A DNA stretch of 64,000 nucleotides from Cupriavidus sp. P-10 (lineage in GTDB: Bacteria > Pseudomonadota > Gammaproteobacteria > Burkholderiales > Burkholderiaceae), in assembly GCF_003402535.2 (NCBI RefSeq), contig NZ_AP025171.1, positions 558,001 to 622,000 of the forward strand, written 5' to 3'. Both the position numbers and the translations under genes were made by a program. Below, piece by piece: positions 1-64,000 of the stretch (positions are counted from its first letter, which is position 1; every line of letters begins with the position of its first letter). The notes under the pieces were generated by a model. That model had not been told where the DNA came from, searched no databases, and saw only the letters and a program-made list of their open reading frames with translations.

Positions 1-1275
1 GACATTTCGTCGCTGGTGGGCAAGGTGGACATCCGCAAGCTCGAGGACTTCCCGCAGGACGACCCGGATGCGTACTCGTATTCCGGCGGCCTGTGCCTGG
101 CTAACCGCGGCCTGCTCGAGTTCGTCGAAATGTTCAAGGCGCCAATCAAGGTGCTGCACCCGCTGCTGACCGCAACGCAGGAAGGCAACTACAAGGGCAC
201 CGAAGGCTTCGGCGCGATTCCGTTCGACGGCATCATCCTGGCGCACTCGAACGAGGCGGAGTGGACGACCTTCAAGTCGGACAAGAACAACGAGGCATTC
301 CTGGACCGTATCTACATCGTCAAGGTGCCGTACGTGCTGCGCGTGTCCGACGAGGTGAAGATCTACGACAAGCTGCTGCGCTGCAGTTCGCTGTCGGCCG
401 CGCCGTGCGCGCCGAACACGCTGAAGATGATGGCGCAGTTCGCGGTGCTGACCCGCATCAAGGAGCCCGAGAACTCCAACGTCTTTTCGAAGATGCGCGT
501 CTATGACGGCGAAAGCCTGAAGGACGTGGACCCGAAGGCAAAGTCGTACCAGGAGTACCGCGACTACGCCGGCATTGACGAGGGCATGAACGGGCTGTCG
601 ACGCGCTTTGCGTTCAAGGTCCTGTCCAAGGTCTTCAACTTCGACAACACCGAAGTGGCGGCCAACCCGGTGCATCTGCTGTATGTGCTCGAGCAGCAGA
701 TCGAGCGCGAACAGTTCCCGCCGGAACAGGAAGCCAAGCTGCTGGCGCACATCAAGGAGTATCTGACCACGCCGTTCGTGGAGTTTATTGGCAAGGAGAT
801 CCAGACCGCTTACCTGGAGTCGTACTCCGAGTATGGCCAGAACATCTTCGATCGCTATGTGGTGTTCGCCGACCTGTGGATCCAGGACCAGGAGTACCGT
901 GATCCCAACACCGGCGAAATCCTCGATCGCAACGCGCTGAACGACGAACTGGAGAAGGTGGAAAAGCCCGCGGGTATTTCCAACCCGAAGGACTTCCGCA
1001 ACGAGATCGTCAATTTCGTGCTGCGCGCGCGGGCTAACAACAGCGGCAAGAACCCGGTGTGGACCAGCTATGAAAAGCTGCGGATGGTGATCGAGAAGCG
1101 TATGTTCTCCACCACGGAGGACCTGCTCCCGGTGATCTCGTTCAACGCCAAGTCTTCTCGCGAAGACCAGGACAAGCACGAGAACTTCGTCAACCGCATG
1201 GTCGAGAAGGGGTACACGCCCAAGCAAGTGAGACTTCTGGTGGAGTGGTATCTGCGCGTAAGAAAATCATCGTAA
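1..1275 (+). CDS. prkA: PrkA-family serine protein kinase, C-terminal part (5' end outside window)
   Basis: The reading frame is open from base 1, so the gene starts upstream. About 424 C-terminal residues of a roughly 640-residue protein are present; the missing part would hold most of the AAA ATPase-like domain. What is visible is the end of the ATPase-like core (GFGAIPFDGIILAHSNEAEW, FLDRIYIVKVPY) and the C-terminal PrkA kinase-like domain, ending VEWYLRVRKSS. PrkA/YeaG is a cytoplasmic Ser/Thr kinase used in nitrogen-starvation, stress and sporulation responses. It is followed after 37 bp by a DUF444 gene and then a SpoVR gene, the same order as yeaG-yeaH (with ycgB) in enterobacteria, which makes the call secure. 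The GTG at position 16 is internal and not the start. Confidence 0.95.
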   Translation, partial: DISSLVGKVDIRKLEDFPQDDPDAYSYSGGLCLANRGLLEFVEMFKAPIKVLHPLLTATQEGNYKGTEGFGAIPFDGIILAHSNEAEWTTFKSDKNNEAFLDRIYIVKVPYVLRVSDEVKIYDKLLRCSSLSAAPCAPNTLKMMAQFAVLTRIKEPENSNVFSKMRVYDGESLKDVDPKAKSYQEYRDYAGIDEGMNGLSTRFAFKVLSKVFNFDNTEVAANPVHLLYVLEQQIEREQFPPEQEAKLLAHIKEYLTTPFVEFIGKEIQTAYLESYSEYGQNIFDRYVVFADLWIQDQEYRDPNTGEILDRNALNDELEKVEKPAGISNPKDFRNEIVNFVLRARANNSGKNPVWTSYEKLRMVIEKRMFSTTEDLLPVISFNAKSSREDQDKHENFVNRMVEKGYTPKQVRLLVEWYLRVRKSS

Positions 1276-1312
1276 CGGCGCCGCGGAAGCAGTCTCTCAA
1301 CGAGGGCAACTT

Positions 1313-2575
1313 ATGGCTACGGTCATCGATCGGCGCGAGAACGGCGGCAACAAGAGTGCCGTCAATCAGCAACGCTTCATCAAACGCTACCGCGAACAGA
1401 TACGGCAGGCGGTGGCAAAGGCGGTGTCCGGCCGGAAGATCATGGACATCGAGCAGAGTGGCCAGGTGTCCATTCCGGTCAAGGACATCTCCGAACCGAT
1501 TTTCCACCACGGCCAGGGCGGGCGGCGCGAGTGGATCCACCCTGGCAACAAGAAGTTCGTCAAGGGGGATTCCTTCGACCGCCAGCAGCAGGGCGGTGGC
1601 GGGACCGGTTCGCGGGCCAGCGACAGCGGCGAGGGCGAGGACGATTTCGTCTTCACGCTGTCGCGCGAGGATTTCCTGAACTTCTTCTTCGAGGACATGG
1701 CGCTGCCGGACCTGGCCAAGCGCCACCTCGCCAAGATCGCCGAGGTGCGCAAGGTGCGCGCCGGCTATTCCATCGACGGCACACCGTCCAACCTGTCGAT
1801 CCTGCGCACCATGCGCAGCTCGATCGGGCGGCGCATCGCCCTGTCCAGCCCTTACCAGAAGCGCCTGCGCGAGCTGGAGCTGGAGTATGCCGAGGCGCTG
1901 GAAAAAGACGGCCCCTACGCCGAAGGCACGCTCGAGCTGATGGAGAAGATGCGGCACCTGCGTGCCTGCATCGACCGCGTGCCTTTTATCGAGAAGCTCG
2001 ACCTGCGCTACAACAACCGCGTGCTGAAGAAGCGCCCGCAGGCCCAGGCGGTGATGTTCTGCCTGATGGACGTGTCCGGCTCGATGGACGAGAGCCGCAA
2101 GGACCTGGCCAAGCGCTTCTTCATGCTGCTGTACCTGTTCCTGAAGCGCAACTACGAGCGCATCGACGTGGTGTTCATCCGGCATCACACCGTGGCCAAG
2201 GAAGTCGAAGAGGAAGACTTCTTCCACTCGCGCGAGTCCGGTGGTACCGTGGTGTCCAGCGCGCTGAAGCTGATGGTGGAGGTGGTCCATGACCGGTATC
2301 CGCCAAGCCAGTGGAACATCTACTGTGCGCAGGCCTCCGACGGCGACAACTGGGCTGGCGACTCCGAGCTGTGCGGACGCCTGTTGCGCGAGTCGATCCT
2401 GCCGCTGGTGCAGTACTACGCATACGTGGAGGTGGCGTCCGAGGAACCGCAGAACCTCTGGGAAGAGTACCTGACGGTCAAGAACCAGTTCGACCACTTT
2501 GCGATGCAGCGCATCATCGGCGCGGACGAGATCTACCCGGTGCTGCACGACCTGTTCCAGAAGCGCGCGGCCTAG
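1313..2575 (+). CDS. DUF444 (YeaH/YhbH) family protein
   Basis: A protein of 420 residues, the normal length for YeaH/YhbH. The N-terminus (MATVIDRRENGGNKSAVNQQ), the Gly-rich linker near residues 80-100 and the C-terminal core are typical. A von Willebrand-A-like metal site, DVSGS, is seen at D253-S257 (MDVSGSMDES). ATG 1313 is preceded by GAGGG six bases upstream. The family is cytoplasmic and works with the PrkA kinase in stress adaptation; its biochemical role is not established. It lies 37 bp after prkA and 152 bp before the SpoVR gene, all on one strand, so co-transcription is likely. Confidence 0.93.
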   Translation: MATVIDRRENGGNKSAVNQQRFIKRYREQIRQAVAKAVSGRKIMDIEQSGQVSIPVKDISEPIFHHGQGGRREWIHPGNKKFVKGDSFDRQQQGGGGTGSRASDSGEGEDDFVFTLSREDFLNFFFEDMALPDLAKRHLAKIAEVRKVRAGYSIDGTPSNLSILRTMRSSIGRRIALSSPYQKRLRELELEYAEALEKDGPYAEGTLELMEKMRHLRACIDRVPFIEKLDLRYNNRVLKKRPQAQAVMFCLMDVSGSMDESRKDLAKRFFMLLYLFLKRNYERIDVVFIRHHTVAKEVEEEDFFHSRESGGTVVSSALKLMVEVVHDRYPPSQWNIYCAQASDGDNWAGDSELCGRLLRESILPLVQYYAYVEVASEEPQNLWEEYLTVKNQFDHFAMQRIIGADEIYPVLHDLFQKRAA

Positions 2576-2727
2576 GTCGACGCGCGGCCGGCGCTACGGA
2601 AACACCGAACGGGCCCGATGCTGAAGGCCCGCAGTGATGGCAGTGGCAAGTGAACGCGGACCACGCGGCGCGGCAGCTCGCACGCCCGCGGGGTCGGGGC
2701 GGGCCTTGCCCGCAACAAGGGGCGAAG

Positions 2728-4278
2728 ATGGCTTATCTCTCCACGGGTTCGGAATGGACCTTCGAGCTGATCAACCGGTATGACCGCGAGATCGCCCGCA
2801 TCGCCGGCGAATTCGGGCTGGATACCTACCCCAACCAGATCGAGATCATCACGGCCGAGCAGATGCTGGACGCCTACGCGTCGGCGGGTTTGCCGGTGGG
2901 ATACAACCACTGGTCGTATGGCAAGCATTTCCTGGCGTCCGAGCGCAGCTACCAGCGCGGCCACATGGGGCTGGCCTACGAGATCGTCATCAACTCCAAT
3001 CCCTGCATCGCCTACCTGATGGAGGAGAACACGATGCCGATGCAGGCGCTGACGATCGCGCATGCCTGCTACGGCCACAACGCGTTCTTCAAGGGCAACT
3101 ACCTGTTCCGCACCTGGACCAACGCTGACGCCATCGTCGACTACCTGCTGTTCGCCAAGAACTACGTGGCCGAGTGCGAGCAACGCTACGGCGAGCAGGA
3201 GGTGGAGGCGCTGCTCGACTCCTGCCACGCGTTGCAGAACTATGGCGTCGACCGCTACAAGCGGCCCAAGAAGCTCTCCATCACCGAAGAAAAGGCGCGC
3301 CAGGCCGATCGGGAGAACTACCTGCAGATGCAGGTCAACGACCTGTGGCGCACGCTGCCCAAGCATCGCCAGCATGCGCTGACCGCCGACGACGAGTCGC
3401 ATGAGCCGGAAATTGCGTTTCCGCCCGAGCCGCAGGAGAACCTGCTGTATTTCATCGAAAAGAACGCGCCCAAGCTCGCGCCGTGGCAGCGCGAGATCGT
3501 GCGCATCGTGCGCAAGATCGCGCAGTATTTCTACCCGCAGCGGCAGACCAAGGTGATGAACGAGGGCTGGGCCACGTTCTGGCACTACACCATCCTGCAC
3601 CAGCTCTACGAGGAAAAGCTGGTCAATGACGCCTTCATGATGGAGCTGCTGCAGGCGCACACCAACGTGATCTACCAGCCGCCGTACCATAGCCCGTACT
3701 ACAGCGGGCTGAACCCGTACACGGTCGGCTTCCTGATCTTCCAGGACCTGCGCCGCATGTGCGAGAACCCGACCGACGAGGACTACCGCTGGGCGCCGGA
3801 GTTCGCCGGCAGCGACTGGCGCACGACGCTGGACTTTGCGATGCGCAACTTCAAGGACGAGAGCTTCCTGCTGCAGTTCCTGTCGCCGCGCGTGATCCGC
3901 GAACTGAAGCTGTTCTCGGTGCTCGACGACGACCGCGAGGGCAAGCTGCGCGTCACCGCCATCCACGACGACGAGGGCTATCGCGGGATCCGCCAGCTGA
4001 TGGCTGCGCAATATGACCTGTCGACCATGGAGCCCAATATCCAGGTGACCAATGTCGATATCGGCGGCGACCGCTCGCTGACGCTGCGCCACCTGCAGAA
4101 CGACCGCCGGCCGCTGGCGCACAACTTCGACGAGGTGGTGCGGCACGTGACGCGGCTGTGGGGCTTTACCGTACGGCTGGAAGTGGCCTATGAAGACGGG
4201 CGCACCGAACTCAAGTACGAGTGCAAGCCGGAACGCCGGCACCGCAAGCCGCACGGCGGCCTGAGCCTGGCCGCCTGA
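2728..4278 (+). CDS. SpoVR family protein (YcgB-like)
   Basis: A protein of 516 residues from ATG 2728, which follows AAGGGGCGAAG, a good ribosome site. A longer frame from GTG 2650 would add 26 Pro/Arg-rich residues with no family resemblance, so it was not used. The start (MAYLSTGSEWTFELINRYDR) and the conserved stretches LPVGYNHWSYGKHF, QALTIAHACYGHNAFFKGN, MNEGWATFWHY and NPYTVGFLIF identify the SpoVR/YcgB family. Several conserved His and Glu residues (H-x-x-Y-G-H, N-E-G-W) suggest a metal site, but no activity is proven for the family. It is the third gene of the prkA-DUF444-spoVR stress module. Confidence 0.93.
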   Translation: MAYLSTGSEWTFELINRYDREIARIAGEFGLDTYPNQIEIITAEQMLDAYASAGLPVGYNHWSYGKHFLASERSYQRGHMGLAYEIVINSNPCIAYLMEENTMPMQALTIAHACYGHNAFFKGNYLFRTWTNADAIVDYLLFAKNYVAECEQRYGEQEVEALLDSCHALQNYGVDRYKRPKKLSITEEKARQADRENYLQMQVNDLWRTLPKHRQHALTADDESHEPEIAFPPEPQENLLYFIEKNAPKLAPWQREIVRIVRKIAQYFYPQRQTKVMNEGWATFWHYTILHQLYEEKLVNDAFMMELLQAHTNVIYQPPYHSPYYSGLNPYTVGFLIFQDLRRMCENPTDEDYRWAPEFAGSDWRTTLDFAMRNFKDESFLLQFLSPRVIRELKLFSVLDDDREGKLRVTAIHDDEGYRGIRQLMAAQYDLSTMEPNIQVTNVDIGGDRSLTLRHLQNDRRPLAHNFDEVVRHVTRLWGFTVRLEVAYEDGRTELKYECKPERRHRKPHGGLSLAA

Positions 4279-4354
4279 TCCCTCGCTGTGCTTGCCGCGC
4301 GCGTTGCCTGAGGCTTCTTCAGGCAGCGGGCGCGCGCTTACGCCCCCACTCCCG

Positions 4355-4378
4355 CACTCTCACTCCCACTCTCACTCG
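4355..4378. repeat. Hexanucleotide tandem repeat (CACTCN)4 at a stop codon
   Basis: Four consecutive 6-bp units, CACTCT, CACTCC, CACTCT and CACTCG, lie between the convergent SpoVR gene and the acyl-CoA dehydrogenase gene. They cover the TGA stop of the latter (complement of 4372-4374). Gain or loss of whole units would leave the frame intact but could move the end of the protein. Confidence 0.6.
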
Positions 4379-5367
4379 CACCATCCGCGCACCAGTTCGA
4401 CCGCGGGGCTGTCCGTGCCGGCGAACACCGCCTCGCCCAGCACGCGGCTCCACCAGCGCTCCGACCCGTCCGCCACGCGCCAGGCATGCAGCCGGCGCGT
4501 GTAGAGCTGCAGGTCGTATTCCTCCGTGATCCCGATTGCGCCATGCACCGCATGGGCGATGGCCGCCACTGGCGTGACGGCATCGCTGGCGCGCAGCTTG
4601 CCGATCGCGGCGCGCAGGCGGTCGGGCTCTCCGGTGCTGCTGTCGCAAGCGAGCTGCGCCGCCACGCGCGCCGCCGCCACGTGCTCGGCCATTTCGCTGA
4701 CCTGGTGCTGGATCGCCTGGAACTTGCCGATGGCGCGGCCGAACTGCTGGCGGTCGTTGGCGTACTGCAGTGTCAGGTCGAGCACCCGCGACAGCGCCCC
4801 GGCCAGCTGGACGGCGTGCAGGCAGGCGCCGAGGGTGCGCAGCGTGCCGGGCGGCAGGCGGAACGCAGCCGGCGCGGCGGCGTCCGGGCGCGGCAGGCGC
4901 AGGGTCAGGTCGGCGTGCGCGCCGGTGGGCTCGGCGCGCGCGTCGGCCGCCGGCAGCAGCAGGCAACGTTCGCCGTCCTGCAGCAGGAACCACTGGGCAT
5001 GGCGCGCATCGGCGACAAGGGCGGCGGGCGCGCCGTCGTCGAATCCCGCCAGCGCGATCGGTCCGTCGGGCAGGGCGATGCCATGCGCGTGCAGCACGGC
5101 GCGGGCGAAGATGGTTTGTGCCAGCGGCAGCGGCAGGACATGGCGGCCAGTGACGAACAGCACCGGCGCCAGCTCAGGCAGCGGCAGCGCGGCGCCGCCG
5201 GCGGCCTCGGGCAGCAGGCAGTCGGCAAAGCCGCTGTCGCGCAACGACTGCCACAGGGCTTGCCATGCGGCGCGGGGATCGGCCTGCTGTTCCAGCGCGC
5301 GGATCGTGGCGGGCGTGCAGCAATCGCGCAGCAGCGCGTCGAGGGCGTCGGAGTAAGCGTTATGCAT
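4372..5367 (-). CDS. Acyl-CoA dehydrogenase, partner (beta-type) subunit
   Basis: A protein of 331 residues from the ATG at 5367 (MHNAYSDALDALLRD). It is shorter than the usual 380 or so. The C-terminal helical domain is recognisable: YANDRQQFGRAIGKFQAIQH with the conserved R-Q-F-G, then HAVHGAIGITEEYDLQ. The N-terminal half is weak, with poor conservation of the substrate and FAD loops, and the C-terminus lacks the Y-E-G-T/S-x-E-I-Q segment that carries the usual catalytic Glu. It lies 44 bp after a second, fuller acyl-CoA dehydrogenase gene. Such unequal pairs form alpha2-beta2 acyl-CoA dehydrogenases in steroid side-chain catabolism; that this pair does the same is inference. Substrate unknown. 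Confidence 0.85.
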   Translation of the reverse strand: MHNAYSDALDALLRDCCTPATIRALEQQADPRAAWQALWQSLRDSGFADCLLPEAAGGAALPLPELAPVLFVTGRHVLPLPLAQTIFARAVLHAHGIALPDGPIALAGFDDGAPAALVADARHAQWFLLQDGERCLLLPAADARAEPTGAHADLTLRLPRPDAAAPAAFRLPPGTLRTLGACLHAVQLAGALSRVLDLTLQYANDRQQFGRAIGKFQAIQHQVSEMAEHVAAARVAAQLACDSSTGEPDRLRAAIGKLRASDAVTPVAAIAHAVHGAIGITEEYDLQLYTRRLHAWRVADGSERWWSRVLGEAVFAGTDSPAVELVRGWCE

Positions 5368-5411
5368 GATGGATCTCGTCGGGGTGCAGGGCGTCGGGAC
5401 GGTGCAGCGCT

Positions 5412-6572
5412 TCAGCGCAGGCCGAGACCGCGCGCGATCATGCCGCGCAGGATTTCGCGCGTGCCGCCGCGCAGCGAGTACGACGGGGCGATCTGCGTGA
5501 CGTAGGCCAGCGTGCGGTACAGCGCGCCGTCGGCGGCCAGTGCCGGTTCGTCGCCCAGCGCCGCTTCTACCAGCGCCGGGATCGATTGCTCGAAGGTCGT
5601 GCCCAGGTCCTTGACCAGCGCGGCTTCGACCACCGGACTGGCGCCGGCCGCCAGGCGCGCGGTCACCGCCAGCGACATCGCGCGCAGCACCGCCAGATGC
5701 CCGGCCAGGCGGCCCGCGGTCACCGTGTCGCACCGCGCCGGCGGCAGGCGGCGCATGGCGTCAAGCCAGGTATCGAGCAGCACCACGCTGGAGTACAGCC
5801 GTTCCGGGCCGCTGCGCTCGAACGCGAGTTCGGCGTTGACCTGCTCCCAGCCGCTGCCTTCGTGGCCCACCAGCGCATCCGGTGCCAGCGCGACCTCGTC
5901 GAAGGTGACCTCGGAGAAGTGCGCATCGCCTGCCAGGTCGTGGATCGGACGCACCGAGACGCCGGGCGCGTGCAGGTTGACGATGAACTGCGACAGGCCC
6001 CCCTGGCGGTCCTGCGGCGTGCCCGAGGTGCGCACCAGCGCGATCATGAAGTGGCAGCGGTCGGCGTTGGTCGTCCAGATCTTGCGGCCGGTCAGGCGCC
6101 AGGAGCCATCGGGCTGGCGCACCGCGCGTGTCGTGACGCTGGCGAGGTCGGAGCCGGAGTTCGGCTCGCTCATGCCGATGCAGAAGAACGCTTCGCCACG
6201 GCAGATCGCGGGCAGGTAGCGCGCTTTCTGCGCATCGCTGCCGTAGCGCAGGATCAGCGGGCCGCTTTGCCGGTCGGCGATCCAGTGCGCCGATACCGGC
6301 GCGCCGCGGGCCAGCAACTCCTCCACCAGCACGAAGCGCGAGTAGGGATCGAGGCCGGCGCCGCCGTATTGCGGCGGCAGCGTGATGCCGACCCAGCCGC
6401 GCGCGGCCAGTGCGCGGCTGAACGCCGCATCGAACCCCATCCACGAGCGCGCACGGGTTTCCGGCGGCAGGGCGGGCAGGTGCTCGTCAAGAAAAGCGCG
6501 TACCTCGGCGCGGAACGCGAGCGCGTGCGGCGGCAGGGGCGTCAGGTCGAAGGTGGAAAGCAGGGCAGTCAC
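5412..6572 (-). CDS. Acyl-CoA dehydrogenase, main subunit of a tandem pair
   Basis: A protein of 386 residues if GTG 6572 is the start; an AGGAC six bases upstream supports it. The frame can be extended to GTG 6596 (eight more residues). Family hallmarks are LPPQYGGAGLDPYSRFVLVE near residue 70, the FAD-loop motif CIGMSEPNSGSDLASVTTRA, the WTTNADRCHFMI stretch and the C-terminal GGTREILRGMIARGLGL. The position normally holding the catalytic Glu in Y-E-G is replaced by Gly (RGGTREI), so the base must come from elsewhere, as in some other subfamilies. It is transcribed toward the smaller acyl-CoA dehydrogenase gene 44 bp downstream. A long inverted repeat lies about 110 bp upstream of the start. 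Confidence 0.9.
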   Translation of the reverse strand: MTALLSTFDLTPLPPHALAFRAEVRAFLDEHLPALPPETRARSWMGFDAAFSRALAARGWVGITLPPQYGGAGLDPYSRFVLVEELLARGAPVSAHWIADRQSGPLILRYGSDAQKARYLPAICRGEAFFCIGMSEPNSGSDLASVTTRAVRQPDGSWRLTGRKIWTTNADRCHFMIALVRTSGTPQDRQGGLSQFIVNLHAPGVSVRPIHDLAGDAHFSEVTFDEVALAPDALVGHEGSGWEQVNAELAFERSGPERLYSSVVLLDTWLDAMRRLPPARCDTVTAGRLAGHLAVLRAMSLAVTARLAAGASPVVEAALVKDLGTTFEQSIPALVEAALGDEPALAADGALYRTLAYVTQIAPSYSLRGGTREILRGMIARGLGLR

Positions 6573-6684
6573 GGTGAAGTCCTGTAGCTGTGGCACGCGA
6601 GCCCGGCGGAACGCGGCGGCTACTGCCTTGCATTCCGGATGGCTCAGGGTGGGGCACAGCGTAGTTCACGCGTGGAGCGCCAGT

Positions 6685-6726
6685 CCAATATCGATTTATT
6701 GCGAAGCGATACCGATTCGATATTGG
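6685..6726. promoter_or_regulatory. Long inverted repeat upstream of the acyl-CoA dehydrogenase pair (candidate operator)
   Basis: Two perfect 10-bp arms, CCAATATCGA (6685-6694) and TCGATATTGG (6717-6726), flank a 22-base centre that contains GCGAAGCGATACC. The element is AT-rich in a GC-rich setting. It sits between the stop of the LuxR-type regulator gene (6775) and the start of the acyl-CoA dehydrogenase pair (6572), all on the minus strand. A binding site for that regulator or for a dimeric repressor is the natural reading, but this is inference. Confidence 0.55.
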
Positions 6727-6774
6727 CGCAGAGTGGCGCCCCGGACGGGGCGCTCCGGACCTGATGCCCTGGCG

Positions 6775-7968
6775 TCAGGCCGTTCCCGAACGCGACGGGC
6801 GCGGCCGGACGGCCGAGGTCACTCCGGTGCGCTCGAGGTTGACGCCCGGCAGCAGGTGCAGCAGGCGCACCAGTTCGGACTGGCGATGCGTGCCGGTCTT
6901 GCGCAGCGTATCGCGGATATGCACGCGCACCGTATGCGGCGACAGGAACTCGCGCTCGGCGATTTCATTCAGCGTCTCGCCGGCGGCGAGCCGGATGGCG
7001 ATGATGCTCTCCTTGCGCGACAGACCGAACAGCGAAGTCAGCACGCCCGCATCGAGCACCGAGCGCGACTCTGAATTGCCGAACAACATCATCGCGGCCG
7101 GCAATTGCCACGGCCCTTCCACTGGCTGGCGCGAGACCAGCGGCGTGACGATGATCGGTACCGGCTGCCCGCCGGAGGTGATGTGCATCCATGAGCCGGA
7201 CGCGGCCTCGGCGCCGCGGCCGCGCACGGCGCCGTCCAGCAGCGTGCGCAGCACGGCCTGCAGCGTGTCGCTGTGGGCGCGCAGCACGCCGTCCTGCAGC
7301 GACAGGTGGCTGTCGGCCTGCACCAGCGCCTCGGCCCAGCTGTTGGCGTAGCGCACGCGCAGGTCGGCCTGCAGCACCATCACGCCAAAGTCCAGCGTGT
7401 CGAGGCCGGCCAGGCCAAGGCTGGCCAGCCCGCTCAGTTCGAAATTGCGCTGCTGCATGCGCGCGGCGCGCACCCAGTGCGGCATGACGTGGGCCAGGCG
7501 CCGCTCGCGCTGGCCGGCGCTGATGCTGCCCGCGCTGGTGCCGCTCATCAGCACGCAGATTTCGGCGTTCTCGATCAGGCGGACGCCTTGTTCGAGTCCG
7601 CTGCAAGCCAGCATGGCCGCCGAACTCGCGACCACGGCGCCATCGTGCGAGGCAGCATGCATGGGCGTGCAGTCGGGACTGTCAGGCGTGTCGGCCGGCG
7701 CGCAGCAGGGGCCGGCGTGGGGCAGGTCGAGCGGACTGGGCAGCCATTCGGGAACGCTTGCGCCGCTGGTGAAGCATCCGTGGGGCGTGACGCCCAGGCG
7801 TGCATGGCCCGCGAGCTTGTCCCAGATGAGGTAACGCGGGCTGCCGGTGGAGGTGTACCGGGAAAAGAGGTCCAGGGCCGCGGGCATTGCCGCAACGTCC
7901 AGCGCGGACTCGTAGATGGAGTCGACCAGACGATGGAAATCCTCGTCCGCAGTCGGGTGTTCGCCCAT
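6775..7968 (-). CDS. LuxR-family transcriptional regulator
   Basis: A protein of 397 residues from ATG 7968 (MGEHPTADEDFHRLVDSIYE), which follows GGGGGA nine bases upstream; an in-frame GTG at 8013 would add 15 residues. The C-terminal 65 residues form a LuxR/GerE helix-turn-helix: LSRKESIIAIRLAAGETLNE, then IAEREFLSPHTVRVHIRDTL. The N-terminal 320 residues have a middle PAS-like stretch (LDTLDFGVMVLQADLRVRYA) but no receiver Asp pattern, so this is not a response regulator. It lies upstream of, and on the same strand as, the acyl-CoA dehydrogenase pair and is its likely regulator. An AT-rich palindrome at 8127-8142 lies in its own upstream region. Confidence 0.87.
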   Translation of the reverse strand: MGEHPTADEDFHRLVDSIYESALDVAAMPAALDLFSRYTSTGSPRYLIWDKLAGHARLGVTPHGCFTSGASVPEWLPSPLDLPHAGPCCAPADTPDSPDCTPMHAASHDGAVVASSAAMLACSGLEQGVRLIENAEICVLMSGTSAGSISAGQRERRLAHVMPHWVRAARMQQRNFELSGLASLGLAGLDTLDFGVMVLQADLRVRYANSWAEALVQADSHLSLQDGVLRAHSDTLQAVLRTLLDGAVRGRGAEAASGSWMHITSGGQPVPIIVTPLVSRQPVEGPWQLPAAMMLFGNSESRSVLDAGVLTSLFGLSRKESIIAIRLAAGETLNEIAEREFLSPHTVRVHIRDTLRKTGTHRQSELVRLLHLLPGVNLERTGVTSAVRPRPSRSGTA

Positions 7969-8434
7969 GTTCACATTTCCCCCGGTGGCAAACGCCTCTT
8001 GCTTCGTGCCCACGGCAAATGGCCACGTTCTTTTGTGTTATCGCCGCTCTGGCGTTCGAATATGCGCCGATACGGTCATCGCAGCGATCCCGCCATATTC
8101 CGGTAGGCTGCATAAAACAATGATGCCAAACAATAATGTTTGTTTAATGCCCCATGGCGGGAGGGAAAACACCGATTGCAGGCGTTAGCCTCGGCCTGCT
8201 GGCGAGGGAATTGCTGCGCTGCAGCGTACTGGCGCCGCCAGCGCGGCCGCCTCTTTGGGGCGTGATGCGAATCCGCGTGACGAAAACGTCAAATTTTTCA
8301 GCGCTGAAATAGCCCGGAGCGTGTCACGCACGCCACACCTGTCCGAAATATTTGGGACATAAAGACCCTGTAATCAGGTCGGAAAATGGCTTCCGTACCC
8401 ATTTCTGCGAACGTCTGCGAAGGTGGGCACGCGA
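7969..8434. other. Intergenic region between LuxR regulator and MscS channel
   Basis: About 466 bases without a convincing gene. It must hold the promoter of the LuxR regulator (minus strand) and the 3' end of the MscS transcript. Visible structures are the AT-rich palindrome at 8127-8142 and a perfect 14-base self-complementary stretch, TTTCAGCGCTGAAA, at 8296-8309. Read on the minus strand, the latter is followed by AATTTG and could be a weak terminator for the channel gene. Short frames here do not resemble any family. Confidence 0.5.
8127..8142. promoter_or_regulatory. Palindrome CAAACA-N4-TGTTTG upstream of the LuxR regulator
   Basis: Perfect 6-bp arms with a 4-base spacer (CAAACAATAATGTTTG), in an AT-rich stretch about 160 bases upstream of the regulator start at 7968. 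It may be an autoregulatory or upstream-activator site; no regulator can be assigned. Confidence 0.4.
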
Positions 8435-10783
8435 CTATTGCGGTGCCGGCTCTGCTTTCTCGCCGCCCGCCAACTGCACGCCCTTGCCATCCACCTGGAT
8501 CGTCAGGCTGGGCGATGCCATGCGGATGCCGTGGGCGTCGAAGTTGCGCTTCAGGCGTGCATTGAACGCGCGCGTGATTTCCGCCTGCGTCAGCGGCCGG
8601 GTCTTGAACTGTGCCATCACCACTGGCCCGCTCGGGTCGAAGCGGTCCAGGCCAAGAATGTCCAGCCCCGACATCAGGTTGCGCGAGTAGCGGTAGTCGC
8701 GCGCGATTTCCGTGCCGGTGGCGCGGATCAGCTCGAGCGCGCGGTCGAGGTCGCTTTGATAACTGATGCCGATGCTGAACACGGCATAGCCATAGCCGCG
8801 CGACAGGTTCTTGACTGCCTTGATCTGGCTGTAGGGCAATGTGTGCAGTGCGCCGCGGCCGTCGCGCAGCTTGACCGTACGGATGGTCATGCCTTCGACC
8901 ACGCCGGCATGGTCGGGCAACTCGATCGAGTCGCCGATGGCAATCGAATCCTCGACCACGATGAACAGCCCCGTGATCAGGTCCTGCACCAGGCTCTGCG
9001 CCCCGAAGCCGATCGCCAGCCCGACCACCCCCGCGCCTGCCAGCAGCGGTGTCACGTTGACGCCCAGGTTGGCCAGCACGGCGATTACCCCGATCACCAG
9101 CAGGGCGATGAACGAGGCATTGCGCACCAGCGGCAGAATGGTCTTGGCGCGCAGGCTGGGCTGCGCGCCGCGTCCGTGCGCGGGCGACAGCGTCTGCGTG
9201 ATGGCGGTGTCGATCAGCAGCCAGACCAGCCAGGCCAGCAGCACGGTGCTGGTCACGCTGAACACGGTCTCGGTGATATGGCGGCCCGCTGCGGAAGATT
9301 CCGCCAGCCGCATCAGCGACGTGCCCCAGACACGCATCACCATGGCGACGAACACCGCCCAGATCAGCACCCGCAGCAGCGCCATGGCGAAGCGGCCGAA
9401 GCGCTGCACATAGGCCGAGCGCCGGCGGTCGCGGAAGCGTGGCGGCTGTGCCGTTGCCTTGGGCGAGCGCCCGGCGACCATCGTCAGCAGCAGCGCCGCC
9501 ACGAACAGTGCCACCGAGGCCACGGTGCGGCGCAGGAGCACATCGGCGTGCCCCGCGGCCAGCAGCGTGCCGATCACAGACGCGACCACCACCGCGAGCA
9601 CCGGAAGGTGCCAGGCCTGGCCGATCAGCCGCAGCAGGTCGGTCAGTCCCGGGTGCGCCTGGCGGAAGGCCAGTGGCCGCTGGCTGATCAGCTGGCCGAT
9701 CTGGCGCCTGAAAACGAGCGCGAACACGCCGATGCCCAGTGCCGCGGCGATATTGGCCGTGGTCGACACCAGCGCGGCGAGGTTGGTGCCGATCACCGCG
9801 ACGACGCGGCTGTCGGTGGCGCTGTCGCCCAGCGCCGCCAGTGCGCCGGTGCAGAACAGCAGCCACGGCGAGCGCGCCAGCAGCTGCCGTACCGCAACCT
9901 GGCGGTGCGCGGTGCGGAACAGGACGAAGATGACCTGGCACATCGCGGCGGCGATCGCGCCGGCCACGATGGCGTATGCGACCAGCACCGCGGCCACGGC
10001 GGCTGGCGACTGCGCGAAGGTGCGCGTCGCCATCAGCAGCGTGATGCCGAAGGCGATCACCCAGGGCCCGATATGGCGCAGCATGAAGACCCCGACATCC
10101 ACCCACGACGGCACCTCGGGCAGCCTGGCGCGCTCGGTACGCGGGCGCGGCGGTGCGCGCCGGCGCCGGATGCGGTGGCCGATCTCCCACAGGCCCCAGC
10201 CAGTCGCGGCCCATACTGCCAGCACCAGCGCGAATTCGCGCAGCGAGTCCAGCGCCGAGCGGGTGCCGCGATGGGTCAGCGCGGCGCGCCATTCGTCGCC
10301 GGCGAAGCGCGAGCGCCAGCCCCAGTATTGCCATGGCCCGCGGTCCTTGCGCAGGTGCGTGTCGACTTCGTCGAGCACCTCGGCCACGGCGCCGATCAGC
10401 CCCGGTGCCGAAGCCCCGGCCGCGGCGGCGGACGCCGGCGCCGGCACTGCGCCGGAAGCGTCCAGGCCGCGCCGCATGGCTTGCAGCTGACCGACCAGCG
10501 CACGCCGTTCGCGGTCGTCCTGCAGGGTGGCGATCACCTGGTCGAGCGACTGCGCCAGCGGCACGCTGGCCGGAGCCGCCGGCGCACTCGCGGGCGCGGG
10601 TTTGGCAGGTGTCAGCAGCGTGGCAAGCGGGCCTGCGGCCGTGGCAGGCGCCGGTAGCGCACACCACAGCAGTGCGAGCGCCAGCAGCAGGACATGCGCG
10701 GCCAGGCTGGCACATGGTGCGAGCGGCGCGAGCCGGCGTGGCCACATCGATCGGGAGGGGGCGTTGCGATCGGGTTTGCACAT
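8435..10783 (-). CDS. Large MscS-family mechanosensitive ion channel
   Basis: A protein of 782 residues from ATG 10783 (MCKPDRNAPSRSMWPRRLAP); a later ATG at 10747 also precedes the signal sequence, and no clear ribosome site decides between them. An N-terminal signal peptide (HVLLLALALLWCALPAPATA) is followed by a periplasmic Ala/Pro-rich region, many hydrophobic helices, and the MscS core near residues 540-750. That core has the pore-lining helix NLGVNVTPLLAGAGVVGLAI, GFGAQSLVQDLITGLFIVVE, DSIAIGDSIELPDHAGVVEG and LPYSQIKAVKNLSRG. The size and extra helices match the YbiO/YbdG-like large MscS homologues of the inner membrane, which release solutes on hypo-osmotic shock. It stands alone, divergent from the SDR gene at 11103. 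Confidence 0.92.
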   Translation of the reverse strand: MCKPDRNAPSRSMWPRRLAPLAPCASLAAHVLLLALALLWCALPAPATAAGPLATLLTPAKPAPASAPAAPASVPLAQSLDQVIATLQDDRERRALVGQLQAMRRGLDASGAVPAPASAAAAGASAPGLIGAVAEVLDEVDTHLRKDRGPWQYWGWRSRFAGDEWRAALTHRGTRSALDSLREFALVLAVWAATGWGLWEIGHRIRRRRAPPRPRTERARLPEVPSWVDVGVFMLRHIGPWVIAFGITLLMATRTFAQSPAAVAAVLVAYAIVAGAIAAAMCQVIFVLFRTAHRQVAVRQLLARSPWLLFCTGALAALGDSATDSRVVAVIGTNLAALVSTTANIAAALGIGVFALVFRRQIGQLISQRPLAFRQAHPGLTDLLRLIGQAWHLPVLAVVVASVIGTLLAAGHADVLLRRTVASVALFVAALLLTMVAGRSPKATAQPPRFRDRRRSAYVQRFGRFAMALLRVLIWAVFVAMVMRVWGTSLMRLAESSAAGRHITETVFSVTSTVLLAWLVWLLIDTAITQTLSPAHGRGAQPSLRAKTILPLVRNASFIALLVIGVIAVLANLGVNVTPLLAGAGVVGLAIGFGAQSLVQDLITGLFIVVEDSIAIGDSIELPDHAGVVEGMTIRTVKLRDGRGALHTLPYSQIKAVKNLSRGYGYAVFSIGISYQSDLDRALELIRATGTEIARDYRYSRNLMSGLDILGLDRFDPSGPVVMAQFKTRPLTQAEITRAFNARLKRNFDAHGIRMASPSLTIQVDGKGVQLAGGEKAEPAPQ

Positions 10784-11102
10784 GGCTGGATGTCCGTGCG
10801 GGGTCCGGCGTGACGCTGCCGGCCCGGCGTGGGAATGACCGTCGATCGCGCCACTGTAGCGCATCGGCGGTGCCGGGTGACCACCGCGGCATCCGGACTG
10901 CCGGGTCGTCTGCCGGACCACTGTCCGGCCATTCGTCGCTTCGGACGATGCGTCGCTTGCGCCGATCCACGAATCTCGAACCCACTCCGGCGTGGGCATT
11001 CCCGCACCCGCCGGCCCACTTCACAGTCTCACGGATCGCGGGCGCGCGCACCGGAACCGGTGGCCTGTCCGGCCCGACAACAACACACAAAGGAAAGACG
11101 GC
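10784..11102. other. Divergent promoter region, MscS channel / SDR-ligase operon
   Basis: About 319 bases with no gene. It must hold the minus-strand promoter of the MscS gene and the plus-strand promoter of the SDR and acyl-CoA ligase genes. The only clear element is the TCGTC-N6-GACGA palindrome at 10933-10948. The ribosome site AAAGGAAAG of the SDR gene lies at the right end. Confidence 0.55.
10933..10948. promoter_or_regulatory. TCGTC-N6-GACGA operator-like palindrome (copy 1)
   Basis: TCGTCGCTTCGGACGA, 155 bases upstream of the SDR start at 11103. The same 16-base pattern occurs at 52702, 52782, 59184 and 60772, always in intergenic DNA next to acyl-CoA metabolism genes. This points to one shared regulator. 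Confidence 0.6.
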
Positions 11103-11885
11103 ATGGAACTCAATGCATCGGTATCGGCAGTGGTGACGGGCGGCGCTTCGGGCCTGGGCGCGGCAACGGCGCGTGCGCTGGCGGCGCACGGCGTGCGCGT
11201 GGCGCTGTTCGACCTGAACGCGGAGAAGGGCGAAGCGCTGGCGCGCGAACTGGGCGGTGTGTTCTGCCAGGTCAACGTGACTTCCGAGGCCGAGGTCGAG
11301 GCCGGCTTCGCCAAGGCGCGTGCCGCCATCGGCCAGGAACGCATCCTGGTCAACTGCGCCGGCACCGGCAATGCCATCAAGACCGCATCGCGTTCCAAGG
11401 AAGCGCCGGACCAGATCAAGCAATTCCCGTCCGATGCCTTCGAGCGCATCATCCAGATCAACCTGATCGGCACCTTCCGCTGCATCGCGCGTTCGGCCGC
11501 CGGCATGCTGACGCTGGACACCGCGGGCGGCGAGCGCGGCGTGATCATCAACACCGCCTCGGTGGCGGCGCAGGACGGCCAGATGGGGCAGGCCGCGTAC
11601 TCGGCGTCCAAGGCCGGCGTGGTCGGCATGACGCTGCCGATCGCGCGCGACCTCGCGGGCGAAGGCATCCGCGTCAATACCATCCTGCCGGGCATCTTCA
11701 ATACGCCGCTGCTGCAGGGCGCGGCCGAGAACGTCAAGGCCGCGCTGGCCGCATCTGTGCCGTTTCCCAAGCGCCTGGGCCAGCCGGAAGAATTTGCCTC
11801 GCTGGCGGTCGAGATGTGCCGCAACGGCTATTTCAACGGCGAATCGGTGCGGCTGGACGGCGCCATCCGGATGGCGCCGCGCTGA
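11103..11885 (+). CDS. SDR-family 3-hydroxyacyl-CoA dehydrogenase-like oxidoreductase
   Basis: A protein of 260 residues from ATG 11103 with an AAAGGAAAG ribosome site. It is a classical short-chain dehydrogenase: the NAD motif TGGASGLG at residues 12-19, D-L-N after the second strand favouring NAD, catalytic YSASK in AAYSASKAGVVGM, and INTASV supplying the Ser. The overall pattern (SVSAVVTGGASGLGAATARA at the start, VNTILPGIFNTPLL near the end) resembles type II 3-hydroxyacyl-CoA dehydrogenases (HSD10 group). It is followed 37 bp later by an acyl-CoA ligase gene, which supports a role in acyl-CoA oxidation. The exact substrate is not known. Confidence 0.87.
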   Translation: MELNASVSAVVTGGASGLGAATARALAAHGVRVALFDLNAEKGEALARELGGVFCQVNVTSEAEVEAGFAKARAAIGQERILVNCAGTGNAIKTASRSKEAPDQIKQFPSDAFERIIQINLIGTFRCIARSAAGMLTLDTAGGERGVIINTASVAAQDGQMGQAAYSASKAGVVGMTLPIARDLAGEGIRVNTILPGIFNTPLLQGAAENVKAALAASVPFPKRLGQPEEFASLAVEMCRNGYFNGESVRLDGAIRMAPR

Positions 11886-11922
11886 GCGACGCGGACTGGG
11901 TCAAATCAATACGGAGACGCGG

Positions 11923-13506
11923 ATGGATTTCAGCTACCTGAGCACGCTGCCTGACGCCGTGCGCCATTTCGCCAGGCTGCGGCCCGACGCGGTGGCGTAT
12001 GCGTTCGAGGGCCGCCAGACCACCTACGCCGACTTCGAGCGCAATACCGACCGGGTCGCGCAGGCGCTGCTGGCCGAGGGCGTCCGCGCCGGCGACCGCA
12101 TTGGCTATATCGGCAAGAACAGCGACCGCTACTTCGAACTGCTGCTTGGCGCGGCCAAGGCCGGTGTCGTCACCACGCCGGCCAGCTGGCGCCTGGCGCC
12201 GCCAGAGGTCGAATTCATCGTGGGCCATTGCGATGCGGTGGTGCTGTTCGTCGGGCCGGAATCGGCGGCAATGGTGAAGTCGCTGCGGCCGGCGCTGCCG
12301 ATGGTGCGCAAGGTGGTGCTGATGGAACCGTGCGCCGACGGCGGCGATGCCGCTTGCTACACCGACTGGCGCGACGCACAGCCGGCGACGCCGCCGGCAC
12401 ACCGTCCGGCGCCGCATGACGTGGTGTTGCAGCTATACACCTCCGGCACCACCGGGCGGCCCAAGGGCGCGATGCTGACACACCGCAACCTGACCATTGG
12501 CACCGAGGTCAGCGAACGCGAAGGCATTCCCTGGTCGCACTGGACGTCCGACGATATCTCGCTGGTGGCGATGCCTGTGGCGCATATCGGGGGCTCGGGC
12601 TGGGGCTTGCGCAATCTGCTCTCGGGCGCCAAGGGTGTGGTCGCACGCGAATTCGACCCGCGCGCTGTGCTGGATTTCATCGAGCACGAACGCGTCAGCA
12701 AGCTGTTCATGGTGCCGGCGGCGATGCAGATCGTGTTGCGCGATCCGCGCGCGCGCCAGGTGGATTACTCGCGCCTGAAGTACCTGCTGTATGGCGCCGC
12801 GCCGATTCCGGCGGCGCTGCTGCGCGAAGGCATCGAGGTGTTCGGCTGCGGCTTCGTGCAGCAGTACGGCATGACCGAGACCACCGGCACCATCGTCGCG
12901 CTGCCGCCCGAGGACCACACCACGGAAGAGGTGCCGCGCATGCGCGCTGCGGGCAAGCCGCTGCCGGGCGTGGAGATCAAGGTGGTGGACTATGAAGGGC
13001 GCGCGCTGGGTCCGGACGAAGTCGGCGAGCTCGTGGTGCGCTCGCAGCACAATATGGCCGGCTACTGGAAACAGCCCGAAGAAACCGCGCGCACCATCGA
13101 TGCCGACGGCTGGCTGCGCACCGGCGACGCGGGCTATATGGATGCGGAGGGCTACCTGTACATCCATGACCGCGTCAAGGACATGATCATCAGCGGCGGC
13201 GAGAACGTCTATCCGGCCGAGGTCGAAAGCGCCATCTACGGCCACCCGCAGGTGGCCGACGTCGCGGTGATCGGCGTGCCGGACGAGAAGTGGGGCGAGG
13301 CCGTCAAGGCCATCGTCGTGCTCAAGCCAGGGCAGTCGCCGGACCGCGACGGCATCATTGCGTGGACGCGCCAGCGGCTGGCTGGCTTCAAGGTGCCGAA
13401 GAGCATCGAGTTTGTCGACGTGCTGCCGCGCAATCCGTCCGGCAAGCTGCTGCGGCGCAAGCTGCGCGAGCCGTTCTGGGAGGGGATGAACCGGCAGGTG
13501 AACTAG
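11923..13506 (+). CDS. Acyl-CoA synthetase (AMP-forming ligase)
   Basis: A protein of 527 residues from ATG 11923, preceded by GGAGACGCGG. It contains all the adenylate-forming motifs: the phosphate loop LYTSGTTGRPKGAMLTHRN, QQYGMTETTG near residue 320, the acceptor motif GWLRTGDAGYMDAEGYLYIH, DRVKDMIISGGENVYPAEVE, and the C-terminal lysine in PRNPSGKLLRRKLRE. It activates a carboxylic acid to its CoA thioester in the cytoplasm. It is translated with the upstream SDR gene (37 bp gap), and a perfect hairpin follows its stop. Length and motifs fit a FadD-like medium or long-chain or aryl-aliphatic ligase; the substrate is not predictable. Confidence 0.92.
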   Translation: MDFSYLSTLPDAVRHFARLRPDAVAYAFEGRQTTYADFERNTDRVAQALLAEGVRAGDRIGYIGKNSDRYFELLLGAAKAGVVTTPASWRLAPPEVEFIVGHCDAVVLFVGPESAAMVKSLRPALPMVRKVVLMEPCADGGDAACYTDWRDAQPATPPAHRPAPHDVVLQLYTSGTTGRPKGAMLTHRNLTIGTEVSEREGIPWSHWTSDDISLVAMPVAHIGGSGWGLRNLLSGAKGVVAREFDPRAVLDFIEHERVSKLFMVPAAMQIVLRDPRARQVDYSRLKYLLYGAAPIPAALLREGIEVFGCGFVQQYGMTETTGTIVALPPEDHTTEEVPRMRAAGKPLPGVEIKVVDYEGRALGPDEVGELVVRSQHNMAGYWKQPEETARTIDADGWLRTGDAGYMDAEGYLYIHDRVKDMIISGGENVYPAEVESAIYGHPQVADVAVIGVPDEKWGEAVKAIVVLKPGQSPDRDGIIAWTRQRLAGFKVPKSIEFVDVLPRNPSGKLLRRKLREPFWEGMNRQVN

Positions 13507-13510
13507 CCTG

Positions 13511-13540
13511 GCACCCTGTCCCGCTTGCGGGACAGGGTGC
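13511..13540. terminator. Perfect hairpin between convergent genes
   Basis: Arms GCACCCTGTCCCGC (13511-13524) and GCGGGACAGGGTGC (13527-13540) are exactly complementary with a 2-base centre. The hairpin lies 5 bases after the acyl-CoA ligase stop and 3 bases before the end of the convergent DUF421 gene, so it can serve both strands. There is no clean T tract, so it may be a transcript-end stabiliser rather than a classical terminator. Confidence 0.65.
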
Positions 13541-13542
13541 AA

Positions 13543-14034
13543 CTACTTCTTCTTGATCACGCTGACCTTGCCATCGGCTTCCAGGTACAGCGCCTTGATC
13601 TCCTCGATCTTCTCGACGCCCTCTTCACGGTATTTGGCTTCCAGTTCGTCGTCGGTGATGGATTCACGCCGCATGTTCTCGCGCAGCTTGGTGCCGTCGC
13701 GCACGAGCAGGATCTTCCTCGCTTCGGCAAAGCGCTGGAATGTGGGGAAATGGTAGGCAAGCAGGTCGATCAGGCGGTTCCACGCGATCAACGTGGCAAC
13801 CAGCAGCATGGCGTCGGCAACGCCTTCACCCTTGCCGGCCATGCCGTTCTGCGCAGCATCCGCAACGATCACGACCACCAGCAGGTCGGCAATGCCCAGC
13901 GAGCCGATGTCGCGCCGCACCACGAAGCGGAACATCAGGAACAGCGCCCAGTACATCACCGTGCCGCGAACGACGATCTCGAGCGGCGAGATGGTGAAGA
14001 AGAGGGCTTCGCGCCAGTCGAACGAGAGGTCCAT
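13543..14034 (-). CDS. DUF421 (YetF-like) membrane protein
   Basis: A protein of 163 residues from ATG 14034 (MDLSFDWREALFFTISPLEI); the frame extends upstream to 14148 but that part has no family character. Three hydrophobic helices (about residues 15-40, 45-65 and 75-95) are followed by the DUF421 cytoplasmic domain with VRDGTKLRENMRRESITDDE. The C-terminus is Lys-rich (SVIKKK). The fold belongs to the YcaP/YetF inner-membrane family of unknown function. It lies 156 bp downstream of the Bug receptor gene, on the same strand, and probably has its own promoter. Confidence 0.88.
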   Translation of the reverse strand: MDLSFDWREALFFTISPLEIVVRGTVMYWALFLMFRFVVRRDIGSLGIADLLVVVIVADAAQNGMAGKGEGVADAMLLVATLIAWNRLIDLLAYHFPTFQRFAEARKILLVRDGTKLRENMRRESITDDELEAKYREEGVEKIEEIKALYLEADGKVSVIKKK

Positions 14035-14190
14035 GCCTGCAAGCGCAGCAACTTCCGGGCCACTTTGCGGGGATGGCGCTGGTGCACGCCACGCCGCCGT
14101 GCTGACGGTAATTCTTGCAGCGGCTGCGTACGGATTGCCGTGGCGCACCCGGCGGGCTCCTGCTTTCGCAGGAAGCCGCTGGTGCGAAGG

Positions 14191-15183
14191 TCAGTCGGCC
14201 TGGATGCCGAACTCCTTCACGATCTTCGTATAGCGCGTGGTATCCGCGGCGATCAGCTTCGACAGCGTGGCCGGCTCGCCGCCCGCCGGCGTCACCGCGA
14301 TAGTGGCCATGCGGGCGACCACGTCGGGCATCTTCAGGATCTCGTTGATATGTGAGTTGAGCGTGCGCACCATGTCGGCGGGCATGTTCTTCGGACCCAG
14401 CAGCGCCTGCCAGGCACCGATCTCGACATCCTTGTAGCCCAGTTCCGCCAGCGTCGGCACATTGGGCGCGAACGGCGAGCGCTTCTGGTCTGCCACGGCC
14501 AGCGGCACCAGGCTGCCATTGCCCACGTACTGCGCCACCGCGCCGTAGGTGACGTAGGTGACCGGGACCTGGCCGCCGATCACGTCGACGATGGCGGGCG
14601 CCAGGCCGCGGTACGGCACCTGGCTGATCTTGATGCCGGCGGACTTGTTGAACAGTTCGCCCATGATGTGCATCGGCGAGCCGTTACCCGGCGTGGCATA
14701 GGTTTCCACCTTGCCCGACTTGGCGCGCGCCACCAGGTCGCTGACCTTGGTGATGCCGGTGCCCTTGTTGACCACCACGAACAGCGACTGCGTGCCGATC
14801 TGCGCGATCGGCGTGAAGTCATGCTGCACGTCGTAGGTGGCGCCGGTGCCGGCCTTGAGCACCAGCGGTGCGATGGCGACGGTGTTGGGCGCCAGCAGCA
14901 GCGTGTAGCCGTCCGGGTTGGCGCGGGCTACGTAGGCGCTGCCGATGGTGCCGGCGGCGCCGGTGCGGTTTTCCACGACCACCGACTGTTTCAGGCGCGG
15001 TGCCAGCTTTTCCGCGAACAGGCGTGCCAGGACGTCGACATCGCCGCCGGCCGGATAGGCAACGACGATGGTGATGGGTTTGCTCGGGTACGCGCCCTGG
15101 GCCAGGGCGGTGCCGGTGCCGGTGCAGAGCACGGTGGCGGCGGCGGCCAGCGTGGCCAGGACTTTGCGGCGTGCAGACTTCAT
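14191..15183 (-). CDS. Bug/TctC-family tripartite tricarboxylate-type periplasmic binding protein
   Basis: A protein of 330 residues from ATG 15183, with GAGG ten bases upstream; the frame opens further to 15234. A Sec signal peptide (MKSARRKVLATLAAAATVLC) is followed by mature YPSKPITIVVAYPAGGDVDV, the Bug-family ligand loop, then PDGYTLLLAPNTVAIAP, GNGSPMHIMGELF and VPYRGLAPAIVDVIGGQVP. Bug proteins are Venus-flytrap receptors for carboxylates and amides in the periplasm. No TctA/TctB membrane genes are nearby. The gene lies 95 bp behind a porin gene on the same strand, so the pair may form an uptake unit; the hydrolase on the other side of the shared promoter region may use the ligand. Confidence 0.92.
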   Translation of the reverse strand: MKSARRKVLATLAAAATVLCTGTGTALAQGAYPSKPITIVVAYPAGGDVDVLARLFAEKLAPRLKQSVVVENRTGAAGTIGSAYVARANPDGYTLLLAPNTVAIAPLVLKAGTGATYDVQHDFTPIAQIGTQSLFVVVNKGTGITKVSDLVARAKSGKVETYATPGNGSPMHIMGELFNKSAGIKISQVPYRGLAPAIVDVIGGQVPVTYVTYGAVAQYVGNGSLVPLAVADQKRSPFAPNVPTLAELGYKDVEIGAWQALLGPKNMPADMVRTLNSHINEILKMPDVVARMATIAVTPAGGEPATLSKLIAADTTRYTKIVKEFGIQAD

Positions 15184-15278
15184 GATGTTCAGACCTCGGT
15201 AAAACTTGGCGCCCGGCGGGGGCCGGGGCCACATGGCTGGTGAAGCCCGGCGCGCGGCGCCGGGGCGTCGCTACCGAC

Positions 15279-16373
15279 TCAGAAAATGTGCTTGATGCCC
15301 AGCATCGAGCCCCACTGGTTCGCGCCCGGGCGGGGGTTGGAGCCAGGCGAGCCGCCGCTTACCGACATGGCGAGCTGGCCGTCGTTATTGATATAGCCGG
15401 CGGTGGCATAGACCGAGGTGCGCTTGCTGAAACTGTAGGTCGCGCGCAGCGCGTAGAGCATCGCCTCGTTGTCGCTGCCGTGGTAGTTCAGGAAGTAGAC
15501 CTGGCCGGCCAGGTTGACTGCCGGGGTGATGTCGTAAGACACGCCGGCGTAGTACAGGTCGCTGATCGGGGTGGGGCTGCCTTCGTTGTCGCGGCGGATC
15601 CAGCCGGCGCCAAGCTTGGTGTTCTTCAGCAACATGTAGCCGCCTATCGACAGGCGGTCGTCGGTCAGGTTGCTGTTGGTCAGGCCGCCGAAGGCGCCGG
15701 GACCGCCGCGCTGCGAATCGTAGGCCGCGATCACGCCCCAGGTCTTGCTGTCATAGCCGACCATGGCCGACCACTCGCGGCACGCCTTCTTGTCGGCCGG
15801 GTTCTCGCCGGCGCAGTTGGTGCCGGCCGGGCTGGGGCCGGCGTTGACCGCGTCGCGCCCGAAGCTGTAAGTGGCACCGACCACGAAGCCGTTGAAGTTG
15901 GCCTTGTACGCGACGGCATTGTCGGCGCGCGTGTTGGGCAGGTAGCTGTCAAGCGAGCCCGAGCCGTACACGTTCGGCCCGAGGATATCGCTGTCGAGAA
16001 TGGCCCAGAACAGCATCGTGTACTGGCGGCCGAACGACAGCTGGCCATACTGGTTGCTCAGCCCGACCAGCGCCTGGCGCCCGAACAGGCGGCCGCCCTG
16101 GTTGGCGTTGCCCGTGTCCGGCGAGAAGCCCGATTCCAGCACGAACAGGCCCTTCAGCCCGCCGCCCAGGTCTTCCGTGCCGCGGATGCCCCAGCGCGAC
16201 GGCACCGTGGCGGTGTTGTTGGGCATGCGCACCAGGCTGTCGCCGTTGGCGCCGACATTGCTCACGTACTCGACACCGGTATCGATGACGCCATACATCG
16301 TCACCGATGATTGGGCCGAGGCCAGCAGGGGGGAAGCGGCAAGCAGCGCCGCGGCGGTTCGTGCAAGTTTCAT
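15279..16373 (-). CDS. Gram-negative outer-membrane porin (Burkholderiales type)
   Basis: A protein of 364 residues with a signal peptide (MKLARTAAALLAASPLLASA) and the typical mature start QSSVTMYGVIDTGVEYVSNV. Porin signatures include SRWGIRGTEDLGGGLKGLFV, FGRQALVGLSNQYGQLSFGR and the C-terminal strand ending GSMLGIKHIF, whose final Phe is the BAM recognition residue. It is a 16-stranded trimeric general or anion porin. It is transcribed first in a porin-Bug pair, with an operator-like palindrome at 16540-16556, 167 bp upstream of its start. Confidence 0.95.
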   Translation of the reverse strand: MKLARTAAALLAASPLLASAQSSVTMYGVIDTGVEYVSNVGANGDSLVRMPNNTATVPSRWGIRGTEDLGGGLKGLFVLESGFSPDTGNANQGGRLFGRQALVGLSNQYGQLSFGRQYTMLFWAILDSDILGPNVYGSGSLDSYLPNTRADNAVAYKANFNGFVVGATYSFGRDAVNAGPSPAGTNCAGENPADKKACREWSAMVGYDSKTWGVIAAYDSQRGGPGAFGGLTNSNLTDDRLSIGGYMLLKNTKLGAGWIRRDNEGSPTPISDLYYAGVSYDITPAVNLAGQVYFLNYHGSDNEAMLYALRATYSFSKRTSVYATAGYINNDGQLAMSVSGGSPGSNPRPGANQWGSMLGIKHIF

Positions 16374-16943
16374 CTACCAGTTTCCTTCCGTTTTTCCGTC
16401 TTGTAATCGTCTTTGTGGTCCGGACTGCTGCGATGGCGGCCGGGTGTCAGGGCAGGCTTGTTGTTGGCAGGGTGTTCTCCTCTTGTGGATCCTTGTGGGC
16501 TGGGATGCCTAGCAAAAATGCTGCGACAGCCGCTTTTATGTTTTATATATGGAACATCAAACAACATAAGAAACGTTGAGCAAAATATAGCCGCGAGTTT
16601 CCTAAAGCTGTGAGGAGGGTTATCCCTAGTGCGGCACGGCGACGACGCGCCGGACAGCCGCCGGCTGCACCCGCGCAGGGCCGGGCGTGCGCACGGGCGG
16701 TGCATCGGCACTACGTGGCGCGCGCCACCGGCAGTCCGGTCGCCCAGGCGTCGTGCCGCACCGGCAAAGGCGCTGCGCCCGATGCCATAAGCAAGAGCCT
16801 GGCGCGCCGTGCAAACCGGTGCGTGCACCAGCCCGGCGCGTTGACGTTTTCGTGTCGGACAGGCCTATCGTTTACCCTGATCCCGTTTCCTGAAGCGCAC
16901 GCCTATGCTTTAAAAGTTTTATTCGCAAACCTAAGTTTTATAT
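16374..16943. other. Divergent intergenic region, porin / alpha-beta hydrolase
   Basis: A 570-base region with no supported gene; several open frames cross it but none resembles a protein. The ends are AT-rich, and each holds one copy of the 17-base sequence GTTTTATATATGGAACA (16540-16556 and 16935-16951). The GC-rich middle (about 16620-16840) has no feature I can interpret. A TTGACG at 16841-16846 could be a -35 element for the hydrolase, but no good -10 lies at the right distance. Confidence 0.55.
16540..16556. promoter_or_regulatory. IclR-type operator candidate upstream of porin
   Basis: GTTTTATATATGGAACA lies within an imperfect 20-bp palindrome, ATGTTTTATATATGGAACAT (16 of 20 positions symmetric). 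It is 167 bases upstream of the porin start. The same 17 bases recur at 16935, and related palindromes lie at 17972 and 34218. Confidence 0.6.
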
Positions 16944-16951
16944 ATGGAACA
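16935..16951. promoter_or_regulatory. IclR-type operator candidate over the hydrolase start codon
   Basis: An exact copy of the 17-mer at 16540. It includes the hydrolase ATG at 16944-16946, so a protein bound here would block transcription start or early elongation. Confidence 0.55.
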
Positions 16952-17828
16952 AAATCAACCCCCCATTCCTCCGCAGCCGGATCGGCAGCTACTGGAGGCC
17001 CTGAGCAGCGGGTTTGCGGAACGCGTGGTGACCGTCGATGGCGGCGCGCAGGTGGCGTACCGCAGTGGCGGAACCAGCGGGCCCGCCATCGTGCTGCTGC
17101 ATGGCATCAGCTCCGGTGCGGCCTCGTGGCTGCCTTGCGCCAGCCTGCTGGCCGCGCAGGCGCGCGTGATCGCCTGGGACGCGCCGGGCTACGGCAATTC
17201 GACGCCGCTGGCGCAGCAGCGCCCCATGGCGTCCGACTACGCGCAACGGCTGGACGGCATGCTGCAGGCGCTGGCGATACAGCCCACCCTGATCGTCGGC
17301 CATTCGCTCGGCGCGCTGATGGCCGCGGCCTATGCCGCCAACGCGCGCAACCTGCCGGCGCGGCTGTTGCTGCTGAGCGTGGCCCAGGGCTACGGGGCGG
17401 CGGGCAAGGAAGCGCAGGCGCAGCAGGTGGCCCAGCAGCGGCTGGCGGCGCTGGACACGCTCGGCGTGGAAGGGCTGGCGCAACGCGGGCCGTCCCGGCT
17501 GCTGAGCGAGCTGGCCGATGCCGGCGCGCACGCGTGGGTGCGCTGGAACATGCAGCGGCTCGACCCGGACGGCTATCGCCAGGCGGTGGCGATGTTGTGC
17601 GGCGACGATATCGACCGTTATCTGTCGCGCCGTCCGGCGTCGCTGCCCATACGCATTGCCTGCGGCAGCCGCGACGTGGTGACCACCCCGCTGGCCTGCG
17701 GCACGCTGGCCGAACGCTTCGACCTGCCGCTGGCGCTGATCCCCGACGCCGGCCATGCCTGCTACATCGAGCAGGCCGCCGCGACCGCGCGGCTGATCCG
17801 CTCGGCGCTGCCCCAGGGCACCGCCTGA
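16944..17828 (+). CDS. Alpha/beta-fold hydrolase
   Basis: A protein of 294 residues. The catalytic triad is visible: nucleophile S121 in GHSLGA, D244 in CGSRDVV and H271 in DAGHACY. An oxyanion HG lies at LLHGIS (residues 51-56). No signal peptide, so it is cytoplasmic. The size and the WDAPGYGNS motif match ring-cleavage-product hydrolases and related carboxyl- or thioester hydrolases, but the substrate is unknown. ATG 16944 has no recognisable ribosome site and lies inside an operator-like repeat; the next possible Met is far inside the protein, so the start is probably right and translation may be leaderless or weak. It is divergent from the porin-Bug genes and 240 bp upstream of the Rieske operon. 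Confidence 0.88.
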   Translation: MEQNQPPIPPQPDRQLLEALSSGFAERVVTVDGGAQVAYRSGGTSGPAIVLLHGISSGAASWLPCASLLAAQARVIAWDAPGYGNSTPLAQQRPMASDYAQRLDGMLQALAIQPTLIVGHSLGALMAAAYAANARNLPARLLLLSVAQGYGAAGKEAQAQQVAQQRLAALDTLGVEGLAQRGPSRLLSELADAGAHAWVRWNMQRLDPDGYRQAVAMLCGDDIDRYLSRRPASLPIRIACGSRDVVTTPLACGTLAERFDLPLALIPDAGHACYIEQAAATARLIRSALPQGTA

Positions 17829-17952
17829 TCCTTTCCGGCGCCGCCACCCGCGCGGCGCCGCTTCCCTGGCGCGCCGCTTGCGCCGCCTGATCTGAATTTT
17901 CGGGTTTACCCCAGTCAATTTTTACGGTTGCGTTGTCTATAGTCGTACCTGT

Positions 17953-17989
17953 GTTCAATATCTAAACCAGTGTTTCATTAGTAAAACAC
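17953..17989. promoter_or_regulatory. Operator region of the Rieske operon (two adjacent palindromes)
   Basis: GTTTCATTAGTAAAAC (17972-17987), with outer extension GTG...CAC (17970-17989), differs at one base from the reverse complement of the site at 34218-34233. A weaker relative, GTTCAATATCTAAAC, lies at 17953-17967. A possible promoter (TTGTCT 17933-17938, 17-base spacer, CAATAT 17956-17961) would place the transcript start next to the palindrome. The likely ligand is the IclR regulator encoded at 20848-21714; this is inference. Confidence 0.6.
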
Positions 17990-18068
17990 GACGGACGCAA
18001 AGAGCAGGTCGCATCCGGACGGCGTCGGAACACGGTCCCCCAAGCTGCAAGACATGGAGCAAAGCGCA

Positions 18069-18374
18069 ATGGAAAGCCTCTCGTACAACCCGAACCTGGT
18101 GCCCTGGGAGCGTCCGGCGCCGAACAACGTCGCAGGCAAGGGCCATATCGAACAACCCGGCAAGGTCGCCAACATCGTCTGGCAGACCCGCGCCGCCGCC
18201 GCGACCGCCTACGAGAACGCGCTGGGCGACGCCATCGAAGCCGCCTTCGAAGGCGGTGCCCAGAACCCGCAGGACATCGTGCGCGCGTTCAACGCCGCCG
18301 GCTTCCTGGGCGTCGACGGCCAGCCCTGGACCGAAGAGCGCTTCCTCTCCGAAATGCGCCGCCTGGGCGCCTGA
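18069..18374 (+). CDS. Small protein with recombinase-like helix-turn-helix, first gene of the Rieske operon
   Basis: A protein of 101 residues from ATG 18069, which has GGAG nine bases upstream; ATG 18054, with no ribosome site, would add five residues. The first half (LVPWERPAPNNVAGKGHIEQ) is Pro-rich. The second half, QDIVRAFNAAGFLGVDGQPW then TEERFLSEMRRLGA, looks like the short helix-turn-helix of the DNA-binding part of serine recombinases, with no catalytic domain. It precedes the Rieske oxygenase gene by 34 bp. I recall proteins of this kind next to ring-hydroxylating oxygenases, but no function is known to me; it may be a DNA-binding accessory or an oxygenase partner. Confidence 0.75.
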   Translation: MESLSYNPNLVPWERPAPNNVAGKGHIEQPGKVANIVWQTRAAAATAYENALGDAIEAAFEGGAQNPQDIVRAFNAAGFLGVDGQPWTEERFLSEMRRLGA

Positions 18375-18408
18375 ACCACGCCAGAACCGCGTCCCTAGCG
18401 AGAACAAG

Positions 18409-19470
18409 ATGGAATCGAACAAGCAAGCCCGCGCCGAAGCCCGCCTGAACACCGGCCTGCGCAACTACTGGTACCCGGTCGCCGCCTCGTGGGCGGTGAG
18501 CCATGCCCCGATCGGCATCACCCGCCTGAGCCAGAACATCGTGCTGTGGCGCGACGGCGCCGGCCAGGTCCACGCGCTGGAAGACCGCTGCCCGCACCGC
18601 GGCGCGCGCCTGTCGATGGGCTGGAACCTGGGCGACCGCGTCGCCTGCTGGTACCACGGCGTGGAAGTCGGCGGCGACGGCCAGGTCAAGAGCGTGCCGG
18701 CGGTGGAAAGCTGCCCGCTGGAAGGCCGCACTTGCGTGCGCAGCTACCCGGTGCAGGAAAAGGCCGGCGCGATCTTTTTGTGGTTCGGCGACCAGGCTCC
18801 GCAAGGCGAAGGCAGCCCCGACGAGCTGCGCCTGCCGGAAGAACTGGTCAGCGAGGAACACAGCAACTTCCTGTGCGTGGCGCACTGGGACTGCAACTAC
18901 CGCTACGCCATCGACAACGTGATGGACCCGATGCACGGTGCCTACCTGCACGCGGTGTCGCACTCGATGGCCTCGGGCGAGAAGTCGGCAGTGATGCAGA
19001 TCCGCGAGACCGAGCACGGCCTGGTGTTCGAGAAGACCGGCCAGCGCGGCGTCAACTTCGACTGGGTGGAATTCGGCGAGACCGGCACGCTGTGGCTGCG
19101 CCTGGCGATCCCGTACCGCGCCAAGGTCGGCCCCGGCGGCCCGTTCGGCATCGTCGGCATGGCCACGCCGGTGGATGAAGACCACTGCATGGTGTTCTTC
19201 TGGCGTACCCGCCACGTGCAGGGCTGGGAGCGCGACGTATGGCGCTTCCTGTATCGCAACCGCCTGGAGCAGCTGCACTGGGACGTGCTGGAACAGGACC
19301 GCGTGGTGCTGGAAATGATGGCCCCCAACGCGCGCGACCACGAAATGCTGTACCAGCACGACGCAGGCATCACGCGCGTGCGCCGTCTGCTGAAGCGCCG
19401 CGCCGAGCAGGAAGTCGCCGACGAGCCGGTGGCGATGCTGAAGCCCGCCGGAGCCGCCAGCCATGCCTGA
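18409..19470 (+). CDS. Rieske-type aromatic ring-hydroxylating oxygenase, alpha subunit
   Basis: A protein of 353 residues. The Rieske [2Fe-2S] ligands are C61, H63, C80 and H83 (CPHRG...ACWYHG). The mononuclear iron site is in IDNVMDPMHGAYLHAVSH, with N170/D173 and H176/H181. The size and the absence of a beta-subunit gene fit single-component vanillate demethylase/phthalate-type oxygenases (VanA, Pobam, DdmC class). These take electrons from a reductase like the FNR/2Fe-2S protein encoded at 27675-28631. It would hydroxylate or O-demethylate an aromatic acid in the cytoplasm. Its end overlaps the next gene by 8 bp, indicating translational coupling. Confidence 0.93.
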   Translation: MESNKQARAEARLNTGLRNYWYPVAASWAVSHAPIGITRLSQNIVLWRDGAGQVHALEDRCPHRGARLSMGWNLGDRVACWYHGVEVGGDGQVKSVPAVESCPLEGRTCVRSYPVQEKAGAIFLWFGDQAPQGEGSPDELRLPEELVSEEHSNFLCVAHWDCNYRYAIDNVMDPMHGAYLHAVSHSMASGEKSAVMQIRETEHGLVFEKTGQRGVNFDWVEFGETGTLWLRLAIPYRAKVGPGGPFGIVGMATPVDEDHCMVFFWRTRHVQGWERDVWRFLYRNRLEQLHWDVLEQDRVVLEMMAPNARDHEMLYQHDAGITRVRRLLKRRAEQEVADEPVAMLKPAGAASHA

Positions 19471-20236
19471 AGCCCTCACCAACAACACGCTGCTGGCCGG
19501 CCGCAAGGTGCTGGTCACCGGTGCCGCGCGCGGCCTCGGGCTGGCCTTCGTCAAGTCGCTGGCCGAAGCCGGCGCCAGCGTGGCGATGGCCGACATCCTG
19601 GCCGAGCGCCTGCAGCAGGAAGCCGACGCACTGCGCGCCCGCGGCCTGAAGGTGGTGCCGGTGGTGCTGGACCTGGCGGATCCCGCCTCGGTGCAGGCTT
19701 GCGCCGAGGCCGCGGTCAAGGCCCTGGGCGGCCTTGACGGCCTGGTCAACAACGCCGCCGTGACCGACTCGGGCGGCCGCGATGCCAGCGCCATCGACAT
19801 CGCCACCTGGGATCGCGTGATGAACGTCAACGTGCGCGGCACCTGGCTGATGACCGCTGCCTGCCTGCCGGCGCTGCGCGCCAGTGGCCGTGGCGCGGTG
19901 GTCAACCTGGCGTCGGACACGCCGCTGTGGGGCGCGCCCAACCTGCTGGCCTATGTGGCGAGCAAGAGCGCCATCATCGGCATGACCCGCTCGCTGGCCC
20001 GTGAAATGGGCAAGGACCAGATCACCGTCAACGCGGTGGCCCCGGGCCTGACGCTGGTGGAAGCCACCGAATACGTGCCGCAGCATCGCCACGACCTGTA
20101 CCGCGAGCAGCGCGCGATCCCGCGCGAGCAACTGCCCGACGACGTCTGCGGCGCGGTGCTGTTCGCCCTCTCCGACCTTGCCCGTTTCGTGACCGGCCAG
20201 ACGCTGGCGGTCAACGGCGGCTTTGTCATGCATTGA
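19463..20236 (+). CDS. Short-chain dehydrogenase/reductase
   Basis: A protein of 257 residues whose ATG lies inside the end of the Rieske gene (8-bp overlap). It is a classical SDR: TGAARGLG near residue 19, VNNAAV, N-L-A-S for the catalytic Ser, YVASK for Tyr/Lys, and VNAVAPGLT. The residues after the second strand (MADILAE) indicate NAD use. Within this operon it could oxidise a cis-diol or hydroxylated intermediate formed by the Rieske enzyme; that is inference. A three-fold 9-bp repeat begins at its stop codon. Confidence 0.9.
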   Translation: MPEALTNNTLLAGRKVLVTGAARGLGLAFVKSLAEAGASVAMADILAERLQQEADALRARGLKVVPVVLDLADPASVQACAEAAVKALGGLDGLVNNAAVTDSGGRDASAIDIATWDRVMNVNVRGTWLMTAACLPALRASGRGAVVNLASDTPLWGAPNLLAYVASKSAIIGMTRSLAREMGKDQITVNAVAPGLTLVEATEYVPQHRHDLYREQRAIPREQLPDDVCGAVLFALSDLARFVTGQTLAVNGGFVMH

Positions 20237-20259
20237 TCCAACTGATCCAACTGATCCAC
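20234..20259 (+). repeat. 9-bp tandem repeat TGATCCAAC giving three in-frame stop codons
   Basis: Units TGATCCAAC (20234-20242), TGATCCAAC (20243-20251) and TGATCCAC (20252-20259) follow each other. Because the unit is 9 bp and starts with the SDR stop codon, the TGA recurs in the same frame three times. This gives a tight stop before the cupin gene, whose ATG is at 20280. Confidence 0.7.
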
Positions 20260-20279
20260 TGAAAACAGAAGGAATCCAA

Positions 20280-20816
20280 ATGAGCGATCTTTCCCAACCA
20301 GCCAACATCAAGCGTTCGTGGGACCAGCCGGACGGCGCCTCGTTCGACCAGTGGATGGAAAGCCGCGTCGCGCGCTTCTCCACGCGCAAGTACGACTGGG
20401 ACGCGCTGAAGTTCCAGGCCGACTACGACCCCAAGTACCGCCGCGCGCAGATGCGCTACCTGGGCACCGGCGGCACCGGCGTGGCCGCGGACACCAACAC
20501 CGTGCCGTCGGAGCACTTCACCTTCTCCACCATGATCATCCCGGCCGGCCATGAAGGCCCGTCGCATATCCACACCGACGTGGAAGAGGTGTTCTTCGTC
20601 ATGCGCGGCAAGATCAAGCTGATCCTGGAAAAGGATGGCGAGCGCTTCGAGACCATCCTGACCGACCGCGACCTGGTCTCGGTGCCGCCGGGCGTGTATC
20701 GCGAGGAAATCAACATCGGCGAGGAAGACGCGCTGATGTGCGTGATGCTCGGTGCCAAGAAGCCGATCACGCCGACGTACCCGCCCGAGCACCCGCTGAC
20801 GAAGATCAAGCGGTGA
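20280..20816 (+). CDS. Cupin-domain protein
   Basis: A protein of 178 residues from ATG 20280, with AGGAA upstream. A single beta-barrel cupin spans about residues 75-160. The motif PSHIHTDVEEVFFVMRGKIK holds the metal-binding His-x-His and Glu, and VSVPPGVYREEINIGEED is the second motif. The N-terminal 70 residues (DQWMESRVARFSTRKYDWDA) are helical and not part of the cupin. The family includes small-molecule dioxygenases, isomerases and non-catalytic binding proteins; nothing visible decides between them. It lies between the SDR and IclR genes of the Rieske operon. Confidence 0.88.
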   Translation: MSDLSQPANIKRSWDQPDGASFDQWMESRVARFSTRKYDWDALKFQADYDPKYRRAQMRYLGTGGTGVAADTNTVPSEHFTFSTMIIPAGHEGPSHIHTDVEEVFFVMRGKIKLILEKDGERFETILTDRDLVSVPPGVYREEINIGEEDALMCVMLGAKKPITPTYPPEHPLTKIKR

Positions 20817-20847
20817 TGCGCCATCGGCCCGTCCGCACGCACTGACC

Positions 20848-21714
20848 ATGAGCACCAACGCCTTCCCGACGACGCCAGCCGCCAACGAGACCCAGGACAA
20901 GTACATCGTCCCGGGCCTGGAGCGTGGGCTGCGCCTGCTCGGCGAGTTCAGCAGCAAGGACCGCACCATGTCGGCCGCCGAACTGGCGCGCCGCCTCAAG
21001 GTGCCGCGCTCCACCGTGTTCCGCCTGCTGGCCACGCTGGAAATGCTGGGCTTCGTCGAGCGCGCCGATGGCGGCCGCGATTTCCGGCTGGGCATGGCGG
21101 TGCTGCGGCTGGGGTTTGAGTACCTGGCGTCGCTGGAGTTGACCGAGCTGGGCCGCCCGCTGCTGGAGCGGCTGCGCGACGAGATCGGCTACCCGACCAA
21201 CCTGGTGGTGCGCGACGGGCGTTCGATCGTCTATGTGGCCAAGGCGGTGTCACCGCGGCCGTTCGCCAGCTCGGTCAATGTCGGCACGCGTCTGCCGGCG
21301 CATGCCACGGTGCTGGGGCGCGTGCTACTGGAAGACCTGTCGCTGGCGGAATTGCGCGCGCTGTATCCGGAGGCGCAGCTGGAAGTGTTCTCCGACAGCA
21401 CGCCGCGCACGGTCGATGCGCTCTTTGCCATCGTCCAGCGCGACCGCGAGCGTGGCTACGTGCTGCAGGAAGGCTTTTTCGAATCGAGCATCTCGACCAT
21501 TGCCGCGCCGGTGCGCGACCGCACCGGCAAGGTGGTGGCGGCGCTGGGGGCCACCATCCCCGCCGCGCATATCGATCCGGCGCATTTCGATCCGGATCAA
21601 CTGGACGCGATGGTGGAGAAGGTGAGGAACACCGCGGGCGAGCTGTCGCGCCTGCTCGACTACCGGCCGTCGCTGCACAGCGCCGGCAAGGTGGTGAATC
21701 TGTATCGGGAGTGA
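20848..21714 (+). CDS. IclR-family transcriptional regulator (paralogue 1)
   Basis: A protein of 288 residues. The N-terminal winged helix-turn-helix is SAAELARRLKVPRSTVFRLL, and the C-terminal effector domain has GRSIVYVAKAV, GTRLPAHATVLGRVLLED and STIAAPVRDRTGKVVAALGA. It is about 85 percent identical by eye (some 36 differences over about 250 residues) to the regulator at 39897-40724, with the recognition helix unchanged. It lies inside the operon it most likely controls. IclR proteins bind short palindromes as dimers of dimers and respond to aromatic or keto acids; the palindromes at 17953-17989 are the natural target. Confidence 0.92.
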   Translation: MSTNAFPTTPAANETQDKYIVPGLERGLRLLGEFSSKDRTMSAAELARRLKVPRSTVFRLLATLEMLGFVERADGGRDFRLGMAVLRLGFEYLASLELTELGRPLLERLRDEIGYPTNLVVRDGRSIVYVAKAVSPRPFASSVNVGTRLPAHATVLGRVLLEDLSLAELRALYPEAQLEVFSDSTPRTVDALFAIVQRDRERGYVLQEGFFESSISTIAAPVRDRTGKVVAALGATIPAAHIDPAHFDPDQLDAMVEKVRNTAGELSRLLDYRPSLHSAGKVVNLYRE

Positions 21715-21719
21715 GGACA

Positions 21720-22523
21720 ATGTCCATGATTGAACTCGGCGGCAAGGTTGCCGTCGTTACCGGCGGGTCCTCCGGCATCGGGCTGGCGACCGTCGAACTG
21801 CTGCTCGAAGCGGGCGCCGCCGTCGCCCTGTGCGGCCGCGACGAAGCCCGCCTGCGCGGCGCCGAAGCACAGCTGCGCGAGAAGTTCGCCGGCTGCCGGC
21901 TCCATGCCGCGACCTGCGACGTGCTCAAGCCGGAACAGGTCGCCGCCTTTGCCGCCGACGTGCAGGCCACGCTGGGCAACGTTGACATGCTGGTCAACAA
22001 CGCCGGCCAGGGCCGCGTGTCCACCTTCGCCAATACCGAGGACGCGGCCTGGATGGACGAACTGCAGCTCAAGTTCTTCTCGGTGATCCACCCGACGCGC
22101 GCCTTCCTGCCGCAGCTGGAGAAGTCGGGCCAGGGCGCGATCGTCTGCGTCAACTCGCTGCTGGCGCAGCAGCCGGAGCCGCACATGGTGGCGACCTCCG
22201 CCGCGCGCGCCGGCGTGCTCAACCTGGTGCGCTCGATGGCCACCGAATTCGCGCCCAAGGGTGTCCGTGTCAACGGCATCCTGATCGGGCTGGTCGAGTC
22301 GGGCCAGTGGCGCCGCCGCTTCGAGGCGCGTGCCGAAGAAGACCGCCACCTGGACTGGGCCGCGTGGACCGCGCGCCTGGCCCAGCAGAAACATATTCCC
22401 CTTGGCCGCCTGGGCCTGCCTGTCGAGGCAGCCCGCGCCATCCTGTTCCTTGCCTCGCCGTTGTCTTCGTACACCACGGGCAGCCATATCGATATCTCCG
22501 GAGGACACTCCCGTCATGCCTAA
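21720..22523 (+). CDS. SDR-fold protein with altered catalytic residues
   Basis: A protein of 267 residues from ATG 21720, with GTGAGG just upstream; GTG 21711 is an alternative. The SDR nucleotide fold is clear (TGGSSGIGLA at residues 14-23, VNNAGQG at 92-98). The active-site segment, however, reads ATSAARAGVL instead of YxASKAG. At the Tyr and Lys positions there are T159 and R163, while the Ser (S146 in VNSLLA) is kept. It is therefore either non-redox or uses other residues; this group is known among SDR relatives, but its reaction is not established. Its end overlaps the ThDP enzyme start by 8 bp. Confidence 0.85.
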   Translation: MSMIELGGKVAVVTGGSSGIGLATVELLLEAGAAVALCGRDEARLRGAEAQLREKFAGCRLHAATCDVLKPEQVAAFAADVQATLGNVDMLVNNAGQGRVSTFANTEDAAWMDELQLKFFSVIHPTRAFLPQLEKSGQGAIVCVNSLLAQQPEPHMVATSAARAGVLNLVRSMATEFAPKGVRVNGILIGLVESGQWRRRFEARAEEDRHLDWAAWTARLAQQKHIPLGRLGLPVEAARAILFLASPLSSYTTGSHIDISGGHSRHA

Positions 22524-24225
22524 TCAACAACAGTACGAACAACAGCAGGTCACCGTTGGCTGCGCCATCACGGCGTTCCTCGAGCAGTGCGGGGTCAAGG
22601 CCGCGTTCGGCGTGATCTCGATCCACAACATGCCGATCCTGGATGCCATGGGCGAGCGCGGCAAGATCCGCTTCGTGCCGGCGCGCGGCGAAGCGGGCGG
22701 CACCAACATGGCTGACGCCTACGCCCGTACCACTGGCGGCCTGGGTGTGTGCCTGACCAGCACCGGCACCGCCGCGGGCAATGCCGCCGGCGCGATGGTT
22801 GAAGCGCTGACCGCCGGCACGCCGATGCTGCATATCACCGGCCAGATCGAGACGCCGTACCTGGACCAGAGCCTGGCCTACATCCACGAAGCGCCGGACC
22901 AGCTCACCATGCTGAAGGCCGTGTCGAAGGCCGCCTTCCGCATCCGCAGCGCCGACACCGCGATCAGCACCATCAAGCTGGCCGTGCAGACCGCGCTGAC
23001 GGCGCCGACCGGCCCGGTCAGCGTCGAGATCCCCATCGACATCCAGGCCGCGCTGATCGACCTGCCGGCCGACCTGCAGCCGCTGCCGGTGCCCAGGCAC
23101 GTGCCGTCGGCGCACGCGCTGGACGCGCTGGCCGAGCGCCTGGCGAATGCCAGGCGCCCGCTGCTGTGGCTGGGCGGCGGTGCGCGCCACGCCAGCAAGC
23201 AAGTGCAACGCCTGCTGGACCTGGGCTTCGGCGTGGTCACCAGCACGCAGGGCCGCGGCATCGTGGCGGAAGATGATCCGCGCTCGCTGGGCGCCTACAA
23301 CCTGCACAAGCCGGTCGAGGCCTTCTACCAGACCTGCGACGCGATGCTGGTGGTGGGTTCGCGCCTGCGCGGCAATGAAACCCTGAAGTACGAACTGAAG
23401 CTGCCGCGCCCGCTGCTGCGCATCGACGCCGACCCGGCCGCCGAAGGCCGCTGCTACCTGAGCGACTACTTTGTCAGCGGCGACGCCGCGCTGGCGCTGG
23501 ACGCCCTGGCAGACCGGCTCGAAAAGCGCATGAAGGTCGATCCGGCCTTCGCCGCCGACCTGCGCCGCGCGCACGACGTTGCCGTCAACGGCCTGGTCGA
23601 TGGCCTGGGCCCGTACTCGGCACTGGTGCAGGCACTCCAGGGCGCGGTGGGCCGCAACTTCAACTGGGTGCGCGACGTGACCGTGTCGAACAGCACCTGG
23701 GGCAACCGCGAACTGCGCATCTTCGACTCGCGTGCCGGCGTGCACGCGCTGGGCGGCGGCATCGGCCAGGGCCTGGCCATGGGCATCGGCGCCGCGATCG
23801 GCGCGGCGGCCACTGCCTCGGGCAAGAAGACTTTCACGCTTGCCGGCGACGGCGGCTTCATCCTGAACCTGGGTGAGCTGGCTACCGCGGTGCAGGAACG
23901 CGCCGACATGGTCATCGTGCTGATGAACGACAAGGGCTACGGCGTGATCAAGAACATCCAGGACGCGCAGTACGGCGGCCGCCGCCACTACGTGGACCTG
24001 CATACGCCCGACTACGCCGCGCTGGCCAAGTCGCTGTCGCTGCGCCATGCGCGCGTCAGCAGCCTGGCCGAAGTGGGCGCCGCGCTGGAGCAGGCCACGG
24101 TCGAGCCCGGCCCGTTCCTGCTGGAAATCGACATGCTGTCGATCGGCAGCTTCAAGACCGTGTTTGCCGGCCCGCCGGTGAACAAGGAAACCCCGGCTTC
24201 GGAACAGGCCACCGTCAGCGCCTGA
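22516..24225 (+). CDS. Thiamine-diphosphate-dependent enzyme (acetolactate synthase / benzoylformate decarboxylase family)
   Basis: A protein of 569 residues with three domains: the PYR domain with catalytic E59 in VPARGEAGGTNMADAYAR, the central nucleotide-like domain (LLWLGGGARHASKQVQ), and the PP domain with GDG at 444-446 and NDKGYG for Mg and diphosphate binding. The long match across all domains is certain, but the substrate is not: the family decarboxylates or ligates 2-keto acids or acyl-CoAs. In this operon, with an aldehyde dehydrogenase downstream, a 2-keto acid decarboxylase giving an aldehyde is plausible. ATG 22516 follows GGAGGA and overlaps the previous gene. Confidence 0.92.
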   Translation: MPNQQQYEQQQVTVGCAITAFLEQCGVKAAFGVISIHNMPILDAMGERGKIRFVPARGEAGGTNMADAYARTTGGLGVCLTSTGTAAGNAAGAMVEALTAGTPMLHITGQIETPYLDQSLAYIHEAPDQLTMLKAVSKAAFRIRSADTAISTIKLAVQTALTAPTGPVSVEIPIDIQAALIDLPADLQPLPVPRHVPSAHALDALAERLANARRPLLWLGGGARHASKQVQRLLDLGFGVVTSTQGRGIVAEDDPRSLGAYNLHKPVEAFYQTCDAMLVVGSRLRGNETLKYELKLPRPLLRIDADPAAEGRCYLSDYFVSGDAALALDALADRLEKRMKVDPAFAADLRRAHDVAVNGLVDGLGPYSALVQALQGAVGRNFNWVRDVTVSNSTWGNRELRIFDSRAGVHALGGGIGQGLAMGIGAAIGAAATASGKKTFTLAGDGGFILNLGELATAVQERADMVIVLMNDKGYGVIKNIQDAQYGGRRHYVDLHTPDYAALAKSLSLRHARVSSLAEVGAALEQATVEPGPFLLEIDMLSIGSFKTVFAGPPVNKETPASEQATVSA

Positions 24226-24238
24226 GGAGAGCAGAAAA

Positions 24239-25039
24239 ATGCTGCATGTGTCCATGATTGGGTGCGGTGCGATTGGCCGGGGCGTGCTTGAGCTGCTCAA
24301 GAGCGATCCCGACGTCGCCTTCGACGTGGTGATCGTGCCCGAGAGCGCGATGGACGAGGCCCGCGGCGCGCTCTCCGCGCTGGCGCCCAGCGCCCGCGTG
24401 GCCACGCACCTGGACGACCAGCGCCCCGACCTGCTGGTCGAGTGCGCCGGCCACCATGCGCTGGAAGAGCACATCGTGCCGGCGCTGGAGCGCGGCATTC
24501 CGTGCATGGTGGTGTCGGTGGGCGCGCTTTCCGAGCCCGGCATGGCCGAGCGGCTGGAAGCGGCCGCGCGCCGTGGCGGCACGCAGGTGCAACTGCTCTC
24601 CGGCGCGATCGGTGCGATCGATGCGCTGGCCGCGGCTCGCGTCGGCGGGCTGGATGAAGTGATCTACACCGGCCGCAAGCCGGCGCGTGCGTGGATCGGC
24701 ACGCCGGCCGAGAAGCTGTTCGACCTGGATGCGCTGACCGAGACGACGGTGATCTTCGAAGGCACGGCGCGCGATGCCGCACGCCTGTACCCGAAGAACG
24801 CCAACGTCGCCGCCACGGTGTCGCTGGCCGGCCTCGGGCTGGACCGCACCTCGGTGAAGCTGCTGGCCGATCCGCATGCGGTGGAGAACGTGCATCACGT
24901 GGAAGCGCGTGGGGCATTCGGAGGCTTCGAACTGACCATGCGCGGCAAGCCGCTCGCCGCCAACCCGAAGACTTCCGCGCTGACGGTGTTCAGCGTGGTG
25001 CGCGCGCTGGGCAACCGGGCGCACGCCGTATCGATTTAA
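24239..25039 (+). CDS. nadX: Aspartate dehydrogenase (NAD(P)-dependent, NadX-like)
   Basis: A protein of 266 residues, the normal length. The N-terminal Rossmann motif is MIGCGAIGRGV. The catalytic-domain stretches LLSGAIGAIDALAAARVGGL, IYTGRKPARAW, FEGTARDAARLYPKNANVAA and NPKTSALTVFSVVRAL are those of L-aspartate dehydrogenases; homologous enzymes from Ralstonia/Cupriavidus have been studied and interconvert aspartate and oxaloacetate with ammonia. The ATG follows GAGGAGAGCAG and lies 13 bp after the ThDP enzyme gene, so it is co-transcribed. Its presence in an aromatic operon suggests that an amino group or a 4-carbon acid is handled here, or that the real substrate differs from aspartate. 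Confidence 0.88.
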   Translation: MLHVSMIGCGAIGRGVLELLKSDPDVAFDVVIVPESAMDEARGALSALAPSARVATHLDDQRPDLLVECAGHHALEEHIVPALERGIPCMVVSVGALSEPGMAERLEAAARRGGTQVQLLSGAIGAIDALAAARVGGLDEVIYTGRKPARAWIGTPAEKLFDLDALTETTVIFEGTARDAARLYPKNANVAATVSLAGLGLDRTSVKLLADPHAVENVHHVEARGAFGGFELTMRGKPLAANPKTSALTVFSVVRALGNRAHAVSI

Positions 25040-25054
25040 AGGACCGACAGTTTG

Positions 25055-25084
25055 CTCCCCTCTCCCGCGTGCGGGAGAGGGGAG
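25055..25084. repeat. Intergenic hairpin repeat CTCCCCTCTCCCGC / GCGGGAGAGGGGAG (copy 1)
   Basis: A perfect 14-bp stem (25055-25068 with 25071-25084) and a 2-base centre, 15 bp after the aspartate dehydrogenase stop and inside the operon. Close copies lie at 28649-28674 and 42131-42161. It is followed by no T tract, so it may act as a transcript-stabilising or REP-like element. Confidence 0.75.
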
Positions 25085-25169
25085 TCCCGCCGCAGCATGG
25101 GTGAGGGCATCGCAGCGAAATAACGCAGTAAGGCCGGCAGCGGCAACGACAGACACAGCAGGCAACGAC

Positions 25170-26648
25170 ATGAACCCACAAGAAGTACTCCCCATCTGCA
25201 TCGCAGGCGAATGGCGCCTGGGGACCGGCGACCGCTACGGCACGCGCTACCCAGCCACCGGCGAAGTCGTCGCGGAACTCAACGCCGCCAGCCTGGCTGA
25301 TGTGGAAGAGGCCGTGCAGGGCGCCCACCACGCCTTCCTCACCAGCGGCTGGGCCCAGCGCAAGCCGCACGAGCGCGCCGCCGTGCTGTACCGTGTGGCC
25401 GAACTGATCCGCGCACAAGCCGAACCGCTGGCACAACGCCAGCGCCTGGACAACGGCAAGCCGATCAGCGAAACGCGCGCGCTGGTCGCCAGCGCCGCCG
25501 GCACCTTCCAGTTCTTTGCCGCCGCCTGCGAAACGCTGGAAGAAACCATCACGCCGCAGCGTGGCGACTGCCTGACCATGAGCGTCTACGAGCCGATGGG
25601 CGTGGTCGCGGCGATCACGCCGTGGAACTCGCCGATCGCCAGCGAAGCGCAGAAGATGGCGCCCGCGCTCGCCGCGGGCAACGCCGTGGTGGTCAAGCCC
25701 GCCGAAGTCACGCCGCTGATGGCGCTGGAACTGGCGCGCATCTGTGAAGAAGCCGGCGTGCCCAAAGGCCTGATCAGCGTGCTGCCGGGCAAGGGTTCGG
25801 TGATCGGTGATGCCATCACCAAGCATCCGCTGGTGCGCCGGGTGTCGTTCACCGGCGGCACCACCACCGGCAAGCACATCGCGCATATCGCCGCCGACAA
25901 GATGATGCCGGTGTCGCTGGAGCTGGGCGGCAAGTCGCCGACCATGGTGTTCGACGACGCCGACCTCGACCACGCGGTCAACGGCGTGCTGTATGGCATC
26001 TTCAGTTCGTCAGGCGAGTCGTGCATCGCCGGCTCGCGCCTGTTCGTGGCGCGTTCGCAGTACGAGCCGTTCATCGACCGCCTCGCCGCAGGCGCCGCGC
26101 ACCTGCGCGTGGGCGATCCCGCCGACGAACGCACCCAGATGGGTCCGCTGATCACCGATCGCCACCGCGACAGCATCGAATCGTACGTCGCGACTGGCGT
26201 GCACGAAGGCGGACAACTGCGCACCGGCGGCCTGCGCCCCGACGTGGCAGGCCTGCCCAACGGCTACTTCTACACGCCCACCATCATCGAAGGCCTGGAT
26301 AACAACGCCCGCATCTGCCAGGAAGAAATCTTCGGGCCGGTGCTGGTGGCGATCCCGTTCGACGACGAGGATGACCTGATCGAACAGGCCAACGACAGCG
26401 TCTACGCGCTGGCCGCCGGCATCTGGACACGCGACTACAAGCGCGCGTGGCGCGTGGCACGTGCGGTGCAGGCGGGCAATGTGTGGATCAACACCTACAA
26501 GCAGTTCTCGATCGCGACGCCGTTCGGCGGCTGGCGCGACAGCGGCCTGGGCCGCGAGAAGGGACGGCTGGGCATCCTGCAGTACATGGAGCAGAAAAGC
26601 GTGTACTGGGGCCTGAACGAACAACCGCTGCCGTGGGCCAACCACTGA
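25170..26648 (+). CDS. Aldehyde dehydrogenase
   Basis: A protein of 492 residues. Family motifs are present in order: ITPWNSPIASEAQKMAPALA with the catalytic Asn, VVKPAEVTPL, FTGGTTTGKHI for NAD binding, VSLELGGKSP with the general-base Glu, SSSGESCIAGSRLFV with the catalytic Cys, and EEIFGPVLVAIPFDDEDDLI. It oxidises an aldehyde to an acid with NAD(P) in the cytoplasm. It is separated from aspartate dehydrogenase by 130 bp that contain a hairpin repeat. It could act on the aldehyde made by the ThDP enzyme or on a ring-cleavage semialdehyde. Confidence 0.94.
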   Translation: MNPQEVLPICIAGEWRLGTGDRYGTRYPATGEVVAELNAASLADVEEAVQGAHHAFLTSGWAQRKPHERAAVLYRVAELIRAQAEPLAQRQRLDNGKPISETRALVASAAGTFQFFAAACETLEETITPQRGDCLTMSVYEPMGVVAAITPWNSPIASEAQKMAPALAAGNAVVVKPAEVTPLMALELARICEEAGVPKGLISVLPGKGSVIGDAITKHPLVRRVSFTGGTTTGKHIAHIAADKMMPVSLELGGKSPTMVFDDADLDHAVNGVLYGIFSSSGESCIAGSRLFVARSQYEPFIDRLAAGAAHLRVGDPADERTQMGPLITDRHRDSIESYVATGVHEGGQLRTGGLRPDVAGLPNGYFYTPTIIEGLDNNARICQEEIFGPVLVAIPFDDEDDLIEQANDSVYALAAGIWTRDYKRAWRVARAVQAGNVWINTYKQFSIATPFGGWRDSGLGREKGRLGILQYMEQKSVYWGLNEQPLPWANH

Positions 26649-26671
26649 ACCCGGCAGGCTGGAGAGAAGCA

Positions 26672-27646
26672 ATGATCAAGGTATTGGGAATCGACGAGAT
26701 CGTCTACGGCGCGGATGACTTTGACGCCTGCCGTGGCTTTTTCTCGGACTGGGGCCTGGCCATCAAGCGCGATGACGCGCAGGGCCTGGACTTTGAAACG
26801 CTGAACGGTTGCCGCGTGCTGGTGCGCCGCATCGAGGATCCGTCGCTGCCGCCCGCGATCGAGGCCGGCCCGACGCTGCGCGAAGTGGTGTGGGGCGTCG
26901 AGTCGCAGGCCTCGCTGGACCATCTCGCTGACGCGATCGCCGATGCGCCGGGCTTTGTAAAGCAAGGCGAGGGCGCCACGCTGCGCATCGGCTGCACCGA
27001 CCCGAACGGCCTGGCAGTGCGCTTCCAGGTCACGCGCAAGCATGAGGTGCAGGTCGACTGCGCGCTGATGAATACGTGGAACGACAAGCCGCGCATGAAC
27101 CAGCGCAGCCCGATCTACGACCACGCCACGCCGATCGAAGTGGGCCACGTGGTGTTCTTCGTGAAAGATGTCAAGGCCACCGAGCAGTTCTATGTGGAGA
27201 AGTTCGGCTTCGTGCCGTCGGACCGCTACCCGGACCGCGGCGCGTTCCTGCGCTGCACGGCCGATGGCGGCCACCACGACCTGTTCCTGCTGCAGCTGCC
27301 GGAGCCGAAGAGCGGCCTGAACCATGTCGCCTTCACCGTGCGCGATATCCACGAAGTCTTTGGCGGCGGCATGCATGTGTCGCGCAAGGGCTGGGACACG
27401 CAGCTCGGTCCGGGCCGGCATCCGATCTCGTCGGCGTACTTCTGGTACTTCAAGAATCCGGCCGGCGGCCTGATCGAGTACTACGCCGATGAAGACCAGC
27501 TCGACGAGCACTGGGAGCCGCGCGCCTTCGAGCCGGGCCCGACCATGTTCGCCGAATGGGCGATCGAGGGCGGCATCGACGGCAACACCCGCCGCCAGAA
27601 GAACGCGGGCGGCCCGGCGGGCAAGTTCCTGACCGAGAAGCGGTAA
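26672..27646 (+). CDS. Two-domain VOC protein, extradiol ring-cleavage dioxygenase-like
   Basis: A protein of 324 residues with two vicinal-oxygen-chelate domains. The C-terminal domain carries the Fe(II) triad pattern: H159 in VGHVVFFV, H218 in LNHVAFTV and E269 in GLIEYYAD. The extradiol dioxygenase fingerprint is present at G248-R-H250 ... YFKNP-A-G ... E269, with Trp258 where Leu/Ile/Val/Met/Phe is usual. The ribosome site GGAGAGAAGC lies directly upstream. The most likely role is meta-cleavage of a catechol-like product of the upstream oxygenase. The long C-terminal tail (PAGKFLTEKR end) is also found in related catechol dioxygenases. Confidence 0.85.
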   Translation: MIKVLGIDEIVYGADDFDACRGFFSDWGLAIKRDDAQGLDFETLNGCRVLVRRIEDPSLPPAIEAGPTLREVVWGVESQASLDHLADAIADAPGFVKQGEGATLRIGCTDPNGLAVRFQVTRKHEVQVDCALMNTWNDKPRMNQRSPIYDHATPIEVGHVVFFVKDVKATEQFYVEKFGFVPSDRYPDRGAFLRCTADGGHHDLFLLQLPEPKSGLNHVAFTVRDIHEVFGGGMHVSRKGWDTQLGPGRHPISSAYFWYFKNPAGGLIEYYADEDQLDEHWEPRAFEPGPTMFAEWAIEGGIDGNTRRQKNAGGPAGKFLTEKR

Positions 27647-27674
27647 GAGAGAAGCGCAACAGAAGGAAGCAGCA

Positions 27675-28631
27675 ATGAGTGCCCACCAGTCCCTGACCCT
27701 GCGCGTCCAGGCCATGCGTTTTGAAGCGCGCGGCGTGGTCAGCATCGAACTGCAAGATCCCGAAGGGAAGACCCTGCCCGAGTACAGCCCGGGCGCCCAT
27801 ATCGACCTGCACCTGGGCAACGGCCTGGTGCGCAGCTACTCGCTGTGCGGCGCGCCGGAAGCGCGCAACCGCTACACCGTGGGCGTGCTGCTGGACCGCG
27901 GCAGCCGCGGCGGCTCGCGCTACGTGCACGAGCAGCTGCGCGTGGGTGCCACGCTGACGGTGGGCGCGCCGCGCAACAACTTCGAGCTGGACGAGAGCGC
28001 CGCGCATACCGTGCTGGTTGCCGGTGGCATCGGCGTCACGCCGATCGTCTGCATGGCGCGCCGGCTGGCGGAGCTGGGCAAGTCGTTCACGCTGATCTAC
28101 TGCGCGCGTTCGCGTGCCGAGGCGGCATTCGTCGAACAGCTGTCGGCTTACGGCGACGCGGTGCGCTTCCACTTCGACGATGAAACGGGCGCACCGCCGG
28201 ACCTGAAGGCGATGCTGGGCGGACAGGACGAGCAGACGCATTTCTACTGCTGCGGCCCGGGCCCGATGCTGAATGCGTTCGAGGCCGCGTGCGAGGCGCA
28301 TGCCTACCCGAACGTCCATATCGAACGCTTCGCCGCCGACCCGTCGACCGAGGCGGTGCAGGAAGGCGAATACGTGGTGCAGCTGTCGCGCACCGGCAAT
28401 CTCGTCAAGGTGCCGTCGGGCAAGTCGCTGCTCGATGCGCTGCTCGATTCCGGCGTGGAAGTCGAATACAGCTGCCGCGAAGGCGTGTGCGGATCGTGCG
28501 AGACCGCCGTGCTGGAAGGCTGCCCCGACCACCGCGACAGCGTGCTGAGCAACAGCGAGCGCGCCAGCAACAAGACCATGATGGTGTGCGTGTCCGGGTG
28601 CAAGGGCAGCAAGCTGGTGCTGGATTTGTAA
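27675..28631 (+). CDS. Ferredoxin-NAD(P) reductase-type oxidoreductase (VanB-like) for the Rieske oxygenase
   Basis: A protein of 318 residues with three domains in the phthalate dioxygenase reductase order: flavin domain with RSYSL (53-57), NAD domain with GGIGVTP (117-123) and CCGPGPML (192-199), and a C-terminal plant-type [2Fe-2S] domain with C267, C272, C275 and C305. This is the electron-transfer partner expected for a single-component Rieske oxygenase such as the one at 18409-19470. The ATG is 29 bp after the VOC gene, and AGAAGGAAGC provides the ribosome site. Confidence 0.94.
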   Translation: MSAHQSLTLRVQAMRFEARGVVSIELQDPEGKTLPEYSPGAHIDLHLGNGLVRSYSLCGAPEARNRYTVGVLLDRGSRGGSRYVHEQLRVGATLTVGAPRNNFELDESAAHTVLVAGGIGVTPIVCMARRLAELGKSFTLIYCARSRAEAAFVEQLSAYGDAVRFHFDDETGAPPDLKAMLGGQDEQTHFYCCGPGPMLNAFEAACEAHAYPNVHIERFAADPSTEAVQEGEYVVQLSRTGNLVKVPSGKSLLDALLDSGVEVEYSCREGVCGSCETAVLEGCPDHRDSVLSNSERASNKTMMVCVSGCKGSKLVLDL

Positions 28632-28648
28632 TTCCGCGCTTGTGTTCG

Positions 28649-28674
28649 CCCCTCTCCCGCAGGCGGGAGAGGGG
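28649..28674. repeat. Intergenic hairpin repeat (copy 2)
   Basis: CCCCTCTCCCGC (28649-28660) pairs perfectly with GCGGGAGAGGGG (28663-28674). It is nearly the same sequence as copies at 25055 and 42131, and lies between the reductase and MFS genes of the same operon. Confidence 0.75.
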
Positions 28675-28706
28675 AGCAACCCCCGAAGAATCAACCGAGA
28701 AGTACC

Positions 28707-30185
28707 GTGTTCACACAGAGACAAGACGCAGCGTCCCCCGGCGCACCGGTGGCCGCCACCGCAGGTATCGTGACCACGGCCGACAGTGCCGGCCAGGGCG
28801 CCGCCACGGCCACCGCCCGCAGCGGCCCGCCCGGTGGCGCCATCACGCGCGGCAATATCGTCGCCCGCATCGAACGCATGCCGGGCAACGCCATGCATAT
28901 CCGCGCCCGGCTGCTGATCGGCCTGGCCACCTTCTTCGATGGCTTCGACGTCATCGCCATTGCCGCCACGCTGCCGCTGCTGATCGCGCAGTGGTCGCTG
29001 ACGCCGGTACAGATCGGCGTCCTGATCGCGGCGCCGTCGGTCGGCCAGCTGGTCGGGGCGCTGCTGTTCCCGGGGCTGGCCGAGCGCTTTGGCCGGTTGC
29101 GCTCGATCGGCTGGAGCGCGGGCATCATCGGCCTGATGAGCATTGCCTGCGGCCTGGCGCCGTCATTCGAGATCTTCCTGCTGCTGCGCATCGTGCAGGG
29201 CCTGGGCCTTGGCGGCGAACTGCCGGTCGCGGCCACCTATATCAACGAAGTCACGCGCGCGCATGGCCGCGGGCGCTTCGTGCTGCTGTACGAGGTGGTG
29301 TTCCCGATCGGCCTGATGGTGTCCAACGGCGTCGGCGCCTGGCTGGTGCCGCACTACGGCTGGGAGGTGATGTACTTCATCGGCGGCGTGCCGCTGGTGC
29401 TGTTCTTCATCCTGAAGCGCGTCATCCCCGAATCGCCGCGCTGGCTGGCCGAGAAGGGCCGCCTGGAAGAAGCGGATGCCGCCCTGCGCGCGTTCGAGGC
29501 CCGCGCCAGGGGCCCGCTGCCGCCGCCGCAGAATGCCAGCGCCTACGACCGCATGACCCAGCATCCGCGCCGCCGCGTGCGCGACCTGGTCGGCAAGGCC
29601 TACCGGGGGCGCACGATTGCGGTCTGGATGCTGTGGGCGACCTGCGGTTTTATCCAGTATGGCCTGTCGACGTGGCTGCCCACGGTCTACAAGACGGTCT
29701 ACCACGCGCCGCTGCAACTGGCGCTGAACCTGGCCGCGGGCGCCTCGGTGCTGGGTGTGGTCGGCTCGCTGGTATGCGCGATGATCGTCGACAAGGTCGG
29801 CCGCAAGCCGGTGATCAACGTGTCGTTCCTGCTGTGCGCGCTGTCGCTGGTGCTGGCGGGCGTGTTCCACGCTTCGTCGGTATACGTGGTGGCGACCTTC
29901 TGTGCGCTGGCGATGGGCTTCCTGGCCAGCGGTTTCATCACCGCCTACGTCTATACGCCCGAGCTGTACCCGACCAGCGTGCGCGCGATGGGCTGTGGGC
30001 TTGGCGGCGCCTGGCTGAAGCTGGCCGCCATCTTCGCGCCGACACTGATCGCCGGCACCATCGGCAACGGCACGCTCAATGTGGCGTTCTTCGCGCTGGC
30101 CGTGGTCCCCGCGCTGGCGGCCATCACCGTTCACTTCTTCGGCATCGAGACCAAGGGGCAGGTGCTGGAGGAACTGGAGGTCTGA
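28707..30185 (+). CDS. MFS transporter (aromatic acid/sugar porter type)
   Basis: A protein of 492 residues from GTG 28707 with GAGAAG upstream. The first 45 residues are Ala/Gly-rich and cytoplasmic. The conserved family start (ITRGNIVARIERMPGNAMHI) and LLIGLATFFDGFDVIAIAAT lead into twelve predicted transmembrane helices. MFS loop motifs GLAERFGRLRSIGW and LAEKGRLEEADAAL, and the charge in FFDGFD used by aromatic acid:proton symporters, are visible. It is last in the Rieske operon and probably imports its substrate across the inner membrane. An intrinsic terminator follows 33 bp after the stop. Confidence 0.92.
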   Translation: MFTQRQDAASPGAPVAATAGIVTTADSAGQGAATATARSGPPGGAITRGNIVARIERMPGNAMHIRARLLIGLATFFDGFDVIAIAATLPLLIAQWSLTPVQIGVLIAAPSVGQLVGALLFPGLAERFGRLRSIGWSAGIIGLMSIACGLAPSFEIFLLLRIVQGLGLGGELPVAATYINEVTRAHGRGRFVLLYEVVFPIGLMVSNGVGAWLVPHYGWEVMYFIGGVPLVLFFILKRVIPESPRWLAEKGRLEEADAALRAFEARARGPLPPPQNASAYDRMTQHPRRRVRDLVGKAYRGRTIAVWMLWATCGFIQYGLSTWLPTVYKTVYHAPLQLALNLAAGASVLGVVGSLVCAMIVDKVGRKPVINVSFLLCALSLVLAGVFHASSVYVVATFCALAMGFLASGFITAYVYTPELYPTSVRAMGCGLGGAWLKLAAIFAPTLIAGTIGNGTLNVAFFALAVVPALAAITVHFFGIETKGQVLEELEV

Positions 30186-30218
30186 GCGGGCGCGTGCTCG
30201 TCCCGTTCATCTTTGAAG

Positions 30219-30248
30219 GCCGCGCCGGGATCCGGGGCGGCTTTTTTT
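30219..30248 (+). terminator. Intrinsic terminator of the Rieske catabolic operon
   Basis: GCCGCGCC and GGGGCGGC form a GC-rich stem (one mismatch) around GGGATCC, followed by seven T residues (30242-30248). It ends the plus-strand operon just before the convergent Bug gene. Confidence 0.8.
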
Positions 30249-30255
30249 CTTTGCT

Positions 30256-31209
30256 TCAGCTCATGCGCGTGCCGGTGACGGCAACGACCTTCGCCCACCG
30301 CGCGATCTCGCCCTGCAGGAACTGCCTGAACTGCACGGCGTCATTGCCCACCGGCACCAGGCCCTCGCCGCCCAGCCGCTTGCGCATCGCCGGCGAAGCC
30401 ACCGCGGCACGCACCGCCTTCTCCAGCTGCGCCACCACATCGGCCGGCATGCCGGCCGGGCCGAGCAGGCCGTACCACGAGCTGTAGTCGAATCCGGGAA
30501 CCACGTCGGCAATCGGCGCGATATCGGGAAACGCGGCCAGGCGCTTCGGGCTGCTCACCCCCAGTCCCTTGACCTTGCCGGCCAGCAACAGCGGCTGCAC
30601 CGTGGCGACATTGCCCAGCAGCAGGTCCGCCTGGCTGGCGACCACGTCGGCCACGGCAGGTGCCGCGCCCTTGTAGGGCACGCTGACAAGGTCGATGCCG
30701 GCGTCATGCTTGAGCATTTCGCCGGCCAGGTGGTTGGCGCTGCCGATTCCTGCCACGGCGATGCTGAGCTTGCCCGGGCGGGACTTGGCCAGCGCGATCA
30801 GTTCGCGCACATTCTTCGCGCCCAGATCCGGCCGCGACACCAGCAGCAGCGGCGAGGTGGCGATCAGCGAGACCGGGGTGAAGTCCTTGAGCGGATCGAA
30901 CGGCTTCTTCTCGAACAGCGCGGGATTGATCGCGTGGCTGGTGTAGCTGAGCAGCAGCGTGCTGCCGTCCGGCTCGGCCTTGGCCACCGCGGTTGCGGCG
31001 ATATTGCCCGCCGCGCCGCCGCGGTTCTCGACGATGAAGGATTGCTTGAGGCGCTGCTCCAGCTCGGCGGCCAGCGCGCGGGCCACCAGGTCGGTGCCTC
31101 CGCCCGGCGTGGCGCCGACCAGCACCCTGGTTACCGCGGGCGCGGCACGCAGGCTGGCCGGCAGCAGTGTGCCGGCAGCCAGCAGCGCGAGGAAGTCGCG
31201 TCGTTGCAT
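30256..31209 (-). CDS. Bug/TctC-family periplasmic binding protein
   Basis: A protein of 317 residues. The N-terminus MQRRDFLALLAAGTLLPASL has a twin-Arg-like signal (RRDFL) and a signal-peptidase site near SLRAAPA. Bug hallmarks: VGATPGGGTDLVARALAAEL, VENRGGAAGNIAA, PDGSTLLLSYTSHAINP and VPYKGAAPAVADVVASQADL. It binds a small carboxylate in the periplasm. It follows the TauD-type dioxygenase gene by 61 bp on the same strand, so the ligand is probably the substrate of that dioxygenase. No membrane permease of the TctAB type is present. Confidence 0.92.
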   Translation of the reverse strand: MQRRDFLALLAAGTLLPASLRAAPAVTRVLVGATPGGGTDLVARALAAELEQRLKQSFIVENRGGAAGNIAATAVAKAEPDGSTLLLSYTSHAINPALFEKKPFDPLKDFTPVSLIATSPLLLVSRPDLGAKNVRELIALAKSRPGKLSIAVAGIGSANHLAGEMLKHDAGIDLVSVPYKGAAPAVADVVASQADLLLGNVATVQPLLLAGKVKGLGVSSPKRLAAFPDIAPIADVVPGFDYSSWYGLLGPAGMPADVVAQLEKAVRAAVASPAMRKRLGGEGLVPVGNDAVQFRQFLQGEIARWAKVVAVTGTRMS

Positions 31210-31270
31210 GGGTTGTCTCCGTTTCTCTCGTTATGGTCCTGGCGATGGGGGGATCGCTGGCGGGCGGCGC

Positions 31271-32443
31271 TTATGCGGCAGCCGTCTCGGACTGGCTGGC
31301 CGCATGCCCGGCCAGGATGCGCGCCATGTCTTCCTGTTGCACCAGCGGGCGCCAGGTTTCGAACAGCATGCCGAGCGCGGCCGCCTGGCGCTTCTCATAG
31401 CCGAGGAAGGCCTGCGTGATGGCGCTGCCGCGCACGCCGCCGCGTACCGAGCCGGCGCGCACGTCGCCGTAGTACTCCTTCCAGTCGTCCGGCAGCGGCT
31501 GCGAGCCCGGCACGGCCAGCCACAGGCGGAACAGGTGGCGCTTGCGGTCCGGTTCTTCATGGTCTTCAAACGGCGTGCGCGAATGCAGCGTGACGTAGTT
31601 GTTCAGCAACTGCATGTCGCCCTGTTCCAGTTCCATGGTGAAGCAGAGTTCGTCGCTGGGCATCAGTGCATCGAGCAGATCCAGCGCCTCGAGCTGTGCC
31701 GGCGTCAGGCGCGGCAGTTCCGCGAAATCGCGCTGCGCGGCGTCGGTGTTCTTGCGGTTGGTGCGCGCCGAGAAGGATTCCGGGTGGCTGCCGAAGATCG
31801 GGCAGCGGTAGTACGGCGGCTGCGAGGGGTCCTGCGTGCCCTGGTAGCTGTGAAAGAACGTGCCCTTGAGCACCGCGATCAGGTCCGGGCGCTGCTGCTG
31901 CACGGCTTCATACAGCGCGATCGAGCTGATCACCTTGCTGGTGCCGCCGGACCTGGCGGTGCGGCGGCACAGCAGGCCCACCACGTCGCAAGAGTCCTGG
32001 TGGAAGTCGAGCCCGGCATTGGTGTTATAGCCGCGCCCGCCCTTGACCTTGTATTCGCCGCCCTCGTTGCGCACGTCGTTCATGAATTCGCTGGCGCGGT
32101 TCTGCGTGCGCCCCACGCCCATGTAGAGGCTCATGCCCCAGTAGGCCAGGCGCGATTCTTCCTCGGTCCACTCGTCGACGGGGAAGCCCTTGACCAGGCA
32201 CATCCCCCAGCCGCCCTGCGTGATGTCGATGGCCCGCTTGAGCACGCCGCGGGCGGCCTCGTTCAGCGGGAAGTCGGCCTGTTTCATGTCCAGCAGTGGC
32301 TTGCCCAGCGTCCTCGCATGGTTGAGGGCGTCGCGCATGCCCTGGATCTCGGCGTCGCTCATGCGCACGACCCAGCTGCGGTCTTCGCGGGCCTGGCGGG
32401 CGGTCCAGGGCAGGGGGCGTTGGGATGCGGCGATGGCTGACAT
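31271..32443 (-). CDS. TauD/TfdA-family Fe(II)/2-oxoglutarate dioxygenase
   Basis: A protein of 390 residues, longer than TauD (about 283) and close to the larger TfdA-like group. The iron ligands are H148-x-D150 in DFHQDS and H287 in TLHSRT, and RKRHLFRLW (301-309) gives the 2-oxoglutarate-binding Arg. These cytoplasmic enzymes hydroxylate a C-H next to a sulfonate, ether, amine or carboxyl group and often release the leaving group. It is divergent from a LysR gene 106 bp away, which likely controls it, and co-transcribed with a Bug receptor. Confidence 0.9.
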   Translation of the reverse strand: MSAIAASQRPLPWTARQAREDRSWVVRMSDAEIQGMRDALNHARTLGKPLLDMKQADFPLNEAARGVLKRAIDITQGGWGMCLVKGFPVDEWTEEESRLAYWGMSLYMGVGRTQNRASEFMNDVRNEGGEYKVKGGRGYNTNAGLDFHQDSCDVVGLLCRRTARSGGTSKVISSIALYEAVQQQRPDLIAVLKGTFFHSYQGTQDPSQPPYYRCPIFGSHPESFSARTNRKNTDAAQRDFAELPRLTPAQLEALDLLDALMPSDELCFTMELEQGDMQLLNNYVTLHSRTPFEDHEEPDRKRHLFRLWLAVPGSQPLPDDWKEYYGDVRAGSVRGGVRGSAITQAFLGYEKRQAAALGMLFETWRPLVQQEDMARILAGHAASQSETAAA

Positions 32444-32549
32444 GTCTGGGGTCTCCTCCGTGTTTGTGCCTGACGTTGGAACCCAGTCTATCGAGCTGGC
32501 CTATCATTAGAAAAGCGAACATATTTGAGGTTCTTCGTAAGAGTTTTTG
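32444..32549. promoter_or_regulatory. Divergent promoter region, dioxygenase operon / LysR gene
   Basis: A 106-base region. The AT-rich part (CTATCATTAGAAAAGCGAAC, 32502-32521) is where a LysR-type T-N11-A site would be expected between the divergent start codons. No precise site can be defined from one copy. Confidence 0.5.
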
Positions 32550-33449
32550 ATGAAGCTTGAGACCTTCCATACGCTTGAAGCGGTCCTGCAGACGGGTACA
32601 TTTGCGGGGGCAGCGCGCCAGGGCAACGTCACGCCGAGCGCTGTCAGCATGCAGATGAAGCAGCTGGAACAGTACCTGGGCAAGCCGCTGTTCGACCGCT
32701 CCGGACTGCAGGCGCGGCCGAACCAGCTGGCCCACGAGGTGGCCGACACGATGCGCCAGGCGCTGCAAAGCCTCGAGGCGTTGCGCGTCGGCGGCGGGTT
32801 GGTGGTGGAGGGGGTAGTGCGGCTCGGGGTGATCGAGTCGCTGCAGCCGGTCGTCCTGCCCGGGATCGTGCGCTATGTCCGGGAGCGTCATCCCCGGCTG
32901 GACCTGCGCCTGGTGCGCGGGCGCAGCAGCACGCTCACGGCGGCAGTCAAGGCAGGGGATATCGACGCCGCCCTGGTGGCGCAGCCGGTATCGGGCGGCT
33001 CGGCACGGCTGCGCTGGACGCCGATGATGCGGCGCGAACTGGTGATGATTGCGCCCCCTGGCGCGACCGAGACCAACGTGGCGTCCCTGTTCCGCCTGTA
33101 CGACTGGATCCGCTATGACCGCAATACGGTGTCAGGTGCGATGGCGGCGCAGTACGTGCATGCGCACGTGACCGAGATCCGCGGCACGCTGGAATTCGAC
33201 AGCGCGCCGGCAATCGTGGCGATGGTCAGTGGGGGGCTGGGGGTGTCCATCCTGCAGGGCCCCGATCCGACGCTGGTACAGAACTACCCCGTGCGCCTGG
33301 TAAGGCTGGGCCGCGCGGCGCCGGTGCTGACCCTGTCGATGGTGACGCGCAAGGGCGATGACGATAACCGCTCGGTGGCGGCGGTGCGCGATGGGATGCG
33401 GCTGACGCTGGCCGCCTACCAGCGCCAGCAAGTGGCCGGGCGGCACTGA
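32550..33449 (+). CDS. LysR-family transcriptional regulator
   Basis: A protein of 299 residues. The N-terminal winged helix-turn-helix reads LEAVLQTGTFAGAARQGNVT then PSAVSMQMKQLEQYLGKPLF. The C-terminal substrate domain of periplasmic-binding-protein type has VRLGVIESLQPVVLP and GDIDAALVAQPV. The divergent position relative to the TauD-type dioxygenase/Bug operon is the classic arrangement, so it likely activates that operon when its ligand is present. A small hairpin followed by ATTTTC lies after its stop. Confidence 0.93.
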   Translation: MKLETFHTLEAVLQTGTFAGAARQGNVTPSAVSMQMKQLEQYLGKPLFDRSGLQARPNQLAHEVADTMRQALQSLEALRVGGGLVVEGVVRLGVIESLQPVVLPGIVRYVRERHPRLDLRLVRGRSSTLTAAVKAGDIDAALVAQPVSGGSARLRWTPMMRRELVMIAPPGATETNVASLFRLYDWIRYDRNTVSGAMAAQYVHAHVTEIRGTLEFDSAPAIVAMVSGGLGVSILQGPDPTLVQNYPVRLVRLGRAAPVLTLSMVTRKGDDDNRSVAAVRDGMRLTLAAYQRQQVAGRH

Positions 33450-33470
33450 GGCGCGCCGGGCGCCATTTTC
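33450..33470 (+). terminator. Probable terminator of the LysR gene
   Basis: GGCGC (33450-33454), a GCCGG loop and GCGCC (33460-33464) are followed by ATTTTC. The stem is short. It lies directly after the LysR stop, between two convergent genes. Confidence 0.45.
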
Positions 33471-33474
33471 TTGT

Positions 33475-33990
33475 TCAGGCCTGGGCGCGCAACAGCTTGC
33501 GCAGCCCCAGATACACCGCCTCCCTTTCCTCCGGCGACAGCATCCGGATCACTTCCGCCTGCCCCTTGCGTGCCAGCGGCATCACCTGGTCGTGCAGCGC
33601 CGAGCCGGCTTCGGTGATCGCGCAGATCAGCTTCTTGCGCGGGGTGTTGCCTGCCGAAGTCAGCCGGACCAGCCCGCGGTCTTCCAGCAGCCGCAGGGTG
33701 CGGCTGACCAGTGCCTTGTCCGAGGTCGATTGCGTGACCAGCTCGGAGAAGGGCAATTCCCTGGCATGCGCCAGCAGCGCCAGGATGCGCCACTCCGGCA
33801 CGGTCAGGCCGAACTGCTCGGCGTAGGGCTTGGTGACCGTGCTGCGCAGCGCGGTCACCAGCTGGCTCAGCATCGTGGTCAGGAAATTGTCGACGGTCAG
33901 GCCATTGCCGGCCTCGTCGAGGTCGGTCCAGGGGCTGGCGGTCAGGTCTGGCGCGGGCTGGCCCTGGGCGGGCGCGGCGTCACGGGGCAT
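33475..33990 (-). CDS. MarR-family transcriptional regulator
   Basis: A protein of 171 residues from ATG 33990 with AGAGGA upstream. The winged helix-turn-helix is LTVPEWRILALLAHARELPF, then SELVTQSTSDKALVSRTLRL, with the wing LTSAGNTPRKKLICAITEAG. It is divergent from the Bug / molybdenum hydroxylase operon and 337 bp from it, so it may co-regulate that operon with the IclR protein encoded at its end. Confidence 0.9.
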   Translation of the reverse strand: MPRDAAPAQGQPAPDLTASPWTDLDEAGNGLTVDNFLTTMLSQLVTALRSTVTKPYAEQFGLTVPEWRILALLAHARELPFSELVTQSTSDKALVSRTLRLLEDRGLVRLTSAGNTPRKKLICAITEAGSALHDQVMPLARKGQAEVIRMLSPEEREAVYLGLRKLLRAQA

Positions 33991-34327
33991 GCGGTCCTCT
34001 TGTCTGGTGTCTGCCGGCCGGGCTTGTTCGGGCTGGTGAGCGGGCCGGTGGGCGGGCCAGATTGTCTCATAGCCGGCAGCGAGACCGGCGCAAATGTCTC
34101 GTCATTACCACCCGGAAAAATCTTCTATACAGACATCAAAAGTCAATTGGTGATTTCAGTAAGTTGAGTTGTCAATATTGAGGGCCTACAGTGGATGCGT
34201 TCCTGTTGTGAGCATGAGTTTTACTAATAAAACAACCGCAGCGTTGTAACCCGAGCCAACCCTGTTTTTCGCGGTGCGCACAACAGCCCACTCCAACGCC
34301 GCGAATGCGCCCCCACAGGAGCTGTTG
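33991..34327. other. Divergent promoter region, MarR gene / molybdenum hydroxylase operon
   Basis: A 337-base region without a gene. The AT-rich right half contains a 10-base palindrome, TCAATATTGA (34172-34181), which is a candidate MarR site, and the IclR-type palindrome at 34218-34233. The ribosome site AGGAGCTGTTG of the Bug gene is at its right end. Confidence 0.55.
34218..34233. promoter_or_regulatory. IclR-type operator of the molybdenum hydroxylase operon
   Basis: GTTTTACTAATAAAAC has perfect 6-bp arms (GTTTTA / TAAAAC). Its reverse complement matches the site at 17972-17987 at 15 of 16 bases. It lies 95 bases upstream of the Bug gene start. Confidence 0.65.
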
Positions 34328-35317
34328 ATGAGACATGATCGCCCCCGCCGCCTTTTCCTTGCCGCCACTGCCATGGCCGCGCTCGCGCTTGCCGCGGGCA
34401 GCGCGATGGCCGCGACCTATCCGGCAAAGACCGTGACCATGGTCGTGGCCTATCCGCCCGGCGGCGATACCGACGCCATGGCACGCCTGTACGCCGACAA
34501 GCTGTCCGCGCGCCTGAAGCAGCCGGTGATCGTCGAGAACCGTCCCGGCGCCGGCGGCGTGGTTGGCGCCAGCTTTGTTAGCCGGGCGCCCGCCGATGGC
34601 TACACGCTGCTCTACACGCCCAACCCGTTCACGCTGGCGCCAATGGTGCTCAAGCTTGCGCCGGCCGCCAGCTACGACCCGCTGCATGGCTTCACGCCGG
34701 TGATCCAGACCGCCGTGCAGGCGGTGCTGCTGGTGGCCAACCCCGCGGCGGGCGTCAAGACCGTGCCGGAGATGATCGCCGCGGCCAAGGCCGGCAAGAC
34801 CTTTACCTACGGCAGCCCGGGTGCCGGGTCGCCGATGCACATCGCCGGCGAAATGCTGAACCGCGCCGCCGGCGTGAAGATCCAGCACGTGCCGTACAAG
34901 GGCGTGGCGCCGGCGGTCAATGACGTGGTGGCGGGGCATGTGAACTTCGCCTACGTCACGCTGGGGCCGGTGGCGCAGTACCTCAACACCGGCCGGCTGA
35001 TCCCGCTGGCGATCACCGACGCGAAGCGCTCGCCGCTGCTGCCCAACGTGCCGACGCTGGCCGAGCTTGGCTACAAGGACGTGGTGGTCGGCGCCTGGCA
35101 CGGGGTGATGGCGCCCAAGGGTACGCCGCCGGAAGCGGTCAAGGTGCTGAACCAGCAGCTCAATGAAGTCATCCGCTTGCCCGACGTGGCCGAGAAGATG
35201 GCTACCTTCGGCGCCAGCCCGGTGGGCGGGGCGCCGGCCGCGCTCGACAAGGTCAACGCGGGCGACTACGAGCGCCTGGGCAAGGTGATCCGCGACCTCG
35301 GCATCACTGCCGAATAA
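34328..35317 (+). CDS. Bug/TctC-family periplasmic binding protein
   Basis: A protein of 329 residues from ATG 34328, which follows AGGAG at seven bases; the frame extends upstream to 34274 without support. The signal peptide is Arg-rich at its start (MRHDRPRRLFLAATAMAALA) and ends near GSAMAATYP. Mature motifs: VTMVVAYPPGGDTDAMARLY, VENRPGAGGVVGASFV, ADGYTLLYTPNPFTLAPMVL and VPYKGVAPAVNDVVAGHVNF. It is the first gene of the operon with the molybdenum hydroxylase, 61 bp ahead of it, so its ligand is likely the hydroxylase substrate. It resembles the receptor at 14191-15183 closely. Confidence 0.93.
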   Translation: MRHDRPRRLFLAATAMAALALAAGSAMAATYPAKTVTMVVAYPPGGDTDAMARLYADKLSARLKQPVIVENRPGAGGVVGASFVSRAPADGYTLLYTPNPFTLAPMVLKLAPAASYDPLHGFTPVIQTAVQAVLLVANPAAGVKTVPEMIAAAKAGKTFTYGSPGAGSPMHIAGEMLNRAAGVKIQHVPYKGVAPAVNDVVAGHVNFAYVTLGPVAQYLNTGRLIPLAITDAKRSPLLPNVPTLAELGYKDVVVGAWHGVMAPKGTPPEAVKVLNQQLNEVIRLPDVAEKMATFGASPVGGAPAALDKVNAGDYERLGKVIRDLGITAE

Positions 35318-35378
35318 GGGCAGCCAGCGCATCGCATTCATGCAACGTTATTTGCAACACGACACGCAGGAGGCCGGC

Positions 35379-37688
35379 ATGAGCAAGGCCATCGTGGGAA
35401 CCTCCACGCCGCAGGTAACCGCGCGGGAAAAGGTCATGGGGCGCGCCCAGTATGCCGGCGACATCAAGCTGCCCGGCATGCTGCACGCCAAGGTACTGCG
35501 CAGCCCGCACCCGCATGCGCGCATCGTCGGCATCGACACGTCGGCGGCGCGCGCATTGCCGGGCGTGAAGCTGGTGGTGACCGGGCACGACGTGCCCACC
35601 CGCAACTGGGGCCCGCACCGCAAGGAGCAGCGCATCCTGGCCTGCGGCGTGGTGCGCCACGTGGGCGAGGAAGTGGCCGCCGTAGTGGCCGTCAGCGACG
35701 AGGTGGCGCGCGATGCGCTGGACCTCGTCCGCGTCGAGTACGAACCGCTGCCGGCATTGCTGACGCCGGCGGCGGCGCTGGCCGAGGGCGCGCCGGAACT
35801 GCACGCCGGCACGCGCAATATCGGCCACGAGATGCGGATCGAGCGTGGCGACGTGGAAGCGGGCTTTGCCGAGGCCGCGGCCGTGTATGAAGCCACCTAC
35901 GAAATGCATTCGCAGTACCCGGGCTATCTGGAGCCGATGGCCTCCGTCGCGGCGCAGGACGGCAACGGCCGGCTGACGCTGTGGGCCTCGACCCAGTCGG
36001 TATTCCTCGCGCGCATGCGGCTGGCCGAGGCGCTGGACCGGCCGGTGTCGACCATCCGCGTGGTGCAGGCCACCACCGGCGGCGGCTTCGGCGCCAAGAT
36101 CGTCGAGGAGAACAACAGCCTGATCTGCGCCTTCCTGGCCAGCAAGCTGGACCGGCCGGTGCGGCTCGTCAACAACCGGCTGGAGGACTTCCAGGGCGCG
36201 CGCGCCAGCGTGCCGATGAGGGTGTGGCTGCGCATGGGCCTGTCGCCTGACGGCATGATCGTGGCCAAGGACGTACGCATCATCGCCGAGTGCGGCGGGT
36301 ATTCCGGCCTGGCCGGCGACGTCATGCACGTCACCGCCATGCGCAGCGACAACATGCACCCGGTGCAAAACGTGCGCTCGCACGCGGTGATGGCCTATAC
36401 CAACAACCCGCCGCGCGGCGCGTTCCGCGGCTTCGGCGGGCAGCAGATGCAGTTCCCGCTGAACTGCCACCTGACCGTGCTGGCCGGGATGCTCGGCATC
36501 GACCCGATTGAAGTGCACAAGCGCAATGCGATTTCCGCCGGTGCGACCAGCGTGCATGGCTGGAAGATCAGCAGCACCGGCATGCTCGAGTGCCTGGAAA
36601 TGACGCGCAAGGCGATCGGCTGGGACCAGAAGCGCGCCACCTCGAACTTCGCTGCGCGCGGCACCGGCACGCACCGGCGCGGCGTTGGCATCGCGGCGGC
36701 GATGCACGTCAGCGGCAACCGCACGCTGGGCAACTGGGACGGCTCGACCATCCTGCTCAAGGTCAATGAAGACGGCCGCGTGATGCTGCAGACCAGCGAA
36801 TGCGACATGGGGCAGGGCGCCAACACCATGCTCAGCCAGATCTGCGCGCAGGAACTGGGTATCCCGCTGTCGCACGTGACCGTGATGGCGCCCGATACCG
36901 ACACGGCGCCGTTCTGCCTGGGCTCGCTGGCGTCGCGCGTGACCATCATCGCCGGCAACGCGGCGCTGCGAGCCGCGCGCGAGGCCCGGCAGAAGCTGCT
37001 GGCACTGGCCGCGGAAAAGCTGGGTGTCGCGGCCGAGCACCTGACGATTGCCGATGGCCGCATCGTTGCATCCGGGCAGCCGGACAAGTCCGCCACGCTG
37101 GCCGAGATTGCGCGGCTGCATATCTTCCGCCACGGCGGCGAAGGCATCCATGTTCGCGCCACCTATGACGCGCCCACCGTGATGCACGATGCCGACTACT
37201 ACGGCAACGTCGCGCCGTCGCACTCGTTCGCGGCGCATGCGGTCGAGGTGGAGGTCGATACCTGCACCGGCCAGGTCACCGTGGTCGACAGCTTTGTGGC
37301 CGACGACTGCGGCAAGGCCATCAACCCGCTCGCGGTGCACGGCCAGACCCACGGCGCCACGGTGCAGGCGATCGGCTGGACCCTGTATGAAAACCTGCAC
37401 TACGAGGATGGCCGCCTGATGAACGGCAACTTTGCCGACTACACCATGCCCACCGCCGACGCCGTGCCGATGCTGCGCACCGACGTGGTCGAATCGAACG
37501 ACCCCAACGGCCCGTACGGCGCCAAGGGCGCCAGCGAGACCGCGATCCTGCCCGGCGCGGCCGCGATTGCCAACGCCGTGTTCGATGCCGTGGGCGTGCG
37601 CATCCAGTCGCTGCCGATCACGCCGGAGAAGGTGCTGGCGGGCCTGCGCGCATTGCAGCAGCAAGATGGGGAGGCCGCCCATGCGTGA
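35379..37688 (+). CDS. Molybdenum hydroxylase large (Mo-MCD cofactor) subunit, xanthine dehydrogenase family
   Basis: A protein of 769 residues from ATG 35379 with CAGGAGG five bases upstream; ATG 35340 would add 13 residues. Family motifs: GRAQYAGDIKLPGMLHAKVL near the start, ATTGGGFGAKIVEENN, PPRGAFRGFGGQQMQF, ECDMGQGANTMLSQI and GPYGAKGASETAILPGAAAI, the last holding the active-site Glu. Such three-subunit enzymes (CoxL/HcrA/quinoline and nicotinate hydroxylases) insert oxygen from water into an aromatic ring or oxidise CO. The AYRCSFR loop of true CO dehydrogenase is absent, so a ring hydroxylase or dehydroxylating reductase is more likely. The stop overlaps the next gene by 8 bp. Confidence 0.92.
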   Translation: MSKAIVGTSTPQVTAREKVMGRAQYAGDIKLPGMLHAKVLRSPHPHARIVGIDTSAARALPGVKLVVTGHDVPTRNWGPHRKEQRILACGVVRHVGEEVAAVVAVSDEVARDALDLVRVEYEPLPALLTPAAALAEGAPELHAGTRNIGHEMRIERGDVEAGFAEAAAVYEATYEMHSQYPGYLEPMASVAAQDGNGRLTLWASTQSVFLARMRLAEALDRPVSTIRVVQATTGGGFGAKIVEENNSLICAFLASKLDRPVRLVNNRLEDFQGARASVPMRVWLRMGLSPDGMIVAKDVRIIAECGGYSGLAGDVMHVTAMRSDNMHPVQNVRSHAVMAYTNNPPRGAFRGFGGQQMQFPLNCHLTVLAGMLGIDPIEVHKRNAISAGATSVHGWKISSTGMLECLEMTRKAIGWDQKRATSNFAARGTGTHRRGVGIAAAMHVSGNRTLGNWDGSTILLKVNEDGRVMLQTSECDMGQGANTMLSQICAQELGIPLSHVTVMAPDTDTAPFCLGSLASRVTIIAGNAALRAAREARQKLLALAAEKLGVAAEHLTIADGRIVASGQPDKSATLAEIARLHIFRHGGEGIHVRATYDAPTVMHDADYYGNVAPSHSFAAHAVEVEVDTCTGQVTVVDSFVADDCGKAINPLAVHGQTHGATVQAIGWTLYENLHYEDGRLMNGNFADYTMPTADAVPMLRTDVVESNDPNGPYGAKGASETAILPGAAAIANAVFDAVGVRIQSLPITPEKVLAGLRALQQQDGEAAHA

Positions 37689-38547
37689 TTTCGAATTCCT
37701 GGAGCCGGCCTCGGTGGCCGAAGCGAGCCGGATGCTGGCCGATCTTGGCGACAGCTGCCGCGTCTTTGCCGGCGGCACCGCGCTGATGCTCGGCATGCGC
37801 CAGCGCATGCTGACGCCCAGCCACCTGGTGTCGCTGGGGCGGCTGGGGGCGCTGCGCGGCATCAGCTTCGATGCCAGCGAAGGGCTGCGCATCGGCGCGC
37901 TGACGCTGCATGCCGAGGTGGCCCGTTCGCGGCTGGTGCAGGCGCATTACCCCATGCTGGCCAGCATGGCCGCGCGCGTGGCCAACCCGCAGGTGCGCAA
38001 CCAGGGCACCATCGGCGGCAACCTCTGCTACGCCGACCCGGCCACCGATCCGCCGGGCTGCCTGATGGCGCTGGGGGCGCAGGTCGTGGTCAGCGGCAGC
38101 GGCGGCGAGCGCGTGATCCCCATCGAAGACTTCCTGGTCGACTACTACGTGACTGCGCTGGCGGCTGATGAAGTGGTCACGCAGATCCGCCTGCCCGCGC
38201 CGGGCGTGGGCGCCGACGGCCGCTATGCGCGCTTCCTGCGCACCGCCGCCGAGCACCGGCCGCTGGCCAGCGTGGCGCTGGCGGTGCGCCGCGAAGGCGC
38301 GTTCTGCGTGGAGGCCCGGCTGGCGGTGGGCGCGTCGACGCCGATCCCGGCGCGCCTGCGCCGCGCCGAAGCGCTGCTCGCCGGCAAGACCGTGACCGCT
38401 GAACTGGCCGCCGAGGCGGCCGCCATCGTCGCCACGGACATCAACGCGGTCTCGGACATGCGCGGCTCGGACACGTACCGCCGCGAGATGGTGCGCGTGG
38501 TCGCGCGCCGCACCATTGCCGAGCTGTTCGGCGTGGCCTCGGAGTAA
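37681..38547 (+). CDS. Molybdenum hydroxylase FAD-binding (medium) subunit
   Basis: A protein of 288 residues whose ATG lies inside the end of the large-subunit gene. FAD motifs of the CoxM/XdhB family: DSCRVFAGGTALMLGMRQRM near residue 30 and NPQVRNQGTIGGNLCYADPA near residue 105. The C-terminal CO_deh_flav_C domain contains RYARFLRTAAEHRPLASVAL. It passes electrons from the 2Fe-2S subunit to an acceptor such as NAD or a quinone. Confidence 0.93.
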   Translation: MRDFEFLEPASVAEASRMLADLGDSCRVFAGGTALMLGMRQRMLTPSHLVSLGRLGALRGISFDASEGLRIGALTLHAEVARSRLVQAHYPMLASMAARVANPQVRNQGTIGGNLCYADPATDPPGCLMALGAQVVVSGSGGERVIPIEDFLVDYYVTALAADEVVTQIRLPAPGVGADGRYARFLRTAAEHRPLASVALAVRREGAFCVEARLAVGASTPIPARLRRAEALLAGKTVTAELAAEAAAIVATDINAVSDMRGSDTYRREMVRVVARRTIAELFGVASE

Positions 38548-38556
38548 GGAATCGCC

Positions 38557-39033
38557 ATGAACCAAGTCAGTATCGAACTCACCGTCAACGGTGAAGAACA
38601 CCAGGTGGAAGTGCCGGCCCGGCGCCTGCTCTCCGACCTGCTGCGCGACGACCTCAACCTGACCGGCACCAAGCGCGGCTGCGAGACCGGCATCTGCGGC
38701 GCCTGCTCCGTGCTGGTCGACGGCGAGGTGGTCAAGTCCTGCCTGATGCTTGCCGTGCAGGCACGCGGGCGCCATGTGATGACGGTGGAAGGGCTGGCCG
38801 CCGACGGCCAGCTGCATCCGCTGCAGCAGTGCTTCATGGACAACGGCGGGCTGCAGTGCGGCTATTGCACGCCCGGCTTCCTGATGGCGTCGTGCGCGCT
38901 GCTTGCCAACAATCCCAACCCGACGGAAGATGAGGTCCGCCACGGCCTGAACGGCAACCTGTGCCGCTGCACCGGCTATGTGGGCATCGTCGAATCCGTG
39001 CTGTCCGCCGCGGAGAAAATGCGTGGAAATTGA
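38557..39033 (+). CDS. Molybdenum hydroxylase [2Fe-2S] (small) subunit
   Basis: A protein of 158 residues with both clusters of the family: the plant-type cluster at C42, C47, C50 and C62 (GCETGICGACSV ... SCLM), and the helical-domain cluster at C101, C104, C136 and C138 (QCGYCTPGF ... LCRCTGY). The order large / medium / small differs from the M-S-L order of cox operons. Its end overlaps the CoxG-like gene by 11 bp. Confidence 0.95.
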   Translation: MNQVSIELTVNGEEHQVEVPARRLLSDLLRDDLNLTGTKRGCETGICGACSVLVDGEVVKSCLMLAVQARGRHVMTVEGLAADGQLHPLQQCFMDNGGLQCGYCTPGFLMASCALLANNPNPTEDEVRHGLNGNLCRCTGYVGIVESVLSAAEKMRGN

Positions 39034-39781
39034 AAAGACCCTTGTGACCGCGGCGCCGCCGGCGCGCGTGTGGGAACTGCTGCTCGACCCCAACGTGATG
39101 GGCGCCTGCGTGCCCGGCATGGAATCGATCGAGGTGTTGAGCGATGTCGAGTACATCGCGCATATGGCGGTGAAGATCGCCTTCATCAACGCGCGCTTCC
39201 GGCTGCATACGAAGATCGTCGAGACCCGTGCGCCGCATTACCTGCGCACCGAGGGCACCGGCGAGGATGCGTCGGTGGCGAGTTCGCTGCGCCAGTCGAG
39301 CGAAATCTTCCTGACCGAACAGGATGATGGCTCGACGCAACTGCGCATCACGGTGCAGGTGGATGTGCTGGGGCGGCTCGGTACGTTCGGGCTGAGCGTG
39401 ATGAAGACCAAGGCCGACCGGATGTGGGACGAGTTCGGCGCCAACCTGCTGGCGCGGCTGTCGCCGCAAGGGCAGGGGCAAGCGCAACCGCAACCGCAAC
39501 CACAATCGCAACCGCAGGCAGAAGCTAAACTGCAGCCGTCCGCGCCGGTGCGCTCGCAGCCAGCCGTCGCGCCTGCCGCCAATGGCCATGCGGTGCTGCC
39601 GCCGCCGGCAGCGCCCGGCCTGTTCGCCCGCCTGCTCGGCCGCGGCGATGCCGCGCGCGGGCCGCTGAGCGACATCTGCGTCGAGCTGCGCCGCCGCGAC
39701 GAGACTGTCGTGGTGCGCTGGCCCGCCGCGCAGGGCGAGCAGTGCGCGGCGTGGCTGCGCGACTACTTGCGCCAGGCCTGA
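39023..39781 (+). CDS. CoxG-like SRPBCC protein with repetitive linker
   Basis: A protein of 252 residues from GTG 39023, with GGAG seven bases upstream and an 11-bp overlap with the small subunit gene. Residues 1-150 are the CoxG/SRPBCC lipid-binding-like domain (EKTLVTAAPPARVWELLLDP then NVMGACVPGMESIEVLSDVE). A Gln-Pro repeat (GQAQPQPQPQSQPQAEAK) follows, then an Ala/Pro linker and a unique C-terminal segment, LSDICVELRRRDETVVVRWP. CoxG proteins help assemble molybdenum hydroxylases or bind them to the membrane. The C-terminal extension has no family I recognise. Confidence 0.87.
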   Translation: MEIEKTLVTAAPPARVWELLLDPNVMGACVPGMESIEVLSDVEYIAHMAVKIAFINARFRLHTKIVETRAPHYLRTEGTGEDASVASSLRQSSEIFLTEQDDGSTQLRITVQVDVLGRLGTFGLSVMKTKADRMWDEFGANLLARLSPQGQGQAQPQPQPQSQPQAEAKLQPSAPVRSQPAVAPAANGHAVLPPPAAPGLFARLLGRGDAARGPLSDICVELRRRDETVVVRWPAAQGEQCAAWLRDYLRQA

Positions 39782-39896
39782 CGGCAGCGTCCGGCCGCCG
39801 CCGGCGCGTGGTTTGCCCGCAGAACAGGTACCCTATCGGGTTCAGGCGTGATATATGAGTGCGTTACGCCAAGACCGACACCTGCAGAGACAGACC

Positions 39897-40724
39897 ATGA
39901 CCACCGATTCGCCGCAAGAGGACGACAAGGACAGCGGCCAGGACAAGTACATCGTGCCCGGCCTGGAGCGCGGCCTGCGGCTGCTGGGTGAGTTCAGCAG
40001 CCGCGAGCGCACCCTGTCCGCCGCCGACCTGGCGCGCCGCCTCAAGGTGCCGCGCTCGACCGTGTTCCGGCTGCTGGCCACCCTTGAAATGATGGGATTC
40101 GTCGAGCGCACCGATGGCGGGCGCGAATTCCGCCTCGGCATGGCGGTGCTGCGGCTGGGGTTTGACTACCTGGCGTCGCTGGAGCTGACCGAGCTGGGCC
40201 GGCCGCTGCTCGACCGGCTGCGCGACGAGATCCACTATCCGTGCAACCTAGTGGTGCGCGACGGGCGCTCGATCGTCTACGTGGCCAAGTCGGTGGCGGC
40301 GCGTCCGTTCGCCAGCACGGTCAACGTCGGCACGCGGCTGCCGGCGCACGCCACCGTGCTGGGCCGGGTGCTGCTGGAAGACCTGACGCTGGAAGAGCTG
40401 CGCGGACTGTACCCAGAAGACCGGCTCGAAGTGTATTCCGAGAGCACCCCGCGCACGGTCCAGGAGTTGTACGAGATGGTCCAGCGCGACCGCGAGCGCG
40501 GCTACGTGCTGCATGAAGGCTTCTTCGAGGCCAGCATCTCCACCATCGCGGCGCCGGTGCGCGACCGCACCGGCAAGGTGGTGGCGGCGCTCGGCGCAAC
40601 CATCCCCGCCGCGCGCATCGAACCCGACCAGCTGGACGACATGGTCGAGAAAGTCAGGCAGGCGGCCGCCGAGCTGTCGCGCCTGCTCGACTACCGTCCG
40701 GTCATGCCAAAACCGTTTGTATAG
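39897..40724 (+). CDS. IclR-family transcriptional regulator (paralogue 2)
   Basis: A protein of 275 residues from ATG 39897; ATG 39855 would add 14 residues. The later start gives the same N-terminal length as its paralogue at 20848. The helix-turn-helix ADLARRLKVPRSTVFRLLAT is identical in its recognition helix to that paralogue, and the effector domain differs mainly by conservative changes (CNLVV for TNLVV, LTLEELRGLYPEDRLEVYSE). It lies last in the molybdenum hydroxylase operon and probably controls it through the palindrome at 34218-34233. Cross-recognition of the Rieske operon site is likely. Confidence 0.92.
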   Translation: MTTDSPQEDDKDSGQDKYIVPGLERGLRLLGEFSSRERTLSAADLARRLKVPRSTVFRLLATLEMMGFVERTDGGREFRLGMAVLRLGFDYLASLELTELGRPLLDRLRDEIHYPCNLVVRDGRSIVYVAKSVAARPFASTVNVGTRLPAHATVLGRVLLEDLTLEELRGLYPEDRLEVYSESTPRTVQELYEMVQRDRERGYVLHEGFFEASISTIAAPVRDRTGKVVAALGATIPAARIEPDQLDDMVEKVRQAAAELSRLLDYRPVMPKPFV

Positions 40725-40740
40725 CTTGCATAGTTTGTAA

Positions 40741-41159
40741 GGGCAGCAACATGCGCAGCAGGCGGAAAAGAGCGGCAAGCCGCTGGGCTACGCCAGCCCC
40801 GGCGTCGGCAGCGGGCTGCACCTGGCTGGCGAGCTGTTCCGGCACAAGGCCGGCATTACGCTGCTGCACGTACCGTACAAGGGCACCACGCAGGCGCTCG
40901 ACGACGTGATGGGCGGGCAGGTGCCGATGCTGTTCGGTACCTGCCCGACGCTGGCGCCGTTTATCCAGTCGGGCCAGCTGCGCGCGCTGGCCGTGACGCA
41001 GGCCAGCCGCTCGCCTGCGGCACCGGGCGTGCCGTCGCTGGCGGAGCAGGGCGTGCCCGGCATCGATGTCAGTTCCTGGTATGCGCTGCTGGTGCCCAAG
41101 GCCACGCCGCAGCCGGCGGTCGATACGCTCGGCGCCGACGTCCGGGCCTTGAATAACGC
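40741..41159 (+). pseudogene. Truncated Bug/TctC receptor remnant
   Basis: The frame starting after the TAA at 40738 encodes about 139 residues that match the second half of a Bug protein: GYASPGVGSGLHLAGELFRH, LHVPYKGTTQALDDVMGGQV, QLRALAVTQASRSPAAPGVP and VSSWYALLVPKATPQPAVDT. The signal peptide and first lobe (about 140 residues) and the last 35-40 residues are missing. The match stops just before the end of the convergent IclR gene (41170). It has no start codon or ribosome site in place, so it looks like a deletion relic of a receptor gene that once followed the IclR gene. Confidence 0.82.
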
Positions 41160-41169
41160 GGGGTGGGCG

Positions 41170-42012
41170 TCAGCGCTGGCGCTCCGGCCGATGGCCGAGC
41201 AGCGCCGACAAGTCGCGCGCCGCCGCCTTGACTTCCTTCTCTACGCGTTCGCGCAGCGTGCCATCCCGCTCGAAGCGCTGCTGCGGTCCCGCCACGCTCA
41301 GCGCCGCGACGACCTCGCCCTCGGCGCCGCGCACCGGCGCCGCGCAGGAATCGATCCCCGGCTCGTAGGCCGAAAAACTCCACGCGCAGTCGCGCTCGCG
41401 GTCGGCGCCAAGGATATCGGCCAGCCGGGCATGGGTGGCCGGGCTCTGGCCGGTCACGGTCGGCAGCGGGTCCGGGCCCAGCAATTCCCTGAGCGCTTCT
41501 GGTGGCAGGTCGGCGATCAGCATCCGGCCGGGCGTGGTCAGATGCGCGGGCACGCGGCTGCCCACCTGGATATTGCTGACCAGCGTCGCGGCCGGCATGT
41601 GGCGCAGCAGGTAGAGCGCGTCGCCGCCGTCGCGCACCACCAGGTAAGCGGACAACTGCAGCGAACCGCTCAGCGTTGCCAGCACGCGCGTGGCCAGGCT
41701 GGTCAGGTCGTTCGATGCCAGCACGCGCGACGCCAGTTTGAGGAAATTGAAGCCCACCTGGTGGCCGCCATGCGGCAGGCGTTCCACCATGCCTTCGTGC
41801 TCCAGCGTATCCAGCAGCCGCATCACGGTGACACGGTTCACGTCGATGCGGCGGCCGACCTCGCTCAGGTTGGCGGTGGGGCCGCCTTCGGCGATATAGC
41901 GCAGCAGGCGCAGGCCGCGGATCACCGGCGAGACCAGCTGGGCTTCGCGGGCGTCTTCGGTTTCGGCGCTGTCGTCGAGATCGGGTTCGGTCGGTGGACG
42001 GGACTTGGGCAT
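41170..42012 (-). CDS. IclR-family transcriptional regulator (third, divergent from the other two)
   Basis: A protein of 280 residues. The helix-turn-helix is LSEVGRRIDVNRVTVMRLLD and the effector domain has LVVRDGGDALYLLRHMPAAT, GSRVPAHLTTPGRMLIADLP and SCAAPVRGAEGEVVAALSVA. It is clearly a different subgroup from the regulators at 20848 and 39897. It lies 169 bp downstream of the FAD monooxygenase gene on the same strand and is probably its regulator, with the GTTCAT...ATGAAC palindrome at 43383-43396 as a candidate operator. Confidence 0.9.
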   Translation of the reverse strand: MPKSRPPTEPDLDDSAETEDAREAQLVSPVIRGLRLLRYIAEGGPTANLSEVGRRIDVNRVTVMRLLDTLEHEGMVERLPHGGHQVGFNFLKLASRVLASNDLTSLATRVLATLSGSLQLSAYLVVRDGGDALYLLRHMPAATLVSNIQVGSRVPAHLTTPGRMLIADLPPEALRELLGPDPLPTVTGQSPATHARLADILGADRERDCAWSFSAYEPGIDSCAAPVRGAEGEVVAALSVAGPQQRFERDGTLRERVEKEVKAAARDLSALLGHRPERQR

Positions 42013-42130
42013 CTCAGGTTTTGCTGTTAACGGAAGACGGCCGCGCGCGCGGCCGTCAGGCTGGTGATTTCTATTGCGGGGCCCGTTGGTATGCGAGGGC
42101 GCTATGGTTTACCACCACCCCTGGCAGGCG

Positions 42131-42161
42131 CTCCCCTCTCCCGCGAAGTGGGAGAGGGGAG
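42131..42161. repeat. Intergenic hairpin repeat (copy 3)
   Basis: CTCCCCTCTCCCGC (42131-42144) pairs with GTGGGAGAGGGGAG (42148-42161), with one G-T pair and a GAA loop. It lies between the FAD monooxygenase and IclR genes and is closely similar to the copies at 25055 and 28649. Confidence 0.75.
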
Positions 42162-42181
42162 CAAGGCCGGGCGTTGGACGT

Positions 42182-43318
42182 TCACCCCAGCGCCACGTTC
42201 CAGGCGTCGTAATCGTACACCCAGTCGGCATTGCCGCCTTCCTTCAGCCAGGCATTGCTGCGCGAGCCGATCTGGATGCGGCTGGTGCGCTCGTGGCGCG
42301 CCGCCTGGTAGCGGGCCAGCGCGGCGGGCACGGCGGCAGCGCCATCCTTTGCCGCATCAGCCAGGCAGCGCGCCAGCACCACGCCATCCTCGATCGCCAT
42401 GCCGGCACCCTGCGCCATGAACGGCATCATCGGATGGCAGGCATCGCCCAGCAGCGTGACCGGGCCGGACGACCACTGCGGCAGCGGGTCGCGCACGTAC
42501 AGCGCGGAAATCAGCACCTCGTCGCAGGCATAGAGCAATGCGCGCGCCTCCGGATGGAAGCCGGCATACGCGCTGCGCAGGTCCTCCACGCGGCCTGGCG
42601 TGGTCCACGACTCATGCCGCCATGCCTCCTGCGCCACCGTGGCAAAGACAAAGATGTCGCGGCCGCGGTTGAGCGGGAAGGTGACGATCTGCGTGGCGGC
42701 ATCCGGCCCCCACCACTTGGTGAAAGCGTTCAGGTTCGGTGCGCCGGCCAGCTTTTCGGCGGGCACCACGGCGCGGTATGCCACCACGCCGGTGAAGATC
42801 GGGCTTTCCTGGCCGAGCAGCGCGGTGCGCACAGTGGAGTGGATGCCGTCGGCTCCGACCAGTACGTCGGCACGCTCTTCCGCGCCGTTGGCAAAGCGCA
42901 GCGTGGCGCCAGCGGCGTCCGGGATGATCGCCACCGCCTTGTGATCCAGGCGCACGTTCGCTGCGGGCACCGCGGCCTCCAGCGCAGTCATCAGGTCGGC
43001 GCGGTGCATGGTGAGCTGCGGGGCGCCGTAGCGGCGCTCGGCGTCCTCCTGCATCGGCAGGCGCGAGGTTTCTTCGCCGGTATCCCAGATACGGCTGATG
43101 CGGTGGGTGGGGCGCGCGGCGGTCTCGCGCAGCGCGTCGCCGACGCCCAGGCCGTCCAGCGCGCGCACCGCGTTGGGCGTGAGGTTGATGTCCGCGCCAA
43201 CGCGGGCAAAGCGCGACGCCTGTTCATAAACCACCGCGTCCAGGCCGAGCTTGCGCAGCGCAATGGCCGCGGCCAGCCCGCCGATGCCGGCGCCGTTGAT
43301 GGCGATCTTCAAAGTCAT
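42182..43318 (-). CDS. FAD-dependent aromatic monooxygenase (group A, NicC-like)
   Basis: A protein of 378 residues. The FAD Rossmann motif is INGAGIGGLAAAIALRKLGL (residues 7-26), the DG motif is in VLVGADGIHSTVRTALLGQE, and the second FAD motif is LLGDACHPMMPFMAQGAGMA. The pattern with KWWGPD, AGFHPEARALL and the end ADWVYDYDAW is close to what I recall of 6-hydroxynicotinate 3-monooxygenase and related salicylate-type hydroxylases. It would hydroxylate, perhaps decarboxylatively, an aromatic or pyridine acid using NAD(P)H. It is the first gene after a 156-bp gap that carries palindromes, so it likely has its own promoter. Confidence 0.88.
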   Translation of the reverse strand: MTLKIAINGAGIGGLAAAIALRKLGLDAVVYEQASRFARVGADINLTPNAVRALDGLGVGDALRETAARPTHRISRIWDTGEETSRLPMQEDAERRYGAPQLTMHRADLMTALEAAVPAANVRLDHKAVAIIPDAAGATLRFANGAEERADVLVGADGIHSTVRTALLGQESPIFTGVVAYRAVVPAEKLAGAPNLNAFTKWWGPDAATQIVTFPLNRGRDIFVFATVAQEAWRHESWTTPGRVEDLRSAYAGFHPEARALLYACDEVLISALYVRDPLPQWSSGPVTLLGDACHPMMPFMAQGAGMAIEDGVVLARCLADAAKDGAAAVPAALARYQAARHERTSRIQIGSRSNAWLKEGGNADWVYDYDAWNVALG

Positions 43319-43382
43319 GTTGCCGTTCCGGTAACGCCAGCGAGGCGTTCCGAAACCGGTGGGGCGCGCGCTGACTTGTTAT

Positions 43383-43410
43383 GTTCATAAATGAACTATA
43401 TGTTCATAAA
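43383..43410. promoter_or_regulatory. Operator-like palindrome upstream of the FAD monooxygenase
   Basis: GTTCATAAATGAAC (43383-43396) has perfect GTTCAT/ATGAAC arms, and the half-site GTTCATAAA repeats at 43402-43410, 19 bases further. It is 65 bases upstream of the monooxygenase start. IclR-type regulators often bind such GTT...AAC palindromes; the IclR protein encoded at 41170-42012 is the closest candidate. Confidence 0.55.
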
Positions 43411-43474
43411 AAGTCTATGCGCGAGGGGGTGGAGCGTCAACCAAGGGTTAACGCGTAGCGAAAGCCTCGCCGGG

Positions 43475-44818
43475 CTACCGGTGCTTCTGCCGCAGCGCTG
43501 CTTCCACGGCCATGCCGATCGCCAGCAGCCTGCGGTCGGCGCCGTGCCGTCCGAACAGCATCAGGCCCACCGGCGCCTCGCGGGGGCGATGGCAAGGGAC
43601 CGACAGCGCGCACAGGTCGAGCATGTTGGCGATGGCCGGGTTGCGCAGCAGCAGACGGTTGGTGGCGAAGAAGGCATCGTCCTCGTCGAGGTCGGCGATG
43701 CGCGGCGCTACGATCGGCACGGTCGGCAGCACCACGGCGTCGAAGCCCGCCAGTTCGGCATCCGCCTGCCGGCACAGCGCCGCGCGGTGCTCGCGCATGC
43801 GCAGGTAGTCGGCGGCGAGCTGCCCGTCGGCCAGCCGGATGCGTGACAGCACGCGCGGGTCGTAGCGATCGCCGTGCGCCGCTATCAGCCTGCCGTGCCA
43901 GGCGCTGGCCTCGGCGGCTACCAGCCCGCCGCCGTGGCCGAGGTCGCCGAGCTGGCCCCAGCTGTCGAAGTCCACGTCCTGCAGCAGCGCGCCCGCGGCG
44001 GAAAGCCGGCGCAGGGCGTCGCTGAACGTCTGCGCGACCACATAGTCGATGCCATCCAGCACCATCCCGCCGGGCACGGCCAGCCGCAGTCCGGCGAGGC
44101 TGGCCGGCGCCGCGGGCGGCGCTTCGCCGGCCATCACCGCGTCGACAGCGGCGCAGCACGCCACGGAATTGGCCAGGCATCCGACCGAGTCGTAGCTGGG
44201 CGACAGCGGCACGGTCCCCTGCAGCGGCACCCGGCTGGCGGTGGGCTTGAAGCCGACGATGCCGCACAGCGCCGCCGGGATGCGGCAGGAGCCACCGGTG
44301 TCCGAGCCGATCGCGGCCAGCGCCATGCCGTCGGTCACCGACACCGCAGCGCCGGACGACGAGCCGCCCGGAATGCGGCCGCCCTGCCGGTCGAACGGGT
44401 TGCGCGGCGTGCCATAGTGGGGGTTGATGCCAACCCCCGAGTAGGCAAACTCGGTCATGTTGGTCCGCCCGACGAAGACCGCGCCCGCGGCGCGCAGCCG
44501 CGCAATCGCCGGGGCATCGGCGCTGGCGGTACGCTCGGGCAGCACCTGCGCGCCGGCGCGGGTGATATCGCCCTGCACGTCGAACAAGTCCTTCACCGAC
44601 ACCGGCACCCCGGCCAGGGCACCGGCCACGCCCTGTTCGCGCAGCATGTCGCTGGCCTGCGCCTGCTTGCGGGCGGCCATGCTGACGCCGTGCGGGAAGA
44701 CGCGCGCGCCCTCGCCGCCGGGATTGCAGATGCGTTCGACACACGAGGCCAGCAGGGACAGCGCGTTGGCGCTGCCCTCGGTCAGCTGGCGCCTGGCGGT
44801 GGCTACGGTGGTTTCCAT
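43475..44818 (-). CDS. Amidase (amidase signature family)
   Basis: A protein of 447 residues from ATG 44818, two bases after the cupin stop. The Ser-cisSer-Lys triad is visible: K76 in VSVKDLFD, S153 in GGSSSG and S177 in DTGGSCRIPA. The signature GGRIPGGSSSGAAVSVTDGM leads into GSDTGGSCRIPAALCGIVGF. It hydrolyses an amide (or a ring-derived amide or ester) to acid and ammonia in the cytoplasm. It is in one transcription unit with the HpaB-type monooxygenase, so an amide intermediate or substrate is implied. Confidence 0.92.
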   Translation of the reverse strand: METTVATARRQLTEGSANALSLLASCVERICNPGGEGARVFPHGVSMAARKQAQASDMLREQGVAGALAGVPVSVKDLFDVQGDITRAGAQVLPERTASADAPAIARLRAAGAVFVGRTNMTEFAYSGVGINPHYGTPRNPFDRQGGRIPGGSSSGAAVSVTDGMALAAIGSDTGGSCRIPAALCGIVGFKPTASRVPLQGTVPLSPSYDSVGCLANSVACCAAVDAVMAGEAPPAAPASLAGLRLAVPGGMVLDGIDYVVAQTFSDALRRLSAAGALLQDVDFDSWGQLGDLGHGGGLVAAEASAWHGRLIAAHGDRYDPRVLSRIRLADGQLAADYLRMREHRAALCRQADAELAGFDAVVLPTVPIVAPRIADLDEDDAFFATNRLLLRNPAIANMLDLCALSVPCHRPREAPVGLMLFGRHGADRRLLAIGMAVEAALRQKHR

Positions 44819-44820
44819 GA

Positions 44821-45201
44821 TCAGGCCGGGTCGTAGTAGTGAATTTCCAGCAGCATGCAGCCGCCGTTGGACCGGAACGGGCCGTGGAACGCGCCGGGCG
44901 GGCGGCAGGCGTAGGTGTTGGGCTCGAAGGCTTCGCCACCGTCGCCGTTGGCATCGTTGCCGACGGTCAGGTCGCCGCTGAGCAGGTACACCTCCTCCCA
45001 GTACTCGTGGACGAACGGGGCCTTGGTGAAGATGCCCGGGTCGAAGCGCAGCAGGCGGGTACGGCTGCCGCTTCGGCCGCCTTCGTCCAGCGCGCCGGAC
45101 AGGATCTTCTGCTGGATGCCGGCGGGGTAGCCCTCCGGCACTTCCCAGCCGGAGGCCAGGTCCAGGGTATGGAACTCGTCGTGAAGCTTGTTGATTGCCA
45201 T
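44821..45201 (-). CDS. Small cupin protein
   Basis: A protein of 126 residues from ATG 45201 (MAINKLHDEFHTLDLASGWE), with GGAGATCAGCA upstream; the frame opens further to 45237 without support. A single cupin barrel: FTKAPFVHEYWEEVYLLSGD holds the His/Glu metal-binding positions, and ACRPPGAFHGPFRSNGGCML is the second motif. It may be a dioxygenase, an isomerase or a binding protein. The Asn/Asp/Gly-rich insert between the motifs (NDANGDGGE) is unusual. It overlaps nothing but is only 2 bp ahead of the amidase gene. Confidence 0.87.
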   Translation of the reverse strand: MAINKLHDEFHTLDLASGWEVPEGYPAGIQQKILSGALDEGGRSGSRTRLLRFDPGIFTKAPFVHEYWEEVYLLSGDLTVGNDANGDGGEAFEPNTYACRPPGAFHGPFRSNGGCMLLEIHYYDPA

Positions 45202-45245
45202 TGCTGATCTCCGTCTTCGAGGCAAGGGTGGGGACAATTGGAGCG

Positions 45246-46730
45246 TCAGGCCGCCTGCGGCAGGCGGGCCAGTTCGTCCTGCAGGGAATAGCTGCCGAGC
45301 ATGTTGTCGACCAGGCCCGACGCGCGCTTCCAGTCATAGGTGCGGTAGGCGTGGCCCTTGGTGACGAAGGTGGCACCGGCGTAGAACATCTCGTACTGGT
45401 TGTGGCGCGAGGCAAACTCGGAACCCACGGCATCCCAGGCGAGCTTGAAGAACTTGACGCGCTCCTCCGGGCTGCAGACCGGCGACTTCTGCGTCTTGGC
45501 GATGATCTCGGCCAGCGTCGGGTTGGCGAAGTCCTCGATGCTGGAGGGCAGCATGATCATGCCGCCGCCGGCCAGCTCGCGCAGCGTGTTGAGGACCTTG
45601 GCGTAAAGCTGCTGCGTCACCACCTGCGAGCCGTACAGCATGCCGCGGTCGGGTATGAAGTAGCCGTTGTGGTTGACCTGACCTTTGGCTTCCATGCCAT
45701 AGACCCACGCCTCGACCATGCCCGCCTCGGCGGCGAGCTGGCCTAGCAGTTCCTTGACCTGCGGGAAGCCGGCAGTGCCGTTGATCTCGGTGATGCGGTG
45801 CGCCAGGCCGACCAGGAAGCGCAGCTTGACCATCAGCCGCACCTGGCACTGGTAGTTCTGGTACACATGCGCCGGCGTGGCATGGAACTGCTTTGCGCAC
45901 ATGCCGACGTCGCCCGCGACGAAGATCCGCTCCCACGGCACCTTGACGTCGTCGAAGTAGAGCACCGCATCGTTCTCGTCGAAGCGGCTGGCCAGCGGGT
46001 TGTCGAAGACCGAGGTGGCGCTGGCCTCGTAGGACTTGCGCGACATTACCTTCAGGCCCTTGGTGTTCATCGGCACCGCGAAGGACAGCGCGTACATCTC
46101 GTCGCCCTCGCGCAGCGGCTGGATGCAGCTGCAGAAGACCTCGTTGGCCATGATGCCGCTGGTGGCGAGCATCTTGGCGCCGCGCACGGTAATGCCTTCC
46201 GCGTCCTGGTCGACGATGCCCACCGCCAGGTACTTGTCTTCCTGCTCGTGCGCGGCCTTGGCCTGGTTGGCCTGCGGGTTGACGATCACATAGGTGAGGA
46301 ACAGGTCGTTGTCGCGGGCATAGCGGTAGTAGTCGCGCAAGGCGCCGGCGCGTGCCGGGTCGGCCTGCTCGAACACTTCTATCCCCATGTACATGCCGGC
46401 GATGCAGGACGCGACATGATCAGGCGAGCGGCCCATGAAGCCGTAGTGCAGGGCGGTCCAGGCTTCCAGCATCTCGCGGCGCCCGACCAGTTCGTTGTAG
46501 CTGGTGGGAAGCTCCCAGATGCGGCTGACGCGCCGGTCGCCGCCTGCCGGCTGGAAGGTCATCTTGTCGACGTTCTCGGGCCGCGCCTGGAAGTCATAGA
46601 GATTGGCGTAGCTGCGGATCGAGTTGCGGAAGGCGGGATGCGCCGTGACGTCGGTGACGCGCGTGCCATCGAGGTACACTTCGCGCCCATCGCGCAGCAT
46701 GGCGATGTGCTGGTTGCCGTTCTTGATCAT
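45246..46730 (-). CDS. 4-hydroxyphenylacetate 3-hydroxylase (HpaB) family monooxygenase
   Basis: A protein of 494 residues. Family hallmarks in order: RDGREVYLDGTRVTDVTAHP at the start, DYYRYARDNDLFLTYVIVNP, the flavin-loop-type stretch VRGAKMLATSGIMANEVFCS, RFDENDAVLYFDDVKVPWER, and GGGMIMLPSSIEDFANPTLA in the C-terminal acyl-CoA-dehydrogenase-like helical domain. These enzymes use reduced flavin supplied by a separate reductase to ortho-hydroxylate (or dehalogenate/denitrate) a phenol; the reductase gene is 36 bp upstream. The true substrate is not 4-hydroxyphenylacetate by context, since no hpaG/E/D/F genes are nearby. Confidence 0.92.
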   Translation of the reverse strand: MIKNGNQHIAMLRDGREVYLDGTRVTDVTAHPAFRNSIRSYANLYDFQARPENVDKMTFQPAGGDRRVSRIWELPTSYNELVGRREMLEAWTALHYGFMGRSPDHVASCIAGMYMGIEVFEQADPARAGALRDYYRYARDNDLFLTYVIVNPQANQAKAAHEQEDKYLAVGIVDQDAEGITVRGAKMLATSGIMANEVFCSCIQPLREGDEMYALSFAVPMNTKGLKVMSRKSYEASATSVFDNPLASRFDENDAVLYFDDVKVPWERIFVAGDVGMCAKQFHATPAHVYQNYQCQVRLMVKLRFLVGLAHRITEINGTAGFPQVKELLGQLAAEAGMVEAWVYGMEAKGQVNHNGYFIPDRGMLYGSQVVTQQLYAKVLNTLRELAGGGMIMLPSSIEDFANPTLAEIIAKTQKSPVCSPEERVKFFKLAWDAVGSEFASRHNQYEMFYAGATFVTKGHAYRTYDWKRASGLVDNMLGSYSLQDELARLPQAA

Positions 46731-46766
46731 GTCGTTCTCCTGTGCTGACTGCTTGTGTTGTGGGAT

Positions 46767-47303
46767 TTAAGCGGCGGCGGCGCTGTCTTCCAGCGCCCTG
46801 TATTTGCCGCCGAAGAAGATCAGCGGCCGGCCGCCGTGGCAGGCCTGATGGCGCACCACCCGTCCGATGAAAATCACGTGGTCGCCGCCGTCGTGCTGCG
46901 CATAGGGCTCGCATTCAAAGGTCGCCAGCGTGTCCGGCAGCAGCACGTGGCTGTCGCCGCGGTCGCCGGTGTCGCCAAAGTCGATGCCTTCCCACTTGCC
47001 CGAGTTGGCGCGGGCGAAGCGGTTCGAGATATCCTGCTGCGCCTCGGCCAGCACATTGACCGCGTAGCGCGGCGCGCTGCACAGGTCAGCCAGGCTCAGG
47101 CAGCGGCGATCGACCGAGAACAGCACCAGAGGCGGATCCAGCGATACCGAGTTGAACGACGCCACCGTGATGCCGACCGGGACCTCGCCGGCGCGCGGCG
47201 CGGTGATCACGGCGACGCCGGTTGCGAACATGGCCAGCGCGTTGCGGAAACGGCGCTGCGCGTCAGCGTCCATCACGTTCTGATCGACAGATGATTCAGC
47301 CAT
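46767..47303 (-). CDS. Flavin reductase (HpaC-like) partner of the HpaB-type monooxygenase
   Basis: A protein of 178 residues from ATG 47303, preceded by GGAGTCGTG; the frame opens to 47354. Flavin reductase-like domain: FRNALAMFATGVAVITAPRA, GITVASFNSVSLDPPLVLFS, FARANSGKWEGIDF and the end GRPLIFFGGKYRAL. It makes FADH2 or FMNH2 with NAD(P)H for the monooxygenase 36 bp downstream. It is the first gene of a minus-strand operon whose upstream region resembles half of the MarR site at 49500-49516. Confidence 0.92.
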   Translation of the reverse strand: MAESSVDQNVMDADAQRRFRNALAMFATGVAVITAPRAGEVPVGITVASFNSVSLDPPLVLFSVDRRCLSLADLCSAPRYAVNVLAEAQQDISNRFARANSGKWEGIDFGDTGDRGDSHVLLPDTLATFECEPYAQHDGGDHVIFIGRVVRHQACHGGRPLIFFGGKYRALEDSAAAA

Positions 47304-47702
47304 CACGACTCCTACGCATGTTTGGGCAACCGGTCCGGCCGCCTCGGTTCGCATGCATGTTGTTTGCTTAATTAGCTTTGTAACTTAGGTTTAATTGAAT
47401 GCTAAGAAACTGCGGTATTCAAGTTGGTGGAAACCCTAGGCGGGGGGCTTGGCGCGCACGCCGGGCCGCCGCGTGAATGCCGAAAAGCCTTGTGGCGCAA
47501 CGGTTTGCGGGAGGCGGGGGAAGAGAGTGGGGGTGTTGCGATGGCGCGTGCGACAGCACGGAGCAACCCTATCGGCAGCATGGAGGCCGGCCCAGGGGCG
47601 CGCTGCGCGGTGCTAGACTCGGTCGCACTTTCCCTGACCAGCGGGTTTGCGCGGGTTCGCTTCCCCCCGGTCGTACTCTCTCCGCAGCCAGGAATGCGCC
47701 CC
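47304..47702. other. Divergent intergenic region, flavin reductase / IscS
   Basis: A 399-base region. Its left part (47355-47405) is AT-rich and carries the candidate MarR half-site. The rest is GC-rich and crossed by an open frame joined to IscS, but that frame (from 47424) does not look like a protein. A TAGACT at 47614-47619 could be a -10 for IscS, without a good -35. An AGGA at 47691-47694 is the likely ribosome site of IscS. Confidence 0.5.
47372..47390. promoter_or_regulatory. Candidate MarR site upstream of the monooxygenase operon
   Basis: TTAGCTTTGTAACTTAGGT begins like the MarR-adjacent palindrome (TTAGCTTGTAATGCAAGCT at 49498-49516), with one extra T, but its right half is poor. 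It lies 69-87 bases upstream of the flavin reductase start. Confidence 0.35.
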
Positions 47703-48926
47703 ATGCAAAACGAGCAAGACAACCTCCCCATCTACATGGACTACAGCGCGACGACGCCGGTGGACCGCCGCGTCGTCGACAAGATGGTGCCTTTCCTGCA
47801 CCAGCAGTTCGGCAACCCGGCATCGCGCAGCCATAGCTACGGCTGGCAGGCGGAAGCAGCGGTGGAAGCCGCCCGCGCGCATGTCGCGGCGCTGCTCAAT
47901 GCCGACCCGCGCGAGATCGTCTGGACCTCCGGCGCCACCGAAGGGAACAACCTTGCAATCAAGGGCGCGGCGCATTTCTACCGCGGCAAGGGCAATCACA
48001 TCATCACGGTCAAGACCGAGCACAAGGCCGTGCTCGATACCTGCCGCGAACTGGAGCGTCAAGGCTTCGTCGTCACGTATCTCGATGTGGGAACGGACGG
48101 CCTGATCGACCTCGATGTCCTGCGCGCGGCGCTGCGGCCGGACACCATCCTGGTGTCGGTGATGATGGTCAACAACGAGATCGGCGTGATCCAGCCGGTC
48201 GCGCAGATCGGCGAGATCTGCCGCGCGGCGGGCATCGTGTTCCACTGCGACGCGGTGCAAGCCGCGGGCAAGATCCCTGTCGACCTGGCGGCACTGAAGA
48301 TCGACCTGCTGACCGTGACCGCGCACAAGGTCTACGGGCCGAAGGGGATCGGCGCGCTGTACGTGCGCCGCAAGCCGCGCATCCGGCTGGAGGCGCAGAT
48401 CCACGGCGGCGGCCATGAGCGCGGCATGCGATCCGGCACGCTGCCGACGCACCAGATCGTGGGCATGGGTGAGGCCTTCCGGCTGGCGCGGCTGGAACTG
48501 GAAGAGGAGGGCCGCCGTGTCGGCACGCTGCGCGACCGGCTGCTGGCGGGGCTGTCGCGGCTGGACGAGGTCTACGTCAACGGCAGCCTGGCGCACCGCA
48601 TCCCGCACAACCTGAACATCAGCTTCAACTACGTCGAGGGCGAATCGCTGATCATGGGCATCAAGGACGTGGCGGTGTCGTCCGGTTCGGCCTGTACCTC
48701 GGCATCGCTCGAACCTTCATTCGTGCTGCGCGCGCTGGGCCGCAGCGACGAACTGGCACACAGCTCGATCCGCTTTACGCTGGGCCGCTACACCACCGAG
48801 GCCGAAGTCGACGAAGTCATCCGTCAGGTCAGCGGCACGGTGTCGAAACTGCGCGAGCTCAGCCCGCTATGGGAGATGCACCAGGAGGGCATCGATGTCG
48901 GCACCGTGCAATGGGCCGCGCATTGA
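47703..48926 (+). CDS. iscS: IscS-type cysteine desulfurase, not in an isc operon
   Basis: A protein of 407 residues, the normal IscS length. The PLP lysine is K209 ([10 protein letters not shown]), with H107 (TEHKAV) for base chemistry and the persulfide cysteine C331 in [20 protein letters not shown], the class I loop. It makes a persulfide from L-cysteine for Fe-S clusters or tRNA thiolation. No iscR, iscU, iscA or fdx gene is next to it; its neighbours are the flavin reductase operon and a MarR gene. It may supply sulfur for the iron-sulfur enzymes encoded nearby, or be a spare copy. The frame upstream of ATG 47703 is not part of it. Confidence 0.93.
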
Positions 48927-48939
48927 CGGCGGCGTGCCG

Positions 48940-49482
48940 CTAGCCTTTCAGCCGGCGCGCCTGCAGGTGCTCCAGGTCGAGCGCGGCACGGTCGCCGTTG
49001 GCGACGAGGCGGTCGACCACCGAGCACAGCACCTTGAACTCGGTGCGGGTGACGCCGTCGAACAGCACGTCGTTGATCTGCTGCTGCACCGGCAGCAGTT
49101 CATTGAGCAGCTTGTTGCCCGCCGTGGTGATGGTCAGGCGCATCTTGCGCTTGTCGTCGGGATGCGCTTTCTTGTCGATCAGGCCGAGCTTCTTCAGCTT
49201 GCCGGTCTCGATGGTGATGAACGGCCCGCTCAGGTGCAGGTGGTCGGCCAGCTGGTTCACCGTCACCTCGCCTTGCTGCGACAGGTGGGCGATCGAGCGG
49301 ATCAGCGAATATTGCACGCCGGTCAGCCCGACCAGGCTGCCAAAGCCGTCCCGCACCGACAGCAGCCGCGCGGCGAACGGCAGCAGGCCATTGACGAGGT
49401 GTCGGAACTCGCGGTCCGAGCCATCGACCAGGCAAGCCGGATGCGTGATTGTCAGGGTCTTGTTTGCAGGAGTCGTAGCCAT
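48940..49482 (-). CDS. MarR-family transcriptional regulator
   Basis: A protein of 180 residues. Winged helix-turn-helix: VTVNQLADHLHLSGPFITIE then TGKLKKLGLIDKKAHPDDKR, and wing MRLTITTAGNKLLNELL. It is convergent with IscS (13-bp gap) and divergent from the SnoaL-like gene. A 17-bp palindrome lies 18 bases upstream of its start, which suggests autoregulation. It may also regulate the flavin reductase/HpaB operon. Confidence 0.9.
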   Translation of the reverse strand: MATTPANKTLTITHPACLVDGSDREFRHLVNGLLPFAARLLSVRDGFGSLVGLTGVQYSLIRSIAHLSQQGEVTVNQLADHLHLSGPFITIETGKLKKLGLIDKKAHPDDKRKMRLTITTAGNKLLNELLPVQQQINDVLFDGVTRTEFKVLCSVVDRLVANGDRAALDLEHLQARRLKG

Positions 49483-49499
49483 CGGCGGATTGTTCAGTT

Positions 49500-49516
49500 A
49501 GCTTGTAATGCAAGCT
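49500..49516. promoter_or_regulatory. MarR operator (AGCTTG-N5-CAAGCT)
   Basis: A perfect 6-bp inverted repeat with a 5-base centre (AGCTTGTAATGCAAGCT), 18 bases upstream of the MarR start and 80 bases upstream of the SnoaL-like gene at 49596. Position and symmetry are typical of an autoregulatory MarR site. Confidence 0.65.
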
Positions 49517-49595
49517 TTGTGCCAAATTCTACCAAACTCGTCGCGCGGCCTGCCGTGCTGTCCGGTCCCACTTTTTACGCCAACGCGTTGCCTGT

Positions 49596-50159
49596 ATGAA
49601 CCCGATCTCCCTACCCGAAGCGCAAACGCTGCTGGCCCGCTATGTCGAGGCCAAGGACAACAACCGTCCCGCGCTGATCCACGAGGCATTCGCGCCGGAT
49701 GCGACGCTGACCTTCTCGATCGACACCGACACCATCAGCTTTCCGGCAAAGACGGAAGGCGCCGCGGCGATCGCTGCGACGCTGGTGACGGACTTCGCAA
49801 AGACATTTGACCGCTGCCGGACCTACTATGTCGGTGATTTCTCGCCCGCGGCGGATGGGACCACGCTGACGGTGCCGTGGCTGGTGCTGATGCGCGAGAC
49901 GGCGGCCCACACCTTGCGCGCGGGGAAGGGCATCTACCGCTGGGGCTTCGCCCGGCAGCCGGATGGCTTGTACCGCATCGGCAGCCTGCACATCCATATC
50001 GAGCGGATGGACGTCGTGCCGGATGCCGGCGCGGCGATGCTGGCGGGCTTGCAGGCCGCGCTGCCGTATCCCTGGCTGCCATCGCCGACGCTGCAGGCCG
50101 CTGTCGCCGCCCAGGCAGCGGCGGATGCCAGGCTGGCGTTCCTGAAGGAATTCGTCTAG
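49596..50159 (+). CDS. SnoaL/NTF2-fold protein
   Basis: A protein of 187 residues. Residues 1-130 look like a SnoaL-like/NTF2 domain: LLARYVEAKDNNRPALIHEA, FAPDATLTFSI and GLYRIGSLHIHIERMDVVPD. The tail contains an Ala-rich helix. Such small barrels act as polyketide cyclases, isomerases or dehydratases, or as accessory subunits; the role here is unknown. It lacks a strong ribosome site and is divergent from the MarR gene, which probably represses it. Confidence 0.78.
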   Translation: MNPISLPEAQTLLARYVEAKDNNRPALIHEAFAPDATLTFSIDTDTISFPAKTEGAAAIAATLVTDFAKTFDRCRTYYVGDFSPAADGTTLTVPWLVLMRETAAHTLRAGKGIYRWGFARQPDGLYRIGSLHIHIERMDVVPDAGAAMLAGLQAALPYPWLPSPTLQAAVAAQAAADARLAFLKEFV

Positions 50160-50167
50160 GCGGTCTT

Positions 50168-50190
50168 GCCGGCAGGACGAACCTGCCGGC
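50168..50190. terminator. Perfect hairpin between convergent SnoaL-like and acyl-CoA dehydrogenase genes
   Basis: GCCGGCAGG (50168-50176), loop ACGAA, CCTGCCGGC (50182-50190). It is a 9-bp perfect stem between two convergent stop codons, without a T tract. Confidence 0.5.
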
Positions 50191-50198
50191 CTGCCACG

Positions 50199-51434
50199 TC
50201 AAAGCCCCAGCACCAGCTTGGCGATGATATTGCGCTGGATCTCGTTCGATCCGCCATAGATCGACGCCTTGCGGTAGTTGAAATAGCGCGGCGCCAGCAC
50301 GGCCGCATAGTCCGGCCCCACGCGCGGCGGGGCCTCGCGGCCCTGGATACCGGCCCAGGTGTCCTGCACGAACGGCAGAGCCGCGGGACCGGCGGCCTCG
50401 ACCGCCAGCTCGCTGACCGCCTGCAACGTCTCCGTGCCGGTGAGCTTCAGCATGCTCGACGCCGCCCCGACCGACGTGCCCGATTCCACGCCCGAGAACA
50501 CGCGCAATTCCACCGCCTCGAGCGCGGCCGTACGCACATGCAGCGCCGCCAGCTTGCGCCGGAAGGCGGGGTCGTCGAGCAACCGTCCGCCATCGTCGGC
50601 GGCCTGCTCCGCGGCGATGTGCGCGACCTTGGCCAGCTGCTTGCGCAGCATCGGGCTGTAGGTTCCGCCGCGCTCGAACTCCAGCAGGTACTTGGCATAG
50701 GTCCAGCCCTTGCCTTCCTCGCCGATGCGGTTCTCCGCGGGCACGCGCACGTTCTCGAAGAAGACCTGGTTCACTTCCTGCTGCCCGGGCATGGGACCGT
50801 CCAGTGTAGGCAGCGGCGACACCGTGATGCCGGGCGCATGCATGTCCAGGAGCAGGAACGAGATGCCTTCCTGTCGCTTCGATTCTCGGCTGGTGCGCAC
50901 CAGGCAGAACATCCAGTCGGCCCATTGCGCATGCGTGGTCCAGATCTTGGAGCCGTTCAGGATGTAATGCTCGCCCTCGCTGTCGGTGCCATGGTCGGCG
51001 CGCAGCTGCAGCGAGGCGAGGTCGGAGCCTGAATTGGGCTCCGAATAACCCTGGCACCACCACACGTCCGAAGCCAGGATCGGCGGCAGGAAGCGCGCCT
51101 TCTGCGCGGACGTGCCGTATTTCATCAGCACCGGCGCCACCATCTTCAGGCCCATCGGCGACACCGGCGGGCAGCCCGCCGCGGCTAGTTCGGACTGGAA
51201 GATAAAGCGTTGCGTCGGCGTCCAGCCCGGGCCGCCGTATTCCTGCGGCCAGTTGGGCGCGGCCCAGCCGCGCGCATGCAGCGCCTTCTGCCAGCGCACC
51301 TGGCCGGCCTTGTCCAGGTAGCCGTTCTTGGACTGCGCCATCATCGCGCGCAGTTCGCCGTCATACGCCTGGGCGATCCAGGCGCGCACGTCTTCACGGA
51401 AATGCTGGTCTTGCGGGGAGAAATCGAGATGCAT
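50199..51434 (-). CDS. Acyl-CoA dehydrogenase, main subunit of a second tandem pair
   Basis: A protein of 411 residues. Motifs: APNWPQEYGGPGWTPTQRFI near residue 60, CQGYSEPNSGSDLASLQLRA for FAD and substrate, YILNGSKIWTTHAQWADWMF, VENVRVPAE-type FFENVRVPAENRIGEEGKGW, and the C-terminus ASIYGGSNEIQRNIIAKLVL. As in the first pair, Gly stands where the common Y-E-G Glu would be (IYGGSNEIQ). It lies 39 bp after its smaller partner, on the same strand. Length and pattern are like FadE subunits that work as heteromers on bulky acyl-CoAs; substrate unknown. Confidence 0.92.
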   Translation of the reverse strand: MHLDFSPQDQHFREDVRAWIAQAYDGELRAMMAQSKNGYLDKAGQVRWQKALHARGWAAPNWPQEYGGPGWTPTQRFIFQSELAAAGCPPVSPMGLKMVAPVLMKYGTSAQKARFLPPILASDVWWCQGYSEPNSGSDLASLQLRADHGTDSEGEHYILNGSKIWTTHAQWADWMFCLVRTSRESKRQEGISFLLLDMHAPGITVSPLPTLDGPMPGQQEVNQVFFENVRVPAENRIGEEGKGWTYAKYLLEFERGGTYSPMLRKQLAKVAHIAAEQAADDGGRLLDDPAFRRKLAALHVRTAALEAVELRVFSGVESGTSVGAASSMLKLTGTETLQAVSELAVEAAGPAALPFVQDTWAGIQGREAPPRVGPDYAAVLAPRYFNYRKASIYGGSNEIQRNIIAKLVLGL

Positions 51435-51473
51435 CGACGGGCCTCGCTGGGGTAGTCGTCAGGGATTTGCGAT

Positions 51474-52619
51474 TCAGGCGGCGGCGGGATAGAGCAGGTC
51501 GGCGTAGCGGCGCAGGTGATGCTCGGCCGAGCCGAACTGCAGGTCGATCGCGGTGACGCGCTTGAAATAGTGGCCGACGGCCAGCTCATCGGTGACGCCC
51601 ATGCCGCCGTGGATCTGCACCGCACCCTGGCCGACGAAGGCACCGGCCTGGCCGGCCTGGACCTTGGCCGCGCACGCCGCCTGCGCGAAGGCTGCCGGCG
51701 CGCCGCCGGCCTGCATCGCGGCGACCTGCGTCAGCGCCACGGATTGCTCCAGCTGCATATACATGTCGGCCATGCGGTGCTGCAGCACCTGGAATGTGCC
51801 GATCGGCACGCCGAACTGCTTGCGCTGGCGCGCGTAGTCGATGGTGTCGGCCAGCATGCGCGCCATCGCGCCGTTGGCTTCGGCGGCCAGTGCGACCATG
51901 GCGTGGTCGCACAGTCGATCGATCAGCGCGAAAGCCTCGCCTTCGGCGTCGATGCGCTGGCTGGCCGGCACCTGTACGTTGTCGAGCAGCACTTCGGCCG
52001 CGCGCAGGCCGTCGAAGGTCGGGTATTCGCGCAGTGTCACGCCCGGCGTGTCCCGTGCGACCCAGAACAGGCTGATGCCGTCCCGGTCGCGGCGCGCGCC
52101 GGCGGTGCGGGCGCTGACCACCAGGTGCGAAGCGAAGGGCGCGCCGACCACGGCATGCTTGTGCCCGCTCAGCTTGTAGCCGTTGCCCGCGCGCGTGGCG
52201 CTGGCCTGCACGTCATGCCGGCAATAGCGGCTGCTGGGTTCGGCATGCGCCCACGCGGCGGTGGCCTCGCCGCCGATGATGGCGGGCAGCCATTGCGCCG
52301 CCAGCTCCGGGCTGCCCTGCGCCAGGGCGCCGCCGCCCAGCACCACGGTGCCCAGGTACGGCTCCAGCACCAGGTGGCGGCCGATCTGTTCCATCACGAT
52401 CATGTGCTCGGCAGCGCCGCCGCCGAGCCCGCCGAGTGCCTCCGGAAAACCGGCGCCCAGGATGCCGAGGTCGCGCGCAAGGGCGCGCCAGCAATCGGGG
52501 CGCCAGCCCGCGGTGGACTGCACCGCGGCACGGCGCGCTTCAAACTCGTAATGGTCGGCCAGGTAACGCGCGAGCGTGTCGCGCAGCATCGATTGTTCTT
52601 CGCTGAACTTGAAATCCAC
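51474..52619 (-). CDS. Acyl-CoA dehydrogenase, partner subunit of the second pair
   Basis: A protein of 381 residues from GTG 52619 (VDFKFSEEQSMLRDTLARYL), with AAGGAG six bases upstream; the frame extends to 52736 without family character. Family motifs LGILGAGFPEALGGLGGGAA, YARQRKQFGVPIGTFQVLQH and VQIHGGMGVTDELAVGHYFK are clear. The FAD-loop motif is degenerate (HAEPSSRYCRHD instead of x-EP-x-x-GSD), and there is no catalytic Glu at the C-terminus. It therefore fits the beta subunit of a heteromeric enzyme. It is divergent from an acyl-CoA ligase gene, with two TCGTC-N6-GACGA sites in between. Confidence 0.9.
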   Translation of the reverse strand: MDFKFSEEQSMLRDTLARYLADHYEFEARRAAVQSTAGWRPDCWRALARDLGILGAGFPEALGGLGGGAAEHMIVMEQIGRHLVLEPYLGTVVLGGGALAQGSPELAAQWLPAIIGGEATAAWAHAEPSSRYCRHDVQASATRAGNGYKLSGHKHAVVGAPFASHLVVSARTAGARRDRDGISLFWVARDTPGVTLREYPTFDGLRAAEVLLDNVQVPASQRIDAEGEAFALIDRLCDHAMVALAAEANGAMARMLADTIDYARQRKQFGVPIGTFQVLQHRMADMYMQLEQSVALTQVAAMQAGGAPAAFAQAACAAKVQAGQAGAFVGQGAVQIHGGMGVTDELAVGHYFKRVTAIDLQFGSAEHHLRRYADLLYPAAA

Positions 52620-52701
52620 CTCGGCTCCTTCGGGAATGGGGGAAGGCGTGGTTGCGGTAGCCCTGCGACAGCATGATCCGGGCACGCTGCCGGGCGGCGC
52701 A

Positions 52702-52717
52702 TCGTCGCATCGGACGA
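52702..52717. promoter_or_regulatory. TCGTC-N6-GACGA operator-like palindrome (copy 2)
   Basis: TCGTCGCATCGGACGA, 82 bases upstream of the acyl-CoA dehydrogenase start at 52619. It is the minus-strand-proximal member of a twin with 52782-52797. Confidence 0.62.
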
Positions 52718-52781
52718 AGGTGCGCAGGCGCCGCACACGGTCGATTCATGCGGCGCCGCATCAAAATTCCGGTGCCGCGCT

Positions 52782-52797
52782 TCGTCGCTTCCGACGA
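52782..52797. promoter_or_regulatory. TCGTC-N6-GACGA operator-like palindrome (copy 3)
   Basis: TCGTCGCTTCCGACGA, 80 bases upstream of the acyl-CoA ligase start at 52878, the mirror-image position of copy 2 relative to the divergent genes. Confidence 0.62.
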
Positions 52798-52877
52798 TGG
52801 TTGAACCAGCAGGTCCTTCACAGAATGCGGGATCACCCATCCCAATCCAGCGAACCCCTGTCGAGGAGCCCAACGCC

Positions 52878-54425
52878 ATGCATCCGTCCATCCACGCGCA
52901 ACGCACGCCAGAGAAGCCGGCCGTCATCATGGGCAGCAGCGGCGCAGTCGTCACGTATCGCGAACTGGACGAGCGTTCGAACCAGGTGGCGCACCTGTTC
53001 TGCGCAATGGGCCTGCGCCCGGGCGACCGGGTGGCCTTCATGCTGGAAAACCATCCGCGCATGTTCGAGCTGTGCTGGGGCGCGCAACGCAGCGGCATCG
53101 TCTATATCTGCCTGAGCACCAGGCTGAACGCGTCCGACGCCGCCTACATCGTCAACGACAGTGCCGCGCAGGTGCTGGTGACCACGCATGCCCAGGCGGA
53201 GATCGCGGCCACGCTGGTGGCGCAGACGCCGGCGCTGAAGCGCCGGCTGATGCTCGACGGCACGGTGCCCGGCTACGAGGCTTATGAACCGGCATTGGCA
53301 AGCTGCCCTGCCACGCGCATCGCAGAGGAAGTGACCGGCGGCGACATGCTCTATTCCTCCGGCACCACGGGCCGGCCCAAGGGTGTGTACGCGCCGCCGG
53401 GCAGCCCCCGCATCGAGGATCCCACCACGCTGACCAGCCTGTGCCAGCGGCTCTACGGCTTCGATGCCGAGACCCGCTACCTGTCGCCGGCGCCGCTGTA
53501 CCATGCCGCGCCGCTGCGCTACAACATGTCGGTGCAGGCGCTGGGAGGCACCGCGGTGGTGATGGAACATTTCGACGCGGAGCAGTACCTGCAGCTGGTG
53601 CAGCAGCACCGCATCACGCATACGCAGCTGGTGCCGACGATGTTCTCGCGCATGCTCAAGCTGCCCGAGGCGCAGCGCCAGGCCTATGACGTGTCGTCGC
53701 TGCGCGTGGCGATCCATGCCGCCGCGCCGTGCCCGGTGCAGGTCAAGGAGGCGATGATCGCCTGGTGGGGGCCGGTGATCTGGGAATACTACGCCGGCAC
53801 CGAAGGCAACGGCGTGACCGTGGTCAGCACGCAGGAATGGCTGGAGCGCAAGGGCACCGTGGGCCGGGCCATGGTCGGCAAGCTGCGCATCTGCGGGCCC
53901 GACGGCGAATTGCAGCCTCCGGGCGAGCCGGGCACGATCTATTTTGCCGAAGGCCGTGCCTTCGAATACCACAACGACCCGGCCAAGACGGCCGAATCGC
54001 GCCATCCCCGGCATCCGGACTGGAGCACCATCGGCGACGTCGGCTATGCCGATGCGGACGGCTACCTGTTCCTGACCGATCGCAAGGCCAACATGATCAT
54101 CTCGGGCGGCGTCAACATCTATCCGCAGGAGGCCGAGAACCTGCTGATGACGCACCCCAAGGTGCTGGACGTGGCGGTGATCGGCGTGCCCAACGAGGAT
54201 TTCGGCGAAGAGGTCAAGGCCGTGGTGCAGCCGGCCGACATGGCGCAGGCCGGGCCGGAACTGGCGGCCGAGCTGATTGCGTTCTGCCGCGCCAACCTGT
54301 CCACCATCAAATGCCCGCGCTCGGTCGACTTCGAGTCCGAGCTGCCACGCCTGCCGACCGGCAAGCTGCTCAAGCGGCTGCTGCGCGACCGTTACTGGAC
54401 CGGCCACGGCAACAAGCTGGTGTGA
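52878..54425 (+). CDS. Acyl-CoA synthetase (AMP-forming ligase)
   Basis: A protein of 515 residues from ATG 52878, with GAGGAG ten bases upstream. Adenylate-forming motifs: MLYSSGTTGRPKGVYAPPGS (phosphate loop), WEYYAGTEGNGVT, IGDVGYADADGYLFLTDRKA, NMIISGGVNIYPQEAENLLM and the C-terminal Lys in LPTGKLLKRLLRDRYW. It differs from FadD by the YYAGTEG motif, as in FadD17/DltA-like or bile-acid-type ligases. It makes the CoA ester that the dehydrogenase pair on the other strand can oxidise. The substrate is not predictable. A MalT-type regulator follows 214 bp later. Confidence 0.92.
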   Translation: MHPSIHAQRTPEKPAVIMGSSGAVVTYRELDERSNQVAHLFCAMGLRPGDRVAFMLENHPRMFELCWGAQRSGIVYICLSTRLNASDAAYIVNDSAAQVLVTTHAQAEIAATLVAQTPALKRRLMLDGTVPGYEAYEPALASCPATRIAEEVTGGDMLYSSGTTGRPKGVYAPPGSPRIEDPTTLTSLCQRLYGFDAETRYLSPAPLYHAAPLRYNMSVQALGGTAVVMEHFDAEQYLQLVQQHRITHTQLVPTMFSRMLKLPEAQRQAYDVSSLRVAIHAAAPCPVQVKEAMIAWWGPVIWEYYAGTEGNGVTVVSTQEWLERKGTVGRAMVGKLRICGPDGELQPPGEPGTIYFAEGRAFEYHNDPAKTAESRHPRHPDWSTIGDVGYADADGYLFLTDRKANMIISGGVNIYPQEAENLLMTHPKVLDVAVIGVPNEDFGEEVKAVVQPADMAQAGPELAAELIAFCRANLSTIKCPRSVDFESELPRLPTGKLLKRLLRDRYWTGHGNKLV

Positions 54426-54639
54426 CGGCTGCGCTGGCCCCCGGCCGGCGGGCCCTTAATCCAGCCGGAAGGCCGCCTGAAGAGACCCTGAACCCTCGGC
54501 GGCGCGCGTCCGCTTGCGTTTACGCCATAATTCCGTGTTCCATCACAGTCACGCCGGCCCGCCTGCGCCGCAGTGCGGGCGGGCGCATCGCTTCGCATTG
54601 CCGCTCCGCCGGTGCTGCGCGGAAGACGACAAAAGGCCA

Positions 54640-57420
54640 ATGGCAAGTATCGAGGAGACCGGGCGGCGCATGCCGTCTGCCACCGGCGCCGGCGCCGCAG
54701 CGCTGGCCGCCAAGCTGCGTCCGCCGCTGCTGACGCCGTTCCAGGTCGAGCGCACGGCGATCTGCGACACCGTGTGCGCCGCGGACTTCGTCAAGCTCGT
54801 GCTGGTGCGCGCGCCCGCGGGCTTTGGCAAGACCACCGCCATGCTGCAGTGCCGTGCGCGCCTGGAAGCCGCCGGCGGGCGTACCGCCTGGCTCACGCTT
54901 GACCGCTCCGACAACGATGCCACGCGCTTCCTCGGCTCGATCGAGGCCGCCATCGCGCAGGCACTCGGCGCCGCCGCCCAGCCGCCCCGCTCGGGGCTGG
55001 TGCAGGATCCCGGCGAGCAGGCGCTGGCGCTGATCGACCGGCTGGCCAGCCACAGCGGCGCCTTCACGCTGTTCCTCGACGATTTCGAATCGATCCAGAA
55101 CGCCGCCGTCAGCGGCCTGGTGTGGCAGATGGTCGAAAGCCTGCCACCGGGCTGCCGTGTCGTGATCGGCACGCGCTGGGTGCCGGAGAGCGGCCTGGGA
55201 CGGCTGCGCGCGCGTGGCGAGCTGCTCGAGATCGAGCCGGCGCAACTGCGCTTCAGCGCCAGCGAGACCGAATCCTTCTTGCGCCATGCGCGCGGGCTCA
55301 AGCTGCAGCCGTCCGCCATCAGCGCGTTGCACCGGCGTACCGAAGGCTGGGCCACGGCGCTGTGGCTGGCCTCGGTGGCAATGGAGCGGCGCAGCCAGCC
55401 CGAGGGCTTCATCGCCGGCTTTTCCGGCTCCAACGCTGCGATTGCAGACTACCTGGTCGAAGATGTCTTCCTGCACCTGCCCGAGGCGGTGCGGGATTTC
55501 CTGTTGCGGACCTCGATCCTGGACCAGCTCTGCGGCCCGCTGTGCGACGCGGTCTGCCAGGCCACTCCGCCATCCGCCGGTGGCGCCGGCAGCAGCGACG
55601 AGATCCTGGCCTGGCTGGAGCGCGCCAACCTGTTCCTGCTGCCGCTGGAGAGCGAACGCTACGGCGAGCGCGGCACCGGCGCGGCGCCGGAGCAGTGGTA
55701 CCGCTATCACAGCCTGTTTTCCGGCTTCCTGCGCGGCCAGCTGGCGCAGTCGATGCCGGAGGCCGTGCCCCAATTGCACCTCGCCGCCTCGCGCTGGTAT
55801 GAAGCGCAGGGCCGCCCGGTGCCCGCCATCGAGCACGCGCTCGCGGCCGGCGCGCTGGGCCACGCCCTGGAATTGCTGGACGGCGCCGTCGACGACCTGC
55901 TGGGGCAGGGCCGCATGCGGCTGCTGACGCGCTGGCTGGAGGCGGTGCCGGCGGAGGAGCTCGCGCGCTGGCCGAAGCTGCAGATCGCGCATGCGTGGGC
56001 GGTGTCGTTCACGCGCGGCCCGGCCGACGCGATCGCGCTGCTGCAGGCGATCCCGACCGAGGGTGCGGCCGGCGACCTGCTCGCGCATATCCGCGCGCTG
56101 CGCCACGTGCTGCTCAACATGATGGACCGCTTCGACGACGCCCGAGCCTTCGCCCGCAACGAAGTCCCGCCGCTGCCGATGGGCTACGCTTTCCCGGACG
56201 CGATCCTGGGCACGTCCATGGCGCGGCTGGCCGCAGTCATCGGCGACTATCCCGAGGCGCGCCGGCTGCTGCAGATCGCGCGCCAGGCGGTGCGTGGCTC
56301 GGACAGCAACTTCAACAAGATCTTCTCGGAATCGGTGGAGGGCCTGATCGACCTGCGCCAGGGCCGGTTGCAGCAGGCGCTGGCGCGCTTCCGCATCGCC
56401 GCGCGCACGATGCTGCCGAACCGCTTCGGCCCGACCAACGGCAATGCCATGGCCGGCATCCTGCTCGCCGAAGGGCTGTACGAGAGCGGCGATACCGAAC
56501 GCGCCAGCCGGCTGCTTACCGTGTATTTGCCGCTGTCGCGCGACCTCGGCCTGCCGGACCAGATCATCACCGGCCACACGGTGCTGGCCCGCATCGCCTT
56601 CGAGCGGGGCGAAGCCGACCAGGCGCACGAATGGCTGGCGCAGCTGGAGGCGCTCGGCCACCACCGCGGGCTGACCCGGCTGGTGATGGCGGCAATGCTG
56701 GAGCGCGCGCGGCTGGCACTGCGCCAGGGCAATGTGCACGCCGCGCAAGAGGCGATCGAGCGAGCCGCCGATCCGGCGCTGTGGCGCACGCGTCCGGGCG
56801 TCAGCTCGTTTGCCAGCGACGTCGAGGACATCTTTGTCGGAAGGCTGCGGCTGGATGTACACGCCCGCCCCGGGGCACAGGTGCGCGAGGCGATCGAGCG
56901 CGAACTGGCGGCCGCGACCAGCAACCAGCTGATGCGCCGCGCGCTCAAGCTGCGCATCCTGCTGGCGCACGCGTGCCAGCGCAACGGCGACGGCGCGCAT
57001 GCCCTCGTGGTGATGGGGGAGGCGTTGCGCTTCGGCGCGGCCGAGGGCTTTGTGAGGATTTTTGCCGACGAAGGCGACGACGTGCGCCGGCTGGTGGCCG
57101 ATGCCTGCGCTCGCCAGGGCGCCAGCCTGCCATCCGCCTACGTGGGAAAACTGCTGCAGGCATGCGGCCAGCAAGCCGGTGACACGCCGGCCGGCGCGAC
57201 CGGACGGCCCGCACCGCCGGCACTGGTGGAGCCGCTGACGCCCAAGGAGCAGAAGGTGCTGCAACTGCTGGCCGAGGGCTTTTCCAACGTCGCCATGGCC
57301 GAGCGCCTGTTCGTGTCCGAGACCACGGTGCGCACGCACCTGCGCAATATCAGCGCCAAGCTGCACGCCAGCAACCGCACCCAGGCAGTGGCGATCGCGC
57401 GGCAGCTGGGCCTGCTCTGA
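54640..57420 (+). CDS. LuxR-family ATP-binding regulator (LAL/MalT type)
   Basis: A protein of 926 residues from ATG 54640 (AAAAGG 3 bases upstream; ATG 54670 is an alternative with GAGGAG farther away). The Walker A motif APAGFGKTT is at 58-66, FTLFLDDFES supplies the Walker B Asp pair, and RTEGWATALWLASVAMERRS is the MalT winged-helix region. A TPR-like helical region follows (residues 400-830). The C-terminal LuxR helix-turn-helix is LTPKEQKVLQLLAEGFSNVA then MAERLFVSETTVRTHLRNIS. MalT-type proteins are ATP-dependent, ligand-activated transcription activators. It follows an acyl-CoA ligase gene and is a good candidate for control of this acyl-CoA island. Confidence 0.92.
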   Translation: MASIEETGRRMPSATGAGAAALAAKLRPPLLTPFQVERTAICDTVCAADFVKLVLVRAPAGFGKTTAMLQCRARLEAAGGRTAWLTLDRSDNDATRFLGSIEAAIAQALGAAAQPPRSGLVQDPGEQALALIDRLASHSGAFTLFLDDFESIQNAAVSGLVWQMVESLPPGCRVVIGTRWVPESGLGRLRARGELLEIEPAQLRFSASETESFLRHARGLKLQPSAISALHRRTEGWATALWLASVAMERRSQPEGFIAGFSGSNAAIADYLVEDVFLHLPEAVRDFLLRTSILDQLCGPLCDAVCQATPPSAGGAGSSDEILAWLERANLFLLPLESERYGERGTGAAPEQWYRYHSLFSGFLRGQLAQSMPEAVPQLHLAASRWYEAQGRPVPAIEHALAAGALGHALELLDGAVDDLLGQGRMRLLTRWLEAVPAEELARWPKLQIAHAWAVSFTRGPADAIALLQAIPTEGAAGDLLAHIRALRHVLLNMMDRFDDARAFARNEVPPLPMGYAFPDAILGTSMARLAAVIGDYPEARRLLQIARQAVRGSDSNFNKIFSESVEGLIDLRQGRLQQALARFRIAARTMLPNRFGPTNGNAMAGILLAEGLYESGDTERASRLLTVYLPLSRDLGLPDQIITGHTVLARIAFERGEADQAHEWLAQLEALGHHRGLTRLVMAAMLERARLALRQGNVHAAQEAIERAADPALWRTRPGVSSFASDVEDIFVGRLRLDVHARPGAQVREAIERELAAATSNQLMRRALKLRILLAHACQRNGDGAHALVVMGEALRFGAAEGFVRIFADEGDDVRRLVADACARQGASLPSAYVGKLLQACGQQAGDTPAGATGRPAPPALVEPLTPKEQKVLQLLAEGFSNVAMAERLFVSETTVRTHLRNISAKLHASNRTQAVAIARQLGLL

Positions 57421-57424
57421 GTCG

Positions 57425-57454
57425 GGCGCCGCGCGCGTGACTGCGCGCGGCGCC
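57425..57454. terminator. GC-only hairpin between convergent genes
   Basis: GGCGCCGCGCGC (57425-57436) and GCGCGCGGCGCC (57443-57454) pair perfectly around GTGACT. It follows the LAL regulator stop by 4 bases and faces the convergent nitroreductase gene. No T tract is present. Confidence 0.5.
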
Positions 57455-57471
57455 TGGGCCCGGATGCCGAC

Positions 57472-58143
57472 TCAAATGCCGATGAACTCGGCGAACTCCG
57501 TCAGCGGCGCACGCGCCGCGCGCAACTGGTTGGCCGGCGCCTCGGGATCCTCGTAGCCGATCGCCATGCCGGTGAACAGCATGCGCTCGGCAGGCAGTTG
57601 CAGGAAGCTGCCGATGGTCTCCGGATACATCGCCCAGCATTCCTGCGCGCAGCTGTCGAGCCCTTCTTCGCGCAGCAGCAGCATCACGGTCTGCAGGTAC
57701 ATGCCAAGGTCCGACCACTGCGGCGGGCCCATGCGCCGGTCCACGGTGCAGAACAGCGCCAGCGGCGCGCCGAAGAAGGTGAAGTTGTTGGCGAACTGCG
57801 CCAGCCGCCGCGCCTTGTCTTCGCGCGGGATGCCGAGGTAGTGGTAGAGCGCCTCGCCCACCTCGAAGCGCCGGTCGCGGTAGGGCGCAACCAGCTCGGG
57901 CGGGTAGACGTGGTATTCGCGGTCTTCGCCCTTGGGCGTGTGCGCGATGCGCTCGCGCATGATGCCGCGCAGGCGCTCCAGCGCCTCGCCGCCGATCACG
58001 TGGACATGCCACGGCTGCAGGTTGCCGCCCGACGGCGCGCGCGCCGCGGCATCGAGCACGCGGCGGATGGTGTCGGCTGGCACGGGCTTGTCCAGGAAGC
58101 CGCGTACGGACTTGCGGCTGGCGACGGCTTGACTGACTTTCAT
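57472..58143 (-). CDS. Nitroreductase-family flavoprotein
   Basis: A protein of 223 residues from ATG 58143 (MKVSQAVASRKSVRGFLDKP), with GGAGTCAGC as ribosome site. Nitroreductase features: SRKSVRGF for the FMN phosphate, AARAPSGGNLQPWHVHVIGG, LGMYLQTVMLLLREEGLDSC and the C-terminal FTGMAIGYEDPEAPANQLRA. It reduces nitro groups, quinones or enone-like double bonds with NAD(P)H. It lies 53 bp downstream of an enoyl-CoA hydratase gene on the same strand, so a reductive step in acyl-CoA breakdown is possible. Confidence 0.9.
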   Translation of the reverse strand: MKVSQAVASRKSVRGFLDKPVPADTIRRVLDAAARAPSGGNLQPWHVHVIGGEALERLRGIMRERIAHTPKGEDREYHVYPPELVAPYRDRRFEVGEALYHYLGIPREDKARRLAQFANNFTFFGAPLALFCTVDRRMGPPQWSDLGMYLQTVMLLLREEGLDSCAQECWAMYPETIGSFLQLPAERMLFTGMAIGYEDPEAPANQLRAARAPLTEFAEFIGI

Positions 58144-58196
58144 GCTGACTCCGGAAGGGTACGGTGGGGGCGCTGGCTTCAGGCGCTTCAGGTGCT

Positions 58197-60246
<2,050 letters not shown>

Positions 60247-60250
60247 CGCC

Positions 60251-60712
60251 ATGGCCGAAGCCGGAATCGAGGCGGCAATGCCGCAAGCGGCCGACAGCAC
60301 CGGTGGCATGGCCGTGCCCGAGGGCTTCGTGCCGCTGCCGCAACCGGGCGGCTACATGGCCAACTTCGGCCAGCTCTACCTGAACCGCGAACGCCGCACG
60401 CTGGCGGTGCGCATCGACGAGAGCCATCTCAACAACCTGGGCATCCCGCACGGCGGCATGCTGGCGACGCTGGCCGATACCGCCATCGGCATGATGATGT
60501 CGCTGGAGACCGGCCGCGAGAAGAGCGCGGTCACCGTCAACCTGAGCCTGGACTTCCTGGACTCCGCGCGGCTGGGCGACTGGGTCGAGGCGCGCGTGGA
60601 GTTCGACAAGCTCGGCTCGCGGCTGCGCTACGGCACTTGCCGGCTGGTCAGCGGCGAGCGCTGCCTGCTGCGCGCCACCGCGATCTTCGCGGTGCTCGGC
60701 CCGCGCAGCTGA
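60251..60712 (+). CDS. PaaI-type hotdog-fold thioesterase
   Basis: A protein of 153 residues from ATG 60251, 4 bp after the previous stop; no strong ribosome site, so coupled translation is likely. The hotdog signature HLNNLGIPHGGMLATLADTA contains the conserved H-G-G, and TVNLSLDFLDSARLGDWVEA follows. It hydrolyses acyl-CoA or aryl-CoA esters, perhaps to recycle CoA. An 11-bp tandem repeat lies just after the stop. Confidence 0.9.
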   Translation: MAEAGIEAAMPQAADSTGGMAVPEGFVPLPQPGGYMANFGQLYLNRERRTLAVRIDESHLNNLGIPHGGMLATLADTAIGMMMSLETGREKSAVTVNLSLDFLDSARLGDWVEARVEFDKLGSRLRYGTCRLVSGERCLLRATAIFAVLGPRS

Positions 60713-60717
60713 CACCG

Positions 60718-60757
60718 CCCTGAGTTCGCCCTGAGTTCGCCCTGAGTTCGCCCTGAG
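60718..60757 (+). repeat. 11-bp tandem repeat CCCTGAGTTCG, 3.6 copies
   Basis: Units at 60718-60728, 60729-60739 and 60740-60750, then a partial CCCTGAG at 60751-60757. It lies between the thioesterase stop and the operator-like palindrome at 60772, in the leader of the thiolase gene. Confidence 0.85.
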
Positions 60758-60771
60758 GCGGCCGGCTAACT

Positions 60772-60787
60772 TCGTCGCTTCCGACGA
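60772..60787. promoter_or_regulatory. TCGTC-N6-GACGA operator-like palindrome (copy 5)
   Basis: TCGTCGCTTCCGACGA, identical to copies 3 and 4, 114 bases upstream of the thiolase start. It implies that the thiolase has its own promoter besides any read-through from upstream. Confidence 0.62.
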
Positions 60788-60901
60788 CGCTGGCCGGCCG
60801 GCCCGGGACAACAATACGGGCCAACCCTGCCGGCAGTCGCCGGCACCCCGCATCAAGCACCGGCCGGTCGCGGGGCGGCTGGCACCGAACAAGGAGATCA
60901 C

Positions 60902-62077
60902 ATGGCAGAGGCATATATCGTCGCCGCGGCACGGACCGCCGGCGGGCGCAAGGGCGGCAAGCTGTCGGGCTGGCATCCGGCCGACCTCGCCGCGCAGGTG
61001 CTCGATGCGCTGGTCGAGCGCACCGGCGCGGATCCCGCGCTGGTCGAAGACGTCATCATGGGCTGCGTCAGCCAGGTCGGCGAGCAGGCCGGCAACGTGG
61101 CGCGCAACGCCATCCTCGCCTCGCGGCTGCCGGAAAGCGTGCCGGGCACGTCGGTCGACCGCCAGTGCGGCTCGTCGCAGCAGGCGCTGCACTTTGCCGC
61201 GCAGGCGGTGATGTCGGGCGCGATGGATATCGTGATCGCGGCCGGTGTGGAAAGCATGACGCGCGTGCCGATGGGCCTGTCGTCGCAGCTGCCGGCCAAG
61301 AACGGCTTTGGCGTGCCCAAGAGCCCTGGTATCGAGGCGCGCTACCCCGGCGTGCAGTTCAGCCAGTTCACCGGCGCCGAGATGATCGCGCGCAAGTACA
61401 ACCTGTCGCGCGAGCAGCTCGATGCCTACGCGCTGCTGAGCCACCAGCGCGCGGCGGCAGCGACCAAGGCGGGTCGCTTCAATGCCGAGATCATCCCGGT
61501 CGAAGTGCGCACCGCCGACGGTGCCAATGGCGAAATGCATACCGCCGACGAAGGCATTCGCTATGACGCCACGCAGGAAAGCATCGGCGCGGTCAAGCTG
61601 ATCGCCGAAGGCGGCCGCGTGACCGCTGCCTCCTCGAGCCAGATCTGCGACGGCGCCGCTGGCCTGCTGGTGGTCAACGAGGCTGGCCTGAAGAAGCTCG
61701 GCGTCAAGCCACTGGCGCGCGTGCACCATATGACCGTGATCGGCCACGACCCGGTGGTGATGCTCGAAGCGCCGCTGCCGGCCACCATGCACGCGCTGAA
61801 GAAGGCCGGCATGAGCATCAACGAGATCGACCTGTTCGAAGTCAACGAAGCCTTCGCGCCGGTGCCGCTGGCCTGGCTGCAGGCGACCGGCGCCGATCCG
61901 GAGCGCCTCAACGTGCATGGCGGCGCGATCGCGCTGGGCCATCCGCTGGGCGGCTCGGGCGCCAAGCTGATGACGACGCTGGTGCATGCGCTGCATACGC
62001 ACGGCAAGCGCTACGGCCTGCAGACCATGTGCGAAGGCGGCGGGCTGGCCAACGTGACCATCGTCGAACGCCTGTAA
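60902..62077 (+). CDS. Thiolase (acetyl-CoA acyltransferase)
   Basis: A protein of 391 residues with GGAGATC upstream. The active-site residues are C89 (VDRQCGSSQQAL), H347 (ALGHPLGGSG) and C377 (TMCEGGG). The start MAEAYIVAAARTAGGRKGGK and NEAFAPVPLAWLQATGADPE place it with degradative or FadA-like thiolases. It cleaves 3-ketoacyl-CoA to acetyl-CoA (or propionyl-CoA) and a shortened acyl-CoA, and is the last step expected for the dehydrogenase, hydratase and ligase encoded in this island. A bidirectional terminator lies downstream. Confidence 0.94.
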   Translation: MAEAYIVAAARTAGGRKGGKLSGWHPADLAAQVLDALVERTGADPALVEDVIMGCVSQVGEQAGNVARNAILASRLPESVPGTSVDRQCGSSQQALHFAAQAVMSGAMDIVIAAGVESMTRVPMGLSSQLPAKNGFGVPKSPGIEARYPGVQFSQFTGAEMIARKYNLSREQLDAYALLSHQRAAAATKAGRFNAEIIPVEVRTADGANGEMHTADEGIRYDATQESIGAVKLIAEGGRVTAASSSQICDGAAGLLVVNEAGLKKLGVKPLARVHHMTVIGHDPVVMLEAPLPATMHALKKAGMSINEIDLFEVNEAFAPVPLAWLQATGADPERLNVHGGAIALGHPLGGSGAKLMTTLVHALHTHGKRYGLQTMCEGGGLANVTIVERL

Positions 62078-62232
62078 GGCGTGGGCGCCTGTGTCGGGCG
62101 CCTGAGGCAGGAATGCGGCAGTAACAGGTAGTAAAGGGAGAAGGACCGGCGGCGCGGGCATGTCAAACTGCCCGCGCCAGTTGCCGGAGCGCAGTTGTTG
62201 GAGCGATTACCACCGCGTTCACGCCAAAGAGA

Positions 62233-62254
62233 AAACCCGCCGTCAGGCGGGTTT
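62233..62254. terminator. Bidirectional intrinsic terminator, thiolase / histidine phosphatase
   Basis: AAACCCGCC (62233-62241), loop GTCA, GGCGGGTTT (62246-62254). On the minus strand the stem is followed by TTCTCTTTGG, so it serves the phosphatase gene best; on the plus strand GTCGTTGTTG follows. Confidence 0.75.
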
Positions 62255-62283
62255 GTCGTTGTTGCGCGGGGTGCCTGTGGCTT

Positions 62284-62958
62284 TCAGGCAAAGGTCAGTG
62301 CGCTACGGCGTTCCGGCCGATCCAGGTGCGGGATGTTGTTGAAGCTCAGCAAGCGCTGCACGCCGCGGCCGACGATGATTTCGCAAAACGCGGTATTGCG
62401 GAACTGCAGGTTCATTTCGATGGCGCTGGCCGCGGGGGCACCGAGCAGGTCGGCCGTGGCGCGGCCGATGGCGCCGCCGGAACTGACCACGAGGATGGCG
62501 TCTTCACGTGTGGTGCCCTCGCAGGCCTGCGCCAGTGCGCCGGAGATGCGTGCGCCGAAATCTCCCCAGCTTTCGGTCATGTCGGCCAGGCCATCCTGGG
62601 TCCAGGCGTGGTAGGCGGCGCGGAACGTGCGCCAGTAGTCGTTGTAGTCGCCGTTCTGGTGGGCGCGGTGGTCGGCGCCGCCGGTGTGGCAGCGGTATAG
62701 CGCCTCACCGTCGTATTCGTTCAGGCCCACATGGGTCGCGATCTGCGTTGCCGGCTCGCCCATCGCCGTCAGGATTTCACGGGCAGTGTCTTGCTGGCGC
62801 ACCAGGCTGCCAGCCGCCACGCGCGCGAAACGGACGCCGCGCTCGCTGAAGTACTCCCCCAGCCAGCGCGCCTGCTGGCGGCCGGTCTCCGACAGGCAAT
62901 CGTAGTTGGCGGCGCCAAACGAGGCTTGTCCGTGACGGACGAGGAAAAGCGTGGCCAT
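62284..62958 (-). CDS. Histidine phosphatase family protein
   Basis: A protein of 224 residues. The phosphohistidine motif LVRHGQASFG holds R8, H9 and G10; VAAGSLVRQQDTAREIL gives the second Arg, and VVSSGGAIGRATADLL replaces the usual C-terminal His motif (V-x-H-G) by S-S-G-G. That change means the second catalytic His is not where it is in classical enzymes. Cofactor-dependent mutase and phosphatase members both exist; the function is not predictable. It is alone on the minus strand. Confidence 0.87.
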   Translation of the reverse strand: MATLFLVRHGQASFGAANYDCLSETGRQQARWLGEYFSERGVRFARVAAGSLVRQQDTAREILTAMGEPATQIATHVGLNEYDGEALYRCHTGGADHRAHQNGDYNDYWRTFRAAYHAWTQDGLADMTESWGDFGARISGALAQACEGTTREDAILVVSSGGAIGRATADLLGAPAASAIEMNLQFRNTAFCEIIVGRGVQRLLSFNNIPHLDRPERRSALTFA

Positions 62959-63127
62959 GTGCGGTCTCAGTAGGCATAGAAGCAGTCAGCGTGGACGCAT
63001 TCTAGAGAGACCGTGCGCCGCCGCCAAGCAAGCCCTACGGAATTCATAGCCGCCATGGGCGCGCTGCATTACCGCGCTGTTTTACTGCATCAAGCGGCGT
63101 CGGCGGCATTCGGCGGCGGTAGCGGCG

Positions 63128-63814
63128 TCATGCCAGCGCGTTGTCAGTGACGCCGAGGTAGCCCGCCATCATGCGGCTCAGTTCGGGGATCATCCGTTCA
63201 TCGTCGAGATGGAGCGGCCCGGAATCATTCAGCAGGGCATTGACCAGCACGCTGAAAACGGCCTGCATGGCAAAGCGCACGCGCAGCTCGGCGATATCCG
63301 CGGGTAGCGACAGCCGTGGCACCAGCAGTTGCACCATGCGCTCGACGATCGCTTCGCCGCTCTGCCGGTGGGGCTGCCACTCTTCCGGCTTCGTCGACGC
63401 ATGCCGCAGCGAAGCGCGCATCACGCCGCGATTGGCCAGCGTGCCCAGCACCATGAAGCGCGCGGCCTTGTCCAGCAGCACGGAGGTCGGCACGTCTTCC
63501 CAGCGCTCCTGTGCGAGGTAGCGTTCGATCGATGCCGACGTTTCCTCCATTACCAGCGCGCGCAACGCCTCGAAAAAGGCCATCTTGTCGCGGAAGCGGC
63601 CATAGAAGGCGCCGACCGACACCTGGCACGCAGCGGCGATCTGGGCCACCGAAACCGCGGCGAAATCGCGCTTCGCCAGCAATTCGCGGCCTGCGCCGAG
63701 CAGGGCCTGCTCGGTTTCGCGCGCGCGCCGCTGCCGTGGCGGCTGCAGGATCGAAGGCGTATCGATACGGGGAAAGGAGGAGGTGGCCGAAAGGCCGGAC
63801 GACGTCGCTGGCAT
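63128..63814 (-). CDS. TetR-family transcriptional regulator
   Basis: A protein of 228 residues from ATG 63814. The N-terminal helix-turn-helix is RETEQALLGAGRELLAKRDF then AAVSVAQIAAACQVSVGAFY-GRFRDK, the classical TetR pattern. The C-terminal half is a ligand-binding helical domain. The first 28 residues are Ser/Pro/Arg-rich. A triple ATTCG repeat lies 14-30 bases upstream of its start and is the probable autoregulatory operator. A divergent target gene, if any, lies beyond the right edge. Confidence 0.9.
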   Translation of the reverse strand: MPATSSGLSATSSFPRIDTPSILQPPRQRRARETEQALLGAGRELLAKRDFAAVSVAQIAAACQVSVGAFYGRFRDKMAFFEALRALVMEETSASIERYLAQERWEDVPTSVLLDKAARFMVLGTLANRGVMRASLRHASTKPEEWQPHRQSGEAIVERMVQLLVPRLSLPADIAELRVRFAMQAVFSVLVNALLNDSGPLHLDDERMIPELSRMMAGYLGVTDNALA

Positions 63815-63827
63815 AGGGATTTTCCGT

Positions 63828-63844
63828 ATTCGAATTCGGATTCG
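63828..63844. promoter_or_regulatory. Triple ATTCG repeat upstream of the TetR gene (candidate operator)
   Basis: ATTCG occurs at 63828-63832, 63834-63838 and 63840-63844, at an exact 6-bp period, containing the palindrome CGAATTCG. It starts 14 bases upstream of the TetR start codon. Confidence 0.5.
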
Positions 63845-64000
63845 CTTTTGAAAAATACCGGTGCGCGCCGCGCTGCGTCAAGGCTTTTGTCGGGTGGCCG
63901 GTTGCTGCCAACGGGTGGGTGGCCACACATGCGCGCACGGCACGCATGCCCGTTGCACCGCGTCGCGGATGCCCTGGCGGGCAGCATCAGAGCGAGCCGA

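Follow-up and report, generated by a model that had tools for sequence, protein, structure and literature searches.

Gene content of the locus

The window, a 64,000-nucleotide stretch of the Cupriavidus sp. P-10 genome, harbors the genes listed below. From the order of the genes we infer how far each operon extends, and with it autoregulation; four units are suggested: porin-TctC; alpha/beta hydrolase; a Rieske set running through IclR1 to an MFS transporter; and TctC-molybdenum hydroxylase-IclR2.

14191 to 15192, minus strand: TctC/Bug periplasmic receptor behind the porin gene (Pfam PF03401, E 5e-55)
15279 to 16373, minus strand: general porin (Pfam PF13609, E 5e-55)
16944 to 17828, plus strand: alpha/beta hydrolase (Pfam PF12697, E 6e-19)
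18069 to 18374, plus strand: 101-aa protein with a recombinase-like helix-turn-helix domain, opening the Rieske operon (PF20552, E 2.7e-25)
18409 to 19470, plus strand: Rieske oxygenase, VanA type (PF00355 and PF19112)
19463 to 20236, plus strand: short-chain dehydrogenase (domain search)
20280 to 20816, plus strand: cupin (PF07883)
20848 to 21714, plus strand: IclR1, regulator within the Rieske gene set (PF09339 and PF01614, above cut-off)
21720 to 22523, plus strand: short-chain dehydrogenase (domain search)
22519 to 24225, plus strand: thiamine-pyrophosphate enzyme (PF02775/PF02776, frame from 22330; NF005470 above cut-off)
24239 to 25039, plus strand: aspartate dehydrogenase (PF01958; NF009827 above cut-off)
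25161 to 26648, plus strand: aldehyde dehydrogenase (PF00171)
26687 to 27646, plus strand: glyoxalase/extradiol-dioxygenase superfamily protein (PF00903, frame from 26447)
27675 to 28631, plus strand: ferredoxin reductase (PF00111, PF00175)
28707 to 30185, plus strand: MFS transporter (nearest NCBIfam family aromatic acid/H+ symport, below cut-off)
33475 to 33990: MarR protein adjoining the molybdenum promoter
34328 to 35317, plus strand: TctC/Bug periplasmic receptor of the molybdenum operon (PF03401, E 9e-65)
35340 to 37688, plus strand: molybdenum hydroxylase large subunit (PF20256, PF02738, PF01315)
37690 to 38547, plus strand: molybdenum hydroxylase FAD subunit (PF00941)
38557 to 39033, plus strand: molybdenum hydroxylase 2Fe-2S subunit (PF01799)
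38978 to 39781, plus strand: CoxG-like protein (PF06240; listed frame, true start probably near 39017)
39897 to 40724, plus strand: IclR2, paralogous regulator ending the molybdenum operon (PF09339 and PF01614)

The 101-aa protein gave zero matches in the NCBIfam search, and the top-scoring solved structure for the Rieske oxygenase was dicamba O-demethylase; the ferredoxin reductase is likely the partner of this oxygenase. The molybdenum enzyme has the MoCo, FAD and 2Fe-2S subunits of the xanthine-oxidase type (PF20256, PF02738, PF00941, PF01799, PF00111). Enzymes of this type take their oxygen from water and are classed as hydroxylases, so the two unrelated oxygenase systems proposed in an earlier, sequence-only reading of this DNA are not borne out by the domains. 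Searches of the cluster proteins against Pfam, NCBIfam and solved structures returned enzyme classes and no pathway identity, and did not establish the phthalates or the methoxy- and heteroaromatic acids proposed earlier as substrates; the substrate of the four gene sets is probably an aromatic compound.

A predicted composite operator at four promoters

Motif searches and comparison of related upstream regions placed the following elements at the porin, hydrolase, Rieske and molybdenum promoters.

16540 to 16555, minus strand: porin promoter, predicted operator site 2, GTTCCATATATAAAAC
16559 to 16575, minus strand: porin promoter, predicted operator site 1 (weak), with a GTTTC box that precedes site 2 by 19 bp
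16584 to 16589, minus strand: porin promoter, -10-like hexamer TATATT (conserved spacing; not a consensus-scan match)
16904 to 16909, plus strand: hydrolase promoter, -10-like hexamer TATGCT (TATAGT in several relatives)
16915 to 16931, plus strand: hydrolase promoter, predicted operator site 1, AGTTTTATTCGCAAACC
16935 to 16950, plus strand: hydrolase promoter, predicted operator site 2, GTTTTATATATGGAAC
17938 to 17943, plus strand: Rieske operon, -10-like hexamer TATAGT, in 25 of 25 distinct upstreams
17952 to 17968, plus strand: Rieske operon, predicted operator site 1, TGTTCAATATCTAAACC
17972 to 17987, plus strand: Rieske operon, predicted operator site 2, GTTTCATTAGTAAAAC
34164 to 34169, plus strand: molybdenum operon, -35-like hexamer TTGAGT, 17 bp from the -10 hexamer
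34187 to 34192, plus strand: molybdenum operon, -10-like hexamer TACAGT, variable among relatives
34198 to 34214, plus strand: molybdenum operon, predicted operator site 1, CGTTCCTGTTGTGAGCA
34218 to 34233, minus strand: molybdenum operon, predicted operator site 2, GTTTTATTAGTAAAAC

The sequence-only reading had paired the sites at 17972 and 34218 at 15 of 16 bases and those at 16540 and 16935 by a common sequence. Both pairings held: GTTTCATTAGTAAAAC occurs exactly at 17972-17987 and at 15/16 on the minus strand at 34218-34233, and GTTTTATATATGGAACA is exact at both 16540 and 16935. In the window, sites of the 17972/34218 type matched three times, where shuffled sequence gave an expectation of 0.05, and GTTTTATATATGGAACA with up to three mismatches matched three times against 0.00 expected. 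The third GTTTTATATATGGAACA-type match, at 17952-17968, had not been listed before; it adjoins 17972 and makes up the upstream half of a predicted tandem operator. A single motif, GTTYYATNNNTRRAAC, covers all four site-2 sequences. Searched genome-wide, this motif has five exact locations in the 9.08-Mb genome, and the promoters described here account for four (7 strand-hits seen, 0.33 expected). At up to two mismatches the 34218-type occurs at three places in the whole genome, two of them at this locus, and at up to three mismatches the 16540-type occurs at three places, all at this locus. The fifth exact GTTYYATNNNTRRAAC match lies between genes for a GlpR-like regulator and an ABC transporter ATPase and more likely belongs to that neighborhood; a wider regulon in this genome is unsupported, this being the only other exact match.

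The four sites lie where they had been placed, but they are not whole operators: by comparison of upstream regions, each is the downstream half of a predicted tandem operator. At each of the four promoters the strong site is preceded, at a distance of 19 bp, by a GTTY box, which was found at this offset in 15/17 hydrolase, 25/25 Rieske and 12/12 molybdenum distinct upstreams, as well as at 22/22 porin-side sites. The 19-bp distance between left boxes held in 60 of 62 distinct upstreams from the four promoters, as it did in 3/3 at the promoter of iclR2 itself, and the observed offset score was reached by none of 2000 permutations. These multi-species sets included only loci with a best site at 0-1 mismatch, and L072 and L115, an identical stretch, were counted once. 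In the first extraction, every one of the 20 hydrolase rows and 14 of the 22 porin rows carried the site of the neighboring promoter; these were removed, leaving eight porin rows, and afterwards all 22 porin rows were re-extracted, and 23 re-extracted hydrolase rows, minus six porin-side sites with short upstreams, gave the 17 used. The strong site is a 16-bp palindrome at all four promoters, and in our reading the weak site (site 1) is better fitted by a 17-bp frame.

No promoter between 16400 and 35000 reached 9 of 12 positions in the consensus scan, and the -10 assignments are therefore based on conservation. The hexamer of the molybdenum promoter varies among relatives in a scan covering 3-12 nt from the box. 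For the rows listed, the -10-like hexamer lies 6-10 nt from the first box and both sites lie downstream of it; the hydrolase ATG (16944) falls inside site 2. Transcription is predicted to begin at site 1 or shortly before it, with a hydrolase leader of no more than about 30 nt. An operator a few nucleotides behind the -10-like hexamer fits repression.

Conservation and co-occurrence with the regulator

With at most one mismatch, GTTYYATNNNTRRAAC was found in 45 of 46 regulator-bearing loci and in 0/1 of the distant decoy, L077; at the single miss, L048, the stretch starts 951 bp upstream of its regulator. Between species, the sites at the four promoters are 72-97% identical and their flanks 34-59%. 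The two site forms, which the sequence-only reading had scored at about 11 of 16 alike, substitute for one another at orthologous promoters of related species: the Rieske promoter carries GTTCCATATATAAAAC in C. gilardii/C. cauae, the porin promoter carries exact GTTTCATTAGTAAAAC in one genome (G001) and the molybdenum promoter carries GTTTTATATATGGAAC in another (G036). On account of this exchange, the two forms are read as one predicted operator, and a separate regulator for each form was discarded. Depending on the species, the same promoter-operator drives either iclR2 directly or the molybdenum operon followed by iclR2. Three loci with iclR2 and no molybdenum operon (L046, L047, L111) had no site upstream of iclR2 at up to two mismatches, so direct IclR2 autoregulation is not universal.

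Among 60 Cupriavidus genomes, 48 with the regulator and 12 without, which are related and do not count as independent events, the ATATAT form with at most one mismatch was present in 48/48 and 2/12, respectively; in G005 its sole match lies on a contig with no regulator match. By our count, exact copies of the 34218-type occur in 34/48 regulator-bearing genomes vs 0/12, and at two mismatches this pattern was too loose, matching 52/60 genomes including 7 of the 12 regulator-less ones. Two regulator copies were found in 44 of the 48 genomes, 13 of these having no molybdenum-subunit match (E 1e-250). One Cupriavidus genome with a single regulator match (G016) has motif-like sites at its porin and Rieske promoters. 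A sister genus (g24, taken by inference to be Ralstonia) combines a single regulator with an exact operator in 15 of 16 genomes, the remaining genome lacking both; like G016, this indicates that one specificity suffices and two regulators are not needed. Since 12 of these 15 genomes show only one exact site, the operon link is mostly unproven in this genus.

The regulators and the proposed regulon

The regulators at 20848 and 39897 had been described as about 85% identical with identical recognition helices; the helices, VPRSTVFRLLATLE, are indeed the same in both, while the aligned identity is 222/268 (83%). This helix is absent from 18 other paralogues of the same genome that were aligned (out of 39), and the effector domains of IclR1 and IclR2 show 28 differences over 185 aligned positions. 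Both proteins score as IclR family members, IclR1/IclR2 reaching 58.9/56.1 bits for PF09339 (cut-off 22) and 113.1/120.7 for PF01614 (cut-off 24). Their best NCBIfam match, TIGR02431 (PcaR/PcaU/PobR), likewise comprises IclR regulators of aromatic catabolism, but at 176.4/184.9 bits they fall below its cut-off of 284.75 and outside that subfamily. In a 54-row tree, the main-cluster and molybdenum-side regulators stood mostly apart; many forks were weak and no firm duplication date was drawn.

We propose, with a probability of roughly 0.77, a local catabolic regulon of four promoters with a shared composite operator, repressed by IclR1/IclR2 and released by a pathway compound. The single operator at the porin, hydrolase, Rieske and molybdenum promoters, which had been suggested earlier, is well supported by genome-wide specificity, promoter conservation, form exchange and regulator co-occurrence. 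At each promoter, a weaker site and the strong 16-bp palindrome downstream of the -10-like hexamer would form the operator, on which IclR1/IclR2 would sit as two dimers on one DNA face (a tetramer), blocking initiation. A pathway compound would free the operator, so that uptake genes, catabolic genes and both regulators would be induced jointly. Binding, repression over activation, cross-action and the inducer are what we infer here; the two proteins probably read the same sites, and the identical helix and interchangeable sites make cross-action likely.

A division into two regulons, IclR1 governing the porin, hydrolase and Rieske genes and IclR2 the molybdenum operon and itself, kept distinct through effector specificity, dosage or minor differences between sites, would suit the position of each regulator gene within its own gene set, the differing effector domains, and the retention of IclR2 in the 13 two-regulator genomes lacking a molybdenum-subunit match. 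We consider it unlikely, as the recognition helices are identical, the molybdenum and Rieske sites are near-identical and either form occurs at either promoter across species, so that DNA sequence offers no clear basis for separating regulons. It is also improbable that the IclR proteins are chiefly activators with the downstream sites secondary. The PcaR/PcaU/PobR subfamily, the closest named one, includes activators and a consensus-strength promoter was not found in 16400-35000, but the two sites follow the -10-like hexamer downstream, a position from which a bound protein blocks polymerase and does not recruit it.

Another factor might read the operator, for example the MarR protein at 33475-33990, whose gene flanks the molybdenum promoter in many Cupriavidus loci; MarR proteins also bind AT-rich palindromes. 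This appears very unlikely, given that no MarR relative was found at E 1e-15 in the 16 genomes of the sister genus, 15 of them with the operator (a search run without a positive control genome), that the operator follows the IclR gene in both genera, and that published IclR operators (PMC8222616) have similar half-sites and tandem spacing. A variant of the proposed regulon with mixed IclR1/IclR2 assemblies, in which one paralogue prefers site 1 in its 17-bp frame, its partner prefers the 16-bp site 2 and the regulon opens only with two different pathway compounds, would explain the two copies in 44/48 genomes, including 13 that lack a molybdenum-subunit match, and why iclR2 is driven directly in some species and follows the molybdenum operon in others. 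We regard it as rather doubtful and lowered its odds slightly because of the three loci with no operator in front of iclR2; if true, it would be a later elaboration, given the single regulator and same tandem operator of the sister genus.

The predicted operators share with those surveyed by Suvorova and Gelfand (2021; PMC8222616), as far as its main text describes them, palindromic GTT...AAC half-sites, regulons of aromatic uptake and catabolism, site centers near the start codon (a known peak there; here the hydrolase ATG) and tandem sites with centers 18-22 nt apart, reported in 94 of 181 groups and here 19 to 19.5. In contrast to the 17- or 18-bp palindromes of its four main group-1 subgroups (GKTYCRYW3-4RYGRAMC), the strong site spans 16 bp (GTT-10-AAC) at all four promoters. 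That main text has no occurrence of Ralstonia, Cupriavidus, Rieske or porin, and the present regulator may still be among the 181 groups. PheR of Sphingobium, as presented in the portion available of PMC13273656, is likewise an IclR repressor coupling uptake to catabolism, with binding suggested to be cooperative and a 44-bp footprint, but its core is GCAACG and its compound phenanthrene. The lumichrome lum operon of Nocardioides (PMC12746152) also combines a xanthine-oxidase-type hydroxylase, Rieske oxygenase, thiamine enzyme and extradiol dioxygenase in one pathway, whereas organism and gene set differ and the hydroxylase is an optional module here; the word "aspartate" is absent from its main text. 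In the text available, PMC6449761 mentions IclR regulators as outside its study. Within the open-licence literature searched, partly represented by portions of papers, the literal operator sequences had no match and the regulon was not found described, and it thus appears to be a previously undescribed case of an ordinary bacterial regulon type.

The genus Cupriavidus is put to use in degrading aromatics and in bioproduction. The results turn a similarity read by hand into a testable regulon with exact predicted operators, and the operator code would group the porin, hydrolase, Rieske and molybdenum genes into one physiological response and narrow the substrate search for the catabolic cluster. 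With two apparently interchangeable repressors on one operator, the locus may provide a clean system for studying why duplicated regulators persist.

Occurrence of the operator in the window and the genome

The operator sites lie in a window on a single contig of a 9.08-Mb genome. The sites and genes concerned are as follows.

16540, strong site at the porin promoter
16935, strong site at the alpha/beta hydrolase promoter
17952-17968, fifth related sequence, directly 5′ of the following site
17972, strong site at the Rieske operon promoter
18069-18374, 101-aa protein with a recombinase-like helix-turn-helix domain (PF20552), first Rieske-operon gene
20848-21714 (+), IclR1, regulator in the Rieske gene set
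34218, strong site at the molybdenum hydroxylase operon promoter
39897-40724 (+), IclR2, paralogous regulator at the end of the molybdenum operon

The four strong sites were located exactly where the sequence-only reading had placed them, and those at 17972 and 34218, which face opposite ways, agreed at 15 of 16 bases, as it had claimed; since both are near-palindromic, orientation carries little meaning. The sites at 16540 and 16935 are identical 17-mers, and the sequence at 17952-17968 had been missed. Searches for the 34218-type and 16540-type forms gave 3 and 3 matches, against 0.05 and 0.00 expected from shuffled windows. Genome-wide, the 34218-type occurred at three places with up to two mismatches, and the 16540-type at three places with up to three mismatches, all within this cluster. 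The joint pattern GTTYYATNNNTRRAAC occurred exactly at five places in the genome, namely the four strong sites and one on contig C1 between genes for a GlpR-like regulator and an ABC-transporter ATPase (7 strand-hits in the whole genome against 0.33 expected under a first-order model). At one mismatch there were 29 hits per strand, but the reversed control pattern also gave 12 and 18, which leaves exact matches alone as informative. The match between the GlpR-like and ABC ATPase genes, at C1:2374955-2374970, is a similar palindrome, GTTTTATTACTAAAAC, with an identical sequence in one other genome (G026); it is probably the operator of another regulator.

Conservation and tandem layout of the operator

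The pattern GTTYYATNNNTRRAAC was found with at most one mismatch in 45 of 46 regulator-bearing loci, the exception being a locus whose sequence starts just 951 bp ahead of its regulator; one distant decoy locus lacked it at this threshold. In the Cupriavidus and named Ralstonia loci, most sites occupied promoters that also carry them in the window, or the Rieske promoter. In the nine Oxalobacteraceae loci, the distance from a site to the first recognised gene downstream was 1.6-3.0 kb, with two loci also having sites less than 0.1 kb away. In C. gilardii and C. cauae the Rieske promoter bears GTTCCATATATAAAAC; in genome G001 the porin promoter has an exact GTTTCATTAGTAAAAC, and in genome G036 the molybdenum promoter has GTTTTATATATGGAAC. 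Compared across species, the two site forms are thus one motif, each replacing the other at the same promoters, and the earlier figure of 11 matching positions in 16 understated how closely they are related. Mean between-species identity at the four promoters was 72-97% for the sites and 34-59% for the flanks; at the promoter of iclR2 itself, with three sequences only, the values were 79-92% and 69-70%. Separately, a perfect palindrome, GTTTCATATATGAAAC, was observed at 4118-4133 of locus L112, close to where an ABC-transporter and TctC gene set begins in genome G016, about 77 kb from the sole regulator match of that genome, and this set is possibly a further regulon member there.

Each of the four promoters has a weaker second site upstream of the strong one. 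A GTTY box stood exactly 19 bp 5′ of the strong site in 8/8 porin, 15/17 hydrolase, 25/25 Rieske and 12/12 molybdenum distinct upstreams, in 3/3 at the promoter of iclR2 and in all 22 loci with a porin-side site; the two hydrolase exceptions (L046 and L047) have it at 20. The site matrix score averaged over the four promoters peaked at offset 19, a value approached by none of 2000 permutations (at most five sequences per promoter). For 94 of 181 IclR groups, Suvorova and Gelfand (PMC8222616) report paired sites whose centres are 18-22 nt apart and link them to tetramer binding; the spacing here fits closely. The main group-1 palindromes of that survey are 17 or 18 bp long, and the strong site here is 16.

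A consensus promoter scan of the region returned no sigma-70-type site, so the −10-like hexamers were assigned by conservation. They lie upstream of both sites, with a gap to the box of 6-10 nt in the rows listed (3-12 nt examined), and read TATAGT in 25/25 Rieske and TATATT in 8/8 porin upstreams. Hydrolase upstreams have TATAGT, TATGCT or similar hexamers, and at the molybdenum promoter the hexamer varies. The hydrolase start codon (16944) falls inside its own operator, so conservation of the site also limits the first codons; inspection by eye revealed no evident Shine-Dalgarno sequence for this gene.

The two regulators and the molybdenum module

The nearest named matches of the window regulator were from Cupriavidus (up to 97% identical). 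It was detected at E 1e-90 or better in 48 of 60 Cupriavidus genomes, and GTTYYATATATRRAAC occurred within one mismatch in all 48, versus 2 of the 12 genomes without the regulator (Fisher P 9e-10, treating related genomes as independent); for G005, which is among the 48, the sole match sits on a contig that has no regulator match. Among the matches listed, which cover genomes up to G040, 47 of 51 exact copies had a regulator gene no more than 15 kb away. In a sister genus, presumed to be Ralstonia since the named Ralstonia loci have an identical operator, 15 of 16 genomes have a single regulator and the exact operator (one exact site only in 12, two in 3) and the 16th has neither. In the same 16 genomes, a search without a positive control genome found no relatives of the neighbouring MarR protein. 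The Cupriavidus genome G016, with one regulator match, has motif-like sites at its porin and Rieske promoters.

The claim that IclR1 and IclR2 have identical recognition helices held, while their overall identity is 83% rather than about 85% (53/60 residues in the DNA-binding region, 157/185 in the remainder). This helix was found in none of 18 other paralogues of the same genome that were aligned, out of 39 further matches, and the product of a third nearby IclR gene (41170-42012) aligned with just 98/264 identical residues.

The molybdenum large subunit (E 1e-250) was present in 33 of the 60 genomes, all within the 48 with the regulator. Among the 15 genomes with the regulator only, 13 have two regulators. 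Where the molybdenum operon is missing, L070, L118 and L115 (a stretch identical with L072) have the same kind of operator directly upstream of iclR2. Judged from positions, G008, G028, G029, G031 and G037 also have one no more than about 200 bp ahead of their second regulator; L046, L047 and L111 have no site with two or fewer mismatches upstream of iclR2. Local alignment to the molybdenum promoter of the window scored 42 for L115, 53 for L118 and 44 for L070, above the 95% null of 21 (maximum 44; random stretches from the same loci), so several species have retained one promoter-operator while the genes behind it differ. This pattern fits a shared operator code, under which both proteins may act at all sites.

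Gene content and nature of the regulon

The Rieske gene set comprises a VanA-type oxygenase, two short-chain dehydrogenases, a cupin, a thiamine enzyme, an aspartate dehydrogenase, an aldehyde dehydrogenase, an extradiol-type protein, a reductase and an MFS transporter; the recombinase-like helix-turn-helix protein is an odd member for a catabolic operon. The Rieske core is common to the named Ralstonia loci, and in the genomes compared the molybdenum hydroxylase is an optional module of Cupriavidus. In quinoline breakdown, a molybdenum hydroxylase followed by a Rieske enzyme acts on one N-heteroaromatic. The same order is described for lumichrome (PMC12746152). By analogy with such pathways, an N-heteroaromatic acid would be a fair guess for the substrate.

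Two neighbouring features were also observed. A TctC gene remnant (40749-41084), between IclR2 and the third IclR gene, retains part of its counterpart in L076 (80% over 112 residues). A TctC-TauD-LysR block (30256-33449) separates the MFS and MarR genes; as L031 has MarR directly after MFS, the block may possibly be a later insertion.

Literature searches, in the excerpts they returned, gave no description of this regulon. The regulon very probably exists and is of an ordinary kind; the new elements are its identity, a tandem operator that hardly varies, and two regulators that seem interchangeable and have both been retained.
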